Source: Streptomyces sp. P9-A2 (GTDB lineage Bacteria; Actinomycetota; Actinomycetes; Streptomycetales; Streptomycetaceae). From it: 64,000 bases of DNA. The DNA is taken from contig NZ_JAZIFX010000001.1 of the NCBI RefSeq assembly GCF_036634175.1, forward strand, positions 3,038,001 to 3,102,000, read 5' to 3'. This document shows, in pieces, positions 1 through 64,000 of the stretch. A program made the translations under genes and the position numbers. Position 1 is the first letter of the stretch; every line of letters begins with the position of its first letter. Below the pieces are notes generated by a model. That model searched no databases, was not told where the DNA came from, and saw nothing but the letters and a program-made list of their open reading frames with translations.

Positions 1-14
1 CATGACAGGCACCA

Positions 15-98
15 GCGGCGGTGGCGCAACGGCGACGCGGCAGACTTAGGATCTGTGGCCCTTGATCGGGCTTGAGGGTTCGAATCCCTTCCGCCGCA
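15..98 (+). tRNA. tRNA-Leu (anticodon UAG)
   Basis: An 84-nt cloverleaf can be drawn: acceptor GCGGCGG pairs with CCGCCGC, the anticodon stem GCAGA/TCTGT encloses the loop CTTAGGA with anticodon TAG (reads CUA), a long class II variable arm follows, and the T arm carries GGTTCGAATCC. The discriminator base is A, as expected for leucine. CCA is not encoded. It is not bldA, which would have anticodon UAA. Confidence 0.95.
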
Positions 99-103
99 CA
101 CTA

Positions 104-138
104 ACGGCCTGCGAATCGAAGGATGATACGCAGGCCGT
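104..138. terminator. Stem-loop between tRNA-Leu and rdgB
   Basis: The 10-bp inverted repeat ACGGCCTGCG / CGCAGGCCGT with a 15-nt loop lies between the convergent tRNA and rdgB 3' ends, so it could serve either transcript. No U tract follows, which is usual for streptomycete terminators. Confidence 0.6.
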
Positions 139-150
139 CGTCATGCGGGC

Positions 151-753
151 TCACCCCAGCAGCTCTCGCACCACCGGTACCAGTGCCCGGAAGGCCTTGC
201 CCCGGTGGCTGATGGCGTTCTTCTCCGCCGCGGACAGCTCCGCGCACGTGCGGGTCTCGTCGTCGGGCTGGAGGATCGGGTCGTAGCCGAAGCCGCCGGT
301 GCCGGCCGGGGTGTGGCGCAGGGTGCCTCGCAGTTGGCCTTCGACGACGCGTTCGGTGCCGTCGGGGAGGGCGAGGGCGGCGGCGCAGGCGAAGTAGGCG
401 CCGCGGTGGGTGTCGTCGATGTCGGAGAGCTGGGCCAGGAGCAGGTCGAGGTTGGCCTTGTCGTCGCCGTGGCGGCCTGCCCAGCGGGCGGAGAAGATGC
501 CGGGGGCGCCGCCGAGGACGTCGACGCAGAGGCCGGAGTCGTCGGCGACGGCGGGGTGTCCGGTGGCGCGGGCGAGGGCGTGGGCCTTGAGGAGGGCGTT
601 CTCGGCGAAGGTGGTGCCGGTTTCCTTGACGTCGGGGACGTCGGGGTAGGCGTCGGCGCCGACGAGTTCGTGGGGCAGTCCGGCGTCGGCGAGGATCGAC
701 CGCAGTTCGGTGATCTTTCCGGCGTTGCGGGTGGCGAGGATCAGGCGGGTCAT
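151..753 (-). CDS. rdgB: RdgB/HAM1 non-canonical purine NTP pyrophosphatase
   Basis: A 200-residue protein that hydrolyses dITP, XTP and similar damaged purine nucleotides to the monophosphate, keeping them out of DNA and RNA (family knowledge). Visible motifs are the N-terminal nucleotide-binding TRNAGK, the central ADDSGL with its metal-binding aspartates, GGFGYDP and the C-terminal SHRGKAF. I chose the ATG that gives MTRLILATRNAGK, matching the family N-terminus and length. An in-frame ATG 24 nt upstream (777) has a better GAGG ribosome site, so a 208-residue form is possible. The neighbour rph is on the same strand; the pairing of rph and rdgB is common in bacteria. Confidence 0.95.
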   Translation of the reverse strand: MTRLILATRNAGKITELRSILADAGLPHELVGADAYPDVPDVKETGTTFAENALLKAHALARATGHPAVADDSGLCVDVLGGAPGIFSARWAGRHGDDKANLDLLLAQLSDIDDTHRGAYFACAAALALPDGTERVVEGQLRGTLRHTPAGTGGFGYDPILQPDDETRTCAELSAAEKNAISHRGKAFRALVPVVRELLG

Positions 754-801
754 GGGGTCCAGTATCGCGGGCCCCATGACCGGTGCCTCGTCCGTGTCAT
801 A

Positions 802-818
802 CGGGACTACGGGACTAC
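802..818. repeat. 8-bp tandem duplication containing a stop codon
   Basis: On the minus strand the unit TAGTCCCG occurs twice in a row, and the first TAG is the stop codon of the lipoprotein gene. It is short, but it matches the stop-anchored arrays seen at other genes in this window. Confidence 0.6.
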
Positions 819-1213
819 GGCGTGCAGACCTTCGTCAGTTCGCCGGCCGCGTCGGTGACGGGGCTGAGGTCGGGGGTGGTGTCGCCGTCCTCGACGGAGG
901 TGCGGACGTTGCCGACGGCCTTGTCCAGGTTGTCGACGGCCTTGCCGACGTCGGCGTTGTCGGTCTGGTCGCCTATCTCGCCGAGGTTCTGGTCGATGGA
1001 GTCGAGGGACTCCTCGAGCTGGGTGGCGTCGTTGGAGGCGTTTTCGACGGCCTGTTGGAGTTCGGTGACGCTGTCGGCGATGGCGTCGGCGGTCCGGACG
1101 CAGTCGAGTGCCTTGTCGACGGCACTGCAGCCGGTGGTGAGTCCGGCGGTGAGTGCGACGGCAGCCAGTGTGGCGGCGACGGCTGTGGTGCGGCGTCGGC
1201 GGCTCGCGGCCAT
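815..1213 (-). CDS. Small secreted lipoprotein, predicted helical
   Basis: 132 residues. The N-terminus has five arginines near the start, then a hydrophobic segment ending in TTGC, a plausible lipobox with the acylated cysteine at about residue 29. The mature part is acidic and rich in Asp, Gln, Asn and Leu (for example ELQQAVENAS, QLEESLDSID), suggesting a helical or coiled-coil bundle anchored outside the membrane. The start was chosen for GGGAGG about 9 nt upstream; the open frame continues further upstream without codons typical of a coding region. No enzymatic motif is visible and the function is unknown. It lies between rdgB and rph and is probably transcribed separately, because a terminator-like hairpin precedes it. 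Confidence 0.8.
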   Translation of the reverse strand: MAASRRRRTTAVAATLAAVALTAGLTTGCSAVDKALDCVRTADAIADSVTELQQAVENASNDATQLEESLDSIDQNLGEIGDQTDNADVGKAVDNLDKAVGNVRTSVEDGDTTPDLSPVTDAAGELTKVCTP

Positions 1214-1311
1214 GGAACGGTCCCTCCCTCGTGGGGCCGGGCGGCCCTCCTCGCTGACCGGGTGTGCGGAGTGGATCCCGTCCGTACGCCCGTACCCATG
1301 AGGACGCGGGG

Positions 1312-1341
1312 ATGGCCGACGCGGTTGCCCGCGTCGGCCAT
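1312..1341. terminator. Terminator after rph
   Basis: A perfect 13-bp inverted repeat (ATGGCCGACGCGG / CCGCGTCGGCCAT) with a 4-nt loop lies 18 nt past the rph stop codon on the minus strand. Confidence 0.8.
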
Positions 1342-1358
1342 GTCCCTTGGTACGTCCT

Positions 1359-2096
<738 letters not shown>

Positions 2097-2120
2097 GGTG
2101 TCGAGCCTAGCCGTATACGG

Positions 2121-2172
2121 GAGGGGCCCCTTCCGGGTGCGGCGGGTGCGCTGCCGCCGGGAAGGGGCCCTC
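2121..2172. terminator. Hairpin downstream of nagF
   Basis: GGCCCCTTCC pairs with GGAAGGGGCC across a GC-rich 24-25-nt loop. It follows the nagF repeat array on the minus strand and precedes rph, so it probably ends nagF transcription. Confidence 0.6.
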
Positions 2173-2205
2173 GGGTGCCGGGTGTTCCCGGTGCCGTGGA
2201 TCTTC

Positions 2206-2312
2206 GGACGCTCCGGGTACTCAGGAGGTTCCGGGTGTTCAGGACGCTCCGGGTGTCCGGGAGGTTCCGGGTGTTCAGGAGGTTCCGGGTGCTCAGGAGG
2301 TTCCGGTGGTCA
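2206..2312 (-). repeat. Six 17-18-bp tandem repeats starting at the nagF stop codon
   Basis: Read on the minus strand, the nagF stop TGA is the first base triplet of the array. The consensus unit is TGAACACCCGGAACCTCC; the first unit is 17 bp and the next five are 18 bp, with a few substitutions (unit 4 begins CGG instead of TGA). The sequence becomes unique immediately after unit 6. Confidence 0.9.
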
Positions 2313-2543
2313 CATCATGTCTTCGATCTCGGCCGCGAGGGGGTCGGCGTCGGTGCCGATGACGACCTGGATGGCGGTGCCCATCTTGACGACGCCGTGG
2401 GCGCCGGCGGACTTCAGTGCGGCGTCGTCGACCTTGGAGGCGTCGATGACTTCGGTGCGGAGGCGGGTGATGCAGCCCTCGATCTCCTCGATGTTCTCGA
2501 TGCCGCCGAGCCCGGCGACGATCTTCTCAGCCTTGGTGGCCAT
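2310..2543 (-). CDS. nagF: PTS EIIB component for N-acetylglucosamine
   Basis: A 77-residue free-standing EIIB domain of the glucose superfamily. The phosphocysteine motif EGCITRLR is present, with Cys24 the predicted phosphorylation site that receives phosphate from EIIA (Crr) and passes it to the sugar bound by the EIIC permease. In S. coelicolor the equivalent nagF works with NagE2 for N-acetylglucosamine uptake. It is divergent from nagE1, and the shared intergenic region holds a dre operator, so DasR repression released by glucosamine-6-phosphate is expected. The AGGGAGAG sequence just upstream of the ATG is a good ribosome site. Confidence 0.95.
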   Translation of the reverse strand: MATKAEKIVAGLGGIENIEEIEGCITRLRTEVIDASKVDDAALKSAGAHGVVKMGTAIQVVIGTDADPLAAEIEDMM

Positions 2544-2660
2544 GTTCGCTCTCCCTGATCCGAACCGCTTTTGTCGCAGTAACCCACAGTTGGCCCATCT
2601 TCGCGAGCGGTCGTGCCGTCCGTACCGAAGGATGGCGTCACGATAGCGGGGCCGCCTCCA

Positions 2661-2676
2661 ACTGGTCTACACCACC
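2661..2676. promoter_or_regulatory. DasR operator (dre) between nagF and nagE1
   Basis: ACTGGTCTACACCACC matches the 16-bp dre consensus ASTGGTCTAGACCAST at 14 positions. Its position in the divergent nagF/nagE1 promoter region fits control of both genes by DasR, the GntR-family N-acetylglucosamine regulator. Confidence 0.85.
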
Positions 2677-2695
2677 GGGGGGACCGTCGCCAAAC

Positions 2696-2766
2696 CCTCC
2701 CGGCGAATCCCCCGTGAACCTCCCAGTGGACCTCTCGGCGAACCTCTCAGCGAGCCTCCCGATGAA
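2696..2766 (+). repeat. Six 11-12-bp tandem repeats in the nagE1 leader
   Basis: Degenerate units with consensus CCTCCCGGCGAA occupy the whole space between the dre site and the nagE1 ribosome site. They lie in the likely 5' untranslated region and have no obvious coding capacity. Confidence 0.75.
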
Positions 2767-2780
2767 ATGAAGGGGACCGG

Positions 2781-3536
2781 ATGAGTACGCAGAGTCCCGC
2801 CGGTGCCGGTCCGGAGGTCGGTTCCCTGCGTGCGCGCCGGCAGCGGCTGTTCCAGGGGCTGCAGAAGATGGGCCGCAGTCTGCAGCTGCCGATCGCGGTG
2901 CTGCCGGCGGCGGGCATCCTCAACCGGCTGGGCCAGCCGGACATGTTCGGGGACGACGGTCTGGGCTGGACGGACGTCTCCAGGGTGATGGTGGGTGCGG
3001 GCGGCGCGCTGCTGGACGGTTCGCTGGGGCTGCCGCTGCTGTTCTGTGTCGGTGTGGCCATCGGCATGGCGAAGAAGGCGGACGGGTCGACGGCGCTGGC
3101 GCTGGTGGTGGTGGTGGTGGCGGTGGTGGCGGCGCTGGCGATCACGCACTGTGCGAGGCCGGCCCGCCGTAAGGAGGTCGGCGGTCTGATGCTGTCGGTG
3201 GCGCTGACGTCGTTCGTGACGGGGATCACGGAGCCGATCGAGTACTCGTTCCTGTTCGTCGCGCCGGCGCTGTACGCGGTGCACGCGGTGCTGACGGGTG
3301 TGTCGATGGCGGTGACGTGGGGGTTGGGGGTGCACGACGGGTTCAGCTTCTCGGCGGGGCTGATCGACTACGTCATCAACTGGAACCTGGCGACGAGGCC
3401 GTGGGCGATCGTTCCGATCGGGCTGTGCTTCGCGGTGGTGTATTACGTGGTCTTCCGGTTCGCGATCACGAAGTTCGACCTGAAGACGCCGGGGCGGGAG
3501 GCGGAGGAGGAGGTGGAGGACACCACCAAGGCCTGA
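2781..3536 (+). CDS. nagE1: PTS EIIC (NagE1-like) with a large internal in-frame deletion
   Basis: 251 residues, against about 420-430 for intact EIIC-GlcNAc proteins. The first 106 residues align with NagE2 (PIAVLPAAGIL, VAIGMAKKADGSTALA) and the last 130 or so align again from ITHCARPARRK through TGITEPIEY to the C-terminus. The equivalent of NagE2 residues about 102-281 is missing, replaced by a dozen Val/Ala residues encoded by a GTG-rich tract. The lost part includes several membrane segments and the NRALIPVGMHH sugar-site region, so transport is unlikely. An 11-bp direct repeat, CGGCGCTGGCG, flanks the tract (3091-3101 and 3130-3140). The ATG has AAGGGG upstream. Either a real deletion or an assembly collapse could explain it. 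Confidence 0.85.
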   Translation: MSTQSPAGAGPEVGSLRARRQRLFQGLQKMGRSLQLPIAVLPAAGILNRLGQPDMFGDDGLGWTDVSRVMVGAGGALLDGSLGLPLLFCVGVAIGMAKKADGSTALALVVVVVAVVAALAITHCARPARRKEVGGLMLSVALTSFVTGITEPIEYSFLFVAPALYAVHAVLTGVSMAVTWGLGVHDGFSFSAGLIDYVINWNLATRPWAIVPIGLCFAVVYYVVFRFAITKFDLKTPGREAEEEVEDTTKA

Positions 3537-3569
3537 GGGGAGCCCCTTAAGGTGTAATCGGTCGTTCGA

Positions 3570-3594
3570 GCCCTCGGATCATGGGTCCGGGGGC
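3570..3594 (+). terminator. Terminator-like hairpin after nagE1
   Basis: GCCCTCGGATC can pair with GGTCCGGGGGC (11 bp including G-U pairs) across a 3-nt loop, followed by CTTTCG. It lies 33 nt past the nagE1 stop and upstream of the nagE2 operators. Confidence 0.5.
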
Positions 3595-3702
3595 CTTTCG
3601 GTGCGCCTGGGGGAATGGGGTAACGGCCGCGGAGCGGGTACGGAGTGTAGCTCTCCGGTTGCGGAATCCGAGGGTTCCTCATACGACCTTCATCGTGCTA
3701 CA

Positions 3703-3718
3703 ACAGGTCTACACCACT
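3703..3718. promoter_or_regulatory. DasR operator (dre) 1 upstream of nagE2
   Basis: ACAGGTCTACACCACT matches the dre consensus at 14 of 16 positions. It is one base from a second dre site. Confidence 0.85.
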
Positions 3719-3719
3719 G

Positions 3720-3735
3720 AGTGGTGTAGACCACC
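3720..3735. promoter_or_regulatory. DasR operator (dre) 2 upstream of nagE2
   Basis: AGTGGTGTAGACCACC matches the dre consensus at 14 of 16 positions. Together the two sites occupy 33 bp and end 57 nt before the nagE2 start, suggesting cooperative or very tight repression. Confidence 0.85.
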
Positions 3736-3792
3736 GGACGCCGCCGTCCCCTCCTTTGCCCCCGCGCGGCGCCATGCCCACTGGAGGAAGTT

Positions 3793-5058
3793 GTGTCCAC
3801 GGCCAGCGCCGCTCCTGCGGCCGAGAAGAAGAAGGGCTCCGGTGTGATGGCTGTGCTGCAGCGCATCGGCCGCAGCCTGATGCTGCCGGTGGCCGTGCTG
3901 CCCGCCGCCGCGCTGCTGGTGCGCCTCGGCAACACCGACATGCTCGGGCGCCCGGAGTTCCCGGCCTTCCTGACGAAGATCGCGTCCTTCATGGCCGCCG
4001 GCGGCAACGCGATCCTCGACAACATGGCCCTGCTCTTCGCGGTGGGCATCGCCATCGGCTACGCGAAGAAGTCGGACGGCTCGACCGCGCTGGCCGCCGT
4101 CGTCGGCTACCTGGTCTTCAAGAACGTCCTCGGCACGTTCACCGACGGCAGCCTGCCCAAGCAGGAAGCCATCGTCGACGGCAAGATCGTGATGGTCGAG
4201 CAGGCAGTGGACGCCAAGGTGCTCGGCGGTGTGGTCATGGGCCTCGTCGTCGCCCTGCTCTACCAGCGCTTCTACCGCACCAAGCTGCCCGACTGGGCGG
4301 GCTTCTTCGGCGGCCGCCGCCTGGTCCCGATCCTGTCGGCGTTCGCAGGTCTGCTCATGGGCATCGTCTTCGGCTATGTCTGGCCGGTCCTCGGCGCCGG
4401 TCTGCACAACTTCGGTGAGTGGCTGGTCGGTTCCGGTGCCGTCGGCGCAGGCATCTTCGGTGTCGCCAACCGTGCTCTGATCCCGGTCGGCATGCACCAC
4501 CTGCTGAACTCCTTCCCCTGGCTCCAGGCGGGCGAGTACGAGGGCAAGAGCGGTGACATCGCCCGCTTCCTCGCCGGTGACCCGAGCGCCGGCCAGTTCA
4601 TGACCGGTTTCTTCCCGATCATGATGTTCGCGCTGCCCGCCGCCTGTCTGGCCATCGTGCACTGCGCCCGCCCCGAGCGCCGCAAGGTCGTCGGCGGCAT
4701 GATGCTCTCCCTGGCGCTGACCTCGTTCGTCACCGGCGTGACCGAGCCGATCGAGTTCACGTTCATGTTCATCGCGCCGATCCTGTACGCGATCCACGCG
4801 GTCCTCACCGGTGTCTCGATGGCGCTGACCTGGGCTCTGGGGATGAAGGACGGCTTCGGATTCTCGGCCGGCGCGGTCGACTTCGCCCTGAACCTGGGCA
4901 TCGCCACCAACCCGTGGGGCCTGGCCCTGGTCGGCCTCTGCTTCGCGGCGGTCTACTACGTGGTCTTCCGCTTCGCCATCACCAAGTTCAACCTGCCGAC
5001 GCCGGGCCGTGAGTCCGACGAGGAACTGGCGGAGCTGCAGAAGGCCGAGGCCAAGTAG
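3793..5058 (+). CDS. nagE2: PTS EIIC permease for N-acetylglucosamine
   Basis: A full-length 421-residue EIIC of the glucose superfamily with about ten membrane segments. It imports N-acetylglucosamine and phosphorylates it with EIIB (NagF) and EIIA. Visible landmarks are PVAVLPAAALL near residue 35, NRALIPVGMHHLLN at 226-239 (the two histidines near the sugar site), HCARPERRK at 290-298 and the GVTEPIEF loop at 315-322 that holds the essential glutamate. The start is GTG with GGAGGA 5-7 nt upstream. Since nagE1 is internally deleted here, NagE2 is likely the only working GlcNAc permease of the cluster. Two adjacent dre sites upstream predict DasR control. Confidence 0.96.
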   Translation: MSTASAAPAAEKKKGSGVMAVLQRIGRSLMLPVAVLPAAALLVRLGNTDMLGRPEFPAFLTKIASFMAAGGNAILDNMALLFAVGIAIGYAKKSDGSTALAAVVGYLVFKNVLGTFTDGSLPKQEAIVDGKIVMVEQAVDAKVLGGVVMGLVVALLYQRFYRTKLPDWAGFFGGRRLVPILSAFAGLLMGIVFGYVWPVLGAGLHNFGEWLVGSGAVGAGIFGVANRALIPVGMHHLLNSFPWLQAGEYEGKSGDIARFLAGDPSAGQFMTGFFPIMMFALPAACLAIVHCARPERRKVVGGMMLSLALTSFVTGVTEPIEFTFMFIAPILYAIHAVLTGVSMALTWALGMKDGFGFSAGAVDFALNLGIATNPWGLALVGLCFAAVYYVVFRFAITKFNLPTPGRESDEELAELQKAEAK

Positions 5059-5075
5059 CCCGCATGACCGCATAG

Positions 5076-5113
5076 ACCGAGGCCCCGGAGCCATGACGCT
5101 CCGGGGCCTCGGT
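5076..5113. terminator. Bidirectional terminator between nagE2 and the hydrolase gene
   Basis: A perfect 15-bp inverted repeat (ACCGAGGCCCCGGAG / CTCCGGGGCCTCGGT) with an 8-nt loop lies between two convergent genes. Confidence 0.9.
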
Positions 5114-5124
5114 CGTGCGCGGGC

Positions 5125-5877
5125 TCAGATCACGTACGTCACGCCGGGGGCCGCCAGTTCCACCGGTCCGTCGTAGGCCGCGCGTGCGTCGGCGAGGTTG
5201 ACCTGCGGGTCGGTCCACGGGGCGATGTGGGTGAGGACCAGCCGGCGGGCCCGGGCGCGGGCCGCCGACTCACCCGCCTCGCGGCCGTTGAGATGCAGGT
5301 CGGGGATGTTCTCCTTGCCGGCGGTGAAGGCGGCCTCGCACAGGAACAGGTCGGTTTCGTGGGCGAGTTCGTCGAGCGCGGTGCTCACCCCGGTGTCGCC
5401 GGAGTACGTCAGTGACTTCCCGCCGTGTTCGAGACGGATGGCGTACGCCTCCACCGGGTGCGCGACGCGTTCGGTGTGCACGACGAACGGGCCGAGCTCG
5501 AAGGTGGACGGTTTGACCGTGTGGAAGTCGAAGACCTCGCTCATGGAGGAGGCGGAGGGGGTGTCGGCGTAGGCCGTGGTCAGCCGGTGCTCCGTGCCCT
5601 CGGGTCCGTAGACCGGGATCGGGTCGCAGCGGCCTCCGTCGTGCCGGTAGTAGCGCACCACGAAGTACGCGCACATGTCGATGCAGTGGTCGGCGTGCAG
5701 ATGACTGAGGAAGATCGCGTCCAGGTCGTAGAGACCGCAGTGGCGCTGCAACTCGCCCAGGGCTCCGTTGCCCATGTCGAGGAGCAGCCGGAAGCCGTCG
5801 GCCTCTACGAGGTAGCTCGAACAGGCCGATTCCACGGACGGGAACGACCCCGAGCAGCCGACGACGGTGAGCTTCAT
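5125..5877 (-). CDS. MBL-fold metallohydrolase, RNase Z-like
   Basis: 250 residues. The beta-strand start MKLTVVGCSGSFP, the zinc ligand motif SHLHADHCID, a later SGDTG with its metal aspartate and the C-terminal LTHIAPW place it in the metallo-beta-lactamase superfamily, closest to RNase Z/ElaC-type proteins. The real substrate (tRNA 3' precursor, cyclic nucleotide or other) cannot be decided from sequence. I chose the ATG preceded by GGAGG at 10 nt; the open frame upstream lacks coding character. It converges on nagE2, with a shared terminator. Confidence 0.92.
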   Translation of the reverse strand: MKLTVVGCSGSFPSVESACSSYLVEADGFRLLLDMGNGALGELQRHCGLYDLDAIFLSHLHADHCIDMCAYFVVRYYRHDGGRCDPIPVYGPEGTEHRLTTAYADTPSASSMSEVFDFHTVKPSTFELGPFVVHTERVAHPVEAYAIRLEHGGKSLTYSGDTGVSTALDELAHETDLFLCEAAFTAGKENIPDLHLNGREAGESAARARARRLVLTHIAPWTDPQVNLADARAAYDGPVELAAPGVTYVI

Positions 5878-6080
5878 GGAGCAGAAACCTCCGCTGGCGG
5901 GGTAGTGAAAACGGGGGTCGTGCGGTTCGTCGAGCGTAAGGCGCAAAACCTTTGGTCGCTCCTCCGCCAAGGGCTGTTGTGGGGGAACTCACCTGCGCTG
6001 TCACCGGTTCGGTTGGAAGCGGATCACATGGGGCGCGCGAGAAGGCGCACGGCTGCGGCCCGCGCCGGTACGGTCGGGTC

Positions 6081-6602
6081 ATGAACACGTCGTGGTGGCT
6101 CGCACTCGTCGCGGTGGTACTGCTCGCGCTGGTCGCCGCGCTCGTCGACGGATGGGGCCGGGGGCACCGGCACCGGCCCCGCGTCCGGAGTGCGCCGGCC
6201 GGGGCGGGGACCGTTACGGACGACGGGGGCGACGGGGGTGGCCGGCCCCGGCCCGCGGAGATCTGGTGGGCGGACGTGCCCTACGAGGAGGTGCCGGGGG
6301 CGGGGAACGGGGCGCGTTCGGGGGACGGGGCGCCGGCGGGGGACGGGGTGTCGAAGGACCGGCCGTGCCTGGTGCTGGCGGTGCGCGGGGAGCGGGTGAC
6401 GGTCGCGAAGATCACGACGCGCTTCCGGGAGGAACGCGCCGGGGTGGTCCCGCTGCCGCCGGGATCCGTCGGGGACGCCCGGGGCCGGGCGAGTTTCCTG
6501 GAGACGGACGAGTTGCGCGAGGTCCCGGTACGGGAGTTCCGGCGCAGGGTGGGGCCCGTCGACCCGACGGTGTGGGACCGGGTCCGGCATCTGGCGCGGT
6601 GA
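6081..6602 (+). CDS. Membrane-anchored PemK/MazF-like protein
   Basis: 173 residues. An N-terminal hydrophobic helix (residues about 4-24, WWLALVAVVLLALVAAL) is followed by a Gly/Asp-rich linker and then a PemK/MazF-type barrel: EIWWADVPYEEV near residue 58, KDRPCLVL after an insertion of about 25 low-complexity residues, VAKITTRF, and RRRVGPVDPTVWDRV at the C-terminus. In soluble MazF/PemK ribonucleases the Arg of RPxLVL and the Thr of the next strand form the active site; both have counterparts here. No antitoxin-like gene is adjacent on either side. Family membership is fairly secure, but RNase activity and toxicity are not. Confidence 0.8.
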   Translation: MNTSWWLALVAVVLLALVAALVDGWGRGHRHRPRVRSAPAGAGTVTDDGGDGGGRPRPAEIWWADVPYEEVPGAGNGARSGDGAPAGDGVSKDRPCLVLAVRGERVTVAKITTRFREERAGVVPLPPGSVGDARGRASFLETDELREVPVREFRRRVGPVDPTVWDRVRHLAR

Positions 6603-6637
6603 CCGCCGGGCGGCAGAACGGCGAAGGGGCGAAAAGG

Positions 6638-6670
6638 CGAAGGGGCCGGAGTGGATCTCCGGCCCCTTCG
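6638..6670. terminator. Bidirectional terminator between the PemK-like gene and cysM
   Basis: A perfect 14-bp inverted repeat (CGAAGGGGCCGGAG / CTCCGGCCCCTTCG) with a 5-nt loop. Confidence 0.9.
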
Positions 6671-6690
6671 TACTGCTCTGGTGTGCGTCC

Positions 6691-6734
6691 TGCCCTCATG
6701 GGTCATGCCCTTGTGGGCGTCATGCCCTCGCGGG

Positions 6735-6737
<3 letters not shown>
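6691..6737 (-). repeat. Three 15-17-bp tandem repeats starting at the cysM stop codon
   Basis: On the minus strand: TGACCCGCGAGGGCA, TGACGCCCACAAGGGCA, TGACCCATGAGGGCA. The first TGA is the cysM stop codon. All units end in GGGCA. Confidence 0.8.
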
Positions 6738-7691
<954 letters not shown>

Positions 7692-7979
7692 TCAGGCCGT
7701 GCCGCCGGCCACGGCCGGCAGGATCGTGACGTTGTCGCCGTCGGTCAGCTTGGTGTTGATGCCGTCGAGGAAGCGGACGTCCTCGTCGTTGAGGTAGACG
7801 TTGACGAAGCGGCGCAGCTGGTCGCCCTTGGCGTCGTCGATGAGGCGTGCCCTGATGCCCGCGTGCCGGGTCTCGAGGTCGGCGAAGAGCTCGGTGAGGG
7901 TGTTCCCGGTGCCTTCCACCGCCTTCTGACCGTCGGTGTACTGGCGGAGGATGGTGGGGATCCGGACCTCGATGGCCAT
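7692..7979 (-). CDS. cysO: Sulfur-carrier protein CysO (ThiS/MoaD fold)
   Basis: A 95-residue ubiquitin-like protein. MAIEVRIPTILRQYTDG starts the first strands and the C-terminus is PAVAGGTA. Sulfur carriers are activated and thiocarboxylated on a terminal Gly-Gly; here two residues (Thr-Ala) follow the Gly-Gly, implying proteolytic trimming, most plausibly by the JAMM peptidase Mec encoded nearby. AGGAG precedes the ATG by 9 nt, and the frame upstream is not coding-like. It receives sulfur after adenylylation by a MoeB-type enzyme not present in this window, then donates it to cysteine synthesis by CysM. Confidence 0.95.
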   Translation of the reverse strand: MAIEVRIPTILRQYTDGQKAVEGTGNTLTELFADLETRHAGIRARLIDDAKGDQLRRFVNVYLNDEDVRFLDGINTKLTDGDNVTILPAVAGGTA

Positions 7980-8103
7980 GGCGTGGGACTCCTGTCGGTG
8001 TTTTCGTCTGGTCGGTGGGCGCGCGGCGGCGCGGGCGGCGCGTGGGGATGCGTACGCGGTGGAGCCGCCGGGGCTCACGGGCCGTACGGCGGGAGGCTCG
8101 GTG

Positions 8104-8199
8104 TCAACAGATGGCGCTGGCGAGTCTGCACAGGTCGACGTGCAGCCGCGCCACGAGCAGTGCGCCCGGCGTCTTGTCGCTCACGTCATGGAGAACCAT
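8104..8199 (-). CDS. 31-residue cysteine-containing leader peptide
   Basis: The open frame starts MVLHDVSDK and ends RLHVDLCRLASAIC, with cysteines at positions 24 and 31 (the last residue). This matches the actinobacterial putative leader peptide family found upstream of sulfur-assimilation genes, typified by RLHVDL...SA(I/L)C. It lies between mec and cysO, 124 nt before cysO. A GC-rich inverted repeat between its stop and cysO (about 8064-8094) could be an attenuator. The likely role is to sense charged tRNA-Cys by ribosome stalling at the Cys codons and so regulate cysO-cysM; this is inferred from family and position. Confidence 0.85.
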   Translation of the reverse strand: MVLHDVSDKTPGALLVARLHVDLCRLASAIC

Positions 8200-8373
8200 G
8201 GGCTCATCGTATCGATTCCCGATGGCCGGATCCGAGTGTCGTCTCATACTTCGGAAGATGGCCGATCGATATGTGGGAAGAGGCAGGTCGGGGCCCCGTC
8301 AGGCACTGCGCGAGCGGGCGCCTGGAGGGGTGGGGAGAGGGCCCGAAGAGGGCCGGGAAGGCTCGGGCGCGGG

Positions 8374-8796
8374 TCAGTACGCCTCGACGACCTTGACCTC
8401 CTCCTCGGTGACCTCGCCGTCCACGATCCGGAACGAGCGGAACTGGAAGTCGCCGAGGCCGTCGGTGTCGGCGGTGGAGACCAGGACGTAGTGGGCGCCG
8501 GGCTCGCTCGCGAGGGTGATGTCGGTGCGGGAGGGGTGCGCCTCGGTCGCGGTGTGGGAGTGGTAGACGATCACCGGCTCCTCGTCGTTGTCGTCCATCT
8601 CGCGGTACAGCTTGAGCAGGTCCTTCGAGTCGAACTCGTAGAACGTGGGCGAGCGGGCCGCGTTCAGCATGGGCACGAAACGCTCGGGCCGGCCGGAGCC
8701 CGCCGGGCCCGCCACCACGCCGCACGCCTCGTCGGGGTGGTCCTCGCGTGCGTGGGCGACGATCCGGTCGTACAGCTCCTGGGTGATGGTCAGCAT
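8374..8796 (-). CDS. mec: JAMM metallopeptidase Mec (CysO-cysteine hydrolase)
   Basis: 140 residues of the MPN/JAMM family. The zinc motif reads HSHTATEAHPSRTD (His79, His81, Asp92) with the upstream glutamate in PDEACGVV. In M. tuberculosis the homologue Mec+ releases cysteine from the CysO-cysteine adduct; in relatives JAMM enzymes also trim residues behind the Gly-Gly of sulfur carriers, which fits the Gly-Gly-Thr-Ala end of CysO here. The ATG starting MLTITQELYD agrees with the family; the longer upstream reading frame runs into the permease gene's other frame. It leads the mec / leader / cysO / cysM cluster. Confidence 0.93.
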   Translation of the reverse strand: MLTITQELYDRIVAHAREDHPDEACGVVAGPAGSGRPERFVPMLNAARSPTFYEFDSKDLLKLYREMDDNDEEPVIVYHSHTATEAHPSRTDITLASEPGAHYVLVSTADTDGLGDFQFRSFRIVDGEVTEEEVKVVEAY

Positions 8797-8975
8797 GGGA
8801 CTCAGGATAAGCAGACGGGCCGTCCCGTACCGAGGGGTGATACGGGGCGGCCCGGATGCCGGACGTCGGGGCACCTTGACCGGCGGTCGTGCGGGAGTGC
8901 CACGAGCACTCCCGCACGACGGGTACGGCCACACGGCAGAACCCCACGGCCGGTGCTCCCCACGGCCGGTAGGAG

Positions 8976-10403
8976 CTAGCCGCCGATCTTCTCGAACTTC
9001 GGCTCGCGGTCCTCGGTGATCCGCGGATCGCGGTTCTTGAGGACCGCCCAGCCGGTCCCCAGGACGAGGGCCCAGCCGGCCATCACGTAGAGGCAGATCC
9101 TGGCCTCCGCGTCGATCGCGATGAGGGAGGTGACGAAGAGCAGGAACGCGATGGCGATGTAGGAGCACACCGAGCCGCCGGGCGCCGGGAAGGAGGAGGC
9201 GGGCAGTCGGCCCGCGACCACCTGGCGGCGGTAGAGGATGTGGCTGATCAGGATCATCAGCCAGGTCCAGATGCCGGCCGCCGTGGCGATGGAGGTGACG
9301 TAGCCGAACGCCTTCTCCGGGACGACGTAGTTCAGGACGACGCCGATGCCCATGAAGACCACCGAGGTGGCGATGCCGAGCGCCGGGGTCTTGCTGGAGG
9401 AGAGCCGCTGGTAGATCCGCGGGGCCTCGCCGTTTTCCGCGAGACTGCGCAGCATGCGGCCCGTGGAGTACATCCCGGAGTTGCAGGAGGACAGGGCGGC
9501 GGTCAGCACGACGAAGTTGACGATGGCGGCGCCGGCCGGAATGCCGATCTGGGCGAAGGCCGCGACGAAGGGGCTGACCCCCGGCGCGAACTCGGTCCAC
9601 TTGACCACGCACAGGATGACGGTGAGGGCACCGACGTAGAACAGGGCGATGCGCCAGGGCAGGGTGTTGATCGCCTTGGGGAGGGTCTTCTCCGGGTTCT
9701 TGGACTCGCCGGCCGTGACGCCGACGATTTCGATGGCGAGGTAGGCGAACATGACGCCCTGGAGGGTCATCAGGGACGATCCGATGCCCTTGGGGAAGAA
9801 GCCGTCGAAGGCCCAGAGGTTGGACACCGCGGCGGTGTCCCCGGCGGCGCTGAAGCCGAGGGTGAGCACGCCCAGCCCGATCACGATCATGCCGATGATG
9901 GCGGTGACCTTGATCATCGAGAACCAGAACTCGATCTCGCCGAACATCTTCACCGAGATGAGGTTGGCCCCGAAGAGGACGAGCAGGAAGACCAGGGCGG
10001 TGACCCACTGCGGGATCTGTGGGAACCAGTAGTTGATGTAGATCGCGGCGGCCGTGAGTTCGGCCATACCGATGACGATCCACATCAGCCAGTACGTCCA
10101 GCCGGTGAAGTAGCCGAAGAACGGGCCGAGGAACTCCCGCGAGTACTCGGCGAAGGAACCCGAGACCGGGCGGTAGAGCAGGAGCTCGCCGAGCGCCCGC
10201 ATGATGAAGAAGATGATCACGCCGGCGAGGGCGTACATCACGATCAGGCTGGGTCCGGCCTTGGCGATGTTCGCCCCGGCTCCCAGGAAGAGGCCGACGC
10301 CGATGGCGCCGCCGATCGCGATCATCTGGACTTGACGGCCGCTGAGACCGCGCTCATACCCCTCGTCGGATACGGACTCCGTGTCGACCTGCGGTGAGGC
10401 CAT
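8976..10403 (-). CDS. Amino-acid permease, APC superfamily (CycA/GABA-permease-like)
   Basis: 475 residues with about 12 membrane segments. MIAIGGAIGVGLFLGAG in helix 1, the ELLLYRPVSGSFAEY stretch, FTGWTYWLMW and VKMFGEIEFWFSMIKV are typical of the AAT family of proton-coupled amino-acid transporters (CycA, ProY, GabP). CycA-type D-Ala/D-Ser/Gly transport is possible, but the substrate cannot be fixed by eye. I chose the ATG that gives MASPQVDTES, with a GGAGAAAGG tract upstream; an in-frame ATG 21 nt earlier overlaps that tract. Whether it shares a transcript with mec is unclear (179-nt gap). Confidence 0.9.
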   Translation of the reverse strand: MASPQVDTESVSDEGYERGLSGRQVQMIAIGGAIGVGLFLGAGANIAKAGPSLIVMYALAGVIIFFIMRALGELLLYRPVSGSFAEYSREFLGPFFGYFTGWTYWLMWIVIGMAELTAAAIYINYWFPQIPQWVTALVFLLVLFGANLISVKMFGEIEFWFSMIKVTAIIGMIVIGLGVLTLGFSAAGDTAAVSNLWAFDGFFPKGIGSSLMTLQGVMFAYLAIEIVGVTAGESKNPEKTLPKAINTLPWRIALFYVGALTVILCVVKWTEFAPGVSPFVAAFAQIGIPAGAAIVNFVVLTAALSSCNSGMYSTGRMLRSLAENGEAPRIYQRLSSSKTPALGIATSVVFMGIGVVLNYVVPEKAFGYVTSIATAAGIWTWLMILISHILYRRQVVAGRLPASSFPAPGGSVCSYIAIAFLLFVTSLIAIDAEARICLYVMAGWALVLGTGWAVLKNRDPRITEDREPKFEKIGG

Positions 10404-10883
10404 GTGGCATGCGCCTTTCTCCATCCCGGTCCGGGCCGCTGGTGGGCCCCGGACCGGGTCTCTGTCCCCCCGGACTGATGGAGCTGAGCGCGTCCGCTCA
10501 CGCCTGGCCGGCGGTCGCCGGCTCGGTGGCGCACCCGGCGGGCGTACCGATGGTGTTCGCCGGGTGGTCGTGCAGATCTATCACGACCGCAACACTGATC
10601 AGCAGCGATTCGTGGCGCACATCACAGGAGAAAGCGGACAGACGTCACCAGGAAAATACATAGGCGGCGGAAGCCTTGACAGGATCGCCACGCGGGCTTG
10701 AGTGTCCTCTGAGCGAACACGTCGGCGGACTTTTCCGAACATCCCGGTCGGATGTACGGCATGGGCGACGGCTGCGCCGAGAGCGCGGGGCGTCGTACCG
10801 GCGGGCGTGACACGGCGCTGTCGGCCACGGGGTTCCGCAAGCCGCACGGTGCCGCGGGCCGGCGGTGCCGCGGGCCGCGCGGC
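10404..10883. promoter_or_regulatory. Permease upstream region with a leader hairpin
   Basis: This 480-bp gene-free stretch contains the permease promoter region. Just before the permease ribosome site an inverted repeat GGTCCGGGCC / GGCCCCGGACC (10429-10455) could form in the mRNA leader. Next to the DUF2017 stop, a 16-bp sequence (GGCCCGCGGCACCG core) is repeated twice in tandem. I see no RNA gene and no recognised riboswitch. Confidence 0.4.
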
Positions 10884-11486
10884 CTACGGCATCAGGGTCG
10901 ATACCAGGGTCTCCTGGAGGCCGCCGAGCCACAGGTACGCCATCACCATGGGCTTGCGCGGATCCTCGTCCGGGAGGCTGAAGAGGAGATCGGTGTCGTC
11001 CTCGTCGTCGATCTCCAGCCGGGACCCGATCGCCAGGCGCAGGTCGTTCAGCGTGCCGAGCCACTGGCGGGACTCCTCGGCGGAGAGCTCGAGCACCGCC
11101 CCTTCTCCGCCGGCCCCGGTGAGTCCGTCCAGGGAGCGGATCACCGTGAGGGCGCTCTCGCGCTTGCCGGCCCGCAGGTCGTTCTCGGTGAAGCGGCGGA
11201 ACTCCGCGGAGTGCTCCCGCCGCTCCTCGGTGTCCTTGGCCGAGGCGGATACCTCGGGGCCGCCGTAGGCGTCCGGGAAGAGCCGGCGCAGCACGGGGTC
11301 GGCGGGCGGTTCGCTCGGGCCCTCGGCGAAGAGTCCGGCAAGCGGGTCGGCGGAGGCGTCCACGGCCGGGCCGGGGCCGATCAGCTCCATGAGCTGCACG
11401 GCGAGGGACCGGATGATGGAGATCTCGACGTCGTCGAGGGCGACGGCCGCGCCGCCGCCGGGGAGCGGTTCGAAGTGTCCTGACAT
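10884..11486 (-). CDS. DUF2017 protein, ClpS-linked
   Basis: 200 residues, acidic, matching the actinobacterial DUF2017 family that is almost always encoded next to clpS. Recognisable parts are ALDDVEISIIRSLAVQLMELI near the start, PDPVLRRLFPDAY-like sequence at about residue 63 (here ADPVLRRLFPDAYGG), EFRRFTENDLRAGKRE, and the C-terminal MVMAYLWLGGLQETLV. No catalytic motif is visible. Linkage to clpS suggests a role near the Clp protease adaptor or N-degron pathway, but this is not established. The ATG follows the clpS gene by 113 nt of repeat-rich DNA. Confidence 0.88.
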   Translation of the reverse strand: MSGHFEPLPGGGAAVALDDVEISIIRSLAVQLMELIGPGPAVDASADPLAGLFAEGPSEPPADPVLRRLFPDAYGGPEVSASAKDTEERREHSAEFRRFTENDLRAGKRESALTVIRSLDGLTGAGGEGAVLELSAEESRQWLGTLNDLRLAIGSRLEIDDEDDTDLLFSLPDEDPRKPMVMAYLWLGGLQETLVSTLMP

Positions 11487-11499
11487 GGAGGCGATTCGC

Positions 11500-11617
11500 T
11501 ACTTCCGGTCCTGCGGGCGGGGGCTGGGGCGGGGCGCGGGCGGGCTGCTGTGTGGCTTTCCGGTCCTGTCGGCGGACTGCTTCCGGTCCTGTCGGCGGGC
11601 TACTTCCGGTCCTGCTG
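11500..11617 (-). repeat. Tandem copies of the clpS 3' end including its stop codon
   Basis: On the minus strand the last clpS codons and stop sit in the unit CAGGACCGGAAG-TAG-CCCGCCGA. The next unit is the same except that TAG becomes CAG and one further base changes, a third partial unit follows at about 11556, and an isolated fourth copy (CAGGACCGGAAGTAG) occurs at about 11500. The unit is about 23 bp. Confidence 0.8.
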
Positions 11618-11917
11618 GAGAGTGGCCCACAGGCCGTAGCCGTGCATGGCCTGGACGTCGCGTTCCATCTCCTCGCGGGTACCGCTGGAGACGACGGCCC
11701 GGCCCTTGTGGTGGACATCGAGCATGAGCTTGGTGGCCTTGTCCTTGGAGTAGCCGAAGTACGTCTGGAAGACGTACGTCACGTAGCTCATGAGGTTGAC
11801 CGGGTCATTGTGGACAAGGGTGATCCAGGGGACGTCGGGCTCGGGCACGGCGAAAACCTCTTCCGCCGACTCGGTGCGTTCGATCTCCAGGGGTGCGGGT
11901 GACGTCACACCGCCCAT
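11600..11917 (-). CDS. clpS: ClpS adaptor of the ClpAP/ClpCP protease
   Basis: 105 residues. The signature [21 protein letters not shown] and the [19 protein letters not shown] helix are typical of ClpS, which delivers N-end-rule substrates to the Hsp100 unfoldase. The asparagine-aspartate pair of VHNDP and the downstream helix line the N-degron pocket. It is divergent from pncB, with only 98 bp between them. DUF2017 follows on the same strand. The C-terminal codons are part of a tandem repeat. Confidence 0.95.
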
Positions 11918-12015
11918 GCTGCCACCGGAAGGGGCCGGGAGTACAAACCGGCGTACGCGGACCGGGACGCCGAACCGAAATCGTCAGAACGACGAAAAGG
12001 GGGTAGCATCTTCGT

Positions 12016-13368
12016 ATGAACACAGCGGACCTTGGGTTGCCGGTGACTGTTCCGTCGACGGCACTCTTCACCGATCACTACGAGCTGACGATGCTGCAGG
12101 CCGCCCTGAGCGGCGGCACCGCCGAACGACGCAGCGTGTTCGAGGTCTTCACCCGGCGCCTGCCGGAGGGCCGCCGCTACGGCGTGGTGGCCGGCACCGG
12201 ACGGGTCCTGGACGCGGTGGAGAACTTCCGCTTCGACGGCCCCCTCCTCGACTTCCTGCGCGAGAAGGACGTCGTCGACGGGCCGACCCTCGACTGGCTG
12301 GCCGACTACCGCTTCACCGGGGACATCTGGGGCTACCCGGAGGGCGAGGTGTACTTCCCGGGCTCGCCGATCATGCGGGTCGAGGGCAGCTTCGCGGAGT
12401 GCGTGCTGCTGGAGACGGTGATCCTGTCGATCCTCAACCACGATTCGGCGATCGCCGCGGCGGCCTCCCGGATGTCGTCGGCCGCCGGGTACCGGCCGCT
12501 GATCGAGATGGGCGCCCGGCGCACCCACGAGCTGGCCGCGGTGGCCGCCTCCCGGGCCGCCTACGTGGGCGGCTTCACCTCCACCTCCGACCTGGCGGCC
12601 GGATTCCGCTACAACATCCCGACCGTGGGCACCTCCGCCCACGCCTTCACCCTGGTGCACGACAGCGAGCGGGACGCCTTCCGCGCACAGGTGGACTCCC
12701 TCGGCGCCGGTACGACGCTTCTCGTGGACACCTACGACGTGACCGAGGCGGTCCGTACGGCCGTCGAGGTCGCCGGCCCGTCCCTGGGCTCGGTCCGGAT
12801 CGACTCCGGTGACCTGCTCCTGGTCGCGCACCGGGTGCGGCAGCAGCTGGACGAGCTGGGCGCCACCGGCACGAAGATCACCGTGACGTCGGACCTCGAC
12901 GAGTACGCCATCGCCTCGCTGGCCGCCGCGCCGGTGGACTCGTACGGCGTCGGCACCCAGCTGGTGACCGGCTCCGGGCACCCGACGGCCTCCATGGTCT
13001 ACAAGCTGGTCGCCCGCGCCGAGTCCGCCGACGCCGGAGCGCCGCTGGTGCCCGTGGCGAAACGGTCCACCGGCGGCAAGACCTCCATCGGCGGCCGCAA
13101 GTGGGCCGCGCGGCGGCTGGACGAGCGGGGTGTCGCCGAGGCCGAGGTGGTCGGCACCGGGCAGGTGCCCGAGGAGCTGGCCGACCGGCAGCTGCTGGTG
13201 GAGCTGATCAAGAGCGGCGAGGTGACCGCGACCGCGCGCGAGCCGCTGGACCGGCTCCGCGAACGGCACGCCGCGGCCCGCGCCGGCCTGCCGCTGTCCG
13301 CTACCCAGCTGTCCCGCGGGGAACCCGTCATTCCGACGGAGTACCTGAACCTGGGCTCGGGTAGCTAA
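12016..13368 (+). CDS. pncB: Nicotinate phosphoribosyltransferase
   Basis: 450 residues. TDHYELTMLQAAL at the N-terminus, EVFTRRLPEGRRYGVVAGTGRVL, STSDLAAGFRYNIPTVGTSAHAF with the catalytic histidine region, and VRIDSGDLLLVA (phosphate/PRPP site) identify the NAPRTase family. It makes nicotinate mononucleotide in NAD salvage. The second enzyme of the same salvage route, nicotinamidase PncA, lies 271 bp downstream on the same strand. The start ATG has a GGGGG run about 12 nt upstream, a weak ribosome site. Confidence 0.95.
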   Translation: MNTADLGLPVTVPSTALFTDHYELTMLQAALSGGTAERRSVFEVFTRRLPEGRRYGVVAGTGRVLDAVENFRFDGPLLDFLREKDVVDGPTLDWLADYRFTGDIWGYPEGEVYFPGSPIMRVEGSFAECVLLETVILSILNHDSAIAAAASRMSSAAGYRPLIEMGARRTHELAAVAASRAAYVGGFTSTSDLAAGFRYNIPTVGTSAHAFTLVHDSERDAFRAQVDSLGAGTTLLVDTYDVTEAVRTAVEVAGPSLGSVRIDSGDLLLVAHRVRQQLDELGATGTKITVTSDLDEYAIASLAAAPVDSYGVGTQLVTGSGHPTASMVYKLVARAESADAGAPLVPVAKRSTGGKTSIGGRKWAARRLDERGVAEAEVVGTGQVPEELADRQLLVELIKSGEVTATAREPLDRLRERHAAARAGLPLSATQLSRGEPVIPTEYLNLGSGS

Positions 13369-13639
13369 CGACCTCACCCGCGATGAGGAGTGGATCAGCG
13401 AGCGGCCTCATGCGGCTTCGGATCCAAGGCGGAGGAGGGAGTGATGGCGGAGCCATCGCGACCGACGACGACGCCGGAGGCGAAGCCGCAGGGCGTCGGG
13501 AGCCCGCTCACTGTCGCGGGTGAGGTCGTAAGGGCCTGCCGGCTGTCCCGCGGTCCTCTGCCCGTGACCCCCTGTCCCGTAATGCCGCAACCGACCCCCG
13601 ACCGATCCCTGATCGATCCCCAGCCGAAGGAATCCGACC

Positions 13640-14227
13640 ATGCGCCGCGCCTTGATCGTCGTTGACCTGCAGAACGACTTCTGCGAGGGGGGAAGCCTCG
13701 CCGTGTCCGGCGGTGCGGATGTGGCCGCCGCCATCACCGAGCTGATCGCACGGGTGCCGGACGGGTACCGGCACGTGGTGGCCACCCGCGACCACCACAT
13801 CGCCCCCGGCGGCCACTTCGCCGACAACCCCGACTTCGTCCGCTCCTGGCCCGCGCACTGCGTCGCCGGGACGGAGGGCGCCGGTTTCCACCCGAACTTC
13901 GCCCCCGCTGTCACCTCCGGCGCGGTCGACGCCGTCTTCGACAAGGGGGCGTACTCGGCGGCGTACAGCGGTTTCGAGGGAACCGAGGAGAACGGCGTGT
14001 CGCTGGCCGACTGGCTGCGCGCCCGCGAGATCGACGAGGTGGACGTGGTGGGCATCGCCACCGACCACTGTGTCCGGGCCACCGCCCTGGACGCCGTCGG
14101 CGAGGGCTTCCGCACCCAGGTCCTGCTGGACCTCACCGCGGGGGTGGCCGCACAGACCACCGAGCGGGCGCTCGACGAGCTGCGCGGCGCGGGTGTGGAG
14201 CTCTCGGGGAAGCCGGTCGTGCGGTAA
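13640..14227 (+). CDS. pncA: Nicotinamidase
   Basis: 195 residues of the isochorismatase-like hydrolase superfamily. The catalytic triad can be read as Asp9 (VVDLQNDF), Lys102 (FDKGAYSA) and Cys144 (TDHCVRAT); the metal site is TRDHHIAPGGHF. It converts nicotinamide to nicotinate, the substrate of the upstream PncB. The homologous enzyme activates pyrazinamide in mycobacteria. The start is preceded by GAAGGAA. The 271-bp gap to pncB holds a GCGGCTTCG/CGAAGCCGC inverted repeat (about 13411-13419 and 13480-13488) but no convincing gene. Confidence 0.95.
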   Translation: MRRALIVVDLQNDFCEGGSLAVSGGADVAAAITELIARVPDGYRHVVATRDHHIAPGGHFADNPDFVRSWPAHCVAGTEGAGFHPNFAPAVTSGAVDAVFDKGAYSAAYSGFEGTEENGVSLADWLRAREIDEVDVVGIATDHCVRATALDAVGEGFRTQVLLDLTAGVAAQTTERALDELRGAGVELSGKPVVR

Positions 14228-14262
14228 GGGGCACCCCTCCGGGGCGTGAGTGCGCCGTGCGG

Positions 14263-14325
14263 GCGTACGCCGGTCAGGCGAGGACCGGCCGGGCGGGGGC
14301 CGATCAAGCGTACGCCGGTCAGGCG
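14263..14325. repeat. 18-bp direct repeat spanning the stop of the hypothetical gene
   Basis: GCGTACGCCGGTCAGGCG occurs at 14263-14280 and again at 14308-14325. The second copy contains the stop codon of the minus-strand hypothetical gene. The intervening 27 bp includes a partial repeat of GCGGGGGCCG. Confidence 0.7.
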
Positions 14326-14687
14326 GGGGCCGCGGGGCGTCCGAGCAGGGCGCGGATCGGGTGCCACAGCTCGACCACCAGGTCGCCGGGACCGGACGGG
14401 CCGGGGCCGGGCAGGGCCGCGCTGTCGGGGGCCGTGCGCCATATGAGGCCGTCGGGGTGGTGCAGCACCGCGGTGATCTCGTCGGGGCTCGGCGGGGCCG
14501 CGTTGCCCCGCAGGTAGACGGCCCGCAGACCCAGGTTGCGCAGCCTCGTCAGGGCGCGGGCCCTGTTGCCCGCGTGCACGAGGACGCGCACCGAGCCGGG
14601 GCCGGCGGCGGGGCTGGGCAGGTTCAGTGCCACCACCACGGTGCCGTTCGGCAGCTTGCTGAAGCCTCCTGCGGCCATGGAATTCAT
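14319..14687 (-). CDS. Conserved-looking hypothetical protein, convergent with pncA
   Basis: 122 residues (119 if the second ATG at 14678, which has GGGGG 10 nt upstream, is used). The N-terminal half is beta-rich (LPNGTVVVALNLPSP, GSVRVLVHAGNRARALTRLRNLG) and a middle stretch reads PPSPDEITAVLHHPDGLIWR. There is no signal peptide or membrane segment. I do not recognise a family or function. Codon use is typical of the region, and the start codons have sensible spacing to G-rich sequence, so I believe it is real. Its stop codon lies in an 18-bp sequence repeated at 14263-14280 and 14308-14325. Confidence 0.65.
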   Translation of the reverse strand: MNSMAAGGFSKLPNGTVVVALNLPSPAAGPGSVRVLVHAGNRARALTRLRNLGLRAVYLRGNAAPPSPDEITAVLHHPDGLIWRTAPDSAALPGPGPSGPGDLVVELWHPIRALLGRPAAPA

Positions 14688-14743
14688 ACCCCCGTCGGGC
14701 CAGGTGTCAATAAGAGCGTCACAGGACGCACCTAAACACGGAA

Positions 14744-14773
14744 CGGCGGCAACCCGCCAGTGGGTCGCCGCCG
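14744..14773 (-). terminator. Terminator after the M6 protease gene
   Basis: CGGCGGCAACCC / GGGTCGCCGCCG pairs over 12 positions with one mismatch and a 6-nt loop, 28 nt past the protease stop on the minus strand. Confidence 0.7.
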
Positions 14774-14792
14774 ATCACGTTTTGACCTGGTA

Positions 14793-14826
14793 AGACGCGG
14801 TTTACTTCGCTGCGCGGCTTACTTCG
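14793..14826 (-). repeat. 17-bp tandem duplication covering the M6 protease stop codon
   Basis: On the minus strand CGAAGTAAGCCGCGCAG is followed directly by CGAAGTAAACCGCGTCT. The in-frame TAA of the second copy is the stop codon; in the first copy the same bases are read in another phase (Glu-Val-Ser). Confidence 0.7.
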
Positions 14827-17174
14827 AGGCGGATCGTCGAGCCGTCCTTGGCCTCCTTGACGATCTTGATCTTTGTGTTGGTGTCAGTGATCTTGACGCC
14901 GCCGCCCGGGTTCGTCTCGTCGTAGTAGGTGTGGGTGCGGTCGTTGAAGACCGGCACACCCTTCGAGGAGCGGATCTTGGTCGCGACGCCGCTCTTGTGC
15001 AGCGTGATGCCGTCCGTGCGGAAGGTGCTGAACGTCGAGTCGTACGTCTGGACGCGGTTGCGCATCAGCGTGCCGTCGGACCACTTCAGCGCGGCCGGGT
15101 GCGAGTCGACCGGCAGGACCAGGCCGGTGCCCGGGTGCCGACTGGTGTTGTTGTCCGCCTGCGAGGTGTCCCACTTCCAGATCAACAGGCCGTTCTGGTA
15201 CGGGAAGTGCTCCACCCAGTCCGGACGGCTGTTCGCGAAGCCGAAGTTGTACGGGCCGACCTTGAGGGTCTTGTCGTACGACACGTACTGGCGGTTCTCG
15301 GCGATGTAGTACTGCGTGTAGTCGTTGGTGAACGACGCGCCGATGCGGGAGAAGCCGTTGGCCGTCCAGGCGGCGTCGGCGGTCTCGGCGTTGTCCGTGA
15401 ACAGCGCGGTGCCGTCCGCGGTCACCGAGATCCGGTCGGCCGCGAAGCCCTTCATCGCCAGGCCGCCGTCGGTCTGGTAGCGGAAGCGCAGGTCGATCTT
15501 CTGACCGGCGTAGGCGTCCAGCGGGTAGGCCAGCGGCTTGTAGCCGTCGACCGTGCCGTGCAGGGCCGGCTTGTCGCTGCCGTCGCGCGGGATCGGCGTG
15601 CCGTCCACCGTGCCGTCCAGGACGGTCCAGTTGGCGCCGCCGTCGGTCGAGGCCTCGGCGTAGAGGAAGTCGTAGTCGGACTCGATCTCGTACCAGCCGT
15701 CGAGCGTCAGCTCGGCCGTCGAGGTGCCGGTGAGGTCCACGGAACGGGTCAGCGTGTTGCGCAGGTCGTCACCGCTGCCGCTCCACCACTGGGTCTCGCC
15801 CTCGGCGGGGACCACTATCTCGGTGGTGACCGCCTTCTCGGGCAGTTCGACCACGAGGGCCTGCTTGTCCTTGGTGTTGTACGCGGCGTAGCCCAGCTTG
15901 TGCTTGGACTTCGTCGCGGCCTTGGCCGTGTCGTAGTCCAGCCAGCCCAGCTGGAGCTTGTCCCAGGCGGTCATGTCGCCGGGCAGGTCGCCGATCTCGT
16001 TCTTCCCGGTGCCGAGCCAGGAACCGGAGGACATCAGGGTCCAGAAGCCGGTGGAGTTCTCGCCGCCCGCGGTGTCGTAGTGGTCCGGCAGGCCGAGGTC
16101 GTGGCCGTACTCGTGGGCGTAGACACCGAGTCCGCCGTTCTCCGGCTGGATGGTGTAGTCGCCGGCCCAGATGCCGGTGTCGCCGACGGGCGCGCCGCCG
16201 AGCTTGTTGTGGGCGGGGCCGGTGGCTCCGGCGTCGGTGCCGAAGGCGTACCAGCGGTGGGCCCAGATCGCGTCCCCGCCCTGGGCACCGCCGCCGGCGG
16301 ACTCGTCCTCACCGGCGTGCACGACCTGGAAGTGGTCGATGTAGCCGTCGGGCTCGTTGAAGTCGCCGTCGCCGTCGAAGTCGTAGCGGTCCCACTCGTC
16401 GAACTTCGCGACGTCCGCCTTGATCTCGGCGTCGGTCGCCCCCGCCGCCTTCTGCTGGGCGACCCATGCGTTCAGGCCGTCGCTGACGACGTTCCACACG
16501 CTCGAGCAGGTGCTCTGGCCACAGGCGTTGTTGCCGTAGCGGGCCTCGTTGTAGGGGACCTTGACCCAGTCGGAGACCTGGCCCTCGACGGAGTAGCGGC
16601 CCGAGGACTGCTTCTCGAAGTACGTCTTGACCGACTCGACACCCTTGCCGGTGCCGAAGTACATGTCCTCGAAGTGCTTCTGGTCGTAGTCCGCCTGCCA
16701 TGCGGTGGAGTTGTCCGCGCCGCGGTCCGGCTCGGCGATCTCGTTGTGCAGCGGTCCGCGGGTGCCGCCGTAGCGGCTGTCGGTCTCGTCGCCGAACTCG
16801 ACCAGGATCGTGAAGATCTTGTCGGTCTTCTCGCGGCCGAGCTCGACGTACTTGCCGGTGCCCTTCTTGCCCTTGCCCTTGCCCTTGAGCTCGACGACCT
16901 TCGAGCCGCCCCGGTCCTTGACCGAGGACTCGCCGGATATGACCTGCTTCAGGGCCTCCTGGCGCTGGGCGTCCCGGGTCTTGGAGAGCGGGCCCTCGAG
17001 GTCGTGCTCGACGTGGTTGTGCTCCGCCGGGTCCTGCCGGTCCACACTGGCCGGCCGGTCGGCCCCTTCGGCCGTGTCGGCCTGGGCCACGGTGAACGCA
17101 GAGCAGGTGGCGGCGATCGCCGCCAGTGCCACGCCTGTCGCGGCCGCTCTGGACGTCCAGGGTCTACTGGTCAC
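14802..17174 (-). CDS. Secreted M6-family (immune inhibitor A-like) metalloprotease
   Basis: 790 residues. A twin basic/hydrophobic N-terminal signal segment (RAAATGVALAAIAATCSAF) precedes a propeptide-like region. The zinc site HEYGHDLGLPDHYD starts at residue 354, the HExxHxxGxxD pattern of M6 peptidases. A Met-turn-like TLMSSGSW follows. The C-terminal half contains beta-rich regions (LTLDGWYEIESDYDFLYAEAS) that resemble MAM/beta-sandwich domains of InhA proteases. It is likely a broad secreted protease. The start is GTG with AGGGG 7 nt upstream, and the region upstream has promoter-like dyads. A run of Lys/Gly (ELKGKGKGKKGTGK) lies in the prodomain. Confidence 0.93.
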   Translation of the reverse strand: MTSRPWTSRAAATGVALAAIAATCSAFTVAQADTAEGADRPASVDRQDPAEHNHVEHDLEGPLSKTRDAQRQEALKQVISGESSVKDRGGSKVVELKGKGKGKKGTGKYVELGREKTDKIFTILVEFGDETDSRYGGTRGPLHNEIAEPDRGADNSTAWQADYDQKHFEDMYFGTGKGVESVKTYFEKQSSGRYSVEGQVSDWVKVPYNEARYGNNACGQSTCSSVWNVVSDGLNAWVAQQKAAGATDAEIKADVAKFDEWDRYDFDGDGDFNEPDGYIDHFQVVHAGEDESAGGGAQGGDAIWAHRWYAFGTDAGATGPAHNKLGGAPVGDTGIWAGDYTIQPENGGLGVYAHEYGHDLGLPDHYDTAGGENSTGFWTLMSSGSWLGTGKNEIGDLPGDMTAWDKLQLGWLDYDTAKAATKSKHKLGYAAYNTKDKQALVVELPEKAVTTEIVVPAEGETQWWSGSGDDLRNTLTRSVDLTGTSTAELTLDGWYEIESDYDFLYAEASTDGGANWTVLDGTVDGTPIPRDGSDKPALHGTVDGYKPLAYPLDAYAGQKIDLRFRYQTDGGLAMKGFAADRISVTADGTALFTDNAETADAAWTANGFSRIGASFTNDYTQYYIAENRQYVSYDKTLKVGPYNFGFANSRPDWVEHFPYQNGLLIWKWDTSQADNNTSRHPGTGLVLPVDSHPAALKWSDGTLMRNRVQTYDSTFSTFRTDGITLHKSGVATKIRSSKGVPVFNDRTHTYYDETNPGGGVKITDTNTKIKIVKEAKDGSTIRLEVSRAAK

Positions 17175-17553
17175 TTGAGATCCCCTCTGGCGTGCGTGTG
17201 CGCGAAGGTGAGGTCCGGGTGGCGGACGATTACGCACACGTGATCAACGCGTGTAGTCAAGTGACCACATTTGACTAGAGGTTCGGCAGAAAAAACAGAC
17301 CTTGACTTGAACAGATCAACTGAATTACGCGGAGGCGGGGTTCGCTTTACGGACAGGGGAGGGCTGTTTACGGACACGGAGGGCCTGTTTCGCCGTCGAG
17401 ATGACTCCGTGCGCCCCCTGTGCACCAGTCCTGCCGGTGAGGTCACGCTTACTGTGCGTTCCACTCGGGCACGCTCGCGGTGAGAGTCGCTTGGTGGCAC
17501 ACCGTTGAGCCGGTGGAACGCCAGGCCGACAGCCCCCGACTCCCGAGGACACG
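17175..17553. promoter_or_regulatory. Upstream region of the M6 protease with two dyads
   Basis: This 379-bp gene-free interval, unusually AT-rich for the window near 17254-17310, separates the divergent protease and small membrane protein genes. TAGTCAA-N10-TTGACTA (17254-17277) is a perfect 7-bp dyad, and ACACG...CGTGT (about 17236-17254) adjoins it. Both lie 60-100 nt upstream of the protease start, where an operator would be expected. The regulator is unknown. Confidence 0.5.
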
Positions 17554-17844
17554 ATGGCCATGCCCCGTCCGACTGTCACTCAGCTCGCCTACGGTTCGTG
17601 CACCGTGGTCTTCTCCACCCTCGCCCTGCTGCTGTTGTCACGGACGAGTTCGGGCGTGGGCATCGCGCTCGTCGTCGTCGCGGCACTCGCTCTCGGGCTG
17701 ACGGTGGCCATGACGGCGCCTCGGGCGACATCCCGCCCCACCCCGGTGCTGCGGTCCCTGCCGCAGGAGCCGGTCCGGGCGACCCTTCCGTCACCGGCGA
17801 CCGTGCCGGCCCGCGAAGCCGTACGGGAGCGGGCGGTTTCCTGA
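17554..17844 (+). CDS. Small two-helix membrane protein
   Basis: 96 residues, with two hydrophobic helices at about residues 12-30 (YGSCTVVFSTLALLLLS) and 35-55 (GIALVVVAALALGLTVAM), then a Pro/Arg/Thr-rich cytoplasmic or extracytoplasmic tail (PTPVLRSLPQEPVRATLP). GAGGA lies 6 nt before the first ATG; a second ATG two codons later is possible. No family recognised. It is convergent with the RDD gene downstream and divergent from the protease gene. Confidence 0.75.
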   Translation: MAMPRPTVTQLAYGSCTVVFSTLALLLLSRTSSGVGIALVVVAALALGLTVAMTAPRATSRPTPVLRSLPQEPVRATLPSPATVPAREAVRERAVS

Positions 17845-17896
17845 TACCGGCCGGCCGCGGGTGCCCCTCACCGGGGACCCTCCGGCCGGTCCCGTG

Positions 17897-18619
17897 TCAC
17901 CGGGCGCTGACCACGACCGTCTTGGCGGCCTTGTCGTGCAGGCCCTGTTTGTAGGGCTTGTCGAAGAAGCTCCAGCCGCCCGCGATCACGGTCCACACAC
18001 AGGCGCAGCAGAACGCGAACGGAATCCACAGCACGGCGGCGCGTATCAGTGACGTCTGCACGGAGGGCGTCGAGCCGTTGGACAGGTCGGCCACCCGCAG
18101 CTTCAGCCACCTCTTGCCGAGGGTCTGCCCGGAGCGGGACATCAGGATGGTGTCGTAGGCGATGTAGAGGACCGCGGCGATGAGGGACTGGGTGAAGGAC
18201 TTGCCGACGTTGACCTCGTCGCCGCTCACGTCGTACTCGCTCACGCCGAACGGCCAGGTGAGCAGCCAGACGACCAGGCCCACCAGGATCATGTCGATGA
18301 TGCGGGCGAGGGTGCGCCTGCCGCTGTCGGCGAGGGGTGGCATTCCGGCGAGGGGGTCGCCGGGGCCGGGGCCGTACGGGCCGCCGCCACCGTAGGGACC
18401 GCCGCCGCCTCCCCCGTACGGGCCGCCGGCACCACCGCCTCCGCCGTACGGGCCGCCTGCACCACCGTAGGGGTCACCGCTCCCGCTCCCGTACGGACCG
18501 CCGCCGTAAGGGCCGCCGCCTTGCTGCGGCGGGGGCTGGTCGCCGGGCGGAGGGTGTTTCTTGAACGGGTCGTCGTCCGGGGGCTGCTGACCGGAGCCCG
18601 GGGGCGGTTCGGTACTCAT
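17897..18619 (-). CDS. RDD-family membrane protein with a Gly/Pro/Tyr-rich N-terminus
   Basis: 240 residues. Residues 1 to about 95 are disordered and dominated by GGPYGG-type repeats. The RDD domain follows: RRTLARIIDMILVGLVVWLL (Arg and Asp of the first helix), a second helix at QSLIAAVLYIAYDTILM, then QTLGKRWLKLRV and a third hydrophobic segment near LWIPFAFCCACVW. RDD proteins are small integral membrane proteins of mostly unknown role; some behave as Na+(K+)/H+ antiporters. The next gene upstream on the same strand encodes a second RDD protein, a probable paralogue. Confidence 0.9.
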   Translation of the reverse strand: MSTEPPPGSGQQPPDDDPFKKHPPPGDQPPPQQGGGPYGGGPYGSGSGDPYGGAGGPYGGGGGAGGPYGGGGGGPYGGGGPYGPGPGDPLAGMPPLADSGRRTLARIIDMILVGLVVWLLTWPFGVSEYDVSGDEVNVGKSFTQSLIAAVLYIAYDTILMSRSGQTLGKRWLKLRVADLSNGSTPSVQTSLIRAAVLWIPFAFCCACVWTVIAGGWSFFDKPYKQGLHDKAAKTVVVSAR

Positions 18620-18797
18620 GGCCCGAGTCGACCGCGAACCCCCCGGTCGCGCATCCGGCGAGCCGCCGTCCGGAGTAGCGGTGCCGCGGCCCGCCCGCGC
18701 AGCCGGTCCGAAGGGGTGATCCCCCGCCTGCTTCCGTCTGTTCCCCGCCTGTTCCCCCGTGCGGTCCCCCGCCTGTTCCCCCGTGGTTCCGGTGGGG

Positions 18798-20354
18798 TCA
18801 GCCCGCCACGAACGTGTGCGCGACCTTGTCGTGCCAGCACTGCCGCCACGGCTTGTCGAACAGGCACCACAGGACGCCCACCACACCGACGACGAGCAGT
18901 CCGGGGATGCTGTAGACCAGCCAGCGGCGCAGGGCCGCGCCGAACCCGGGCGCGTCGTGACCCTCGATGTCCCGCACCTCCAGGCCCAGCAGCTTCTTGC
19001 CCGGGGTGCAGCCCCACTTGGCGGTGGGCAGCACCTCGTAGAGGACACCGCCGAGGAGGAGGACGGCGAGGACGATGCCCAGGTACACCGACGTGGTGCC
19101 GTCGAGCAGCCACACCGTGACGGTCTCGCCGGACAGTCTGGCCGCGTCGATCTTCCCGTTGACGTGGTCCGCCGCCGCGAGGCCCAGCGGCACGGCGGCC
19201 AGGGCGGTGACGCCGCCGAGGAGGACGGTGTCCAGCAGCCGCGCCGCCAGCCGCTTGCCGAACCCCGCGGGACGGGCCGAGGCCTGACGCCTGGCGGCGG
19301 CCTGGAAGATGTCCTCGACCGGCGGCTTCCACGGCGCGACCGGCACCTCCTCCCCGTCCGCGGGCCGGGGCGCCTGCTGCGCCCAGGACGACTGGCCGCC
19401 ACCGTGACCGCTCGACAGCGGACGGGAGGCGGGAGCGGGTGCGGGAGCGAGTGCGGGAGCGGGCATGGGAGCGGGCATGGGCTCCGGTGCGGTGGACCGG
19501 GGCGGGACGGCCGGGGCCGCGGAGGCCTGCTGCGGCCCGGACACCGGTGCCGCGGCCGAACTCCCGCTCCCCTCCTGGCCGGAGGCCGTACGCGCGGCAC
19601 GGGCCGCGGCGGCCTTCCCGGCCCCGAACCCGGGGCGCCCGGACGAACCGGACGACCCGGAACCGGAGGAGGCCGCACCGGAACCCCGGCGCGGGCCGAC
19701 GGCACGGAAGGTCATGGTGCCCTCGTCCGCGATCGCACTGTCGGAGGCTCCGGCGGAACCGCTGTCCGCGCTCGTCGGCGGGCGGAACACGAACGTGTTG
19801 CCCGCGGGCGCCGCACCGACATCCGCGCCGGCATCCGCACCGCCCGCGCCCGTGGACTCGCCGCCCGCCGGGCCGGACGCGTGCGCCACTCTCGGATCCG
19901 CTCCCCAGGAGACCCGGCGGTCCTGGTCGCTGCCGAAGCCGGACTGGTGGGAGCGGTTGGCGCCCCATGCCGAGGCGGGCTCGGGCCGGCTGCCGTGCTG
20001 CGAGTCGGCCGGCAAGGGAGACGGGGAGAAGGGGGAGGACGGAGACGGGGCCTGGGAAGGCACAGGCACGGGCGAAGTGGGCGGTGACGGTGAGGGCCCG
20101 TCGACCGGGTCCTCGTCGAAGAAGTGCGGGCCGGTCTCCTCGACGACGGGCACCGCCGGGGTGGAGCCGGAGAAACCGGCACCGGCGGACGCCGACGGCG
20201 CGAGCGGCGCGCCGCCGCCGTCCGGCGCCGGACGGCTGGTGCCCGGTACCCAGGAGGCACCGTTCCAGTACCGGACGTATCCGGGAACGGACGGGTCCGG
20301 GTAAAAGCCTTCGCGCGGCGTGTCGTCGCCGGGGGCCGGGGTTGGGGCGCTCAT
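18798..20354 (-). CDS. Long RDD-family membrane protein with an N-terminal DUF2510-like motif
   Basis: 518 residues. The start EGFYPDPSVPGYVRYWNGASW matches the short DUF2510 motif (G-W/F-Y-P-D-P ... WDG..W). Residues about 45-320 are disordered (Ala, Pro, Ser, Gly) and include a run of PAPMPAPAPAP type. The C-terminal 200 residues form the RDD domain: GKRLAARLLDTVLLGGVTAL, TSVYLGIVLAVLLLGGVLYEV, TPGKKLLGLEV, and a last helix at YSIPGLLVVGVVGVLW. The paralogous shorter RDD gene follows 178 bp downstream. The pair may be co-transcribed. Function unknown. Confidence 0.88.
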   Translation of the reverse strand: MSAPTPAPGDDTPREGFYPDPSVPGYVRYWNGASWVPGTSRPAPDGGGAPLAPSASAGAGFSGSTPAVPVVEETGPHFFDEDPVDGPSPSPPTSPVPVPSQAPSPSSPFSPSPLPADSQHGSRPEPASAWGANRSHQSGFGSDQDRRVSWGADPRVAHASGPAGGESTGAGGADAGADVGAAPAGNTFVFRPPTSADSGSAGASDSAIADEGTMTFRAVGPRRGSGAASSGSGSSGSSGRPGFGAGKAAAARAARTASGQEGSGSSAAAPVSGPQQASAAPAVPPRSTAPEPMPAPMPAPALAPAPAPASRPLSSGHGGGQSSWAQQAPRPADGEEVPVAPWKPPVEDIFQAAARRQASARPAGFGKRLAARLLDTVLLGGVTALAAVPLGLAAADHVNGKIDAARLSGETVTVWLLDGTTSVYLGIVLAVLLLGGVLYEVLPTAKWGCTPGKKLLGLEVRDIEGHDAPGFGAALRRWLVYSIPGLLVVGVVGVLWCLFDKPWRQCWHDKVAHTFVAG

Positions 20355-20581
20355 GTCCGTCGTCCCGTATCTGCTCGCGGGTGGGTCGGTGGCACCACAT
20401 TTATCAGACGGGCGCAGGAATCAGGGCTCGTCCGGCCGGACGCACTCCTTTCGAGCACCGATGTGGTACCGCGAAGAAACTTTCGCGAACCCGCGTAATG
20501 CTCCCGGTCCTTCCCCCTCTCTCCTGTGACGGCCCCTCGCGGGCACCTGTACGAGAGTTCACGAGAGAGAGGACCTGCGCC

Positions 20582-20992
20582 ATGGGCATCGTGGTGGAGC
20601 GCGAAGTGGAACTGCGGCTCATCCTGTCGCCGGAGCGGGACGTCCCGGTGTCGGCCCGGCTCGGCTACCGCGCCGACGACCCCTACGCCGTGCACATCGC
20701 CTTCCACACCGACTCCGAGCAGCCGGTGCACTGGACGTTCGCCCGCGAGCTGCTGATCGAAGGTGTGTTCCGGCCGTGCGGGCACGGCGACGTGCGGGTG
20801 TGGCCGTCGAAGGCGGAGGGGCGCGGCGTGGTTCTGGTGGCGCTGAGTTCGCCCGACGGGGACGCCTTGCTGGAGGTGCCGACGGCTCAGGTGTCGTCGT
20901 GGCTGGAGCGGACACTGCGGGTGGTGCCGCCGGGCAGCGAGAGTGAGCTGCTCGGGCTGGACGACGGATTGGCCGCGCTGCTCGCCCCGTGA
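20582..20992 (+). CDS. ssgG: SsgA-like sporulation protein (SALP), SsgG type
   Basis: 136 residues, the usual SALP size. VVEREVELRLILSPERDVPVSARLGYRADDPYAVHIAFHTD is the conserved N-terminal half, and WTFARELLIEGVFRPCGHGDVRVWP the conserved middle. SALPs are found only in sporulating actinobacteria and steer septum placement and spore wall remodelling with SsgB/FtsZ; SsgG affects septal localisation in S. coelicolor. I assign G rather than another paralogue mainly from neighbourhood (next to the FAD oxidase and hpd, as I recall for S. coelicolor). AGAGGA lies 9 nt before the ATG. Confidence 0.88.
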   Translation: MGIVVEREVELRLILSPERDVPVSARLGYRADDPYAVHIAFHTDSEQPVHWTFARELLIEGVFRPCGHGDVRVWPSKAEGRGVVLVALSSPDGDALLEVPTAQVSSWLERTLRVVPPGSESELLGLDDGLAALLAP

Positions 20993-21021
20993 GGGCGCGG
21001 GGTGCGCGGGAGGGCGGCGGG

Positions 21022-22443
21022 TCAGAAGAGCTTGCCCGGGTTCAGGAGGTTCAGCGGGTCGAAGACCTGTTTGACGGCCCGCTGCATCTCCACGCCCACC
21101 GGGCCGATCTCGCGGGCCAGCCATTCCTTCTTCAGTACGCCGACGCCGTGCTCGCCGGTGATGGTGCCGCCGAGTTCCAGGCCGAGGGCCATGATCTCGT
21201 CGAAGGATTCGCGGGCCCGGCGCGACTCGTCGGGGTCCTGGGCGTCGAAGCAGACGGTCGGGTGGGTGTTGCCGTCTCCCGCGTGGGCGACGACGCCGAT
21301 GGTGAGCCGGTACTTCCCGGCGATCCGCTCGACGCCGTCGATGAGTTCACCGAGCCGGGAGCGGGGCACGCACACGTCGTCGATCATCGTGGTGCCCTTG
21401 ACCGCTTCCAGGGCGACCAGGGACAGGCGCCGGGCCTGGAGCAGCAGTTCGGACTCGGCGGCGTCCTCGGCCGGGACGACCTGGGTGGCGCCGGCCGCCT
21501 CGCACAGCGCGCCGAGGGCGGCGAGGTCGGCGGCGGGGTCGGTGGTGTCGAACGCGGCGAGCAGCAGGGCCTCGGTGCTCTCCGGCAGTCCCATCCGGGC
21601 CATGTCGTTGACGGCCTTGACCGTCGTACGGTCCATGAGTTCGAGGAGTGAGGGGGTGTGTCCGCCGGCCATGACGCGGCACACGGCGTCGCAGGCGGCG
21701 GCGCCGGAGGCGAACTCGGCGGCCAGGACGAGCTGCGCGGGCGGTTTGGGCCGCAGGGCGAGGGTCGCGCGCACGACGACGCCGAGGGAGCCCTCGGAGC
21801 CGACGAACAGGCGGGTCAGGTCGTATCCGGCGACGCCCTTGGCGGTGCGGCGGCCGGTGGACATCAGGCGGCCGTCGGCGAGGACCACGTCGAGGCCGAG
21901 CACGTACTCGGCGGTGACGCCGTACTTCACGCAGCACAGCCCGCCGGAGGCGGTGCCGATGTTGCCGCCGATGGTGCAGGTCTCCCAGCTGGAGGGGTCG
22001 GGCGGGTAGTAGAGGCCGTGTTCGCCGACGGCGCGGGAGAGGGTGGCGTTGACGACGCCGGGTTCGACGACGGCGACCCGGTCGACGGGGTTGATCTCCA
22101 GGATGGCGTCCATCCTGGTCAGGGAGAGCACGATGCATCCGTCGGTCGCGTTGGCGGCGCCGGACAGGCCGGTGCGGGCGCCCTGCGGGACGACGGGGAC
22201 GTGCAGGGCGGTGGCGGTGCGCATGACGTGCTGCACCTGTTCGACCGTGCGGGGCAGGACGACGACCGCCGGGGCGCCGGCCGGGCAGAAGCTCGCCATG
22301 TCGTTGGCGTAGGAGGCCGTGACGTCGGGGTCGGTGAGGACCGCCTCGGGGGGCAGGCCGTCGAGCAGCCGGCCGACGAGGGGGCCGACGGGGGAGCCGG
22401 CCGCCACCGTGTCTTCATCGCGTCGCGCTTCGATACGGCTCAC
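21022..22443 (-). CDS. FAD-binding oxidoreductase, GlcD/D-2-hydroxyacid dehydrogenase family
   Basis: 473 residues. The PCMH-type FAD domain spans about residues 45-225 (VVLPRTVEQVQHVM, PVVPQGARTGLSGAANA, CTIGGNIGTASGGLCCVKYG) and the FAD-oxidase C-terminal domain occupies the rest (GVVAHAGDGNTHPT, TGEHGVGVLKKEW). The family oxidises glycolate, D-lactate or related 2-hydroxyacids, passing electrons to a quinone or Fe-S partner; no GlcE/GlcF partner is encoded beside it, so it is probably the single-subunit type. The start is GTG (VSRIEARRDED) without a strong ribosome site. Confidence 0.92.
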   Translation of the reverse strand: MSRIEARRDEDTVAAGSPVGPLVGRLLDGLPPEAVLTDPDVTASYANDMASFCPAGAPAVVVLPRTVEQVQHVMRTATALHVPVVPQGARTGLSGAANATDGCIVLSLTRMDAILEINPVDRVAVVEPGVVNATLSRAVGEHGLYYPPDPSSWETCTIGGNIGTASGGLCCVKYGVTAEYVLGLDVVLADGRLMSTGRRTAKGVAGYDLTRLFVGSEGSLGVVVRATLALRPKPPAQLVLAAEFASGAAACDAVCRVMAGGHTPSLLELMDRTTVKAVNDMARMGLPESTEALLLAAFDTTDPAADLAALGALCEAAGATQVVPAEDAAESELLLQARRLSLVALEAVKGTTMIDDVCVPRSRLGELIDGVERIAGKYRLTIGVVAHAGDGNTHPTVCFDAQDPDESRRARESFDEIMALGLELGGTITGEHGVGVLKKEWLAREIGPVGVEMQRAVKQVFDPLNLLNPGKLF

Positions 22444-22565
22444 GATCCCAGCGTGACACCCGGGGCCATCGGTGTGAACCCCATGTACGTCACCCGGTCG
22501 TAAGCCGTCTTGCACCGGGGTGTGGTTCGTCGTATCGACGGATGATGTGACGCACAGTGTGCGCC

Positions 22566-24119
22566 ATGGACGACAAGCCGCAGGAGACCGGGGGCGGGGA
22601 CGAGACCCGTGAGCAGGGCCAGACCCGTGGACAGGGCCAGACCCGTGGACAGGGCGAAACCCGTGAGCAGGGCCAGATCCGTGAGCGGGACGGCACACCG
22701 GGGTGGGGGAGAGCCCTCGCGTGGGTGGGCCGCGGGCGTCGGGCGCGGTTCGGTTCGGCCGCCGCCGGGTGCGCCGTGCTCGGCGGGGTGCTGGTGCTGC
22801 TGCCGTGGGAGCGCGGGGCGGAGGTGCCACCGGAGCCGGCGCCCGGGGCGCTGGCGCGGGCGGCGGTGGCCAGTGGGGTGCCGGCGTCGCTGCCCGGTCT
22901 GGAGGCACTGGTCGAGGAGCGGGAGCGGCATCTGAAGAAGCATCCGAAGGACGCGGAGTCCTGGGCGGTACTCGGAGCGGCCCGGGTGGAGCAAGGGCGG
23001 CGGCTGGCGGATCCCGCGCGGTACTCGCGGGCCGAGCAGGCACTGCGCACCTCGCTGAAGGTGCGGCCGCGGGACAACGCCGCGGCGCTGCGCGGGCTGG
23101 CGGCGCTGGCGAACGCGCGCCACGACCATCCCGCCGCCCTCGAGTGGGGCGAGCGGGCGCGGAAGCTGGAGCCCGAGCGGTGGACGACGTACCCTCCGCT
23201 GGTCGAGGCGTACACCGGGCTCGGTGACGGCGAGGCGGCGGGGAGGATGCTGGACCGGCTGAAGGCGTTGCGGTCGGATCCGGCCGTGATGGCGCTGGCG
23301 GCGGCCGTGTACCGGGACAAGGGCCTGCGGGAGGACGCGGCGGCCCAGCTCTCCGACGCCGCCGCGGCGGCCGGGGAGCCGGCCGAGCGGGCGGCGTACC
23401 TGGAGCGGGCCGGGCAGCTGGCTTGGGAGCGCGGCGACCGGGAGGACGCCCTGGGGCATTTCCGGGAGGCGCTGCGGATCGACCCGGACCAGGGAGCGGC
23501 GCAGGCGGGGCAGGGCAGGGTGCTGGCCGCGCTCGGCCGGACCACGGAGGCGCTCGGCGCCTACCGGGCGGCGCTGGCCGGGCAGCCGCTGCCGGAGTAC
23601 GAGCTGGAACTGGGTGAGCTGTACGAGTCCCTGGGACTGCGGCAGGACGCCCGGGTCCACTACGACCTGGTGCGTTCCCGGGTACGCGAGGCCGCCGCCC
23701 ACGGCGCCGACGGGGATCTGGTGCTCGGCCGGTTCGAGGCGGACCACGGGGACCCCCGGGCCGCGGTGCGGCGGCTGCGGACGGAGTGGGAGCGGCAGCC
23801 GTCGACGGCTGTGGCCGACGCGCTGGGCTGGGCGCTGCACCGGTCGGGGCGGTCCGAGGAGGCGCTGGAGTTCGCGGTGCGGGCGATGGAGGGGGCGACG
23901 GAGGAGGCGCACGGCGGCGGGGTGCGCAGCGCGCTGCACGCCTTCCACCGGGGCATGATCGAGCTCGAACTCGATGAGGACGGGCCCGCGCGGCGGCATC
24001 TGCGGGAGGCGCTGAGCATCAATCCGTACTTCTCCCCGCTGCGGGTGCCGCAGGCGAAGGCGGCACTGGAACGGCTGGGCGAGCCGCCGGTCGGGGGCGG
24101 GCCGCCGGACTGGTCGTGA
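22566..24119 (+). CDS. TPR-repeat membrane protein
   Basis: 517 residues. An N-terminal charged low-complexity region (about residues 10-42) is built from tandem T/E-R-G/E-Q-G-Q hexapeptides, encoded by 18-bp DNA repeats. A single hydrophobic helix (about 62-77) then anchors the protein, followed by roughly ten tetratricopeptide-like helical pairs (for example AESWAVLGAARVEQGRRLADPARYSRAEQALR, DALGHFREALRIDPDQG). It is a predicted scaffold on one face of the membrane; partners unknown. I chose ATG at 22566; a GTG 9 nt upstream is also possible. The stop codon begins a short GA-rich tandem repeat. Confidence 0.88.
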   Translation: MDDKPQETGGGDETREQGQTRGQGQTRGQGETREQGQIRERDGTPGWGRALAWVGRGRRARFGSAAAGCAVLGGVLVLLPWERGAEVPPEPAPGALARAAVASGVPASLPGLEALVEERERHLKKHPKDAESWAVLGAARVEQGRRLADPARYSRAEQALRTSLKVRPRDNAAALRGLAALANARHDHPAALEWGERARKLEPERWTTYPPLVEAYTGLGDGEAAGRMLDRLKALRSDPAVMALAAAVYRDKGLREDAAAQLSDAAAAAGEPAERAAYLERAGQLAWERGDREDALGHFREALRIDPDQGAAQAGQGRVLAALGRTTEALGAYRAALAGQPLPEYELELGELYESLGLRQDARVHYDLVRSRVREAAAHGADGDLVLGRFEADHGDPRAAVRRLRTEWERQPSTAVADALGWALHRSGRSEEALEFAVRAMEGATEEAHGGGVRSALHAFHRGMIELELDEDGPARRHLREALSINPYFSPLRVPQAKAALERLGEPPVGGGPPDWS

Positions 24120-24148
24120 GGAGAGTGAAGTGAGGAGAGTGAGGAGAG
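24117..24148 (+). repeat. Tandem TGAGGAGAG repeats starting at the TPR gene stop codon
   Basis: The stop TGA begins TGAGGAGAG, then TGAAG, then TGAGGAGAG twice more. Each unit begins with TGA. Confidence 0.7.
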
Positions 24149-24189
24149 ACGGCGAGGGCCGGACACGGAGTGGTGCCCCGTACCCGGCC

Positions 24190-24248
24190 CTCGCCGTCAT
24201 CGGCCCGCCGTCATCGGGCCCGCCGTCATCGGGCCCGCCGGCATCCGG

Positions 24249-24251
<3 letters not shown>
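24190..24251 (-). repeat. 14-15-bp tandem repeats starting at the hpd stop codon
   Basis: On the minus strand the hpd stop TGA starts a variant unit, then TGACGGCGGGCCCGA, TGACGGCGGGCCGA and a truncated TGACGGCGA follow in tandem. Confidence 0.85.
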
Positions 24252-26037
<1,786 letters not shown>

Positions 26038-26122
26038 GCCGGGCCGGCCCCACCGGGCGGACCCGGCCGACCGGACCGACCGGACCGACCTGACGGGCGT
26101 GGCCGAGCTGGGGTGAGCGGAC

Positions 26123-26770
26123 GTGAACTTCTGGGAGTACCTGGGCAACCGCCACCAGCAGCTGCTCGTCGACACGTACCAGCACGCGAGCGTGGTCTTC
26201 CAGTGCATGGTGGCGGCGACCGTGATCGGCGTGCTGATCGGGGTGACGACGTACCGCAGCGACTGGGCGGGCAGCCTGGCCACGACCGCCACCTCCACCC
26301 TGCTGACCGTCCCGTCGCTGGCCATGATCGGTCTGCTGATCCCGGTCGTGGGGCTCGGGGTGCCGCCGACGGTGATCGCGCTGACGCTGTACGGGCTGCT
26401 GCCGATCGTGCGGAACTCGATCGTCGGCCTGCGCGGGGTCGACCCCGCGCTGGTGGACGCGGCCACCGGTATCGGCATGTCGCGGGTGGCCCGGCTGGCC
26501 CGGGTGGAGCTGCCGCTGGCCTGGCCGCCGATCCTCACCGGGATCCGGGTCTCCACCCAGATGCTGATGGGCATCGCCGCCATCGCCGCGTACGCCTCCG
26601 GCCCCGGCCTCGGCAACCTGATCTTCCGCGGGATCGCCTCACTGGGCAGCAGCAACGCGCTCAACCAGGTGCTCGCGGGCACCCTCCTGATCATTCTCCT
26701 CGCGCTGCTGTTCGACGCCGGGTACGTCCTGATCGGGCGGCTGACCATCTCCAGGGGGATCCGTGCCTGA
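26123..26770 (+). CDS. Quaternary-amine ABC transporter permease (OpuCB/ProW-like)
   Basis: 215 residues, five to six membrane helices. The EAA-like loop reads DPALVDAATGIGMSRVARLARVELPLAWPPILTGIRV, the coupling segment to the ATPase. The family forms the channel of glycine betaine, carnitine or choline importers. The start is GTG (VNFWEYLGN). It is the first gene of a four-gene operon: its 3' end overlaps the ATPase start by 8 nt. The 85-bp gap upstream is filled with GACCGACCG-type low-complexity sequence. Confidence 0.93.
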   Translation: MNFWEYLGNRHQQLLVDTYQHASVVFQCMVAATVIGVLIGVTTYRSDWAGSLATTATSTLLTVPSLAMIGLLIPVVGLGVPPTVIALTLYGLLPIVRNSIVGLRGVDPALVDAATGIGMSRVARLARVELPLAWPPILTGIRVSTQMLMGIAAIAAYASGPGLGNLIFRGIASLGSSNALNQVLAGTLLIILLALLFDAGYVLIGRLTISRGIRA

Positions 26771-28109
26771 GTCGCCCGCCCCGGGGACGCCCGGCGCACC
26801 CTGCGCACCCGGCGACGCCCCCGGAACCACCAGCACCACCGGAGCCACCGGAGCCACCAGCACCACCGGCACCACCGGAGCGACCATCGAGCTGGAGAAC
26901 CTCACCAAGCGGTACCCGGGCAATCCGCGGCCGGCCGTGGACAGCGTCGACATGGAGATCAGGGCGGGCGAGACGGTCGTCCTCGTCGGCCCGTCCGGCT
27001 GCGGGAAGTCGACCACGCTGAAGATGATCAACCGGCTGATCGAGCCGAGCGGCGGCCGGATCCGCATCGGCGGCGAGGACGTCACCGACATGGACCCGGT
27101 GAGGCTGCGCCGCCAGGTCGGGTACGCGATCCAGTCCAGCGGACTGTTCCCGCACATGACGGTGGCCCAGAACATCGCGCTGGTGCCGAAGATGCTGCGC
27201 TGGCCGGCGGCCCGGGTGCGGGCGCGGGTGGAGGAGATGCTGGACCTGGTCGGGCTGGACCCGGGCGAGTTCCACGGCCGCTATCCGCGCCGGCTCTCCG
27301 GCGGGCAGCAGCAGCGGGTGGGCGTGGCGCGGGCGCTGGCGGCGGATCCGCCGGTGCTGCTGATGGACGAGCCGTTCGGGGCGGTGGACCCCATCACCCG
27401 CGACCACCTCCAGGACGAGCTGATCCGGCTGCAGCACGAGCTGCACAAGACGATCGTCTTCGTCACCCACGACTTCGACGAGGCGATCAAGCTCGGCGAC
27501 CGGATCGCGGTCCTGCGCGAGCGCTCGCACATCGCCCAGTTCGACACCCCGGAGGCGATCCTCACCAACCCGGCGGACGACTTCGTGTCCGGTTTCGTCG
27601 GCGCCGGAGCCGCGCTGAAGCGGCTGAACCTCACCCGCGTACGGGACGTGGGGATCACCGACTATCCGACGGTGACCGTCGACGACCCGCTCCAGCGGAT
27701 CTTCGACCTGCTCCGCTCCAGCGGCTCCAACGAGATCCTGCTGCTCGACCGGCACCGCCGCCCCTACAAGTGGCTCCGGCGCGGCGACCTGATGCGGGCC
27801 AAGGGCTCCCTGGCCCGCGCGGGCACCCTGGTGCACGACACGGTGACCCGGAACGCCACCCTGCGGGACGCGCTGGAGGCGGTGCTCACCGACAGTTCCG
27901 GGCGGGTGGCGGTCACCGGCGGGCGCGGCGTGTACGAAGGCGTCGTCGACGTGGAGACGCTGATGAACTCCGTCCACGAACTGCTGGAGGCCGACCGGCT
28001 GGAGGCCGACCGGCTGGAGGCGACGGAGGCCCAGCACGAACTGGAGGGGCAGCGGGCCGGCCGGACGCACGCCGAGCAGGAGGGTGCGGACAGGGAGGCG
28101 GACGCGTGA
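26763..28109 (+). CDS. Quaternary-amine ABC transporter ATPase (OpuCA-like) with CBS domains
   Basis: 448 residues. After an N-terminal extension of about 40 residues made of Gly/Thr/Ser/Ala (TSTTGATGATSTTGTTG type), the ABC domain begins at ATIELENLTKRY. Walker A is GPSGCGKSTT, the signature LSGGQQQR, Walker B VLLMDEPF. C-terminal CBS-like pair: about residues 290-400 (VTVDDPLQRIFDLLRSSGSNEILLLD; ATLRDALEAVLTDSSGRVAVTG), likely ionic-strength sensing. A coiled acidic tail contains a 5-residue duplication (LEADRLEADRLEA). The start is GTG, overlapping the permease end. The next gene starts at its stop (GTGA). Confidence 0.93.
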   Translation: MPESPAPGTPGAPCAPGDAPGTTSTTGATGATSTTGTTGATIELENLTKRYPGNPRPAVDSVDMEIRAGETVVLVGPSGCGKSTTLKMINRLIEPSGGRIRIGGEDVTDMDPVRLRRQVGYAIQSSGLFPHMTVAQNIALVPKMLRWPAARVRARVEEMLDLVGLDPGEFHGRYPRRLSGGQQQRVGVARALAADPPVLLMDEPFGAVDPITRDHLQDELIRLQHELHKTIVFVTHDFDEAIKLGDRIAVLRERSHIAQFDTPEAILTNPADDFVSGFVGAGAALKRLNLTRVRDVGITDYPTVTVDDPLQRIFDLLRSSGSNEILLLDRHRRPYKWLRRGDLMRAKGSLARAGTLVHDTVTRNATLRDALEAVLTDSSGRVAVTGGRGVYEGVVDVETLMNSVHELLEADRLEADRLEATEAQHELEGQRAGRTHAEQEGADREADA

Positions 28110-29047
28110 GCGGCTCCTCCCGGCGGCGGACGCCCGGCGGGCGGCGGCCCCCCGGCGAGCACGAGGCCGGAGGACTCGCCTTCCGGGACGAGGACGAGGA
28201 GCAGCACCGGGACGAGGGCGATCGCAGGGGCAACAGCGAAGGCGACGGCGACGGCGGGGGCGTGGCCACGAGGGAGGCGGCCGGATCCGCGTCCTCGGCC
28301 GCGGACGCCTCCCTCGTGACGTGGCAGAAGCTGACGGTCCTGCCCGTGGTGCTGATCGTCGTCCTGTTCTCGACCTGGCTGTGGTTCACCCGGGCCGACC
28401 TGGACGCGCTCTCCGAGAACGCGCTCTCCGACGGGCAGGTGTCCAAAGCGCTGTGGCAGCACATCGAACTGACCGTGATCTCGACCTTCTTCGTGCTGAT
28501 CATCGCGATCCCGCTGGGAATCCTGCTGACCAGGCCCGCCCTCCGCAGAGCCGCCCCGGTCGTGATGGCGTTCGCCAACACGGGCCAGGCGACGCCCGCG
28601 ATCGGTCTGCTCGCGCTGCTGGTGATCTGGCTCGGCATCGGCCGCAGGGCCGCCCTCATCGGCATCATCGCCTACGCCGTGCTGCCGGTGCTCTCCAACA
28701 CCATCGCGGGCCTGCGGGCCAACGACCCGACCCTGCTGGAGGCGGCGCGCGGCATCGGCATGTCCCCGCTGGGCGTACTGGCCCGCGTGGAACTGCCCCT
28801 GGCCGTCCCGCTCATCCTCGCCGGGGTGCGTACGGCCCTGGTCCTGAACGTCGGCACGGCCACCCTGGCGACCTTCGGCGGGGGCGGCGGTCTGGGCGTA
28901 CTGATCACCACCGGGATCACCAGTCAGCGGATGCCGGTGCTGATCCTGGGCTCGATCCTCACGGTCGCCCTGGCCCTGCTGGTGGACTGGACGGCCTCGC
29001 TGGCCGAACTGCTGCTGCGGCCGCGGGGGCTGGAGTCCGGCACATGA
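28106..29047 (+). CDS. Quaternary-amine ABC transporter permease with a charged N-terminal extension
   Basis: 313 residues. The first 70 residues are unusual for this family: highly charged and hydrophilic (RDEDEEQHRDEGDRRGN), followed by Gly/Ala/Ser, before the first membrane helix at about residue 80 (LTVLPVVLIVVLFSTWLWF). The permease core has the coupling loop DPTLLEAARGIGMSPLGVLARVELPLAVPLILAGVRT. The GTG start overlaps the ATPase stop as GTGA, with GGGAGG upstream, so the extension is genuinely translated unless an internal start is used. Its partner permease lies two genes upstream. Confidence 0.92.
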   Translation: MSGSSRRRTPGGRRPPGEHEAGGLAFRDEDEEQHRDEGDRRGNSEGDGDGGGVATREAAGSASSAADASLVTWQKLTVLPVVLIVVLFSTWLWFTRADLDALSENALSDGQVSKALWQHIELTVISTFFVLIIAIPLGILLTRPALRRAAPVVMAFANTGQATPAIGLLALLVIWLGIGRRAALIGIIAYAVLPVLSNTIAGLRANDPTLLEAARGIGMSPLGVLARVELPLAVPLILAGVRTALVLNVGTATLATFGGGGGLGVLITTGITSQRMPVLILGSILTVALALLVDWTASLAELLLRPRGLESGT

Positions 29048-30012
29048 GGCGGCGCGGGTGTCTGCTGCTCGCCGGGGTGCTGCTGGCGGGGGTCTCCTCC
29101 TGCGGGCTGACCAGCGGGTCCCCCATGGTCGACGACGTGGAACCGGGTTCGATCGGGCGGGGCAAGCCGCTCGAGGGCGCGAAGCTCACCGTCACCTCCA
29201 AGGAGTTCACCGAGCAGCTGATCCTGGGCGCGATCATGGGCATCGCCTTCCAGGCGGCCGGCGCCGAGGTCGTGGACCGCACCGGCATCCAGGGCTCCAT
29301 CGGCGCCCGGGAGGCGGTCGTCAAGGGGGACGCGGACGCCTCGTACGAGTACACCGGCACGGCGTGGATCACGTACCAGGGCAACAGCAAGCCCCTCCCC
29401 GACCCGCGCGAGCAGTGGGAGGCGGTGCGCGAGGCCGACCTGAGGAACGGGGTGACCTGGCTGGAGCCGTCGGCGCTGAACAACACCTACGCCCTGGCCA
29501 TGAACCAGGCGAACCACAAGAAGTACGGCACGCGGACGCTGTCGGAGGTGGCCGCGCTGGCGAAGTCCGACCCGCCGGCGGTGACCCTGTGCGTGGAGGG
29601 CGAGTTCGCCAACCGGACGGACGGGCTGCGGGGCATGGAGAAGGCGTACGGCATGAACGTGGCCACGGGGAACATCACGCAGATGGACACCGGGATCATC
29701 TACACCCAGACGGCCGAGGGCGCCTGCACCTACGGCGAGGTCTTCACCACCGACGGCCGGATCAAGTCCATGAACCTGGTGGTGATGGAGGACGACAGGA
29801 AGTTCTTCCCCAACTACAACGCGGCACCGATGGTCAACACCGACGCCCTGAAGAAGTGGCCGGCGATCGCCGAGGTCCTCGACCCGGTCACCGCGAAGCT
29901 GGACAACGAGGTGGCGCGGACCCTGAACGCCGAGGTGGACGTGGACGGCGAGGACCCCCACCAGGTGGCGCTGGACTGGATGGTGGACGAGGGGTTCGTC
30001 AGGAAACGCTGA
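29044..30012 (+). CDS. Quaternary-amine binding lipoprotein (ProX/OpuCC-like)
   Basis: 322 residues. A signal peptide ending in AGVSSCG gives a lipobox with the lipidated cysteine at residue 20. The binding domain starts LTVTSKEFTEQLILGAIMGIAFQAAGAEVVDRT, typical of OpuAC/ProX family proteins, and contains DASYEYTGTAW, where aromatic residues usually cage the trimethylammonium head group. The start overlaps the permease stop (ATGA). It supplies the substrate-binding part of the importer, anchored outside the membrane. Choline, glycine betaine and carnitine are all possible ligands. Confidence 0.93.
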   Translation: MRRRGCLLLAGVLLAGVSSCGLTSGSPMVDDVEPGSIGRGKPLEGAKLTVTSKEFTEQLILGAIMGIAFQAAGAEVVDRTGIQGSIGAREAVVKGDADASYEYTGTAWITYQGNSKPLPDPREQWEAVREADLRNGVTWLEPSALNNTYALAMNQANHKKYGTRTLSEVAALAKSDPPAVTLCVEGEFANRTDGLRGMEKAYGMNVATGNITQMDTGIIYTQTAEGACTYGEVFTTDGRIKSMNLVVMEDDRKFFPNYNAAPMVNTDALKKWPAIAEVLDPVTAKLDNEVARTLNAEVDVDGEDPHQVALDWMVDEGFVRKR

Positions 30013-30021
30013 GCCGGCGGA

Positions 30022-30063
30022 CCGCGGTCAGCCCGCGGTCAGCCCGCGGTCAGCCCGCGGTCA
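30022..30063 (-). repeat. Four 11-bp tandem repeats starting at the S16 protease stop codon
   Basis: On the minus strand TGACCGCGGGC occurs three times followed by TGACCGCGGTC; the first TGA is the stop codon of the S16-like protease. The array fills the short gap to the converging transporter operon. Confidence 0.85.
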
Positions 30064-30852
30064 GCAGCTCGGGACCTTGCCCGCGTCCTTCTCCAGGGCG
30101 ACCAGGGCGTCGACGGTGCCCTCGAGGGTGGTGACCGGGATCAGGCGCAGACCGTCGGGGAGTTCCGCCCGCGCCGCGGCGCACTCGGCCTCGGGCACCA
30201 GGAAGACGGTGGCGCCGTCCCGCCGGGCGGCCTGCGTCTTCAGCGGCACCCCGCCCACGGCGCCGACCCTGCCCTTGGCGTCGATCGTCCCCGTACCGGC
30301 GATGATCCGGCCGCCGGTGAGGTCGCCGCCGCTGTCGTCGCCGTTCAGTTTGTCGACGATGCCGAGGGAGAAGAGCAGGCCGGCGCTGGGTCCGCCGACG
30401 TCGGCGAGCTTCAGGTCGACCTCGATGTCCTTGCCGTCCAGGTCCAGGTAGCCCAGCGCGGCCCGGGTCGCCTCCTGCTGCGACGCGCGCATCTGCTTCT
30501 CGTTGTACTGCTCGATCTCCTCGAGGTTGTCCCCGGTGGGGTAGACCGAGTCGCGGGGCATGACGGCCTGGTCGGTGCCGAACCAGGCGTCGAGGACGTC
30601 CGGGAGGCTCACCCGGGTGTCGGGGGAGGTCGCCTCGATCGTCGTCATCCGCAGCTGGCCGGTGGTCTCGCGGGTCTTCGCGCCGGAGACGGTGATGACC
30701 TGTGTGCCCTTGCTCTCGCCGAGCACGTCGGCCGTCAGTCCCGGCTGCGCCACCGAGAACGGCAGCGGCGCGAACACCGCCGTGGCCAGCAGGGCGACGA
30801 CGGGAACGGCACAGACGGCCAGGGCCTGGGGACGCGTGAGGCGAGAGAGCAC
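30061..30852 (-). CDS. Secreted Lon-like (S16) serine protease, YlbL-type without an obvious PDZ
   Basis: 263 residues. One N-terminal membrane helix (ALAVCAVPVVALLATAVF), then an extracytoplasmic domain. The Lon-type Ser-Lys dyad is Ser156 in DVGGPSAGLLFSLG and Lys205 in GVPLKTQAA; TGTGTIDAKGRVGAVGG between them is also typical. Larger relatives (YlbL) carry a PDZ domain between helix and protease, which I do not see here. Substrates are unknown. The start GTG is preceded directly by TAGATT-GACCCC, suggesting a leaderless transcript, and no ribosome site is visible. Confidence 0.88.
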   Translation of the reverse strand: MLSRLTRPQALAVCAVPVVALLATAVFAPLPFSVAQPGLTADVLGESKGTQVITVSGAKTRETTGQLRMTTIEATSPDTRVSLPDVLDAWFGTDQAVMPRDSVYPTGDNLEEIEQYNEKQMRASQQEATRAALGYLDLDGKDIEVDLKLADVGGPSAGLLFSLGIVDKLNGDDSGGDLTGGRIIAGTGTIDAKGRVGAVGGVPLKTQAARRDGATVFLVPEAECAAARAELPDGLRLIPVTTLEGTVDALVALEKDAGKVPSC

Positions 30853-30961
30853 GGGGTCAATCTAACGCGACGCCCCGGTCCCGCCTCCGCCGCTCCCCTG
30901 TCGCTCCCCCGCCGCGCCCCTGCCGCTCCGGCCCCCGCGGCCGCCCCCACGGCGCCGGCCG

Positions 30962-31600
30962 TCAGCGCAGCGCTTCCGCGACCTCGCGGGCCGCGTCCAT
31001 GACGCGGGGGCCGACCCGTTCGGGGACCACGTCGGCCAGCATCACCACGCCGACGCTGCCCTCGACGCCGGTGACCCCGATCAGGGGCGCCGCCGCTCCG
31101 CACGCGCCGGCTTCCAGTTCGCCGTGGGTGAGGGTGTATCCGGGGTCGCGCGGCCGCTGCCGGGCCGCGATGATCGCCCGGCCGGCGGCGCCCCGTTCCA
31201 GTGGATGCCGGAACCCGGCCCGGTAGGCCACGTGGTAGTCCGTCCACGACGGCTCCACCACGGCGACGGCCAGCGCTTCGGCCCCGTCCACCAGCGTGAG
31301 GTGCGCGGTGGCGCCGATGTCCTCCGCCAGCGACCGCAGGGCCGGCATCGCGGCCTCGCGTACGAGCGGATGCACCTGGCGGCCCAGCCCCAGCACCCCG
31401 AGTCCGACCCGGGCCCGTCCGCCGAGGTCACGGCGGACGAGCGCGTGCTGCTCCAGGGTGGCGAGCAACCGGTACACGACGGTCCGGTTCACGCCCAGTC
31501 GGTGGGAAAGCTCGGTGACGGTCAGACCGTGGTCCGTGTCGGCCAGCAGTTTGAGGACCCGTAGTCCCCGGTCGAGCGTCTGAGAGGTCTCCGCGGTCAC
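30962..31600 (-). CDS. IclR-family transcriptional regulator
   Basis: 212 residues. An N-terminal winged helix (TLDRGLRVLKLLADTDHGLTVTELSHRLGVNRTVVYRLLATLEQH) and a C-terminal IclR effector domain (LRSLAEDIGATAHLTLVDGAEALAVAVVEP; GRAIIAARQ). The start GTG (VTAETSQ) has GAAGGAG 8 nt upstream and is preferred over a GTG three codons earlier. The target is unknown; no catabolic genes adjoin it, though IclR proteins often act on distant operons. Confidence 0.9.
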   Translation of the reverse strand: MTAETSQTLDRGLRVLKLLADTDHGLTVTELSHRLGVNRTVVYRLLATLEQHALVRRDLGGRARVGLGVLGLGRQVHPLVREAAMPALRSLAEDIGATAHLTLVDGAEALAVAVVEPSWTDYHVAYRAGFRHPLERGAAGRAIIAARQRPRDPGYTLTHGELEAGACGAAAPLIGVTGVEGSVGVVMLADVVPERVGPRVMDAAREVAEALR

Positions 31601-31647
31601 GACGCCCACTCCTTCGGGGTCAGGTCGGCGGCCCTCTCACGGCGTGT

Positions 31648-31673
31648 GCGTCACCGAGTCCCGTCGGTGACGC
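31648..31673. terminator. Hairpin in the helicase/IclR intergenic region
   Basis: GCGTCACCGA / TCGGTGACGC, a perfect 10-bp stem with a 6-nt loop, within a 285-bp gene-free interval. It lies 48 nt upstream of the IclR start on the minus strand, so it could end helicase-side transcription only if read in that direction; a leader or operator role is equally possible. Confidence 0.4.
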
Positions 31674-31885
31674 GCTCCAGAGGCCGCCGATCGGCCGGTG
31701 GCCCGGCTGTGTCCCGGGCGCAGTCGCTTCACGGCTGCGCTCCGCGGCGGCGCTGCCACGGGGCGTGTGCGTAGCGGGACAGTAGCGAGCCGGTCCGGTC
31801 AGCGGAAGGCTCCGTCCAGAATCCGGGCACCGATGACCGTGAAGTGGCACCTTTTGCCGCGGTATGCACAGACGGTGAAGGGAAT

Positions 31886-33676
31886 TCACCGCATGCGGGT
31901 GGCCCACTCCTGCACCTTGGCGATCCGCTGACGCAACTGTCCCGGTGTGGCCTCGGCGGCGGGCGGTCCCCCGCAGACGCGGCGCAGTTCGGTGTGGATG
32001 GCGCCGTGCGGTTTGCCGCTCTGGTGGACGTAGGCGCCGACCATGTTGTTGAGCTGCCGGCGCAGTTCCATCATCTCCTTGTGGGAGACCACGGGGCGCC
32101 GCTCGGCGGGCAGTTCGAGCAGGTCGGCCTCGGTGTCCGGCTTCTTGCGGCTGTGCGCGATCTGCCGGGCCTGCCGCTTCTGCAGCAGCATTTCCACCTG
32201 GTCGGGTTCGAGGAGCCCCGGGATGCCCAGGTAGTCCTGCTCCTCCTCGCTGCCGGGGTGGGCCTGCATGCCGAAGTCGGCGCCGTTGTAGGTGACCCGG
32301 TCGAAGACGGCGTCGGACTCCAGCGCCTCGAAGGGCAGCATCTCCTCGCCGGTGTCCTCGTCCTGCTCCCGGTTCGCCTCGTCCATCTCCTGCTCGGACT
32401 CGGCGTACGGGTCCTCCTCGCCCTCCTTCTTGGGCCGGTCGAGGACGTGGTCGCGCTCACGCTCCATCTCGTTGGCGAAGGTGAGCAGGTCGGGCACGGT
32501 CGGCAGGAACACGGAGGCGGTCTCGCCGCGCCGCCTCGACCGCACGAAACGGCCGACGGCCTGGGCGAAGAACAGCGGGGTGGAGATGGTGGTCGCGTAC
32601 ACGCCGACGGCCAGGCGCGGTACGTCGACGCCCTCGGACACCATGCGGACGGCGACCATCCACCGGTCGTCGCCGTCGCTGAACTCGTCGATCCGTTTCG
32701 AGGCGCCGTTGTCGTCGGACAGGACGACGGTGGCCTTGCTGCCGGTGATCTCGCGGATCAGCTTGGCGTAGGCGCGGGCGGAGTCCTGGTCGGCGGCGAT
32801 GACGAGGGCCCCGGCGTCCGGGACGGACTTCCTGACCTCGGTCAGCCGCTGGTCCGCGGCGCGCAGCACGGACGGCATCCACTCGCCGCGCGGGTCGAGG
32901 GCGGTGCGCCAGGCCTGGCTGATCGCGTCCTTGGTCATGGGCTCGCCGAGGCGGGCCGCGATCTCGTCGCCGGCCTTGGTGCGCCAGCGCATGTTGCCGC
33001 TGTAGGCGAGGAAGATGACGGGGCGGACGACGCCGTCGGCGAGCGCGGAGCCGTACCCGTAGGTGTAGTCGGCGGCCGAGCGGCGGATGCCGTCGTCACC
33101 CTCCTCGTACGTCACGAACGGGATGGGGTTGGTGTCGGACCGGAACGGCGTACCGGTCAGCGTGAGCCTGCGGGTGGCCGGCTCGAACGCCTCCAGGCAG
33201 GCCTCGCCCCAGGACTTGCTGTCACCGGCGTGGTGGATCTCGTCGAGGATGACGAGGGTCTTGCGCTGCTCGGACCGGTTGCGGTGCAGCATGGGGCGCA
33301 CGCCGACACCGGCGTAGGTGACGGCGACCCCGTGGTAGTCCTTGCCGACCGGGCCCGCGCTGTACTCGGGGTCCAGCTTGATCCCGATCCGGGCGGCGGC
33401 GTCGGCCCACTGCTTCTTCAGATGCTCGGTGGGCGCGACGACGGTCACCTGCTGCACGACGTGGTGGTGCAGCAGCCAGGAGGCCAGCGTCAGCGCGAAG
33501 GTGGTCTTGCCGGCGCCGGGGGTGGCGACCGCCAGGAAGTCGCGCGGCTGCGTCTGGAGATACCTCTCCATCGCCCCCTGCTGCCAGGCCCGGAGCTTTC
33601 CGGCGGTGCCCCAGGGGGCACGGCCGGGAAAGGCGGGGGACAGGTGGTGCGAGGCGGAAGCGGCGGTGGTAGTCAC
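31886..33676 (-). CDS. DEAD/DEAH-box superfamily 2 helicase
   Basis: 596 residues. Walker A is TPGAGKTT (52-59), motif II DEIHH (145-149), motif III TLTGTPF, and motif VI QAVGRFVRSRRRGE. It resembles the single-chain UvrB/Res-like SF2 helicases common in actinobacteria. An acidic linker follows the helicase core (EEDPYAESEQEMDEANREQDEDTGEE), then a C-terminal helical region. Role likely in DNA repair or RNA metabolism; no nuclease or methylase lies beside it, so it is not an obvious restriction subunit. The start is GTG. Confidence 0.9.
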   Translation of the reverse strand: MTTTAASASHHLSPAFPGRAPWGTAGKLRAWQQGAMERYLQTQPRDFLAVATPGAGKTTFALTLASWLLHHHVVQQVTVVAPTEHLKKQWADAAARIGIKLDPEYSAGPVGKDYHGVAVTYAGVGVRPMLHRNRSEQRKTLVILDEIHHAGDSKSWGEACLEAFEPATRRLTLTGTPFRSDTNPIPFVTYEEGDDGIRRSAADYTYGYGSALADGVVRPVIFLAYSGNMRWRTKAGDEIAARLGEPMTKDAISQAWRTALDPRGEWMPSVLRAADQRLTEVRKSVPDAGALVIAADQDSARAYAKLIREITGSKATVVLSDDNGASKRIDEFSDGDDRWMVAVRMVSEGVDVPRLAVGVYATTISTPLFFAQAVGRFVRSRRRGETASVFLPTVPDLLTFANEMERERDHVLDRPKKEGEEDPYAESEQEMDEANREQDEDTGEEMLPFEALESDAVFDRVTYNGADFGMQAHPGSEEEQDYLGIPGLLEPDQVEMLLQKRQARQIAHSRKKPDTEADLLELPAERRPVVSHKEMMELRRQLNNMVGAYVHQSGKPHGAIHTELRRVCGGPPAAEATPGQLRQRIAKVQEWATRMR

Positions 33677-33851
33677 GGTCTCCGTTGTGGGGACGGGGGC
33701 GGGTTCGGGCGGCTCGGCCGCGCCGGGAACCCGGCCGCAGGGACGGCCGGCCGCACCCGGCGGTCGGCGTACGGCAACCGGGCCACCCTATCCGCGCCCC
33801 GGTCCGGACGACGCCCGGGCCGGGCGGGGGCACCCGGGGGTGGGACCGACG

Positions 33852-34262
33852 TCACAGCCTCCGCAGCCGTCCCGCGATGCTGCCCACATCCGCTTCCGCC
33901 CCTGAGGCCACCTCGATGACCAGCGCATACGCCGCGTCCTGGTCGACGGCGGCGAGATCGACGCCGTTGAGGGCGAGGAAGGTCGCGGTGCTCAGCCAGG
34001 CGGTGCGCTTGTTCCCGTCCACGAGGGGGTGGTTGGTGGCGATGGCGTGGAGGAGGGCGGCTGCCTGGTCGTACAGGCCGGGGTAGGCGGCCGTGCCGAA
34101 CATGCGGGCGCGGGGGCGGTGCACGGCCGAGGCCGGCAGTCCGGGCTCCCGTGTCCCGGGCGGACGGCCGCCGAAGGCGATCTCCGCGAGGGCGGTGACC
34201 TCGTCGACGGTGAGGTGCCGGGTCGCTCCCCCCGGAGCGGCCGGCTGCCGATGCGTGGTCAT
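33852..34262 (-). CDS. Doc-family (Fic fold) toxin
   Basis: 136 residues. The active-site motif reads HPLVDGNKR (His78 to Arg86); the canonical form is HPF-x-D/E-GN-KR. Doc toxins phosphorylate EF-Tu, arresting translation, in contrast to AMPylating Fic proteins. The upstream gene overlaps by 4 nt (ATGA) and encodes a small DNA-binding-type protein, giving the standard antitoxin-toxin order. Start is the ATG of MTTHRQPAAP. Confidence 0.9.
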   Translation of the reverse strand: MTTHRQPAAPGGATRHLTVDEVTALAEIAFGGRPPGTREPGLPASAVHRPRARMFGTAAYPGLYDQAAALLHAIATNHPLVDGNKRTAWLSTATFLALNGVDLAAVDQDAAYALVIEVASGAEADVGSIAGRLRRL

Positions 34263-34492
34263 TCGCCCAGCCTCCGCAGCAGGTCGGCGTGCTCGCGCGC
34301 GAGGTGCTCGCCGACGGCGCGCACCTCGCGCGCGAGGTGCTCGCCGACGGCGCGCACCGTCCGGCGCTCGTCGCGCAGGTACGCGCGCACGGCCTCCTCG
34401 GCCACGGCTTCGGGCGTGCGGCCCTGGGCGTCGGCGAGATCCTGGAGGGCGCGCAGCCGGGCGGGGTCGAGGTGAAGGACGAACTCGGTCAC
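34259..34492 (-). CDS. Ribbon-helix-helix-like antitoxin of the Doc toxin
   Basis: 77 residues. The N-terminus (TEFVLHLDPARLRALQDLADAQGRTPEAVAEEAVRAYL) has the strand-helix-helix pattern of CopG/Arc antitoxins rather than a Phd fold. The C-terminal toxin-binding helix contains an 11-residue segment, VRAVGEHLARE, repeated exactly twice in tandem (33-bp DNA duplication, about 34291-34356). The toxin gene overlaps its stop. Autorepression of the operon is expected. Confidence 0.85.
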   Translation of the reverse strand: MTEFVLHLDPARLRALQDLADAQGRTPEAVAEEAVRAYLRDERRTVRAVGEHLAREVRAVGEHLAREHADLLRRLGE

Positions 34493-34533
34493 ACCCGAAT
34501 GCTACTTTCCGTGAGCATACGGAAGCGATCGGT

Positions 34534-36060
34534 TTACGGCTCGCGCTCCCGCAGCCGCGTCGTCACCCACACCCCCGCCAGGGCCACCGCCGCCATCGGC
34601 AGGAACACGGCGACGAAGGCGGCCGGGTGGGAGCCGGCGGCCTGCGTGGCCCCGTGGGCGACCGTGCCGCCGCCGAGGGCCGCGAAGGCCGCTCCCCCGG
34701 CGGCCAGCAGGAGGACGTTGGAGAGGCCGTCGGAGATCTGGAGGGCGGCGGAGTTGGTGCCCGCCTCCTCGGGGGCGGAGAGCTGGAGCAGCAGGACGCT
34801 GGTGGAGGAGATCACCAGGCCCATCCCGAGGCAGCCGAACGCCCAGGCGACGGCCAGGGTCCAGGCGGGGACCGACTCGATCAGCACGCTCGGGGCCGCC
34901 GCGATGGCCACCGCCACCAGGAGCATCCCGAGGGTCGTCAGCCGCTCCCGGTGCGGTTCCAGACGGGGCCGCGACTGGATCCAGGAGCCCAGCGCCCAGG
35001 TCACGCCGCCCGCCGCGAGGGAGAACCCGGCGAGGGTCGGGCTGAGGCCGCGCTGGGTGACCAGCATCAGCGGGACGAAGGACTCGGCGGCGATGAAGGA
35101 TCCGGCGGCGACGCCGCGCAGCAGCACCACCGAGGGCAGGCCGCGTGCCGCCCGCCAGGTGCCGTGCGGGAGCAGTCCCCGTACGGCGGGCACCAGGAGC
35201 GCCAGGCCCGCCGCGCCGGGCAGCAGGGAGATCCAGCGCAGGTCCTGGGCGGCGTACTGGAGCAGCGCGGCGCCGAAGGAGATCGCGAGGGCGAGACGGA
35301 TGCGGCGGCCGCCCGAGGAGGCCGGTGCGTCCGTGCCGTCGCCTGCCCTGCCGCCGCCCGCCGGGCCGGACGCCCTGCGGCGTATCTGCGGGAGGGCGAG
35401 GGCGAGGGGGAACGCGACGAGGACCGGGATGCCGAGGAACACCCACCGCCAGCCGATGTGTTCGGTCACCGCTCCGGAGGCGAGCGGGCCGACGATCGAC
35501 GGCACCACCCAGCTCGCCGCGAACGCGGCCATGATCGCCGGACGCAGCCGCTCCGGGTAGGCCCGGCCGACGACGACGTACAGCGCGACGATCACCATCC
35601 CGCCGCCGAGGCCCTGCACGGCCCGCCCCAGGATGAACAGCCACATCGAGCCCGCCGTCCCGCCCAGCAGCAGTCCCGCGGCGAAGGCGGCGATGCCCGT
35701 GGTCAGCGGCGCGAGCGGCCCGCGCCGGTCCGACCACTGGCCGGAGAGCACCATCGCGAACAGGCTGGTCGTGAAGAACGCCGAGAACGCGAAGGCGTAC
35801 AGCGACACCCCGTCCAGCTCGCGCGCCGCGACCGGCATGGCCGTGCCCACCGCCGTCGCCTCGAAGGCGATCAGCAGCACCACGGAGACGATGCCGATGC
35901 TCAGCGCCCGGTAGGGGCCGCTCAGCACGCCCTCGCCCCGCTCGCCGCCGGGGGCGGGGGGCAGGATCGGAGTGGTGGGCCCGGGCGGGGCGTCGGAGGT
36001 CTTGGCGACAGAGGTGTCGCGCGGGTTCGGGGCGGCCATGGACGTCAGAGTAAGGGCCAT
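34534..36060 (-). CDS. MFS multidrug-type exporter (EmrB/QacA-like, about 14 helices)
   Basis: 508 residues. The first helices (SIGIVSVVLLIAFEATAVGTAMPVAARELDG) and motif A-like GQWSDRRGPLAPL, then GRAVQGLGGGMVIVALYVVVGRAYPE, identify a drug:H+ antiporter family member. Substrate unknown. I chose the ATG with AGGGGT about 10 nt upstream; an ATG seven codons later would remove the Thr/Ser lead. No regulator of TetR or MarR type adjoins it. Confidence 0.9.
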   Translation of the reverse strand: MALTLTSMAAPNPRDTSVAKTSDAPPGPTTPILPPAPGGERGEGVLSGPYRALSIGIVSVVLLIAFEATAVGTAMPVAARELDGVSLYAFAFSAFFTTSLFAMVLSGQWSDRRGPLAPLTTGIAAFAAGLLLGGTAGSMWLFILGRAVQGLGGGMVIVALYVVVGRAYPERLRPAIMAAFAASWVVPSIVGPLASGAVTEHIGWRWVFLGIPVLVAFPLALALPQIRRRASGPAGGGRAGDGTDAPASSGGRRIRLALAISFGAALLQYAAQDLRWISLLPGAAGLALLVPAVRGLLPHGTWRAARGLPSVVLLRGVAAGSFIAAESFVPLMLVTQRGLSPTLAGFSLAAGGVTWALGSWIQSRPRLEPHRERLTTLGMLLVAVAIAAAPSVLIESVPAWTLAVAWAFGCLGMGLVISSTSVLLLQLSAPEEAGTNSAALQISDGLSNVLLLAAGGAAFAALGGGTVAHGATQAAGSHPAAFVAVFLPMAAVALAGVWVTTRLREREP

Positions 36061-36271
36061 AGGACGCTTTGACCCCTGTCGAGGGTCGGACCGGCACCGG
36101 GACCTTGGTCGTACTCCCCCGGCCCGCCCGCTCCCGGCGTTCATGAACAGCGTGTGGCAGTCCCGTTGCACCGCACCGGAATCCCTTGAGCACCGCTCCC
36201 GCCCCGCCGTACGGTCGGCGTACCGAGTTCGCGGCGGCAGGGTGGTGAAGAGCACACCTCGCCCCGGCCTT

Positions 36272-36343
36272 GGCCGTGTGCCCGAGTGGCTCAGGGATTC
36301 GCCTGCAAAGCGAATAACGCGGGTTCGATTCCCGCCACGGCCT
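36272..36343 (+). tRNA. tRNA-Cys (anticodon GCA)
   Basis: A 72-nt cloverleaf: acceptor GGCCGTG pairs with CACGGCC, anticodon loop CTGCAAA with anticodon GCA, T arm GGGTTCGATTCCC, and discriminator U, the identity base of tRNA-Cys. CCA is not encoded. Confidence 0.95.
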
Positions 36344-36363
36344 CCCCCGCGGGCGGGGTGCCC

Positions 36364-37614
36364 TCAGAGCACCCCGCCCGCTTCGTCCTGGAACAGCTCC
36401 GTCCAGTAGTGCCAGTCGGCGTCGGTCGTGGCGCCCGTCGGGTCGACGGAGGACAGGACCTGGATCATCGTCATGGCCAGCTGGTCGTACGCCTCGCTGG
36501 TCAGCGCGTGGCCCGACTCCTCGTCGATGGTGTGCTCGCGGTGCAGCAGCCAGAGGGTGAAGGCGAGGGTCGAGATGTCCGTGTTCAGCGGGTACAGGAC
36601 GGCGTCCGGCTCGCTCCAGTTCAGGACCGCGCCGGTGGCGCCGTCGACGACCAGGCTGTTGTCCTCTATCAGATGGCCGAGGCGGACGAGCCGGTCGGCG
36701 TGGGCGGGGAGGCGGCCGGCCGGGAACGCGCCGGGACCGTCGCCGCAGCCCTCGCCGTGGTAACCGCCGTGGTGATCGTCGCGGTCCTCGCCGTGGTACT
36801 CGGCGAGGGTCCGCAGCGGCAGGTCGGTGTCCAGCTGGAACAGGAAGCCGTCCTCGGGCAGGCCCGTATCGCGCAGGAAGCGGCGGGTCGGCTCGTGCGT
36901 CAGCGTCGTGGGGAAGTCGAACTCCTCGAAGCGGACCACGCTCCGCCGGCCGAACTCCTGGTCGAGGAGGCGGACCGGGAGGTCCAGGGCGAGCCCCGAG
37001 GCCGTGCCCGGACCGGCCACCAGAGCCAGCGGGCGGATCAGCGCGGCCATCCGCCACAGCGGCGCCGGCTCTCCGTCCGCGCCCTCCTCGAACACGGCGA
37101 GCAGCTGCCGCGATGCCTCCGCCACCGCCTTCGCGCCCCAGCGGCCCGCGTAGGCGGCGAACTGGCCGCGCAGCCCCGCCAGTTCGTCCGTGGCGGCGGC
37201 GAACCGCACCAGGGTCGGCAACGACGGGGCGAGCGGGCGACGGTCCATCAGGTCGGGCCGGTCGTGGAAGAAGTACGTCGTCGACACCTCGCCGGTGGCG
37301 CCGTCGAGCAGGACCGACTCCGTCTCCAGGCCGGCGGGGCCGAGCAGTCCGCCGATGACCAGCTGGTCCCGCAGCTCCGCGGAGAGCCCCTCGCCCGGAT
37401 CACCGGCCGAGCCGGCGACCGTGCGCAGACCCTCGCCCCGCAGCCGCGTGAAGCTGAACAGGCCGCTGTCGCAGGGCAGTCCGGGGCCGGTCAGCCAGCG
37501 GCGCGTGGACGCGTGCGTGATGAACGGATCGAGGTCGTCCTCGGTCAGGGTGATCGCCGCCGCGGTGCCCGTGACGTTCATGGCATCCGTGACAGCGGTG
37601 TCGGTCGTGCTCAT
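36364..37614 (-). CDS. Double SUKH-4 domain protein
   Basis: 416 residues in two related halves. Half 1 has LTEDDLDPFITHASTRRWLTGPGLPCDSGLFSF (about residues 23-55); half 2 repeats the pattern as FDFPTTLTHEPTRRFLRDTGLPEDGFLFQL (about 240-270). Each is followed by LVIGG / LVRLGHLIEDNSLVVDGATGAV-type beta strands. This matches SUKH-4 proteins, many of which are immunity proteins of polymorphic toxins; others act in metabolism or regulation. A His/Gly/Asp-rich loop (DHHGGYHGEG) interrupts the second half. No toxin gene lies nearby. I chose the ATG beginning MSTTDTAVTD; GGGGGAG is close upstream. Confidence 0.8.
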   Translation of the reverse strand: MSTTDTAVTDAMNVTGTAAAITLTEDDLDPFITHASTRRWLTGPGLPCDSGLFSFTRLRGEGLRTVAGSAGDPGEGLSAELRDQLVIGGLLGPAGLETESVLLDGATGEVSTTYFFHDRPDLMDRRPLAPSLPTLVRFAAATDELAGLRGQFAAYAGRWGAKAVAEASRQLLAVFEEGADGEPAPLWRMAALIRPLALVAGPGTASGLALDLPVRLLDQEFGRRSVVRFEEFDFPTTLTHEPTRRFLRDTGLPEDGFLFQLDTDLPLRTLAEYHGEDRDDHHGGYHGEGCGDGPGAFPAGRLPAHADRLVRLGHLIEDNSLVVDGATGAVLNWSEPDAVLYPLNTDISTLAFTLWLLHREHTIDEESGHALTSEAYDQLAMTMIQVLSSVDPTGATTDADWHYWTELFQDEAGGVL

Positions 37615-38156
37615 GGCTCCCCCGTGCATACGTGCGATCGGTCCCGTGTCCCGTGCTTCGTCACTCCGGACCGCACCGTTCCGCCCGGACAGGACGGACC
37701 CCGGCCCTCCGAACCCGACAGCCGTCCCCACCACTTGGAACACTACGCGTCACCACTGACAACGCCCCGGAGCGGGAACGGGCGGACGGGCGGACGGGCG
37801 GACGGGCGACCGGAACACGGATACGGACGCCCCACCCCACAAGACGCCCGAACACCCCCTGTGCGTTGCCTTCGCACGGAAATCAACGTGAACGTTCTAC
37901 GACTTCCCGCCCCAGACTGCCCGGCGTCGGCCACGGACACCGGTCACGCGTCACCACGGGCGGCCCGGCCACGGGCGGCCCGGCCACGGGTTCCCACAGG
38001 TGGCCGGCACGACGTCGGCCACCCGTCACCGGCAAACGGTTGCCCCTCGGCCGTCGTCCCTCGGCCGTCGGCCGCCGGTCGTCCGTTGCCCATCGACCGG
38101 CGGTCGCCCATCGGTCGCCCGTCCTCCGGCGCCCGGCGGGCTTCAGTCGGCGGCCG
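37615..38156. other. 542-bp repeat-rich interval without a gene
   Basis: It holds the promoter of the SUKH-4 gene and the 3' flank of the molybdenum hydroxylase gene. Simple repeats dominate: GGCGGAC three to four times near 37778-37803, CGGGCGGCCCGGCCA repeated at about 37957-37985, and many CGGTCG/CGGCCG variants from 38050 to 38156. The last part adjoins the stop codon of the hydroxylase gene. No coding frame is convincing. Confidence 0.6.
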
Positions 38157-40499
38157 TCAGTCGGTGGACCTGACCAGCCGGTCGCGGCCGCTGGTCACCA
38201 CCGCGGCCTGCGGGCGGATCGGCAGGCGGTTGACCGGGCGGCCGGTGGCCGCGCGGACGGCGGAGGCGATGGCCGCCGGCGAGGTCACCACCGGCACCGC
38301 GCTGACCGACTTCGCGCCGAACGGCGCGACCACGTCCCGCTCCTCGACCAGTTTCACGATCTCGATGTCGGGCGCGTCCAGGGCGGTCGGCAGGGCGTAG
38401 CCGGTGAGGTCGGGGTGGCGGACCAGACCGCGCGGTGTGCGCAGGTTCTCGGTGAGCGCGGCGCCCACGCCCTGGGTCACGCCCGCCTCGATCCGGGCGG
38501 CGAGCTGAGCCGGGTTCAGTATCCGCCCCACGTCCTGGGCGACGGCCAGTTCCACGACCCGTACGGAGCCGATCTCGATGTCGACGTCGACCACCGCGCG
38601 GATCGCGCAGAAGGCCATTCCGACGTAGGCGTCGCCCTGGCCCGACGCGTCCAGGGGCTCGGTGGGATGCGGACGGCACTGGGCGGTGGCCCACAGTTCC
38701 TTGCCCGCCAGTTCCTCGGTGACGGGCGTCGACAGCACGCCGTCGTACGAGGTGATCCGGCCGTCGGTGATCTGGAGCAGCTCGGTGGACATGCCGAACT
38801 TGTGGGCCAGGGGCGCCAGGAGCTGGGTGCGGACCATCTTCGCCGCGCGTTCCACCGCGCCGCCCGACACCCAGGTGTGCCGGCCTCGGCTGCCCGCGCC
38901 CGCGGCGGGCTGGTCGGTGTCCACGGGTGCCACGCGCACCTCGTCGACGCCCAGGATCTCCTGGACGATCTGCCGGGCCAGTGTGGTGAAGCCCTGGCCG
39001 GTCTCGACGGCCGCGCACAGCACCGTCGCCACCCCGTCCTGGACCTTCACGGTGGCCGTGGACACCTCGTCGGCACCCTCGCCGCCGAGCATGTGCACCA
39101 TGCCCAGGCCGTAGCCCACCCCGCGGCGTACCGCGCCCGGTTCGCCCGCGCCCTCGGGACCGCCGGGCAGCAGCCACTCGTCCTCGGGGCTGTCCTTGGG
39201 CAGCGGCGGCAGCGGGTGGTCCCGCACCGCCTCGAGGAGTTCGGCGACCGGGGCCGGACAGGTCACGGTCTGGCCGGTGGGCAGGACGTCGCCGGTCGCC
39301 ATGACGTTGCGCATGCGCAGTTCGGCCGGGTCGAGGCCGAGCTTCTTGGCGAGCTTGTCCATCTGCGCCTCGTAGGCGGCGCACACCTGCAGGGCGCCCT
39401 CGCCGCGCACATGGCCGGAGGGCGGGTTGTTGGTGCGGACCGCCCAGCCCTCGATGAAGGCGTTCGGGACGACGTAGGGGCCGCAGGCGAAGGCGACGGC
39501 GGCGGCCAGCACGTCCGACGAGGTGTCGGCGTAGGCGCCCGCGTCGAGCAGGATCTGCGCCTCGACCTTCACCAGCCTGCCCTCGGCGTCGGCGTGGTGG
39601 CGGTAGCGCAGCAGGGTGGGGTGCCGGTGGGCGTGGCCGAGGAAGGACTCCTCGCGCGTGGCGGTGAGTTTGACCGGGCAGCCGGTCTTCAGCGCCAGCA
39701 GGCCGAGCGGCAGCCGGAAGCTCTGGTCCTCGCGGTCGGCGGTCGCGCCGGGCACTCCGGTGACGACGATCTTCACGCGGTCGGGTTCCAGACCGAACGC
39801 GGCGGCGGCCTCGTCCCGGTCGCCGTGCGGGTCGGTGGAGGCCAGGTACAGCTCGACGCCGCCGTCCGGGCGGGGGACGGCCAGTCCGGCCTCGGCCCCT
39901 ATGGGGGCGGGGTCCTGGCGGCCGATGCGGTACAGGCCGTCGACGACGAGGTCACCGGCCGCGTCGGGGTCGCCGTGCCGCAGCGGGATGTGCCGGATCA
40001 GGTTGCCGTCGGGGTGCAGCGGCTCGGCCTCGAAGGCCTGTTCGGGGTCGATCACCGGGTCGAGCACCTCGTACTCGACGATGACGGCGGCGGCGGCCAT
40101 CCGCGCGGTGTCCGGGTGGTCGGCGGCGACGGCGGCGATGGCCTCGCCGTGGTGGCGTACGACGTCGGAGGCGAAGACCGGGCGGTCGGACCGGCCGCGC
40201 TCGTACACCGGGGTGCCGGGGACGTCCTCGTGGGTGACGACGGCGTGCACGCCGGGCATCTCGCGCGCGTGGGTGGTGTCGATGGACGTGATCCGCGCGT
40301 GCGGGTGCGGGGAGCGCAGTACGGCCGCCCACAGCAGGCCCTCGGCCCACAGGTCGGCGGCGTACGGGAAGGTGCCCTCGGTCTTGGCGCGGGTGTCGGC
40401 GGCCGGCAGGGAGACACCGAGTCCGCGCGGGAGCGGTTCCGTCCCGGCGGTGTCCTCCGTGGCCTGTGCGTTCTGCACGGTGGTGGCCTCGTTGCTCAT
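38157..40499 (-). CDS. Xanthine dehydrogenase-family large (molybdopterin) subunit with non-canonical active site
   Basis: 780 residues, normal for the family. ADTRAKTEGTFPYAADLWAEGLLWAAVLRSPHPHARI opens the a/b hammerhead domain; AAVETGQGFTTLARQI carries the conserved GQG pterin-contact motif. Two canonical elements are altered: the GGGFGGK loop is replaced by GVPGATADREDQ, and the catalytic glutamate motif GVGEPP is SVSAVP (codons near 38290-38316). The other two subunits look normal. It may act on an unusual substrate, be an assembly partner, or be inactive. The start overlaps the stop of the Fe-S gene (ATGA). Confidence 0.88.
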   Translation of the reverse strand: MSNEATTVQNAQATEDTAGTEPLPRGLGVSLPAADTRAKTEGTFPYAADLWAEGLLWAAVLRSPHPHARITSIDTTHAREMPGVHAVVTHEDVPGTPVYERGRSDRPVFASDVVRHHGEAIAAVAADHPDTARMAAAAVIVEYEVLDPVIDPEQAFEAEPLHPDGNLIRHIPLRHGDPDAAGDLVVDGLYRIGRQDPAPIGAEAGLAVPRPDGGVELYLASTDPHGDRDEAAAAFGLEPDRVKIVVTGVPGATADREDQSFRLPLGLLALKTGCPVKLTATREESFLGHAHRHPTLLRYRHHADAEGRLVKVEAQILLDAGAYADTSSDVLAAAVAFACGPYVVPNAFIEGWAVRTNNPPSGHVRGEGALQVCAAYEAQMDKLAKKLGLDPAELRMRNVMATGDVLPTGQTVTCPAPVAELLEAVRDHPLPPLPKDSPEDEWLLPGGPEGAGEPGAVRRGVGYGLGMVHMLGGEGADEVSTATVKVQDGVATVLCAAVETGQGFTTLARQIVQEILGVDEVRVAPVDTDQPAAGAGSRGRHTWVSGGAVERAAKMVRTQLLAPLAHKFGMSTELLQITDGRITSYDGVLSTPVTEELAGKELWATAQCRPHPTEPLDASGQGDAYVGMAFCAIRAVVDVDIEIGSVRVVELAVAQDVGRILNPAQLAARIEAGVTQGVGAALTENLRTPRGLVRHPDLTGYALPTALDAPDIEIVKLVEERDVVAPFGAKSVSAVPVVTSPAAIASAVRAATGRPVNRLPIRPQAAVVTSGRDRLVRSTD

Positions 40500-42439
40500 G
40501 CCTGGCCTCCGTCCCGGCCGTAGAGCCGGTCATGCGGTCCGGGGTCCGGGAAGGCGGCGGGGCCGACTCCGCCGGCGCCCGGTCCTGCCTGGTGCGGAAT
40601 GCGGAACTCGCCCGTTTCGCCGCCGGAGCCCCGGGCGTTGTCCTGGTCGGCCAGGGCGGCCTCGGCGAGGGTCTCGCGTTCGGTGACGACCTCCTGGACG
40701 GCTTCCACCACACCCCGGTAGCCGGAGCAGCGGCACAGGTTGCCGCACAGGGCCTGGCGGGTCTCCATCCGGGTGGGCGCCGGGTTGCCCTCCAGCAGGT
40801 CGTGCACGGTCATCGCCATGCCCGGTACGCAGAAGCCGCACTGCACCGCGCCGCACCGCGCGAGCGCGCGCTGCACGTCCGACGGCCGGCCGTCCTGGGC
40901 GAGGCCCTCGACGGTACGGACCTCGCTGCCGGCCGCGGTCACGGCCGGGACCAGGCAGGACGCGACAAGCCGACCGTCGACCTGCACGTTGCAGGCCCCG
41001 CACTCGCCCTGTGAGCAGCCGTCCTTGGCGCCGGCGAGGCCGAGGCGCTCGCGCAGCACGTAGAGCAGCGACTCGCCGATCCAGGCGTCGGTGACGGGCC
41101 GGTCGGTGCCGTTGACACGCAGCACGTAGGAGGCGAGGGGGTGGTCGTCGTGCGCGGCACCGGGCAGCGGTTCGGACCCGGGTGACGTGCCGTCGGGGGC
41201 GTCCAGGCCGATGTCAGGACCGGTGCCGATGTCAGGACCGGTGCCGGTGTCAGGACCGGCGGCGGACGCGGGGCCGGTGCCCGCGGGTTCCGGCCCGGTG
41301 TCCCCGGCCGGGGACGTCTCGGCGTGGTCCCTCGCGCCCTCCGGGGCCGCTGTGCCTTCCGGTCCCTCCTGGGCACCGTGCGCGCCGTATGCGCCCTGGG
41401 GCCGCTGGGAGCCCCTGACGGCCTCGACGGCCCCCGGAGCCTCCCCGGACCCGCCGACGGGTCCTGCGGCGCCCTCCGGGCCCGGTTGCGGGTGCTCGCG
41501 GAGCTCCGGGGCGGACGGACCGCCGGCCGCCTCCGGGTAGGTCTCGGGGCCGGACCGCCAGTGGGGCTCGGCGGGGGCCGGCTGCGGCACCCCGCTCGAC
41601 AGGGGCGGGGAGTCGTGGCCGGGGGCGGGCCGCGCGTCGGGCCGCTCCCGGACGGGGTCGGCGGTGCCCGCATGACCGTGCGCGGGTGCTCCCCGGCCGT
41701 CGTCCGCGCGCCAGTCGGGTTCCGGGCCGCCCTGCTCCCGGTTCTGCTCCCGGCCGGGAGCGGAGTCGGGGTGAGCCGGGTCCACGCCCGGTACGCCCGG
41801 TCCCCACGGCTGCCCGATGGCCTGTGCGGCCCAGGGCGCGGGGGCGCCGCCCGGGAGGGTGGGGGGCGGGGTGACCGGCGGGGTGGCTCCCCACTGCTCG
41901 GCCAGCGCGGAGGTGGTGAACTCGCCGGACTCGTCCGGGAGGTCGCCGCCCGCGACGGGGATCGACCACTGGCCGGTCACGTCGGCACCGGGTGCCGGGG
42001 CGCCGGCGCCGGGCGGGTCCTCGAAGTGCCACTGTCCGGAGGCCCCGGGGTCGTACGTGAACCGGTCCTGGCCGCCGTGCTGCTGCGCCGCGTGCGCCCC
42101 GGGGTCCTCCCTGGGCCGGCCCGCCCGCGGGTCGTGCCACTGGACGCCGTCGACGGGGGCGCCCGGCGTTCCGGCGCCCGGCACCGCCCAGCCGCCGGTG
42201 CCCGCGGGGTCGGTGCCCGCGGTGGTGGGGGTGACGGTGATGGGCGGCGGCACATAGCCGTGTCCGGGCGCGGCGAGCGGGCTCTCCATCGAGTCCAGCA
42301 GCGCGTCGATGCCCCCCTCGGGAAGCTTCACGAAGGCCGTGGCGCCGTCGTCGTAGTCCCCCTGGGGCAGCGGGTCCCAGCGGCTGCCGCCGCCCTGGGA
42401 CGTGCCGGACGTGCCCTCTCCGTGCTGGTCGTCGGTCAC
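40496..42439 (-). CDS. 2Fe-2S subunit of the molybdenum hydroxylase with a 435-residue N-terminal extension
   Basis: 647 residues against about 160-200 for normal CoxS/XdhA-type subunits. Residues from about 438 form the complete Fe-S protein: first cluster GCSQGECGACNVQVDG...SCLVP, second cluster QCGFCVPGMAM and CGNLCRCSGYRG. The extension is Gly/Pro/Ala/Asp/Glu-rich and apparently disordered, except for small ordered-looking motifs: TAFVKLPEGGIDALLDSM near residue 35 and repeated SGQW / TGQW / EQW blocks. A TGPDIGTGPDIG repeat precedes the domain. The GTG start has GGGGAGGG 7 nt upstream and overlaps the preceding stop (GTGA), so the extension is translated. Confidence 0.9.
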   Translation of the reverse strand: MTDDQHGEGTSGTSQGGGSRWDPLPQGDYDDGATAFVKLPEGGIDALLDSMESPLAAPGHGYVPPPITVTPTTAGTDPAGTGGWAVPGAGTPGAPVDGVQWHDPRAGRPREDPGAHAAQQHGGQDRFTYDPGASGQWHFEDPPGAGAPAPGADVTGQWSIPVAGGDLPDESGEFTTSALAEQWGATPPVTPPPTLPGGAPAPWAAQAIGQPWGPGVPGVDPAHPDSAPGREQNREQGGPEPDWRADDGRGAPAHGHAGTADPVRERPDARPAPGHDSPPLSSGVPQPAPAEPHWRSGPETYPEAAGGPSAPELREHPQPGPEGAAGPVGGSGEAPGAVEAVRGSQRPQGAYGAHGAQEGPEGTAAPEGARDHAETSPAGDTGPEPAGTGPASAAGPDTGTGPDIGTGPDIGLDAPDGTSPGSEPLPGAAHDDHPLASYVLRVNGTDRPVTDAWIGESLLYVLRERLGLAGAKDGCSQGECGACNVQVDGRLVASCLVPAVTAAGSEVRTVEGLAQDGRPSDVQRALARCGAVQCGFCVPGMAMTVHDLLEGNPAPTRMETRQALCGNLCRCSGYRGVVEAVQEVVTERETLAEAALADQDNARGSGGETGEFRIPHQAGPGAGGVGPAAFPDPGPHDRLYGRDGGQA

Positions 42440-43329
42440 GACAGTGCCCTCCCCAGTGCTCGTCGGGCCAGTGCGGCGACGGTGCGCCGCAGGTGCAGTA
42501 CCGCGGGCGGCAGCGACGGGACGGAGCCGTCCTCGTCGGGGGCCGGATCGGGGATGCAGGCCGCGGCGACGTACTCCCCGAACGCGTTCAGCGCCTCCGG
42601 CACGAGCGCGCGGTTGTTGTCCCAGTCGATGAGCTGGGCGACCCACTGCTCGGCCTCCAGGGGCCGCAGCGCCATCGGCGCTATGGCGCCCACCGCGCAG
42701 CGGACACCGCGCCGGCCGGGGTCCAGCACCAGGGCGACGGAGGCGACCGCGCGGCCGGGGCCGGTACGGCCGGTGGCCTTCAGGAAGACCTGCGGGGCGT
42801 GCAGCAGCGGCACCCGCACGTAGCCGATGAGTTCACCGGCCCGCAGCATGTCCATCCCGGCCAGCAGGTGCGACACCGGGATCTCCCGGCGGGCTCCGCC
42901 CTGGCCCGCGATGATCAGCGTCGCCTCGAGCGCGGCCAGCACGGGCAGCGCGTCACCGGTCGGGGCGGCGGAGGCGATGTTGCCGCCCAGGGTGCCCGCG
43001 TTGCGGATGTGCGGTGGTCCGGCGGCACGCGCGGAGGCGGCGAGCGCCGGGATGAGGGCGGCGAAGTCGGGGCGGCCCATACGGGCGTGGGTGAGGCCGG
43101 CACCGAGCAGCGCGTGGCCGTCCTGGTACTGCCAGCCGCGGATCTCGCTGATCCGGCCGAGGCCGACCAGCGCCGTCGGCCTGAGCTGCCCGGAGTTGAC
43201 GGCGGCCATCAGATCGGTGCCGCCTGCGACGGGCACGGCGGCGGGCATGGCGGTGAGCGCCGCCACCGCCTCGTCCAGCGTCGTGGGCAGCGTCACGGCC
43301 TGCGCCGCCTGCGGTGCGTGCGTGCTCAA
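42436..43329 (-). CDS. FAD subunit of the molybdenum hydroxylase (CoxM/XdhB-like)
   Basis: 297 residues. FAD contacts PVAGGTDLMAAVN and NAGTLGGNIASAAPTGD are present, and the C-terminal CO-dehydrogenase flavoprotein domain follows (VPLLHAPQVFLKATGRTGPGRAVASVALVL). I propose a TTG start at 43329 (Met-Ser-Thr-His-Ala-Pro) because AGGGG lies 9 nt upstream and the resulting length is normal. It is the first gene of the three-gene operon, which lacks recognisable maturation genes (XdhC/MocA) or a PucR regulator. Confidence 0.9.
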   Translation of the reverse strand: MSTHAPQAAQAVTLPTTLDEAVAALTAMPAAVPVAGGTDLMAAVNSGQLRPTALVGLGRISEIRGWQYQDGHALLGAGLTHARMGRPDFAALIPALAASARAAGPPHIRNAGTLGGNIASAAPTGDALPVLAALEATLIIAGQGGARREIPVSHLLAGMDMLRAGELIGYVRVPLLHAPQVFLKATGRTGPGRAVASVALVLDPGRRGVRCAVGAIAPMALRPLEAEQWVAQLIDWDNNRALVPEALNAFGEYVAAACIPDPAPDEDGSVPSLPPAVLHLRRTVAALARRALGRALS

Positions 43330-43616
43330 AACCGGCTGCCCCTTCCCGCGGCCCCACCTGGTCCCACCTGTTGCAGCCGTACGGTACGACCTGACAGGGC
43401 GGACGTGGCAACTCTGGCACATCTTCGCGAGCACCGAAGACAGGGGTCCACTAGGAGACGTTCGCCCACCTCACAGGCCACTTGACCCGTTTTGGGGCCC
43501 CATCGCCCGTGTGCTCGAATTGGTACCGTTCGATGATCCTTGCGACTTTTCCGTGCGGCCTGTTCGGGATGGGGCGGGCCGGGGGTGTGCCGGGCCGAGG
43601 CGGACCGGGCCGGGGG
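43330..43616. promoter_or_regulatory. Upstream region of the molybdenum hydroxylase operon
   Basis: About 285 bp without a gene, between the hydroxylase operon start and the hexosaminidase stop. The part near the hexosaminidase is a GGGCCGGGGG-type degenerate repeat. I see no clear operator. Confidence 0.35.
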
Positions 43617-45278
43617 CTACCGGTTCGGGGGTGGGCCGTCGATGGGGCGGCCCAGTACGCCGGGGCGCCGCTGCCAGGGCAGCGGGCCGGTGGGCGGGCG
43701 GTAGGCCACGCCGAGGGCGTCGAGTCGCCGGTAGTGGGCGGCCATCCGGCGCTCGAAGTCCGCGAAGTCCCGTTCCGCGGGGGCGGACAGCGCGCTCCAG
43801 GCGACCTCGGCGAGGGCGGCGAGCCGGGGAAAGACCTGGTAGTCCACCCTCGCCTGGTTCTCCGTCACCTCGGACCAGGCGTTGGCCTGGGTGCCGAGCA
43901 CCCGCCCGGCGTCCTCGGGCGTCAGCTCCGCCGGCACGGGTTCGAACCGGTAGACGTCCTCCAGGGTGCGCACGTACCCGATCGGTACCGGCTCCTCGGG
44001 GCCCGCGTCCTGGCGGTGGTCCAGGTACACGTGCTGCTCGGGGCACATGACCACGTCGTGCCCCGCGCGGGCGGCGGCGACCCCGCCGGCGTAGCCGCGC
44101 CAGGAGGACACGGCGGCGCCCGGGGCGAGGCCGCCCTGGAGGATCTCGTCCCAGCCGATCAGCCGGCGGCCCCGTTCGGCGAGCCAGCCGGCGAAGTGCC
44201 CGACGAACCAGGACTGGAGGGCGTCCTCGTCGGCCAGGCCGAGATCGGCGATCCGTTTCCGCGCGATGTCCGACGCACGCCACTGGTCCTTCGGGCATTC
44301 GTCGCCGCCGATGTGGACGAACGACGAATGCCCCGGGGCGCCCGTCGCGTCGGCGGGAAACAGTTCCAGGACTTCCTCGAGCACTCCTTCGTAGAAGCGC
44401 AGTGTGGTGTCGGTGGGGGCGAGTACGTTCGGATTGATCCCCCAGGTGTCCCAGACGGTCAGCGAGGAGGTGTCGACGACGTCGGTGTTGCCGAGTTCCG
44501 GATACGCGGCGATGGCGGCCTGCGAGTGGCCGGGCACGTCGATTTCGGGGACGACGGCGATATGCCGTTCGGCCGCGTAGGCGACGATCTCCCGGATGTC
44601 GTCCTGGGTGTAGTGGCCGCCGTGCGGTGTGTCGTTCCACAGGGGTGAGGCGCGGTGGCCGAGTTTCGTCCGGGCGCGCCAGGATCCGACCTCCGTCAGC
44701 CGCGGGTAGCGCTGGATCTCGATGCGCCAACCCTGGTCGTCCGTCAGGTGGAAGTGCAGGACATTGAGTTTGTGCGCGGCCATCAGATCGAGATAACGCA
44801 GTACGCCTTCCTTGGGCGTGAAGTGCCGGGCGACGTCGAGCATGAGGCCGCGCCAGCGGAAGCGGGGGGCGTCCTCGATCGTGACGTGCGGCACGGTCCG
44901 GACCCGGTCGCGGCCGAGCGGGGCCCTGCGGTACGCGTCGGGGCCCAGGAGCTGCCGCAGCGTCTGGGCGCCCCGGAAGACACCGGCCGCGCTGCCGCCC
45001 TCGATCAGGACGCCGTTCGGGTCGCTGACGAGGCGGTACTCCTCGGGACCGAGCCCGGGGTCGAGCTGGAGCCCGATGCCGTCGACGTCCGTGTCGTCGA
45101 GCTCCCGTCCCTCGTGAAACGGCAGGCCGGTGGCCTGCCGGAGGACGGTGCCCAGCCAGTGTCCGACGCCCTCCGTCGCGGGACCGGCGTAGAGCCGGGA
45201 GTGCTCCGTCAGCCGTACCTCGCCGGAGCCGGTGACGACGCTGCGGGGCGCGGGAATCAGTTCCGTCGGCGATGTCAT
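43617..45278 (-). CDS. Cytoplasmic beta-N-acetylhexosaminidase, GH20
   Basis: 553 residues. An N-terminal GH20b-like domain precedes the catalytic barrel (RFRWRGLMLDVARHF; HFHLTDDQGWRIEI). The Asp-Glu catalytic pair of substrate-assisted hydrolysis is Asp326-Glu327 in HIGGDECPKDQW. No signal peptide is visible, so it acts inside the cell, cleaving imported chito-oligosaccharides to N-acetylglucosamine. It is the last gene of the four-gene unit led by the binding lipoprotein, starting 1 nt after the permease stop. With the nag PTS genes upstream in this window it suggests a GlcNAc catabolic network. Confidence 0.94.
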   Translation of the reverse strand: MTSPTELIPAPRSVVTGSGEVRLTEHSRLYAGPATEGVGHWLGTVLRQATGLPFHEGRELDDTDVDGIGLQLDPGLGPEEYRLVSDPNGVLIEGGSAAGVFRGAQTLRQLLGPDAYRRAPLGRDRVRTVPHVTIEDAPRFRWRGLMLDVARHFTPKEGVLRYLDLMAAHKLNVLHFHLTDDQGWRIEIQRYPRLTEVGSWRARTKLGHRASPLWNDTPHGGHYTQDDIREIVAYAAERHIAVVPEIDVPGHSQAAIAAYPELGNTDVVDTSSLTVWDTWGINPNVLAPTDTTLRFYEGVLEEVLELFPADATGAPGHSSFVHIGGDECPKDQWRASDIARKRIADLGLADEDALQSWFVGHFAGWLAERGRRLIGWDEILQGGLAPGAAVSSWRGYAGGVAAARAGHDVVMCPEQHVYLDHRQDAGPEEPVPIGYVRTLEDVYRFEPVPAELTPEDAGRVLGTQANAWSEVTENQARVDYQVFPRLAALAEVAWSALSAPAERDFADFERRMAAHYRRLDALGVAYRPPTGPLPWQRRPGVLGRPIDGPPPNR

Positions 45279-45279
45279 G

Positions 45280-46158
45280 TCAGTCCTTCACCGCGCCGCC
45301 CAGTCCGGAGACCAGGCGTCGCTGTACGAGTACGAAGAAGACCAGCACCGGAATCGTCATCACCGTGGACGCCGCCATCACGCCGCCCCAGTCGGGATCG
45401 TCCGGCTTGTAGAAGACCAGCAGGGCCATCGGCAGTGTCGACTGCGAGATGTCGCTGATGATGAAGGACTTGGCGAACAGGAAGTCGTTCCAGGTGGAGA
45501 TGAAGGAAAAAACGCTGGTGGCCACCAGCCCCGGCAGAACGAGCGGAAAAAGGATCTGCCACAGGAACCGCGCGCGGCTCGCGCCGTCGATGTAGGCGGC
45601 CTCCTCCAGCGCGTCGGGAACGGCTTTCACGAACCCCCGCAGCATCCAGATCGCGAACGGCAGCGAGAACGCGATGTGCGGCAGGATCAGCGACCACAGC
45701 GTGTTCAGCTGGCCCGCGTCCCGCATGAGGAAGAACAGCGGGATCGTCAGCGCCTCCACGGGCACCATCTGGGCCACCAGAAACATGATCAGCAGGGTGG
45801 TCCGCATACGGAACCGGAATCGCGTCACGGCGGTCGCCGCGAGAAAGGCGATGAGTGCGGAGGCGAGCACCACGGAGCCCGCGACGATCACGCTGTTGAG
45901 GAAGTACCGGCCGAATTCCTCCTGCCCGAACACCCGTCGGAAGGAATCCAGGGTGGGGTTCAGGGTCCACGGCCGCGGCCGGTCCGACTCGATCTCGCCG
46001 GCCGGTTTGAAGGCGCTCAGCACCATCCAGTACAGCGGGAAGGCCACCACCACCGCGACCGCCAGCGCGGTCGCCTCGGCGGCCAGCCGCCACGGACGCC
46101 GTACGAACCCGCGCACAGGATTCACCCGGCGCGCCCCGGCCCGGCTCACGACGGTCAC
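45280..46158 (-). CDS. Sugar ABC transporter permease (MalG-like)
   Basis: 292 residues, six membrane helices. EAA loop ALEEAAYIDGASRARFLWQILFPLVLPGL; C-terminal TWNDFLFAKSFIISD is typical of CUT1 MalG-type permeases. The start GTG has GGGGGAGGA 3-5 nt upstream and overlaps the stop of the partner permease (GTGA). A second in-frame GTG nine bases later is possible. It works with the adjacent MalF-like permease and an unlinked ATPase, probably MsiK, since no ATPase gene is encoded here. Confidence 0.93.
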   Translation of the reverse strand: MTVVSRAGARRVNPVRGFVRRPWRLAAEATALAVAVVVAFPLYWMVLSAFKPAGEIESDRPRPWTLNPTLDSFRRVFGQEEFGRYFLNSVIVAGSVVLASALIAFLAATAVTRFRFRMRTTLLIMFLVAQMVPVEALTIPLFFLMRDAGQLNTLWSLILPHIAFSLPFAIWMLRGFVKAVPDALEEAAYIDGASRARFLWQILFPLVLPGLVATSVFSFISTWNDFLFAKSFIISDISQSTLPMALLVFYKPDDPDWGGVMAASTVMTIPVLVFFVLVQRRLVSGLGGAVKD

Positions 46159-47132
46159 AGTTCCTCCCCCTGGCGGCGCAGCAGCCGCAGGTACACCAGC
46201 GTGACGGCGAGCAGGATCAGCAGCATCACCACGCCGATCGCGGCGCCCAGGCTGTACTGCGAGGACGCGAACGCCTTCTGGTACGCGTAGACGTTGAGGA
46301 CCAGGTTCTGGCCGGCGATGCCGCCCCCGCCCGTCATGACGTAGATCTGGGTGAAGACCTTGAAGTCCCAGATCACCGACTGGATGGTGACGACGACCAG
46401 GATCGGCCGGAGCATCGGGGCGAGCACCGAGCGCCAGACGCGCCACTGCGAGGCGCCGTCCAGGGCGGCGGCCTCCAGCACCTCGGCGGGCACGGCCCGG
46501 ATGCCGGCGTAGACGGTGATCATCACGAACGGGAAGGAGCACCAGACGACTTCGAGCAGGACGAGGAAGAAGGCGCTGTACCTCCCGTACGTCCATGAGT
46601 GGTCGCCGAGGCCCAGGAGCCGGTTCACCGGGCCGAAGTCGGCGTCGAAGAGGAGCAGCCACACCGTGGAGCCGGTGACGGCCGGGGTCGCCCAGGCGCC
46701 GAGCGCGGCCAGCATCAGCGCGAGCCGGGGCACGGCGCGCACCCGGGTGAGCAGCACGGCGAGCGCGCAGCCCACGGCCAGGGTGGAGACCACGCAGGCC
46801 GCCGCGAACAGGACGGTGGTGAGCAGCACCTGCCAGAACTGCTCGTCGGCGAAGAGTTCCCTGTAGTTGCCCAGGCCCTGGAAGGTGGTCGGTTCGCCGC
46901 CGCTGACCTGTGCCTGGGTGTAGTGGAAGAGCGAGATCAGGCCGAGTTGGTGGACGGGGTAGGCGAGCAGCCCGCCGAGGACGACGAGGGCGGGGGCGAG
47001 ATAGAGCCAGGGGGTGAGGCCGGCCCCGCGGCCCCGGCCCCGTGGGCTCTGCGGGCCCCGCGGCCTGTGGGGTGGGGTGGCCGTGCGGGGCGCGGGACGC
47101 TTGCGCACGGCCACCGTGTCCGGTGCGGCCAC
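46155..47132 (-). CDS. Sugar ABC transporter permease (MalF-like)
   Basis: 325 residues. A basic Pro/Arg-rich cytoplasmic N-terminus (about 38 residues) precedes the first helix (LTPWLYLAPALVVLGGLLAYPV). EAA loop: VLEAAALDGASQWRVWRSVLAPMLRPI. The GTG start lies 4 nt after the binding-protein stop. The CUT1 family takes up di- and oligosaccharides; linkage to a hexosaminidase indicates chitobiose or related amino sugars. Confidence 0.92.
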   Translation of the reverse strand: MAAPDTVAVRKRPAPRTATPPHRPRGPQSPRGRGRGAGLTPWLYLAPALVVLGGLLAYPVHQLGLISLFHYTQAQVSGGEPTTFQGLGNYRELFADEQFWQVLLTTVLFAAACVVSTLAVGCALAVLLTRVRAVPRLALMLAALGAWATPAVTGSTVWLLLFDADFGPVNRLLGLGDHSWTYGRYSAFFLVLLEVVWCSFPFVMITVYAGIRAVPAEVLEAAALDGASQWRVWRSVLAPMLRPILVVVTIQSVIWDFKVFTQIYVMTGGGGIAGQNLVLNVYAYQKAFASSQYSLGAAIGVVMLLILLAVTLVYLRLLRRQGEEL

Positions 47133-47136
47133 CGGG

Positions 47137-48429
47137 TCAGCCCACCGAGCCGAATGCCTCGTTCATCTTCTTCGCGGCGTTCCCGGACGCGGACGCCACG
47201 TCCTTCTTGCCGCTGACGACCTCCTGGAACATGGTCGGCAGGACCAGCGAGGCGTCGATCCGCGCCCAGGCGGGCGAGGCCGGCACGAACTTGGTGTCGG
47301 CGGCGAGGGTCTCGACGAACGGCTTCAGGAACGGTTCCTTGGCGGCCACCTGCTGCCGCACGTCCGAGAAGGTCGGCAGGAAGCCCATCGCGTCGAACAG
47401 TTCGCCCTGCGCCTTCTTCGAGGCGAGCCGTCGCATCAGGTCGACGGCGAGGGTGCGGTGCGAGGTCGACTTCAGGACGCCGAGGTTGTTCCCGCCCGCG
47501 AAGGCGGGGGCGATGGATCCGGACTTCACGCCCGGCAGCGGCACGACGGCGTACTTGCCCTTCACGGCCCCGGCCTCGATCGCGGCGTGGCTGAAGTCGC
47601 CGCCGATCGCCATGGCGGCCTTGCCCGAGGCGAAGGCGGTCACCGTGTCGTTGCCGCCCATGCCGGCGCACTTGGCGGCCGGGCAGTTGTCGTCGCCGAA
47701 GAGGGAGGTGTACGCGTCGATGCCCTTGCGGGCGGCGGGGGTGTCGATCGCGGAGGCGTACGAGCCGCCCTTGCCGGTGGCGAGTTCACCGCCGTGGGCC
47801 CAGATGAACGGCATCGCGCCGTAGGTGTAGGCGCCGCCGACGGCGATGCCGTACAGGTCGGGCTTCGCGGCGCGGATCCTCTGCGCGGTGGAGATCAGTT
47901 CGGCCTGGGAGGCGGGGGGTTCGAGCCCGAGTTCGTCGAAGACGTCCGTGCGGTAGTAGAGGGCGCGGACGCCCACGAAGTACGGCGTCCCGTAGACCTT
48001 GCCGTCGACGGTGACCGACTGCCGGGCGGTCGGGTCGGTGTCCTTGGCCTCGTCCCAGTCGCCGAACTCCTCGGTGACGTCGGCGAGTCCGCCGTCCTTG
48101 ACATAGCCGGCGGTGTCGGTGTTGCCGTACTCGACGAGGTCGGGCGCGGACTTCGGGTCGTTGAAGGCGGCCTTGATGCGCTCGGCGCGGGTCTCGACCG
48201 GGATGTACTCGACGGTGACCTCGGTGCCGTCGTGCGCCTTCTCGAATCCGGCGACGACGGACTCGACGACCTTTTCCTTGGGTGCGTTGTTGACCTCCTG
48301 GAAGAGCCAGACCCGTAAGGTCCCGGTCTTCTCGTCCTTGTCGGAGGAGGAGTCCCCCGAAGTCTGGGGCGCGCAGGCGGCGGTGGCGAGGACGGCCGCG
48401 AGGGCGACCAGGCGGACGGACAACTTCAT
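47137..48429 (-). CDS. Sugar-binding lipoprotein of the chito-oligosaccharide-type importer
   Basis: 430 residues. The signal peptide ends LATAAC with the lipid-modified cysteine at residue 19. The family-1 extracellular solute-binding fold is visible: GTLRVWLFQEVNNAPKEKVVESVVAGFEKAHDGTEVTVEYIPVE, GTPYFVGVRALYYRTDVFDELG, TAFASGKAAMAIGGDFS. The chosen ATG has GGAGG 9 nt upstream; an ATG three codons earlier overlaps that site. It is the first gene of the operon. Ligand specificity is an inference from the downstream hexosaminidase. Confidence 0.93.
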   Translation of the reverse strand: MKLSVRLVALAAVLATAACAPQTSGDSSSDKDEKTGTLRVWLFQEVNNAPKEKVVESVVAGFEKAHDGTEVTVEYIPVETRAERIKAAFNDPKSAPDLVEYGNTDTAGYVKDGGLADVTEEFGDWDEAKDTDPTARQSVTVDGKVYGTPYFVGVRALYYRTDVFDELGLEPPASQAELISTAQRIRAAKPDLYGIAVGGAYTYGAMPFIWAHGGELATGKGGSYASAIDTPAARKGIDAYTSLFGDDNCPAAKCAGMGGNDTVTAFASGKAAMAIGGDFSHAAIEAGAVKGKYAVVPLPGVKSGSIAPAFAGGNNLGVLKSTSHRTLAVDLMRRLASKKAQGELFDAMGFLPTFSDVRQQVAAKEPFLKPFVETLAADTKFVPASPAWARIDASLVLPTMFQEVVSGKKDVASASGNAAKKMNEAFGSVG

Positions 48430-48450
48430 GGACTGCATCCTCCGATGAGG

Positions 48451-48468
48451 TGTTGCAACATGCGCAAC
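48451..48468. promoter_or_regulatory. Inverted repeat upstream of the sugar importer operon
   Basis: TGTTGCAACA is a perfect 10-bp palindrome followed by TGCGCAAC, giving GTTGC-N7-GCAAC. It lies 22-39 nt before the binding-protein start, in the leader or at a promoter. A LacI- or ROK-type operator is possible. Confidence 0.5.
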
Positions 48469-48526
48469 GCTGATTTCGCTGTGCACAACAACACCGGAGG
48501 CTAGGGACTGAAGGAACCAGTTCACA

Positions 48527-48542
48527 AGAGGTCTCCACCACT
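48527..48542. promoter_or_regulatory. dre-like site upstream of the sugar importer operon
   Basis: AGAGGTCTCCACCACT matches the DasR dre consensus at 13 of 16 positions. It lies about 98 nt before the operon start. DasR control would tie this importer to the nag PTS genes. Confidence 0.6.
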
Positions 48543-48587
48543 CTGTGACCGGCTGACGCACTCCGCGCAACGCGCGGGCACCACAAA

Positions 48588-48622
48588 GGCCCCCAGGGCG
48601 CACAAAACGCGTCCGGGGGCCC
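48588..48622. terminator. Terminator after DUF3039 gene
   Basis: GGCCCCCAGGGCG pairs imperfectly with CGTCCGGGGGCC across ACACAAAAC-type loop sequence, 20 nt past the DUF3039 stop on the minus strand. Confidence 0.6.
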
Positions 48623-48641
48623 GAGGCCGGGGCCGGCGCGG

Positions 48642-48947
48642 CTACTTGGCGCCCTTGCCCTTGCCGCCCTTGCCGCTCTTGTCCTTGTCGTCGTCGCCGC
48701 CGCTCATGGACTCGTAGATCTCCTTGCACATGGGGCAGACGGGGTACTTCTTCGGGTCCCGGCCCGGCACCCACACCTTGCCGCACAGCGCCACGACGGG
48801 CGTGCCGTCGAGAGCGCTCGCCATGATCTTGTCCTTCTGGACGTAGTGGGCGTAGCGCTCGTGGTCACCGTCGCCGTGGGAGGTCTGCGGCGTCGGCTCT
48901 ACAAGGGTCCCCGTACCAGTCCCGCGCTCGGGCTCAAGAGTGCTCAT
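48642..48947 (-). CDS. DUF3039 small zinc-ribbon-like protein
   Basis: 101 residues. The core HERYAHYVQKDKIMASALDGTPVVALCGKVWVP is the DUF3039 signature, with cysteines at ALCGK and YPVCPMC that could form a zinc ribbon. The C-terminus is a Lys/Gly/Asp tail (KSGKGGKGKGAK). Found throughout actinobacteria near yqgE and murA; function unknown. Confidence 0.9.
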   Translation of the reverse strand: MSTLEPERGTGTGTLVEPTPQTSHGDGDHERYAHYVQKDKIMASALDGTPVVALCGKVWVPGRDPKKYPVCPMCKEIYESMSGGDDDKDKSGKGGKGKGAK

Positions 48948-48976
48948 GAATCAAAGGGTACTGAAGCTCACACGCA

Positions 48977-49558
48977 TCAGTTGAGCGAAGGGTCGTCCGG
49001 ATAGGTGGCCACCATCGCCAGTTCGCCGCGCTGGCGGCGCAGCACCTCGCGCCAGAGCCGCTCCGGCACCGGGTACGCGATGTCGCCGGGCTCCGACTCC
49101 ACGACGTACCAGGCGCCCTCCAGCAGCTCGTCCTCCAGCTGGCCGGGGCCCCACCCCGCGTAGCCGGCGAAGATCCGCAGCGAGCCGAGAGCGGCCGCGA
49201 GCAGCTCCGGCGGTGCCTCCAGATCGACCAGCCCGATCGCCCCGTACACCCGGCGCCAGCCCAGCGGGGCGGCCCCGCCCCCCGTCCCACCGGGGACGAC
49301 GGCGACGCCGAGGGCCGAGTCCAGCGACACCGGGCCGCCCTGGAAGACGACCCCCGGTTCACCGGCCAGGCCCGCCCAGCCCTCCAGGATGTCCCCCACG
49401 CCCACCGGGGTCGGGCGGTTGAGCACAACACCGAGGGAGCCCTCCTCGTCGTGGTCGAGGAGGAGCACGACCGCACGGTCGAAGTTCGGGTCCGCCAGGG
49501 CCGGCGTGGCCACGAGCAGCCGCCCTGTGAGCGAGGACACCTCGGTCATGCCAGACAT
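48977..49558 (-). CDS. yqgE: YqgE/AlgH family protein (UPF0301)
   Basis: 193 residues. SSLTGRLLVATPALADPNFDRAVVLLLDHDEEGSLGVVLNRPT is the family N-terminus; GGPVSLDSALGVAV and FAGYAGWGPGQLEDELLEGAWYVV follow. The fold is known from structures, but the biochemical role is not settled. Start could be the ATG of MSGMTEV (with GGGAAG upstream) or the ATG three codons later, which matches the annotated S. coelicolor protein as I remember it. Divergent from murA. Confidence 0.92.
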   Translation of the reverse strand: MSGMTEVSSLTGRLLVATPALADPNFDRAVVLLLDHDEEGSLGVVLNRPTPVGVGDILEGWAGLAGEPGVVFQGGPVSLDSALGVAVVPGGTGGGAAPLGWRRVYGAIGLVDLEAPPELLAAALGSLRIFAGYAGWGPGQLEDELLEGAWYVVESEPGDIAYPVPERLWREVLRRQRGELAMVATYPDDPSLN

Positions 49559-49868
49559 GATTCCGCATCTTCCCTTTCTGTGGGGAGGCAATCGGGGTAC
49601 GGGGGCGAACACGGCCGGCCGGCGCGTGAGCGGCCTGATGGGCCGCCGGTCCGGGACGGCCCCAGCGGGGCCGCGGGCGCCCGGCGGGCGTACGGAAGCA
49701 CCTCCGGCGCACGGTGACGGCGGTGACCCCCAGTGGCCGGAGGGGAACCGCTCGTGTCCCGGTGGCCACGGGGACGGGACCGGGCCGCGCACGGGCTGGT
49801 GGAACGGGCATGGAGGGCGACTACCCTTGCCCTTCTGGCCCCTGCCCCCTCCACGGAACGCGAGATCC
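49559..49868. promoter_or_regulatory. yqgE/murA divergent promoter region
   Basis: 310 bp between divergent starts. GC-rich throughout, with no clear inverted repeat or RNA gene; both promoters must lie here, but I cannot place -10 boxes with confidence. Confidence 0.4.
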
Positions 49869-51215
49869 ATGACCGTCAACGGCGCTGAAGACGTCCTGCT
49901 TGTCCACGGCGGAACCCCGCTGGAGGGGGAGATACGTGTCCGCGGTGCGAAGAACCTCGTACCGAAGGCCATGGTCGCCGCTCTGCTGGGCAGTGAGCCG
50001 AGCCGGCTGGGCAATGTTCCGGACATCCGTGACGTCCGGGTCGTACGAGGGCTGCTCCAGCTGCACGGGGTGACGGTCCGCCCGGGCGAGGAGCCCGGTG
50101 AACTGGTGCTCGACCCCACGCACGTGGAGAGCGCCAACGTCGCCGACATCGATGCCCACGCGGGTTCGTCCCGCATTCCGATCCTGTTCTGCGGCCCCCT
50201 GCTGCACCGGCTCGGGCACGCGTTCATCCCGGGACTGGGCGGCTGCGACATCGGCGGCCGGCCGATCGACTTCCACTTCGACGTGCTGCGCCAGTTCGGC
50301 GCGACGATCGAGAAGCGGGCGGACGGCCAGTACCTGGAGGCCCCGCAGCGGCTGCGCGGCACGAAGATCGAGCTGCCGTACCCGTCCGTCGGCACGACGG
50401 AACAGGTGCTGCTGACGGCGGTCCTCGCGGAGGGCGTCACCGAGCTGTCCAACGCGGCGGTGGAGCCGGAGATCGAGGACCTGATCTGCGTCCTGCAGAA
50501 AATGGGCGCGATCATCGCGATGGACACCGACCGGACCATCCGCATCACCGGTGTGGACAAGCTCGGCGGCTACAACCACCGCGCCCTCCCCGACCGCCTG
50601 GAGGCCGCCTCCTGGGCGTCCGCGGCGCTGGCCACCGAGGGCAACATCTACGTCCGCGGCGCCCAGCAGCGCTCGATGATGACGTTCCTGAACACCTACC
50701 GGAAGGTGGGCGGCGCCTTCGAGATCGACGACGAGGGCATCCGGTTCTGGCACCCGGGCGGCCGGCTCAAGTCGATCGCCCTGGAGACGGACGTCCACCC
50801 GGGTTTCCAGACCGACTGGCAGCAGCCGCTGGTGGTCGCCCTGACCCAGGCGACGGGGCTGTCGATCGTCCACGAGACGGTCTACGAGTCCCGCCTCGGC
50901 TTCACCTCGGCGCTCAACCAGATGGGTGCGCACATCCAGCTCTACCGCGAATGCCTGGGCGGTTCCCGCTGCCGCTTCGGCCAGCGCAACTTCCTCCACT
51001 CGGCCGTCGTCTCGGGCCCGACCCAGCTCCAGGGCGCCGACCTGGTCATCCCCGACCTGCGCGGCGGCTTCTCCTACCTGATCGCCGCCCTCGCCGCCCA
51101 GGGCACGTCCCGCGTCCACGGCATCGGCCTGATCAACCGCGGCTACGAGAACTTCATGGACAAGCTGGTGGAGCTGGGGGCGAAGGTCGAACTCCCCGGC
51201 AAGGCACTCGGCTGA
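49869..51215 (+). CDS. murA: UDP-N-acetylglucosamine 1-carboxyvinyltransferase
   Basis: 448 residues of the EPSP synthase/MurA fold. The N-terminal substrate loop RVRGAKNLVPKAMVAALL is present, and the catalytic cysteine is Cys126 in PGLGGCDIGGRPIDFH, implying fosfomycin sensitivity in principle. It adds enolpyruvate to UDP-GlcNAc, the first committed peptidoglycan step. The C-terminus (MDKLVELGAKVELPGKALG) lies in a 140-bp tandem repeat whose other three copies follow the gene. Streptomycetes may carry a second murA elsewhere. Confidence 0.96.
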   Translation: MTVNGAEDVLLVHGGTPLEGEIRVRGAKNLVPKAMVAALLGSEPSRLGNVPDIRDVRVVRGLLQLHGVTVRPGEEPGELVLDPTHVESANVADIDAHAGSSRIPILFCGPLLHRLGHAFIPGLGGCDIGGRPIDFHFDVLRQFGATIEKRADGQYLEAPQRLRGTKIELPYPSVGTTEQVLLTAVLAEGVTELSNAAVEPEIEDLICVLQKMGAIIAMDTDRTIRITGVDKLGGYNHRALPDRLEAASWASAALATEGNIYVRGAQQRSMMTFLNTYRKVGGAFEIDDEGIRFWHPGGRLKSIALETDVHPGFQTDWQQPLVVALTQATGLSIVHETVYESRLGFTSALNQMGAHIQLYRECLGGSRCRFGQRNFLHSAVVSGPTQLQGADLVIPDLRGGFSYLIAALAAQGTSRVHGIGLINRGYENFMDKLVELGAKVELPGKALG

Positions 51216-51690
51216 CGGACCGAACCCGACAACCCCGCCACCAGCGCCACCCACCCGGCCGGGGGTCCGGGGGTCGCCCCCCGGGCAGACACAGCATGGA
51301 CAAGCTGGTGGAGCCGGGGGCGAAGGTCGAACTCCCCGGCAAGGCACTCGGCTGACGGACCGAACCCGACAACCCCGCCACCAGCGCCACCCACCCGGCC
51401 GGGGGTCCGGGGGTCGCCCCCCGGGCAGACACAGCATGGACAAGCTGGTGGAGCCGGGGGCGAAGGTCGAACTCCCCGGCAAGGCACTCGGCTGACGGAC
51501 CGAACCCGACAACCCCGCCACCAGCGCCACCCACCCGGCCGGGGGTCCGGGGGTCGCCCCCCGGGCAGACACAGCATGGACAAGCTGGTGGAGCCGGGGG
51601 CGAAGGTCGAACTCCCCGGCAAGGCACTCGGCTGACGGACAGAACCCGACAACCCCGCCACCGACGCCACCCACCCGGCCGGTCGAGCTT
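51156..51690 (+). repeat. Four 140-bp tandem repeats overlapping the murA 3' end
   Basis: Units start at 51156, 51296, 51436 and 51576, each at ATGGACAAGCTGGTGGAG. Unit 1 holds the last 19 codons and stop of murA. Units 2-4 repeat the coding segment with one change (Leu to Pro codon, GAGCTG to GAGCCG) plus the downstream GGGGGTCCGGGGGTCGCC hairpin-like sequence. Units 2 and 3 look identical; unit 4 has small differences and ends in unique DNA near 51690. Confidence 0.95.
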
Positions 51691-51726
51691 CCGGGCAGGG
51701 CGCTCGACCGGCCGGAAACAGCCTTG

Positions 51727-51765
51727 CCAAAGGGGCGGCCACCTGATCGGTGGCCGCCCCTTTGG
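51727..51765. terminator. Bidirectional terminator between murA and hupA
   Basis: A perfect 17-bp inverted repeat (CCAAAGGGGCGGCCACC / GGTGGCCGCCCCTTTGG) with a 5-nt loop between convergent genes. Confidence 0.9.
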
Positions 51766-51812
51766 CGTCGCTGTGCGTCGTACGCCGTCCCGGGACGTAC
51801 GAACAGCAGGAT

Positions 51813-52094
51813 TTACTTGCCCTTGGCGGCTTCCTTGAGCTTCGAGCCCGCGGAGACCTTCGCGCTGTAGCCGGCCGGGATCTGGATCGGCTCACCGGTC
51901 TGCGGGTTGCGCGCGGTGCGAGCGGCACGGTGGGTGCGCTCGAAGGTCAGGAAACCGGGGATGGTGACCTTCTCGTCCCCCTTGGAGACGATGTCGCCGA
52001 CGATGTCGGCGAACGCGGCCAGCACGGCGTCGGCGTCCTTGCGGGTCACCTCGGCGCGGTCGGCCAGCGCGGCCACCAGCTCACTGCGGTTCAT
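51813..52094 (-). CDS. hupA: HU-type nucleoid protein HupA
   Basis: 93 residues, the short vegetative HU (not the Lys-rich-tailed HupS). MNRSELVAALADRAEVTRKDADAVLAAFADIV starts the helical dimer domain; TIPGFLTFERTHRAARTARNPQTGEPIQIPA is the DNA-binding beta arm. GGGAG lies 7 nt before the ATG. It bends and compacts DNA. The gene is separated from malic enzyme by about 450 bp. Confidence 0.96.
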   Translation of the reverse strand: MNRSELVAALADRAEVTRKDADAVLAAFADIVGDIVSKGDEKVTIPGFLTFERTHRAARTARNPQTGEPIQIPAGYSAKVSAGSKLKEAAKGK

Positions 52095-52542
52095 GTTGTT
52101 ACTCCCGTGTTCTTCTTGCCGTTGAGGCGTGCCACGCGGCGGGGCCGCGATTGGGGCACGACCAAGCCGATGCTGCCAGGGTCCTCGGTGAGTCCCCCGG
52201 ACCCGGGTACTTATTCGGGCCCGCACGCCCCTGGAGTACTGCCCCCTGAACGTGGTCCCGGTGGAGCATCCTGCCTCTACCTGCGGCGGTAACGCCAATC
52301 CGGCACCCGCAGGAGCAGCGATATCACCTATGGAGTCACCCGTGGGAGTCACCCGGGGGGCTCCCACGGCCCGACCCACGGTGACGCTGCGTCCGCTGCC
52401 GGCAGCGGACCGCGGATACCGGGAGTCCGAGTCACGGCCGCCACCCTAAAGGGCGGCCGTGGGTCACGGGTTCCACGACGCGCCGAGCGCACACCTACCG
52501 TGGTGATGGTCACAGCCGAGGCGGCCCCCGATGGGGGCCCCG
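52095..52542. other. hupA upstream region and terminator of malic enzyme
   Basis: 448 bp without a gene. It contains the hupA promoter; a terminator for the malic enzyme transcript lies at 52434-52460. Short direct repeats of the form GGAGTCACC occur near 52330-52355. I see no riboswitch or RNA gene. Confidence 0.4.
52434..52460. terminator. Terminator after the malic enzyme gene
   Basis: ACGGCCGCC / GGCGGCCGT, a perfect 9-bp stem around CACCCTAAAG-type loop sequence, 83 nt past the malic enzyme stop. Confidence 0.7.
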
Positions 52543-53967
52543 CTAGACGGCCGTGGCGGGGGTCTCCGTGCTCTTCGCGGCTTCCCGTACGGCGTCGGCG
52601 ACCGCGCCCGCGACCTTGTCGTTGAACACGCTCGGGATGATGTAGTTCGCGTTCAGCTCGTCCTCGGTGACCACGTCGGCCAGGGCCTGCGCGGCGGCGA
52701 GCATCATCTCGGTGTTGACGGTCCGGGACTGGGCGTCCAGCAGGCCGCGGAAGACACCCGGGAAGACCAGCACGTTGTTGATCTGGTTCGGGAAGTCGGA
52801 GCGGCCGGTGGCCACCACGGCCGCGGTCTGGCGGGCGACGCCCGGGTCCACCTCGGGGTCGGGGTTCGCGAGCGCGAAGACGATCGCGTCGTCGGCCATC
52901 GCGGCGATGTCGTCGCCGTCGAGGACGTTCGGGGCGGAGACGCCGATGAAGACGTCCGCGCCGCGCACGGCCTCCTTCAGCGTGCCGGTCAGGTTCTCCG
53001 GGTTGGTGTGGTGGCCGATCCAGCACAGCGGGGAGTCGTCGGGGGCGTCCACCAGATCCGTGCGGCCCGCGTGCACCACACCGTGGATGTCGGCGACGAC
53101 GGCGTTCTTCACCCCGGCCGCGATGAGCAGCTTGAGGATGGCCGTGCCGGCCGCGCCGGCGCCGGACATGACGACCCGGATGTCCTCGATCGCCTTGCCG
53201 GTGACCCGCAGCGCGTTGGTCAGGGCCGCGAGGACGACGATCGCGGTGCCGTGCTGGTCGTCGTGGAAGACGGGGATGTCGAGGGCCTCGCGCAGCCGGG
53301 CCTCGATCTCGAAGCAGCGCGGCGCGGAGATGTCCTCCAGGTTGATGCCGGCGAAGCCCGGGGCGATCGCCTTGACGACCTCGACGATCGCGTCGGTGTC
53401 CTGCGTGTCGAGGCAGAGCGGCCAGGCGTCGATGCCGGCGAACCGCTTGAACAGGGCCGCTTTGCCCTCCATCACGGGCAGGGCCGCCTTCGGGCCGATG
53501 TTCCCCAGGCCCAGCACGGCGGAACCGTCCGTCACGACCGCAACGGAGTTGCGTTTGATGGTGAGGCGGCGGGCGTCCTCGGGGTTCTCGGCGATGGCCA
53601 TGCAGACGCGGGCCACACCCGGCGTGTAGATCATCGAGAGGTCGTCGCGGTTGCGGATGGGGTGCTTGGACGCCATCTCGATCTTGCCGCCGAGGTGCAT
53701 CAGGAACGTACGGTCCGAGACCTTGCCCAGGCTGACGCCCTCGACCTCGCGGAGCTTCTCCACGATCTCTTCGGCGTGCCCGGTGGAGGTGGCCGCGATG
53801 GTGACGTCGATACGGAGCTTCTCGTGGCCGGACGCGGTGACGTCGAGGCCGGTGACCGTGCCGCCGGAGGACTCCACGGCGGTGGTGAGCTGAGAGACGG
53901 AGGCTCCGCTCGCCGGCACCTCCAGCCGGATGGTCATCGAGTAGGAGACGCTGGGCGCCGTTGCCAT
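52543..53967 (-). CDS. NAD(P)-dependent malic enzyme with N-terminal ACT domain
   Basis: 474 residues. An ACT-like regulatory domain occupies about residues 1-85 (SMTIRLEVPASGASVSQLTTAVESSGGTVTGLDV). The malic domain follows: RDDLSMIYTPGVARVCMAIAENPEDARRLTIKRNSVAVVTDGSAVLGLGN, then FHDDQHGTAIVVLAALTNAL and the nucleotide site VVMSGAGAAGTAILKLL. It decarboxylates malate to pyruvate. The S. coelicolor homologue is, as I recall, the NAD-linked enzyme. The ATG of MATAPSVSYS is used. Confidence 0.95.
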   Translation of the reverse strand: MATAPSVSYSMTIRLEVPASGASVSQLTTAVESSGGTVTGLDVTASGHEKLRIDVTIAATSTGHAEEIVEKLREVEGVSLGKVSDRTFLMHLGGKIEMASKHPIRNRDDLSMIYTPGVARVCMAIAENPEDARRLTIKRNSVAVVTDGSAVLGLGNIGPKAALPVMEGKAALFKRFAGIDAWPLCLDTQDTDAIVEVVKAIAPGFAGINLEDISAPRCFEIEARLREALDIPVFHDDQHGTAIVVLAALTNALRVTGKAIEDIRVVMSGAGAAGTAILKLLIAAGVKNAVVADIHGVVHAGRTDLVDAPDDSPLCWIGHHTNPENLTGTLKEAVRGADVFIGVSAPNVLDGDDIAAMADDAIVFALANPDPEVDPGVARQTAAVVATGRSDFPNQINNVLVFPGVFRGLLDAQSRTVNTEMMLAAAQALADVVTEDELNANYIIPSVFNDKVAGAVADAVREAAKSTETPATAV

Positions 53968-54414
53968 GGCCGACTTCCTCTGCTTTTACCGTGTAGCTGC
54001 TTTGTGCCGTCCGATCGTCGCACCTACCGCCGAGTACGCGGTAGCCGCATCCGATTGCGAACGTTTTGGTCACGGCGAAAGCGGGTAGCTGCGAAAACCG
54101 CCGGAAAGACTGTTCCACCATACGAGAAGTCGAGGGCTGTTCGTAAGCCAACGCGAGAGGCCCATGTCACCCGGAAGTGACATGGGCCTCTCGGTTGTTC
54201 AGTGACACCGACCCGCCATGCTCGCCTCGCGGCAAGTGGTCGCTCGTAGCGACGAAGGTTGGGCCCGGGGGCTTGGATCGGGCCGGTGTCACTTGCCAGG
54301 TTAACAAACGGATGGCGTAGAACCATTCCCGCGAGCGGGCCATTTACCGACGGACGCCGATGGACGCCGATCGGCGCCGGTCGGCCGACGGTCGGCCGAC
54401 GGTCGGCCGGTGGA
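53968..54414. other. Gap between malic enzyme and HelD genes
   Basis: 447 bp. It includes the malic enzyme promoter region, the terminator described separately at 54154-54193, and a block of 11-bp degenerate repeats (GGCCGACCGTC / GGCGTCCATC types on the minus strand, about 54347-54413) directly after the helicase stop. Confidence 0.5.
54154..54193. terminator. Strong terminator hairpin after the HelD-type gene
   Basis: A perfect 17-bp inverted repeat (CGAGAGGCCCATGTCAC / GTGACATGGGCCTCTCG) with loop CCGGAA, 220 nt past the helicase stop. The malic enzyme gene reads away from it, so it most likely ends the helicase transcript. Confidence 0.85.
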
Positions 54415-56832
54415 TCAGTCCCTCAGCAGGTCCGGGACGCCGGACGCGTCCGGTTCGTCGCGTTCGGTCGAGACGACGGTGAGCTGCTGGGTGGCACGGG
54501 TCAGGGCGACGTACAGGACACGCAGGCCGGCCGGGGACTCGTCGGCGATCTCGGCCGGGGAGACCACGATCGTCGCGTCGTACTCCAGGCCCTTGGCCTC
54601 CAGGCTGCCGAGGGCCACCGCCCGGTCTCCGAGCCCGTCCAGCCAGCGCCGCGCCTCCTCGCGGCGCTGCATGGCGACCACCACACCGACCGTGCCGTCC
54701 ACCCGCTCCAGCAGCCGGGCCGTCTCCGCGCGCACGGTACCGGCGAGCGACGCCCCCGCACCGACGCCGTTCCCCTGCGCCTGAACCGGCACCGGCACCG
54801 GCACCGGCACCTGGGTTTGTACCTGCCCCTGCCCCTGCCCCTGCCCCTGTCCCTGTCCCTGTCCCTGTCCCCTGCCCGTGGTCACGAAGCGCGGTTCGAC
54901 GCCGGTGGAGCGCACCGCCCTCGGTGACACGGAGCCGGGCATGGCGAGCGCGAGCACCTTGGCGGCGAGTTCGGCGATCTCGGCCGGGTTGCGGTAGTTC
55001 ACGGTGAGCTCGAAGCGGCGGCGGGGCCTGCTGCCGAGGGCCTCGTCGCGGGCCCGTGCCGCCTCGTCGGGGTCGGACCAGGACGACTGGGCGGGGTCGC
55101 CGACGACCGTCCAGGTGGCGTGCCGGCCGCGCCGGCCGACCATGCGCCACTGCATGGGGGTGAGGTCCTGGGCCTCGTCGACGATGACATGGGCGTACTC
55201 GGTGCGTTCCTGGGCGAGGCGTTCGGCCCGCTCGCGCTGCGACTCCTCGCGCACCGGCATCAGTTCCTCAAGACCGGTGAGCTGGTCCAGCGGGTCCAGC
55301 TCCCGCCTGCGCCGGGGTCGGGCGGGGGCGCCGAGGACGGCCTGGAGTTCGTCGAGCAGCGCGATGTCGTGCACCGACCGGCCGCCGCGCCGCAGTGAGC
55401 GGGCGACCTTGCGGATCTCGCCCGGGTCGAGGACGCGCCGGGCCCAGCGGCCGAGGCGCCGTTCGTCGGCCATGGCGTCCAGCACGGCGGCCGGGGTCAG
55501 CTCGGGCCACCATGCCTCGAAGAAGGCGAGGAAGTCGTCCTCGGTGGTGATGTCGTCATCGAAAGAGGAGCGCAGTTCGGCGGCCAGCTCCGGGTCGGTG
55601 TGCCGGCCGCCCGCGCCGGAGCGCTTCCACAGGGCGTCCAGGAGCAGCCTGCGGGCGCGGGGGCGCAGCAGGTTCACCGGGGCGGTGCCGCCGAGGGCGG
55701 TGTGGCGGACGGCCGACAGTTCGTCGGCGTCCAGTTCGATCCGCCGGCCGAAGGCGACGACGCGCAGCCGGGTCGGCGTGCCGGCGCTCTCCAGGGCGCC
55801 GCGCGCGGCATGGCGAATCACCCTGAGCATGCGGGACGAGCCCTTGGCGCGGGCCACCGCCGGGCTGTCGTACAGGGTGGCCTCGGCGCCGTCGACCAGG
55901 GAGCCGATGGCGCGGATGGCGACCTGGCCCTCCTCACCGAGGGAGGGCAGGACGCCCTCGGTGTAGGCGACCAGGAGCGGGGTGGGCGAGACGATCAGGA
56001 TGCCGCCCGCGTACCGGCGCCGGTCCTGGTAGAGCAGGTAGGCGGCGCGGTGCAGGGCGACGGCGGTCTTGCCGGTGCCGGGGCCGCCCTCGACGTAGGT
56101 CACGGAGGCGGCGGGGGCGCGGATCACCAGGTCCTGCTCGGCCTGGATGGAGGCGACGATGTCCCGCATGCTGTGCGTCCGGGCCTGGCCGAGCGCGGCC
56201 ATCAGCGCGCCGTCGCCGATGACGGGCAGCTCGCGGCCGTCCAGGGAGGCCGTCAGCTCGGGGCGCATGAGGTCGTCCTCGACGCCGAGGACCTTGCGGC
56301 CCTTGGAGCGGATGACGCGCCGGCGCACCACCCGGCCCGGGTCGACCGGGGTGGACCGGTAGAACGGGGCGGCGGCGGGCGCCCGCCAGTCGATGACCAG
56401 CGGGGTGTAGTTCTCGTCGAGGACGCCGATCCGGCCGATGTGCAGCGTCTCGGCGATGTCCGCGGTGTGGTCGGGGCGGACAGCGCCCTCGGCGGGTTCG
56501 ACGGCGGTGTAGGCGCCGTCGGGTCCCTTCTTGCCGTCCTTGCCGAGGAGCAGATCGATCCGGCCGAAGAGGAAGTCCTCGAACTCGTTGTTCAGCCGGT
56601 TGAGGTGGACGCCGGCCCGGAAGACCTGGGCGTCCCGTTCGGCGAGCGCGCCGGGCGTGCCGACCTGGCCGCGCCGGGCGGCGTCGTGCATGAGGAACTC
56701 CGCCTCGTGGATTTTTTCCTCGAGCCGTCGGTACACCCGGTCGAGGTGTTCCTGTTCGCCGCTGATCTCCCGGTCGCGAACGGAATCGTGAACCGGATCG
56801 ACCGCGGTTTCCTGCTGAGCCTGAGCGGCCAC
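54415..56832 (-). CDS. HelD-type UvrD/Rep-family helicase
   Basis: 805 residues. N-terminal coiled coil (EQEHLDRVYRRLEEKIHEAEFLMHDAARRGQ), then Walker A VEGGPGTGKTAVALHRAAYLLY, motif II VIVDEAQDLTPMQWRM, and late motifs VLYVALTRATQQLTVV. HelD proteins bind RNA polymerase and strip it from DNA or from rifampicin, recycling it. Between motifs IV and V an insertion of (GQ)n and (VP)n residues is encoded by hexanucleotide microsatellites (about 54782-54885). The start is GTG. Confidence 0.9.
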   Translation of the reverse strand: MAAQAQQETAVDPVHDSVRDREISGEQEHLDRVYRRLEEKIHEAEFLMHDAARRGQVGTPGALAERDAQVFRAGVHLNRLNNEFEDFLFGRIDLLLGKDGKKGPDGAYTAVEPAEGAVRPDHTADIAETLHIGRIGVLDENYTPLVIDWRAPAAAPFYRSTPVDPGRVVRRRVIRSKGRKVLGVEDDLMRPELTASLDGRELPVIGDGALMAALGQARTHSMRDIVASIQAEQDLVIRAPAASVTYVEGGPGTGKTAVALHRAAYLLYQDRRRYAGGILIVSPTPLLVAYTEGVLPSLGEEGQVAIRAIGSLVDGAEATLYDSPAVARAKGSSRMLRVIRHAARGALESAGTPTRLRVVAFGRRIELDADELSAVRHTALGGTAPVNLLRPRARRLLLDALWKRSGAGGRHTDPELAAELRSSFDDDITTEDDFLAFFEAWWPELTPAAVLDAMADERRLGRWARRVLDPGEIRKVARSLRRGGRSVHDIALLDELQAVLGAPARPRRRRELDPLDQLTGLEELMPVREESQRERAERLAQERTEYAHVIVDEAQDLTPMQWRMVGRRGRHATWTVVGDPAQSSWSDPDEAARARDEALGSRPRRRFELTVNYRNPAEIAELAAKVLALAMPGSVSPRAVRSTGVEPRFVTTGRGQGQGQGQGQGQGQGQVQTQVPVPVPVPVQAQGNGVGAGASLAGTVRAETARLLERVDGTVGVVVAMQRREEARRWLDGLGDRAVALGSLEAKGLEYDATIVVSPAEIADESPAGLRVLYVALTRATQQLTVVSTERDEPDASGVPDLLRD
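54782..54885. repeat. Hexanucleotide microsatellites inside the HelD-type gene
   Basis: (ACCGGC)n at about 54785-54813, then (CCCTGC)n and (CCCTGT)n at 54829-54875. All units are 6 bp, so length changes keep the frame. Confidence 0.9.
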
Positions 56833-56891
56833 CGGGCCCCCTTCTGACGTGCTGGGCAGCCGTCAACCGTACGCGAAGGGGGCCCGTCCTG

Positions 56892-57725
56892 CTACGCGTC
56901 GATTTCGACGAGCTTCTCGCCGTCGAACGTCACGAACTCGTAGCTGTCGATCTCGTCGGGATCGAACGAGACGCCGCCCTGGACGTGGAGCGGCTGCTTG
57001 GCCTTGTCCGTCGTGGCGTCCGGCAGGCCGTAGCCCCACTCCGGGACGTTCCAGGAGGTCGCCGTCTCCCGCTCGCCGTTCTTGCCGACGACGATCAGGG
57101 CGCACTTCTTGGAGCCCTTGACGTTGGTGATCTGCGCGGCGAGGCCGGTGCCCCAGTCCTTCTCCTGGAACGCCACGGTCACGGAGACCCCGGTGACCGG
57201 GTCGGTGGCCGTGAGCTTGTCGGGGATCTGGTCGAAGACGTCCTTCGCCGGGTCGGCGGAGAGGGTGCGGTTGGTGTTGCCACCGCCCCCGCTGCCGCCG
57301 TCGCCCCCGCCGTTCGCCGCGACGGCGACGAAGGGGCCGCTGACGATCAGGGCGCCCGCGGCGGCGACCATGTAGAAGTTGCGGCGGCGCTTCTTGGCGC
57401 GGCGCTCGGCGACCTCGTCGACCAGCTTCTCCACCACGCGCGGCGCCGGCTTGACCGACAGCGACTCACCGAGCGACGGCGTCGTGCCGGTGCCGGGCAG
57501 GTCCGCGAGGGCGGCCAGCATCGGTTCCATACCGGCGAGTTCGTCGAGCTGCTGGGCGCACCACTCGCAGCCGGCGAGGTGCCCCTCGAACGCGGTCGCC
57601 TCGGCATCGTCGAGGATGCCGAGAGCGTAGGCACCGACGGTCTCGTGCTCGTTCGGCGCCGGTGATTCCTGCATGGCACCAGACATACCCGTACCACCCG
57701 CTCCGAATCCCCCGTACACGCTCAT
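56892..57725 (-). CDS. rsuA: Zinc-finger anti-sigma factor (RsuA-like)
   Basis: 277 residues. The ZAS motif HLAGCEWCAQQ lies near residue 55, a TM helix (NFYMVAAAGALIVSGPFVAVAAN) at about 118-140, then a Gly/Ser/Asn linker and an extracytoplasmic domain. It overlaps the sigma gene by one base (TGATG), so translation is coupled. The S. coelicolor homologue RsuA (SCO2953) inhibits SigU. Release would free the sigma factor on envelope stress. Confidence 0.92.
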   Translation of the reverse strand: MSVYGGFGAGGTGMSGAMQESPAPNEHETVGAYALGILDDAEATAFEGHLAGCEWCAQQLDELAGMEPMLAALADLPGTGTTPSLGESLSVKPAPRVVEKLVDEVAERRAKKRRRNFYMVAAAGALIVSGPFVAVAANGGGDGGSGGGGNTNRTLSADPAKDVFDQIPDKLTATDPVTGVSVTVAFQEKDWGTGLAAQITNVKGSKKCALIVVGKNGERETATSWNVPEWGYGLPDATTDKAKQPLHVQGGVSFDPDEIDSYEFVTFDGEKLVEIDA

Positions 57726-58324
57726 CACGCCGTCACCCCCCGCTCCTCCAGTGCCAGCTTCATCGAACGCAGGGCGTAGAACACCCTGGAGCGCACCGTG
57801 CCGCTGGGTATTCCGAGGGTCGCGGCCGCCTCGTTCACGGTACGTCCCTTGAAGTACGTCTCGACGAGGACCTCCCGGTGGGCAGGGGTCAGGTCGTCGA
57901 GTGCGTCCGACAGCGTCATCAGCCACAGCGCCTTGTCGATCTCGTCCTCCGCGGGGATGACCTCCAGCGGCGACGGATCGACCTCCTGCGGCCGGGCCTG
58001 CCGGCTGCGGTGGCCGTCGATGACGATGCGCCGGGCGACCGTCACCAGCCAGGGGCGTACCGATCCGGTCGCCCGATTGAGCTGACCGGCGTTCTTCCAG
58101 GCACGGATGAGCGTCTCCTGCACCACGTCCTCGGCTCGCTGCCGGTCGCCCGCGACCAGCCGGAGGACATAGGCGAGCAAAGGCCCGGCATGCTCCCGAT
58201 ACAGCGCACGCATCAACTCCTCGTCGGGTTCGTTCGACGAAGACGATGAGGACGATGAGGACGCAGACATGCGATGTCGGGCCCTCGCTCCACGTTCATT
58301 GGCCACGGCCGCATCCTTGCGCAC
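57725..58324 (-). CDS. sigU: ECF sigma factor (SigU-like)
   Basis: 199 residues from the GTG that has GGAGG 5 nt upstream. The first ~35 residues include nine consecutive serines. Region 2 (EELMRALYREHAGPLLAYVLRLVAGDRQRAEDVVQETLIRAWKN) and region 4 (DALDDLTPAHREVLVETYFKGRTVNEAAATLGIPSGTVRSRVFYALRSMK) are complete. An ATG 18 codons in is an alternative start. The anti-sigma gene follows directly. Confidence 0.92.
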   Translation of the reverse strand: MRKDAAVANERGARARHRMSASSSSSSSSSNEPDEELMRALYREHAGPLLAYVLRLVAGDRQRAEDVVQETLIRAWKNAGQLNRATGSVRPWLVTVARRIVIDGHRSRQARPQEVDPSPLEVIPAEDEIDKALWLMTLSDALDDLTPAHREVLVETYFKGRTVNEAAATLGIPSGTVRSRVFYALRSMKLALEERGVTA

Positions 58325-58656
58325 GCCCACCTCCGGTGTCCCGGGGATCCCCCCCGTCGGTCGCTCGACATGGGTACGGACGCGGTGCGTGGGGTGTTCA
58401 ACATGAGGTGACAGTTTTCCGGGGGACGGGGCGAAGACCGGGACATGGGAGCACATTCCCCCCGCCCCTCCTTCACATTTCCCCCACATGCCGATGGCGG
58501 GGCGGGTTGCCCGCGCCGCCCGGAAGGCAAACCGGGCGTGAGCGAAGTCACTTCAAGATTCAAGGAACGGGAAGCGGCGGGAAACGGTAGGAGAGTTTAC
58601 GTAAGCCGCATACGGGACAGCGGAGTTCAGGGTGCCCGTGAAGTGAGGCGGCCGGG
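58325..58656. promoter_or_regulatory. sigU upstream region
   Basis: 332 bp between the CGNR gene stop and sigU. On the minus strand GGAAAAC followed about 14 nt later by GTTG (near 58397-58422) could be an ECF-type promoter, allowing autoregulation. GC-rich otherwise. Confidence 0.4.
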
Positions 58657-59268
58657 TCAGGCGCGGGTGAGGGCGGCGGCCCTGCGGCGGTGGCGTGCCA
58701 CACGCTCGCGGTTTCCGCAGACCTCGCTGGAGCACCAGCGCCTGCGGCGGCCCCGCGAGGTGTCCAGGTACACGATCGGGCAGTTGTCGCCCTCGCACTG
58801 CCGCAGGCACGCGCGCGCGTGCGGATCGGTGAGCAGGTCCACGGCGTCCCGGGCGATCGCCGCGAGCAGCGCGGCACAGCCGGGCGGCGTCTCCAGCCGC
58901 CGCACCAGCGCCCCGTCGTCCCCGGGGACCGCGCGCGGCGTGGGGGGCGCGGCGCGGGCGATCTCGTTGACGCGGGTGAGCGCGAGGTCGTACGCGGCGT
59001 TGCCGGGCGCCGGCCGGACGTGCGCCAGAGAGACGTGCACCAGACGGGCGAGGTGGCCGCGCAGTTCCCGGAAGGCGACCGGCCAGGCGCCGTCGGCGTG
59101 GGCCAGCGGGGTACCGGCCGGGATGAGTCCGGAGCCGGTGATCCAGGCGCTCAGCACGTCGACGGAGCCGAGCCGTTCCTCGGGATGTGTGGTCGCGAGG
59201 AGATCCAGACAGATCCGCCCGGTGTCGAACCGCAGCTCGTGGGGCGCCGTGACCGTACCCAGTGCCAT
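58657..59268 (-). CDS. CGNR zinc-finger / ABATE-domain regulator
   Basis: 203 residues. The N-terminal ABATE-like domain (RICLDLLATTHPEERLGSVDVLSAWITGSGLI) and the C-terminal zinc finger CEGDNCPIVYLDTSRGRRRRWCSSEVCGNRERVARHR with the namesake CGNR are clear. Such proteins are putative DNA- or RNA-binding stress regulators; function here unknown. Confidence 0.9.
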   Translation of the reverse strand: MALGTVTAPHELRFDTGRICLDLLATTHPEERLGSVDVLSAWITGSGLIPAGTPLAHADGAWPVAFRELRGHLARLVHVSLAHVRPAPGNAAYDLALTRVNEIARAAPPTPRAVPGDDGALVRRLETPPGCAALLAAIARDAVDLLTDPHARACLRQCEGDNCPIVYLDTSRGRRRRWCSSEVCGNRERVARHRRRAAALTRA

Positions 59269-59465
59269 GTGCCTGTCACCGCCTAGAGTTCACCCCGGTC
59301 GCGTGGGGGCCGGGACGATGCGAGTGAGGAATCCGCTCCGGAGATCCGTTCCGGGAATCCGCTCTCCCTACAGTGCCTGCCCGCTCCTCCGCCCGGAACC
59401 CCCCGGCCGGGAACCCCTCACCCGGGGCCCCGGGCCCGGACGTCCCGGCCCGGCGCCGGTCGTGT

Positions 59466-60755
59466 TCAGGCGCCCCCGTCTCCGTCCCCGTACTTCGCGT
59501 CCGCCTGCGGGTCCAGAGCCAGGCGGTAGCCGCGCTTGACGACCGTCTGGATCAGCCTGGGCGCGCCGAGGGCGGCACGCAGGCGGGCCATCGCGGTCTC
59601 CACCGCGTGTTCGTCGCGGCCGGTGCCCGGCAGCGCGCGCAGCAGCTCCGCGCGGGCGACGACCCAGCCGGGACGGCGGGCCAGCGCCCGAAGCAGCGAC
59701 ATGCCCGCCGGTGGTACGGGGCGCAGCTCACCGTCCACCACGACGGCGTGCCCGCGGATCTCCACCCGGTGCCCGGCGACCGGCAGCGAGCGGACCCGAC
59801 CGGGCAGCTCCCGGCAGAGCAGCTGGACGAGGGGCCCGAGCCGGAAACGCTCCGGATGGACGGTGTCGACACCCCGGGCCTGCAACGGCAGCGCGGTGAC
59901 CGGGCCGACGCAGGCGGGCAGGACGTCGTGCCCGAAGGCGGCGAGGACGTCGTCGAGCAGGCCGCGCTCACCGGCCCGGGACAGCAGGGACATGACGGCG
60001 GGCGCGCTGGTGAAGGTGACCGCGTCCAGGGTCCGGGCGACGACGGCGTCCAGCAGCCGGTCGACGGGGGCGATGTCCTCCGGCGGCATCCACCGGTAGA
60101 CGGGCACCCCCACCACGTCCGCTCCCGCGGCCCGCAACGACTCCACGAACCCGGGCAGCGGTTCGCCGTGCAGCTGGAGGGCGATCCGCAGTCCGTCGAC
60201 GCCCTCCTCCAGGAGCCGGTCGAGGACCTCCGCCATCGACTCCGACGACGGCGACCACTCCTCCGTCAGCCCGGCGGCCCGGATCGCGCCCTTGACCTTC
60301 GGCCCGCGGGCCAGGATCCGCGCCCCGCGCAGCCGCGCCAGCAGATCCTCGCCGAGCCCCCAGCCGTCGGCGGCCTCGACCCAGCCGCGGAAGCCGATCG
60401 CCGTCGTGGCGACCGCGATGTCCGGGGCCTGCCCGATGATCTCCTTGGTGGCGGCCAGCAGCTCGCTGTCGTCGGCGAGCTGCACGATCCGCAGCGCGGG
60501 GGCGTGCAGGACGGCACCGCCGCGCCGCTGGAGCAGCGTGCCCAGTTCGTCGGCCCGGCGCGCGGCGGTCACACCCACGGTGAAACCCGCGAGCGGCCCG
60601 TACTCCGGTGCCTGCCCGGGGTTCCGCCCTGTCGGCCCGTCCGGCTGTTCCGGCTGACCCGGTTGGCCCGGCCCGTCCGACCGGCCCGTCCGATCCGAAT
60701 CGTCCGGCCCGTCCGGCCCGTCCGGCTGGTCCGGGTTCTGCTGTGCGTCGTACAT
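59466..60755 (-). CDS. nnaR: HemD-like / OmpR-type fusion regulator NnaR
   Basis: 429 residues. A Pro/Gly/Asp-rich N-terminus (1-50) leads into a uroporphyrinogen-III synthase-like fold (GFTVGVTAARRADELGTLLQRRGGAVLHAPALRI; AVTFTSAPAVMSLLSRAGE), and a C-terminal winged helix of OmpR/PhoB type (PPAGMSLLRALARRPGWVVARAELLRALPGTGRDEHAVETAMARLRAALG) ends near residue 412. In S. coelicolor NnaR (SCO2958) co-activates nitrate/nitrite assimilation genes with GlnR. narK lies just upstream. Start ATG follows the family pattern. Confidence 0.92.
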   Translation of the reverse strand: MYDAQQNPDQPDGPDGPDDSDRTGRSDGPGQPGQPEQPDGPTGRNPGQAPEYGPLAGFTVGVTAARRADELGTLLQRRGGAVLHAPALRIVQLADDSELLAATKEIIGQAPDIAVATTAIGFRGWVEAADGWGLGEDLLARLRGARILARGPKVKGAIRAAGLTEEWSPSSESMAEVLDRLLEEGVDGLRIALQLHGEPLPGFVESLRAAGADVVGVPVYRWMPPEDIAPVDRLLDAVVARTLDAVTFTSAPAVMSLLSRAGERGLLDDVLAAFGHDVLPACVGPVTALPLQARGVDTVHPERFRLGPLVQLLCRELPGRVRSLPVAGHRVEIRGHAVVVDGELRPVPPAGMSLLRALARRPGWVVARAELLRALPGTGRDEHAVETAMARLRAALGAPRLIQTVVKRGYRLALDPQADAKYGDGDGGA

Positions 60756-60856
60756 GGTTCTCGTCCCGCTCTCGTCCCGCACTCGAGTCGGTGTGCTGCG
60801 TCCACTCTGCTGCGTCCACTGTGCTGTGTGAGGCACGGCTCGTCCTCATTCCTCAT

Positions 60857-60900
60857 GCCGAACCGAGCCTGTCAATGCTCCATGACAGGCTCGGTTCGGC
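60857..60900. terminator. Terminator between narK and nnaR
   Basis: A perfect 18-bp inverted repeat (GCCGAACCGAGCCTGTCA / TGACAGGCTCGGTTCGGC) with an 8-nt loop, 20 nt past the narK stop. Confidence 0.9.
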
Positions 60901-60920
60901 TCCATGTCACCCGTGTTACG

Positions 60921-62276
60921 TCACACCTCGGCATAGCTGAGCTGGGACTTCTCCTCCGTGACGGCCGTCGCGGCGGTCGGCCGGGCCGGGCGGCGAAGGT
61001 ATACGGCCCGGGTGACCACCAGGCAGACCGCGTAGAAGGCCAGGAAGACGGCGAACGCGCCGGTGCCGGAGCCGGAGGAGAGGAAGGACTGACGAAAGGC
61101 GAGGTTGATGCCGACGCCGCCGAGCGCGCCCACCGCGCCGATCAGCCCCATGGAGGCCCCGGACAGCCGGCGCCCGTACGCGGCCGCCTCCTCGCCGCTC
61201 AGCCCCCGGGCCAGCGCCTTGGCCTGGAAGATCCCCGGGATCATCTTGTACGTCGAGCCGTTGCCCAGGCCGGTCAGCACGAACAGCACCACGAAGGCGA
61301 CGGTGAACAGCACCGGCGACTTCTGTGCGGAGGCGACGATCAGCACCCCGGTCGCCACGCCCATGCCGACGAAGTTCCACAGCGTGATCCGCGAGCCGCC
61401 GTACCGGTCGGCGAGCCTGCCCCCCACGGGACGGATCAGGGAGCCGAGCAGCGGGCCGACGAAGGTGACGTAGGCGGCCTGCAGCGGGGTCCGGCCGAAC
61501 TCGTTCTGGAGCACCATCCCGAAGGCGAAGCTGTAGCCGATGAACGAGCCGAACGTGCCGACGTAGAGGAAGGACATGATCCAGGTGTGCGGGTCCCGCG
61601 CGGCGTCCCTGGCGGCACCGGTGTCGTTCCGTACCGAGGCCAGGTTGTCCATGTACCGCGCGGCGAGCGCGGCGGCCACGACGATCAGCGGGACGTAGAG
61701 GCCGAGCAGTACCCGGGGCCCGCCGCTCGCCCCGATGACCGCGAGGGCGACGAGCTGGATCACCGGGACGCCGATGTTGCCGCCGCCGGCGTTCAGTCCG
61801 AGCGCCCAGCCTTTCTTCCGCAGCGGGAAGAAGGCGTTGATGTTGGTCATGGACGAGGCGAAGTTGCCGCCGCCGATGCCGGCCAGCAGGCCGACCAGCA
61901 GGAACGTGGAGAAGGACGTCCCGGGTTCCATCACGGCGAACGCGGCGACCGTGGGAACGAGCAGCAGCGCGGCGGAGACCACCGTCCAGTTCCGTCCGCC
62001 GAACACCGCGACGGCGAAGGTGTACGGGACCCGGACCACGGCGCCGACCAGCGTCACCACGGAGGTCAGCAGGAACTTGTCGGCGGGGCTCAGCCCGTAC
62101 TCCGGGCCCATGAAGAGCACCAGCACGGACCACATCGTCCACACCGAGAACCCGATGTGCTCGGACAGCACGGAGAAGAGGAGGTTCCGGCGGGCGACCT
62201 TCTCCCCGGTCCGCTTCCAGAAGGTCTCGTCCTCCGGGTCCCACTGCTGGATCCAGCGGCCGCTGGGGGCTGTCAT
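60921..62276 (-). CDS. narK: NarK-type nitrate/nitrite MFS transporter
   Basis: 451 residues, 12 membrane helices. The nitrate signature GLLAGIGGGNFASSMTNINAFFPLRKKGWALGLNAGGGNIG and a second one near GLGNGSTYKMIPGIF are present. GGAGG lies 4 nt before the ATG (MTAPSGRW). A TGACGGAAAC sequence about 80 nt upstream (62358-62367) resembles part of a GlnR box. Together with nnaR it forms a nitrate uptake/regulation unit. Confidence 0.95.
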   Translation of the reverse strand: MTAPSGRWIQQWDPEDETFWKRTGEKVARRNLLFSVLSEHIGFSVWTMWSVLVLFMGPEYGLSPADKFLLTSVVTLVGAVVRVPYTFAVAVFGGRNWTVVSAALLLVPTVAAFAVMEPGTSFSTFLLVGLLAGIGGGNFASSMTNINAFFPLRKKGWALGLNAGGGNIGVPVIQLVALAVIGASGGPRVLLGLYVPLIVVAAALAARYMDNLASVRNDTGAARDAARDPHTWIMSFLYVGTFGSFIGYSFAFGMVLQNEFGRTPLQAAYVTFVGPLLGSLIRPVGGRLADRYGGSRITLWNFVGMGVATGVLIVASAQKSPVLFTVAFVVLFVLTGLGNGSTYKMIPGIFQAKALARGLSGEEAAAYGRRLSGASMGLIGAVGALGGVGINLAFRQSFLSSGSGTGAFAVFLAFYAVCLVVTRAVYLRRPARPTAATAVTEEKSQLSYAEV

Positions 62277-62453
62277 GGGGCCTCCACTGTTCTCCGGGGC
62301 GCGGGCGGGTGCCGCGAGGTGATGGTCCCGAAGGTAGGGAGGCGGCGTTTCCGTCACGGTGGCACCCGGTGACCGCCAGGGAACGTTGCTCTCACCCGCG
62401 GTGAGGGCGGGATGAGAGGTGGCCGGTACCGGGCGCGGGCGACGCCGTGAGGT

Positions 62454-63332
62454 TCAGGGCCGCGGGGGCTGCCAGTGGGGGTTCTGCTGGGGGTTCTGCT
62501 GGGGCTGGAACCCGGGCGGCTGGGCGGGCTGTCCGTACGGTGGCTGCGGCTGGGGATGACCGTAGGAGCCGGGCGGCTGGACGGGGGGCTGCGGTGGGGC
62601 GCCGTACGGGGCGGTCTGGGCGTACGGCATCGGAGGCTGCTGCTGGGGCTGGTGACCGTAGCCGGGCACGGGCGCGGGCATCCCGGGGACCTGGGCGCCG
62701 TACGGGCCGCCGCCGAAGGGGTTGCCGTGGCCCGACATCTGCCCGCCCGGGGGCAGGTAGCGCACCCGGCCGGTCTCGTCCGTCACCGGGGCGAATCCGG
62801 CCGCCCGCAACCGGGCGGCGAACTTGGCGTTGCGCTTGCGGGTGAGGACCAGGCCGACGCCGAGGAAGGCCATGAGGAGCAGCCAGGCCCCGCCCGCGAT
62901 GATGAGGCCCGAGGACTCGCCCTCGAACCGGATGGCCATGGCTCCGCCGCCGATGGTGGCAGCGAGGGCCCCGATACCCAGCCGCTTCTCGGCGCTCTTC
63001 CCCGTGAGGTCGAAGTTGATGCGGGCCTTCAGGAGTTCGAAGGCGTCCGGCACGAGAGGCGGCACCGACACCCCGTCGCCGGCGTTCGGGTACTGCGCCC
63101 AGTTCTGCGCGGCACGGGCCCGGGCCTGCGGACCGGGATCGGGCACGATCAGCATCTTCAGCTGACCGTTGTTCCCGCCACCCTGCCGCACATCCGCGTA
63201 CTCGTACCCGAACTGCTGGGCGGTGAAGGCGAGTCGGGCGAGCTTCTTCACAGAAGCCATCGCACTGGTGAGCTCGACCGGCTCCCCGCTCGCCATCGAC
63301 CGCAGCATCTTCTGCGTCTGCCACTTACTCAT
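62454..63332 (-). CDS. Membrane protein with two helices and a Pro/Gln-rich tail
   Basis: 292 residues. The cytoplasmic N-terminus (SKWQTQKMLRSMASGEPVELTSAMASVKKLARLAFTAQQFGYEYADVRQGGG) precedes two hydrophobic helices (LGIGALAATIGGGAMAIRF; SGLIIAGGAWLLLMAFLGVGLVL). The C-terminal third is Pro/Gln/Gly/Tyr-rich and disordered. No catalytic motif; function unknown. The ATG has GGGGGCGGG 9 nt upstream. The next gene starts 26 nt past it on the same strand. Confidence 0.8.
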   Translation of the reverse strand: MSKWQTQKMLRSMASGEPVELTSAMASVKKLARLAFTAQQFGYEYADVRQGGGNNGQLKMLIVPDPGPQARARAAQNWAQYPNAGDGVSVPPLVPDAFELLKARINFDLTGKSAEKRLGIGALAATIGGGAMAIRFEGESSGLIIAGGAWLLLMAFLGVGLVLTRKRNAKFAARLRAAGFAPVTDETGRVRYLPPGGQMSGHGNPFGGGPYGAQVPGMPAPVPGYGHQPQQQPPMPYAQTAPYGAPPQPPVQPPGSYGHPQPQPPYGQPAQPPGFQPQQNPQQNPHWQPPRP

Positions 63333-63358
63333 TCGCGCCCGCCCCCTGGCCACACCGT

Positions 63359-63829
63359 TCACTTCCGCAACAGGGGCAGTTTCGCACGCCCGTCCACTTC
63401 GAACCAGAGCAGCTTTCCGACGCCTCGCCCCGGTGCACCGTCACCGAGGGCCCAACCGCCCCAGGAGTCGGCGTGCTCCCGCACGAGACGCAGCCCGCGC
63501 CCGGTTTCGGCGTCGGGCGGAGCAAGCGGGACGGAGTCGTCGCGGGCCCCGCTGAACGGGGCGGGGATGTACGGGTCGCTGTCCCACACCCCGATCCGCA
63601 GCCGGCCGCCGCTCAGCCCCGTGAGCCGCAGGGAGGCGGGCCCCTTGGTGTGCAGGTAGGCGTTGGTGACCAACTCCGACGTCAGCAACTCCACGACGTC
63701 GACGGCATCCTGCATACCGTGCCCGTCGAGCGCCGCCCGCACCGTCACACGTGCGACGCGTACCGCGCGGGGGTCATGGGGGAGGCGAAGGGCGTACGTC
63801 CAGGGGTGGGGCGGGGCTACGGTGACCAT
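63359..63829 (-). CDS. HATPase_c-domain protein, RsbW/anti-sigma type
   Basis: 156 residues. Bergerat fold: ELLTSELVTNAYLHT (N box with Asn), IGVWDSDP (G1-type), GRGLRLVREHADSWG (G2). Streptomycetes have dozens of such single-domain kinases, commonly paired with XRE-type and DUF397 proteins in conservon-like groups. The upstream divergent region carries a possible HTH gene start. Confidence 0.9.
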   Translation of the reverse strand: MVTVAPPHPWTYALRLPHDPRAVRVARVTVRAALDGHGMQDAVDVVELLTSELVTNAYLHTKGPASLRLTGLSGGRLRIGVWDSDPYIPAPFSGARDDSVPLAPPDAETGRGLRLVREHADSWGGWALGDGAPGRGVGKLLWFEVDGRAKLPLLRK

Positions 63830-63962
63830 GGTCGTCTCCGGGGATCAGAGGGGGACTCGGGTTTCGCACTCACGGCCGCGCCGGGCGGTGGCAGTGCCTC
63901 GGTCGGTGCGCTTCCGGCTTACGAGCGCGACGGATGGGCGATATCGCTACGGTAGAGCCGAA

Positions 63963-64000
63963 ATGGAAGATGAATCTCCCAACTGCGGGAGTTTCATCTC
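63963..64000 (+). CDS. Possible start of a gene running off the window
   Basis: ATG at 63963 opens a frame MEDESPNCGSFI that runs to the window edge. No strong ribosome site precedes it. Position divergent from the ATPase gene and the short acidic start would suit an XRE-type regulator, but only 12 codons are visible. Confidence 0.3.
   Translation, partial: MEDESPNCGSFI
63968..63999. promoter_or_regulatory. Inverted repeat at the window edge
   Basis: AGATGAATCTCCC and GGGAGTTTCATCT form a 13-bp inverted repeat with one mismatch and a 6-nt spacer. It overlaps the first codons of the possible edge gene, so it may be an operator or an mRNA hairpin masking the start. Confidence 0.5.

What the first reader, a model, noticed from the sequence alone, without database searches (positions are those of the whole stretch)
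802..51690. Tandem repeats anchored on stop codons at about ten genes
At the small lipoprotein, nagF, cysM, clpS, the hypothetical gene next to pncA, the M6 protease, the TPR protein, hpd, the S16 protease and murA, a tandem array either starts exactly with the stop codon or contains it. Unit lengths run from 8 to 140 bp and sequences are unrelated, so this is not one dispersed repeat family. For nagF, cysM, hpd and the S16 protease most units begin with TGA, giving clusters of stop triplets. Possible explanations are slippage favoured at gene ends, selection for backup stops or for transcript-end structure, or a lineage-specific duplication process.
Basis: partly seen in the sequence, partly recalled or inferred. 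Interest (0 to 1): 0.75.

Follow-up and report, generated by a model that had tools for sequence, protein, structure and literature searches.

The report
Gene-end repeats and a dispersed element
In this Streptomyces, short tandem repeats pile up just behind stop codons mostly because that stretch of DNA is free to change, but the largest of them turns out to hold a small dispersed DNA element that sits between duplicated copies of the end of its neighbouring gene.

Summary
In the window, 8 of 10 named gene ends carry a tandem copy across the stop (6 by TRF score >=50, 2 short ones); nagF needs one 1-nt gap, hpd starts 3 nt later. Arrays cross stops far more than starts (three Streptomyces sets pooled: 110 vs 12).

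For most arrays the cause looks ordinary. They lie between stop and terminator hairpin, which is displaced by the inserted length. Between sister species all indels concentrate there, and in convergent regions the rate is as high far from the stop as beside it. Later copies keep the stop triplet less well than other triplets: no backup stops.

The murA array is different. Its 140-bp unit is a gene-end segment T plus a ~45-bp element E. E recurs across the genus; 63 of 100 copies sit between two copies of T, T mostly holds a gene's 3' end with its stop, and T begins right after an NTTN motif at 18 of 20 target sites. This looks like a short element inserted with a long target duplication. The enzyme is unknown.

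The parts
800..820 (-).
   Evidence: TRF score 42; shuffle p=0.01
2206..2306 (-). 18/36-bp array behind nagF-like EIIB gene 2310-2543; reaches the stop if one unit has a 1-nt deletion
   Evidence: TRF, sequence, Pfam PTS_EIIB
6674..6742 (-). 32-bp array across the stop of cysM-like gene 6735-7685
   Evidence: TRF; Pfam PALP; shorter spacer in S. hirsutus L098
6638..6670 (-). terminator-like hairpin directly behind the cysM array, same sequence in S. hirsutus
   Evidence: sequence, read by eye
11558..11614 (-). 23-bp array across the stop of clpS (11600-11848); S. hirsutus lacks one unit's length here
   Evidence: TRF, Pfam ClpS, sister alignment
14262..14332 (-). 15-bp array across the stop of hypothetical gene 14319-14687
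   Evidence: TRF
14796..14826 (-). two imperfect 17-bp copies across the stop of the M6 protease gene 14802-17132
   Evidence: shuffle p=0.01; not in TRF list; Pfam Peptidase_M6
24116..24142 (+). 14-bp array starting 1 nt before the stop of the TPR gene 22566-24119
   Evidence: TRF
24148..24198 (.). long hairpin shared by the convergent TPR and hpd genes; an array lies on each side
   Evidence: sequence, read by eye
24192..24245 (-). 15-bp array starting at the 4th base after the stop of the hpd-like gene 24249-25397
   Evidence: TRF, Pfam glyoxalase/HPPD
30022..30065 (-). perfect 11-bp x4 array across the stop of the S16/Lon_C gene 30061-30852
   Evidence: TRF, Pfam Lon_C
43575..43631 (-).
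   Evidence: TRF; shuffle p=0.02
49869..51215 (+). murA (EPSP synthase family), whose 3' end is duplicated in the array
   Evidence: Pfam EPSP_synthase
51155..51682 (+). 140-bp x3.8 array read as T-E-T-E-T-E-T
   Evidence: TRF, sequence
51156..51260 (+). first T: last 60 nt of murA with its stop, plus spacer; preceded by CTTC
51261..51295 (+). element E, copy 1 (35-nt core; conserved part starts about 5-9 nt further left)
   Evidence: exact pattern match
51401..51435 (+). element E, copy 2
51541..51575 (+). element E, copy 3
51576..51682 (+). last T, not followed by E
51726..51766 (.). terminator-like hairpin behind the murA array
   Evidence: sequence, read by eye; a similar hairpin lies close behind murA in several relatives

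Best explanation
Two things are mixed. (1) Most stop-anchored arrays are neutral insertions. Tandem duplications and other indels survive where no function is hit: from about one unit upstream of the stop (the first copy keeps the stop, so the protein is unchanged) to the terminator hairpin, and between hairpins in convergent regions. The stop looks like an anchor because it is the edge of the permitted zone, which in co-directional regions is short. (2) The murA array is the expanded product of a short dispersed element. E (~45 bp: a G-rich hairpin with a 3' tail ending CAG[C/T]) goes in behind a gene together with a duplication T (34-143 bp in single units, 167 in one) that starts right after an NTTN motif in the gene and mostly runs past the stop. 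This gives T-E-T with the gene intact; unequal exchange between T copies then makes T-E-T-E-T arrays. Shown: the anatomy, the motif, empty sites at two loci. Inferred: that E moves, that T arises in the same event, and the exchange step.
For: (1) Stop vs start crossing 39/5, 62/5 and 9/2 in three Streptomyces sets (pooled sign test p=5e-21); stop in the first copy in 62 of 62, 29 of 39 and 8 of 9; hairpin equally frequent with and without a stop-anchored array (0.45 of 154, 0.46 of 1795) but starting at median 58 instead of 26 nt, 22 after the net insert is subtracted; array-hairpin overlap 72 of 248 against 119 by random placement; sister-species indels 22 per kb at 1-10 nt after stops falling to 2.6 beyond 100 nt, with substitutions falling likewise, aligner artefact excluded by simulation; flat rate in convergent DNA outside hairpins; arrays in one member of a sister pair 38, both 5 (none with a similar unit), neither 177. 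(2) E pattern: 37 exact matches in 27 of 295 genus genomes, 0 for the reversed control; T copy in 63 of 100 E copies against 19 of 300 random pairings; TT in the motif at 18 of 20 independent sites, background 0.021; same-strand stop between T start and E in 52 of 63; E absent from 19 of 20 relatives at the L239 locus and from 27 of 30 murA loci.
Against: (1) A 1.6-fold excess of array starts at stops remains in convergent regions after correcting for room (p=0.015-0.018) and 2.2-2.4-fold in co-directional ones; at ends without a detected hairpin the peak is 2.7- to 4.6-fold; the convergent indel counts are small (41 in 36 regions), and hairpins there are only weakly depleted (5 in 465 bp, p=0.07). 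In the own sample 10 of 39 crossing arrays start more than one unit upstream. (2) 37 of 100 E copies show no T, 8 of them inside called genes; 2 of 20 sites lack TT; most of the genomes were chosen because they carry E; no E has been seen to move.
Confidence: 0.74

Rival explanations
1. The stop itself is a mutational hotspot: slippage or breakage is favoured where translation ends and RNA polymerase runs on uncoupled.
For: Array starts peak at -15 to +10 of the stop, also at ends without a detected hairpin, and part of the peak survives correction for room. Substitutions in gap-free ends are 0.20 per site at 1-10 nt, above fourfold sites at 0.128 (56 of 172 ends).
Against: In convergent DNA outside hairpins indels are equally frequent near and far from the stop (p=0.75); array-type indels are 33-42% of indels at 1-20 nt and 17-53% elsewhere after stops, so arrays are not specially enriched among indels.
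Confidence: 0.15
2. Selection favours repeated stop triplets as backup stops.
For: Later copies at the stop position are TGA 35, TAA 4, TAG 4 of 70 usable arrays in the second copy.
Against: The stop triplet is kept less well than other triplets (0.576 vs 0.741, p=0.003) and periods are not enriched for multiples of 3 against control arrays (47 of 106 vs 23 of 51).
Confidence: 0.03
3. For E: a SINE-like element, an RNA reverse-transcribed at a nick next to the NTTN motif by an enzyme acting in trans.
For: Fixed 3' end of E, motif before the first T, T of variable length match the footprint of target-primed reverse transcription in eukaryotes (recalled). Reverse transcriptase family PF00078 in 26 of 52 genomes with E and 22 of 69 without (p=0.06).
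Against: The association is weak, genomes with E are larger (p=0.001) and relatedness was not corrected. No autonomous partner was seen; 3-kb loci of six E copies without T hold no distant T.
Confidence: 0.2
4. For E: a derivative mobilised by an HUH/Y1 (IS200/IS605-like or REP-associated) transposase.
For: Hairpin element and a short TT-containing insertion motif (resemblance recalled). Y1_Tnp PF01797 in 21 of 52 genomes with E and 12 of 69 without (p=0.007; size-stratified odds 2.5); own genome has 10 matches.
Against: Such elements insert without target duplication (recalled). No E-like sequence lies at the eight own Y1_Tnp loci fetched, bar one weak 5-mismatch match to the hairpin part only.
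Confidence: 0.25
5. For E: not mobile; a conserved terminator-like hairpin copied locally by replication template switching, with the duplications as by-products.
For: E forms a hairpin (predicted -18.8 kcal/mol) and the murA T/E junction shares CGGCCGG with the end of the last T, as a microhomology jump would.
Against: E's 3' end and the motif before T are fixed at unrelated genes (18 of 20 sites), which random template switching does not predict; E is absent from most relatives at the two loci checked.
Confidence: 0.2

Closest known systems
Tandem repeats of archaeal Borg elements (PMC9879509; abstract opening and passages seen)
   Different: Borg repeats are perfect and A-rich and occur on extrachromosomal elements; here units are GC-rich and many are imperfect, on the chromosome.
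Stop-to-terminator spacer needed for termination in E. coli (PMC4824070; abstract and passages seen)
   Same: A terminator close behind a stop is repressed by ribosomes, so distance matters; here arrays lengthen that spacer and leave the hairpin in place.
   Different: No arrays there; in Streptomyces I only infer that extra length is tolerated.
REP/BIME elements of enterobacteria and pseudomonads (recalled; one related title seen in the listing)
   Same: Short dispersed palindromic elements outside genes, sometimes in tandem.
   Different: Duplication of the neighbouring gene end with an NTTN motif is not something I know for REPs.
MIRU repeats of mycobacteria (recalled; the search listed papers but none was read)
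   Same: Actinobacterial units of tens of bp sitting at stop codons, some in tandem.
   Different: One family of related units; the ten window arrays are mostly unrelated to each other, and E lies behind the stop with a copied gene end.
SINEs moved by target-primed reverse transcription (recalled)
   Same: Variable long target duplication, motif at one end, fixed 3' end of the element.
   Different: Bacterial, about 45 nt, no known partner element, enzyme unknown.

Membership tests
Neutral VNTR-type arrays (non-murA arrays) | Head-to-tail copies beyond chance | tested here: met
   149 of 746 3' flanks vs 7.5 in shuffles
Neutral VNTR-type arrays (non-murA arrays) | Independent birth and quick turnover between species | tested here: met
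   Unit clusters 16 of 18 (nagF), 10 of 10 (cysM), 9 of 11 (clpS), 16 of 16 (14319) arrays; sister pairs share 5, none with a similar unit
Neutral VNTR-type arrays (non-murA arrays) | Occur wherever DNA is unconstrained, not only at stops | tested here: met
   Flat indel rate in convergent DNA outside hairpins, small counts; residual excess of array starts at stops
REP/BIME elements | Dispersed short palindromic element | tested here: met
   Hairpin; 52 of 121 genus genomes have a match
REP/BIME elements | Served by a REP-associated Y1 transposase | tested here: inconclusive
   Genome-level association only, p=0.007, confounded by size and relatedness; no E at own Y1 loci
IS200/IS605-derived miniature element | Insertion 3' of a short TT-containing motif | tested here: met
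   NTTN before T at 18 of 20 sites
IS200/IS605-derived miniature element | No target duplication | tested here: not met
   T on both sides of E in 63 of 100 copies
SINE-like retroelement | Variable target duplication with motif at one end and fixed element 3' end | tested here: met
SINE-like retroelement | Reverse transcriptase acting in trans | tested here: inconclusive
   PF00078 in 26 of 52 vs 22 of 69 genomes, p=0.06
SINE-like retroelement | Transcribed RNA ending at E's 3' end | not testable with these tools
   needs RNA data
Known RNA families (Rfam 15) | Covariance-model match to E | tested here: not met
   4 loci scanned at E<=0.5; one sub-threshold miRNA-family match in L248, taken as chance

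The most novel reading that the evidence does not exclude
E is a bacterial SINE-like element: a ~45-nt hairpin RNA written into the chromosome at NTTN sites near gene 3' ends by a reverse transcriptase acting in trans. The long duplication restores the gene end, so insertion is harmless, and later exchange between the duplicates builds tandem arrays such as the one at murA.
Probability: 0.2. Interest if true: 0.88.

Novelty: new variant of a known kind. Interest (0 to 1): 0.58.

Why it matters
The general part gives a measured picture of where Streptomyces DNA is free to change (the gap between stop and terminator) and warns against reading function into repeats there. The E part, if it stands, is a very small dispersed element with an unusual insertion footprint: duplicated gene 3' end, NTTN motif, fixed tail. 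That makes the enzyme and mechanism directly testable, and shows how gene ends, even of overlapping genes and a tRNA gene, can be duplicated without damage.

Tried and rejected
Backup stops: rejected. Stop hotspot: weakened, not excluded. My first explanation of the start peak, that detected hairpins alone make it, failed: the peak is also there at ends without a detected hairpin. A first tandem-duplication filter on sister-pair indels called only 6% of post-stop indels tandem because it missed multi-unit inserts; the TRF-based rule replaced it. and the clpS count took gene indices from a slightly different gene list (5 of 80 loci with another gene number); one search recomputed them with the right list and its numbers are used here (sister-pair sharing and the S. 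hirsutus identity did not change). Linking E to the ends of resident Y1_Tnp genes found nothing. For the six E copies without T in the first set of 33 a search of the whole 3-kb locus found no distant T. Rfam gave nothing. E. coli MG1655, three 50-kb stretches: 1 array in all, 0 of 131 called gene ends crossed (against 39 of 998, p=0.02), so the array load is not universal; the caller was checked there on 5 annotated genes only (stops right in 5 of 5). Other actinobacterial genomes: stop/start crossing 3/0, 2/0, 2/0, too few for a trend. The control was inflated by pairs from the same orthologous locus (median 13, 95% point 37, maximum 54, against 27 of 33 real pairs at 20 or more); one search repeats it with more copies. 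Literature: 10 searches showed no description of E or of stop-anchored arrays in Streptomyces, judged from titles, abstract openings and hit counts within that open-access library only; two papers were looked into (passages).
Full report
Setting. The window is G000:C1:3038001-3102000 of an 8.39-Mb genome in two contigs, 71.5% GC. Its nearest relatives in the named collection are Streptomyces; the nearest, S. hirsutus (L098), is 98.2% identical over the last 1300 nt of the 8976-10403 gene. Genes were called with a codon-usage caller of my own. In the 1.26-Mb own sample it finds 1057 genes and 77% coding, so some genes are missed and some 'intergenic' DNA is coding.

Observation. TRF lists 109 rows in the window at score 40 or more. 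The lipoprotein and M6 protease repeats are weak but pass shuffles. nagF and hpd start at the 4th base after the stop in TRF; nagF reaches the stop with one 1-nt gap. Pfam supports nagF (PTS EIIB), cysM (PALP), ClpS, TPR, hpd (glyoxalase/HPPD), S16 (Lon_C), murA (EPSP synthase), M6 and the isochorismatase; gene 815-1213 matched nothing above a curated cut-off.

Genome-wide test. In the window plus 60 sampled stretches, 149 of 746 3' flanks hold an array against 7.5 in shuffles, and 72 of 764 5' flanks against 2.9. Arrays wholly inside genes have a period divisible by 3 in 236 of 249. Arrays per kb are 2.51 in convergent, 1.40 in co-directional and 0.60 in divergent regions up to 500 bp. Stops are crossed 39, 62 and 9 times and starts 5, 5 and 2 times in the own sample without the window, in 80 orthologous loci of other species, and in five further Streptomyces genomes. 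Over 2911 gene ends of these three sets, array starts peak at -15 to +10 of the stop (1.6 to 3.2 per kb by 5-nt bin), are 1.3 per kb at 20-50 nt and 0.7-0.9 beyond 100 nt, and fall to 0.25 and then 0.04 per kb beyond 20 and 30 nt upstream. The stop lies in the first copy in 62 of 62, 29 of 39 and 8 of 9 crossing arrays.

What makes the peak. A hairpin detector (stem of 9 or more) finds a hairpin in 46% of 1795 ends without an array and 45% of 154 ends with a stop-anchored one; it starts at a median of 26 and 58 nt, and 22 nt after the net insert is subtracted (raw p=9e-10, after subtraction p=0.054). Array-hairpin overlaps are 72 of 248 against 119 expected from random placement. So stop-anchored arrays behave as length insertions between stop and terminator. 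cysM shows it directly: S. hirsutus has a shorter spacer and the same hairpin. Alignments of 14 sister pairs give indels of 5 bp or more at 22, 14, 6.7, 5.0, 3.1 and 2.6 per kb from 1-10 to 101-150 nt after stops, 0.7 to 3.2 per kb upstream of starts and 0.5 in genes; substitutions fall along the same gradient. A simulation shows that the aligner does not pile gaps at the stop. Split by context (36 convergent, 101 co-directional, 25 divergent regions up to 250 bp), convergent DNA outside hairpins is equally free near and far from the stop (19 in 701 bp vs 22 in 921 bp, p=0.75), co-directional DNA is free mainly in the first 15 nt (24 in 1226 bp vs 19 in 6620 bp, p=2e-9), and divergent DNA is constrained (7 in 3232 bp). 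I read the stop as the edge of the free zone and not as a hotspot. Against this: a 1.6-fold excess of array starts at stops remains in convergent regions after correcting for room (p=0.02), ends without a detected hairpin show a stronger peak, and the indel counts are small.

Backup stops. Of 106 arrays with the stop in the first copy, 70 could be compared without gaps. Later copies keep the stop triplet in 0.576 on average against 0.741 for other triplets (p=0.003); in 6 arrays with two or more later copies all of these share one non-stop triplet. Periods divisible by 3 are 47 of 106 against 23 of 51 in control arrays. Selection for extra stops is not supported.

Independent births. At 20 window gene ends with 20 or more orthologues, arrays lie near the stop in 0 to 31% of species (0 of 79 and 0 of 74 at two ends, 18 of 59 at nagF). 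Units fall into 16 clusters of 18 (nagF), 10 of 10 (cysM), 9 of 11 (clpS) and 16 of 16 (14319). In 13 sister pairs 5 ends have arrays in both (none with a similar unit), 38 in one, 177 in neither.

The murA exception. Part of the 140-bp unit matches many places in the genus, some themselves in tandem with other spacings. Reading 15 such loci showed a common element E, in many followed by a copy of the upstream gene's end. A strict pattern gave 37 matches in 27 of 295 genomes and none for the reversed pattern; with up to 3 mismatches 52 of 121 genus genomes have it. In 20 chosen genomes this gave 96 matches, 1 to 16 per genome. From 110 loci I took 100 non-redundant copies (most of the genomes were chosen because they carry E, and units of one array count more than once). 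In 63, the 20 nt after E's 3' end match an upstream segment T in at least 15 positions, against 19 of 300 random pairings. These 63 fall into 20 target sites by a loose clustering; TT stands in the motif at 18 of 20 (background 0.021, p=1e-28). Over the 63 the motifs are CTTC 30, GTTC 16, CTTT 5, CTTA 3, TTTT 2, GTTT 2, GTTA 1 and four without TT, of which one is simply E itself in an array. A same-strand stop lies between T start and E in 52 of 63. Many motifs are in-frame Phe codons (read by eye). One site (L243, L254, L281) starts in the anticodon loop of tRNA-Lys(CTT). At a gene pair that seems translationally coupled (cluster with T-E of 57 bp, 13 copies) one T copy ends the first gene and the other carries the start of the second; this is read from the sequences. 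In the own genome four E loci are known, each with a T copy preceded by TT: murA, L291 and L226 and L224.

In the window the array reads T-E-T-E-T-E-T (51156-51682), with identical E copies and the last T followed by other sequence; the T/E junction and the end of the last T share CGGCCGG. The first, functional T has CTG where the next three have CCG. Of the 30 murA loci fetched (from 56 genomes with a match), 3 carry E, the own genome included, and only the own genome has the 140-bp array; one other has a weaker long-period repeat (149 bp x1.9). At the L239 locus 1 of 20 carries E, and the other 19 show a gene end without E. So E with T is most simply a derived insertion at these two loci. 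Further genomes outside that set carry E at murA with a T copy too (for example L252, L256, L264, L271).

How E might move. T-E-T with a motif before the first T, a fixed E end and variable T length is the footprint of an insertion with a staggered, motif-guided cut; target-primed reverse transcription gives such footprints in eukaryotes (recalled). Y1 transposase genes are commoner in genomes with E (21 of 52 vs 12 of 69, p=0.007), reverse transcriptases less clearly (26 of 52 vs 22 of 69, p=0.06); genomes with E are larger (p=0.001) and relatedness was not corrected. No E was found beside eight own Y1 loci, bar one weak match to the hairpin part. The enzyme stays open.

Novelty. Arrays reaching into gene ends are described for Borg elements (PMC9879509, passages), and the need for a stop-terminator spacer is known in E. 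coli (PMC4824070, abstract and passages). One paper reports a conserved structure right after stops (PMC7518266, abstract opening in the listing only); in my data this DNA is the fastest-changing zone measured. I found no description of E in ten searches of one open-access library; most subscription journals are not in it, so E may be known.

Noticed in passing
window 11486-11614: The last codons of clpS (GCAGGACCGGAAG) recur behind its stop in the window and, in part, in other species: GGACCGGAA occurs in the 200 nt after the stop in 18 of 78 orthologues. A further copy with TAG lies just before the next gene.
   Followed up: partly
window 24116-24245: Convergent TPR and hpd genes: array, shared long hairpin, array. 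Both arrays flank the hairpin and mostly leave it intact.
   Followed up: partly
window 51296-51635: T copies 2-4 of the murA array each hold a 19-codon ATG..TGA reading frame made of the murA C-terminus.
   Followed up: no
L364: A relative without E at the L239 locus has its own stop-crossing array there: a 14-bp unit repeated at least four times from the gene end.
   Followed up: no
G128:C1:7466809-7467253 and 3941207-3941517 (L324, L320): Tandem E arrays with 82-bp (six listed units) and 138-bp (three units) spacing in another species; the second starts with a murA-like end.
   Followed up: partly
G097, many contigs: The left, G-rich half of E matches more than ten further places in this genome, so E may be part of a wider family with other tails.
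   Followed up: no
L086 gene 16071-16835, own genome sample: Another long-unit array across a stop (157 bp x2.7); not examined for an element like E.
   Followed up: no
window 14802-17132 and its orthologues: The M6 protease end has no TRF array in 0 of 74 orthologues, unlike most ends, although the window copy has a weak two-copy repeat.
   Followed up: no
window 17897-19346: Two neighbouring RDD-family genes; a repeat region at 18363-18520 (period 75) lies inside the first.
   Followed up: no
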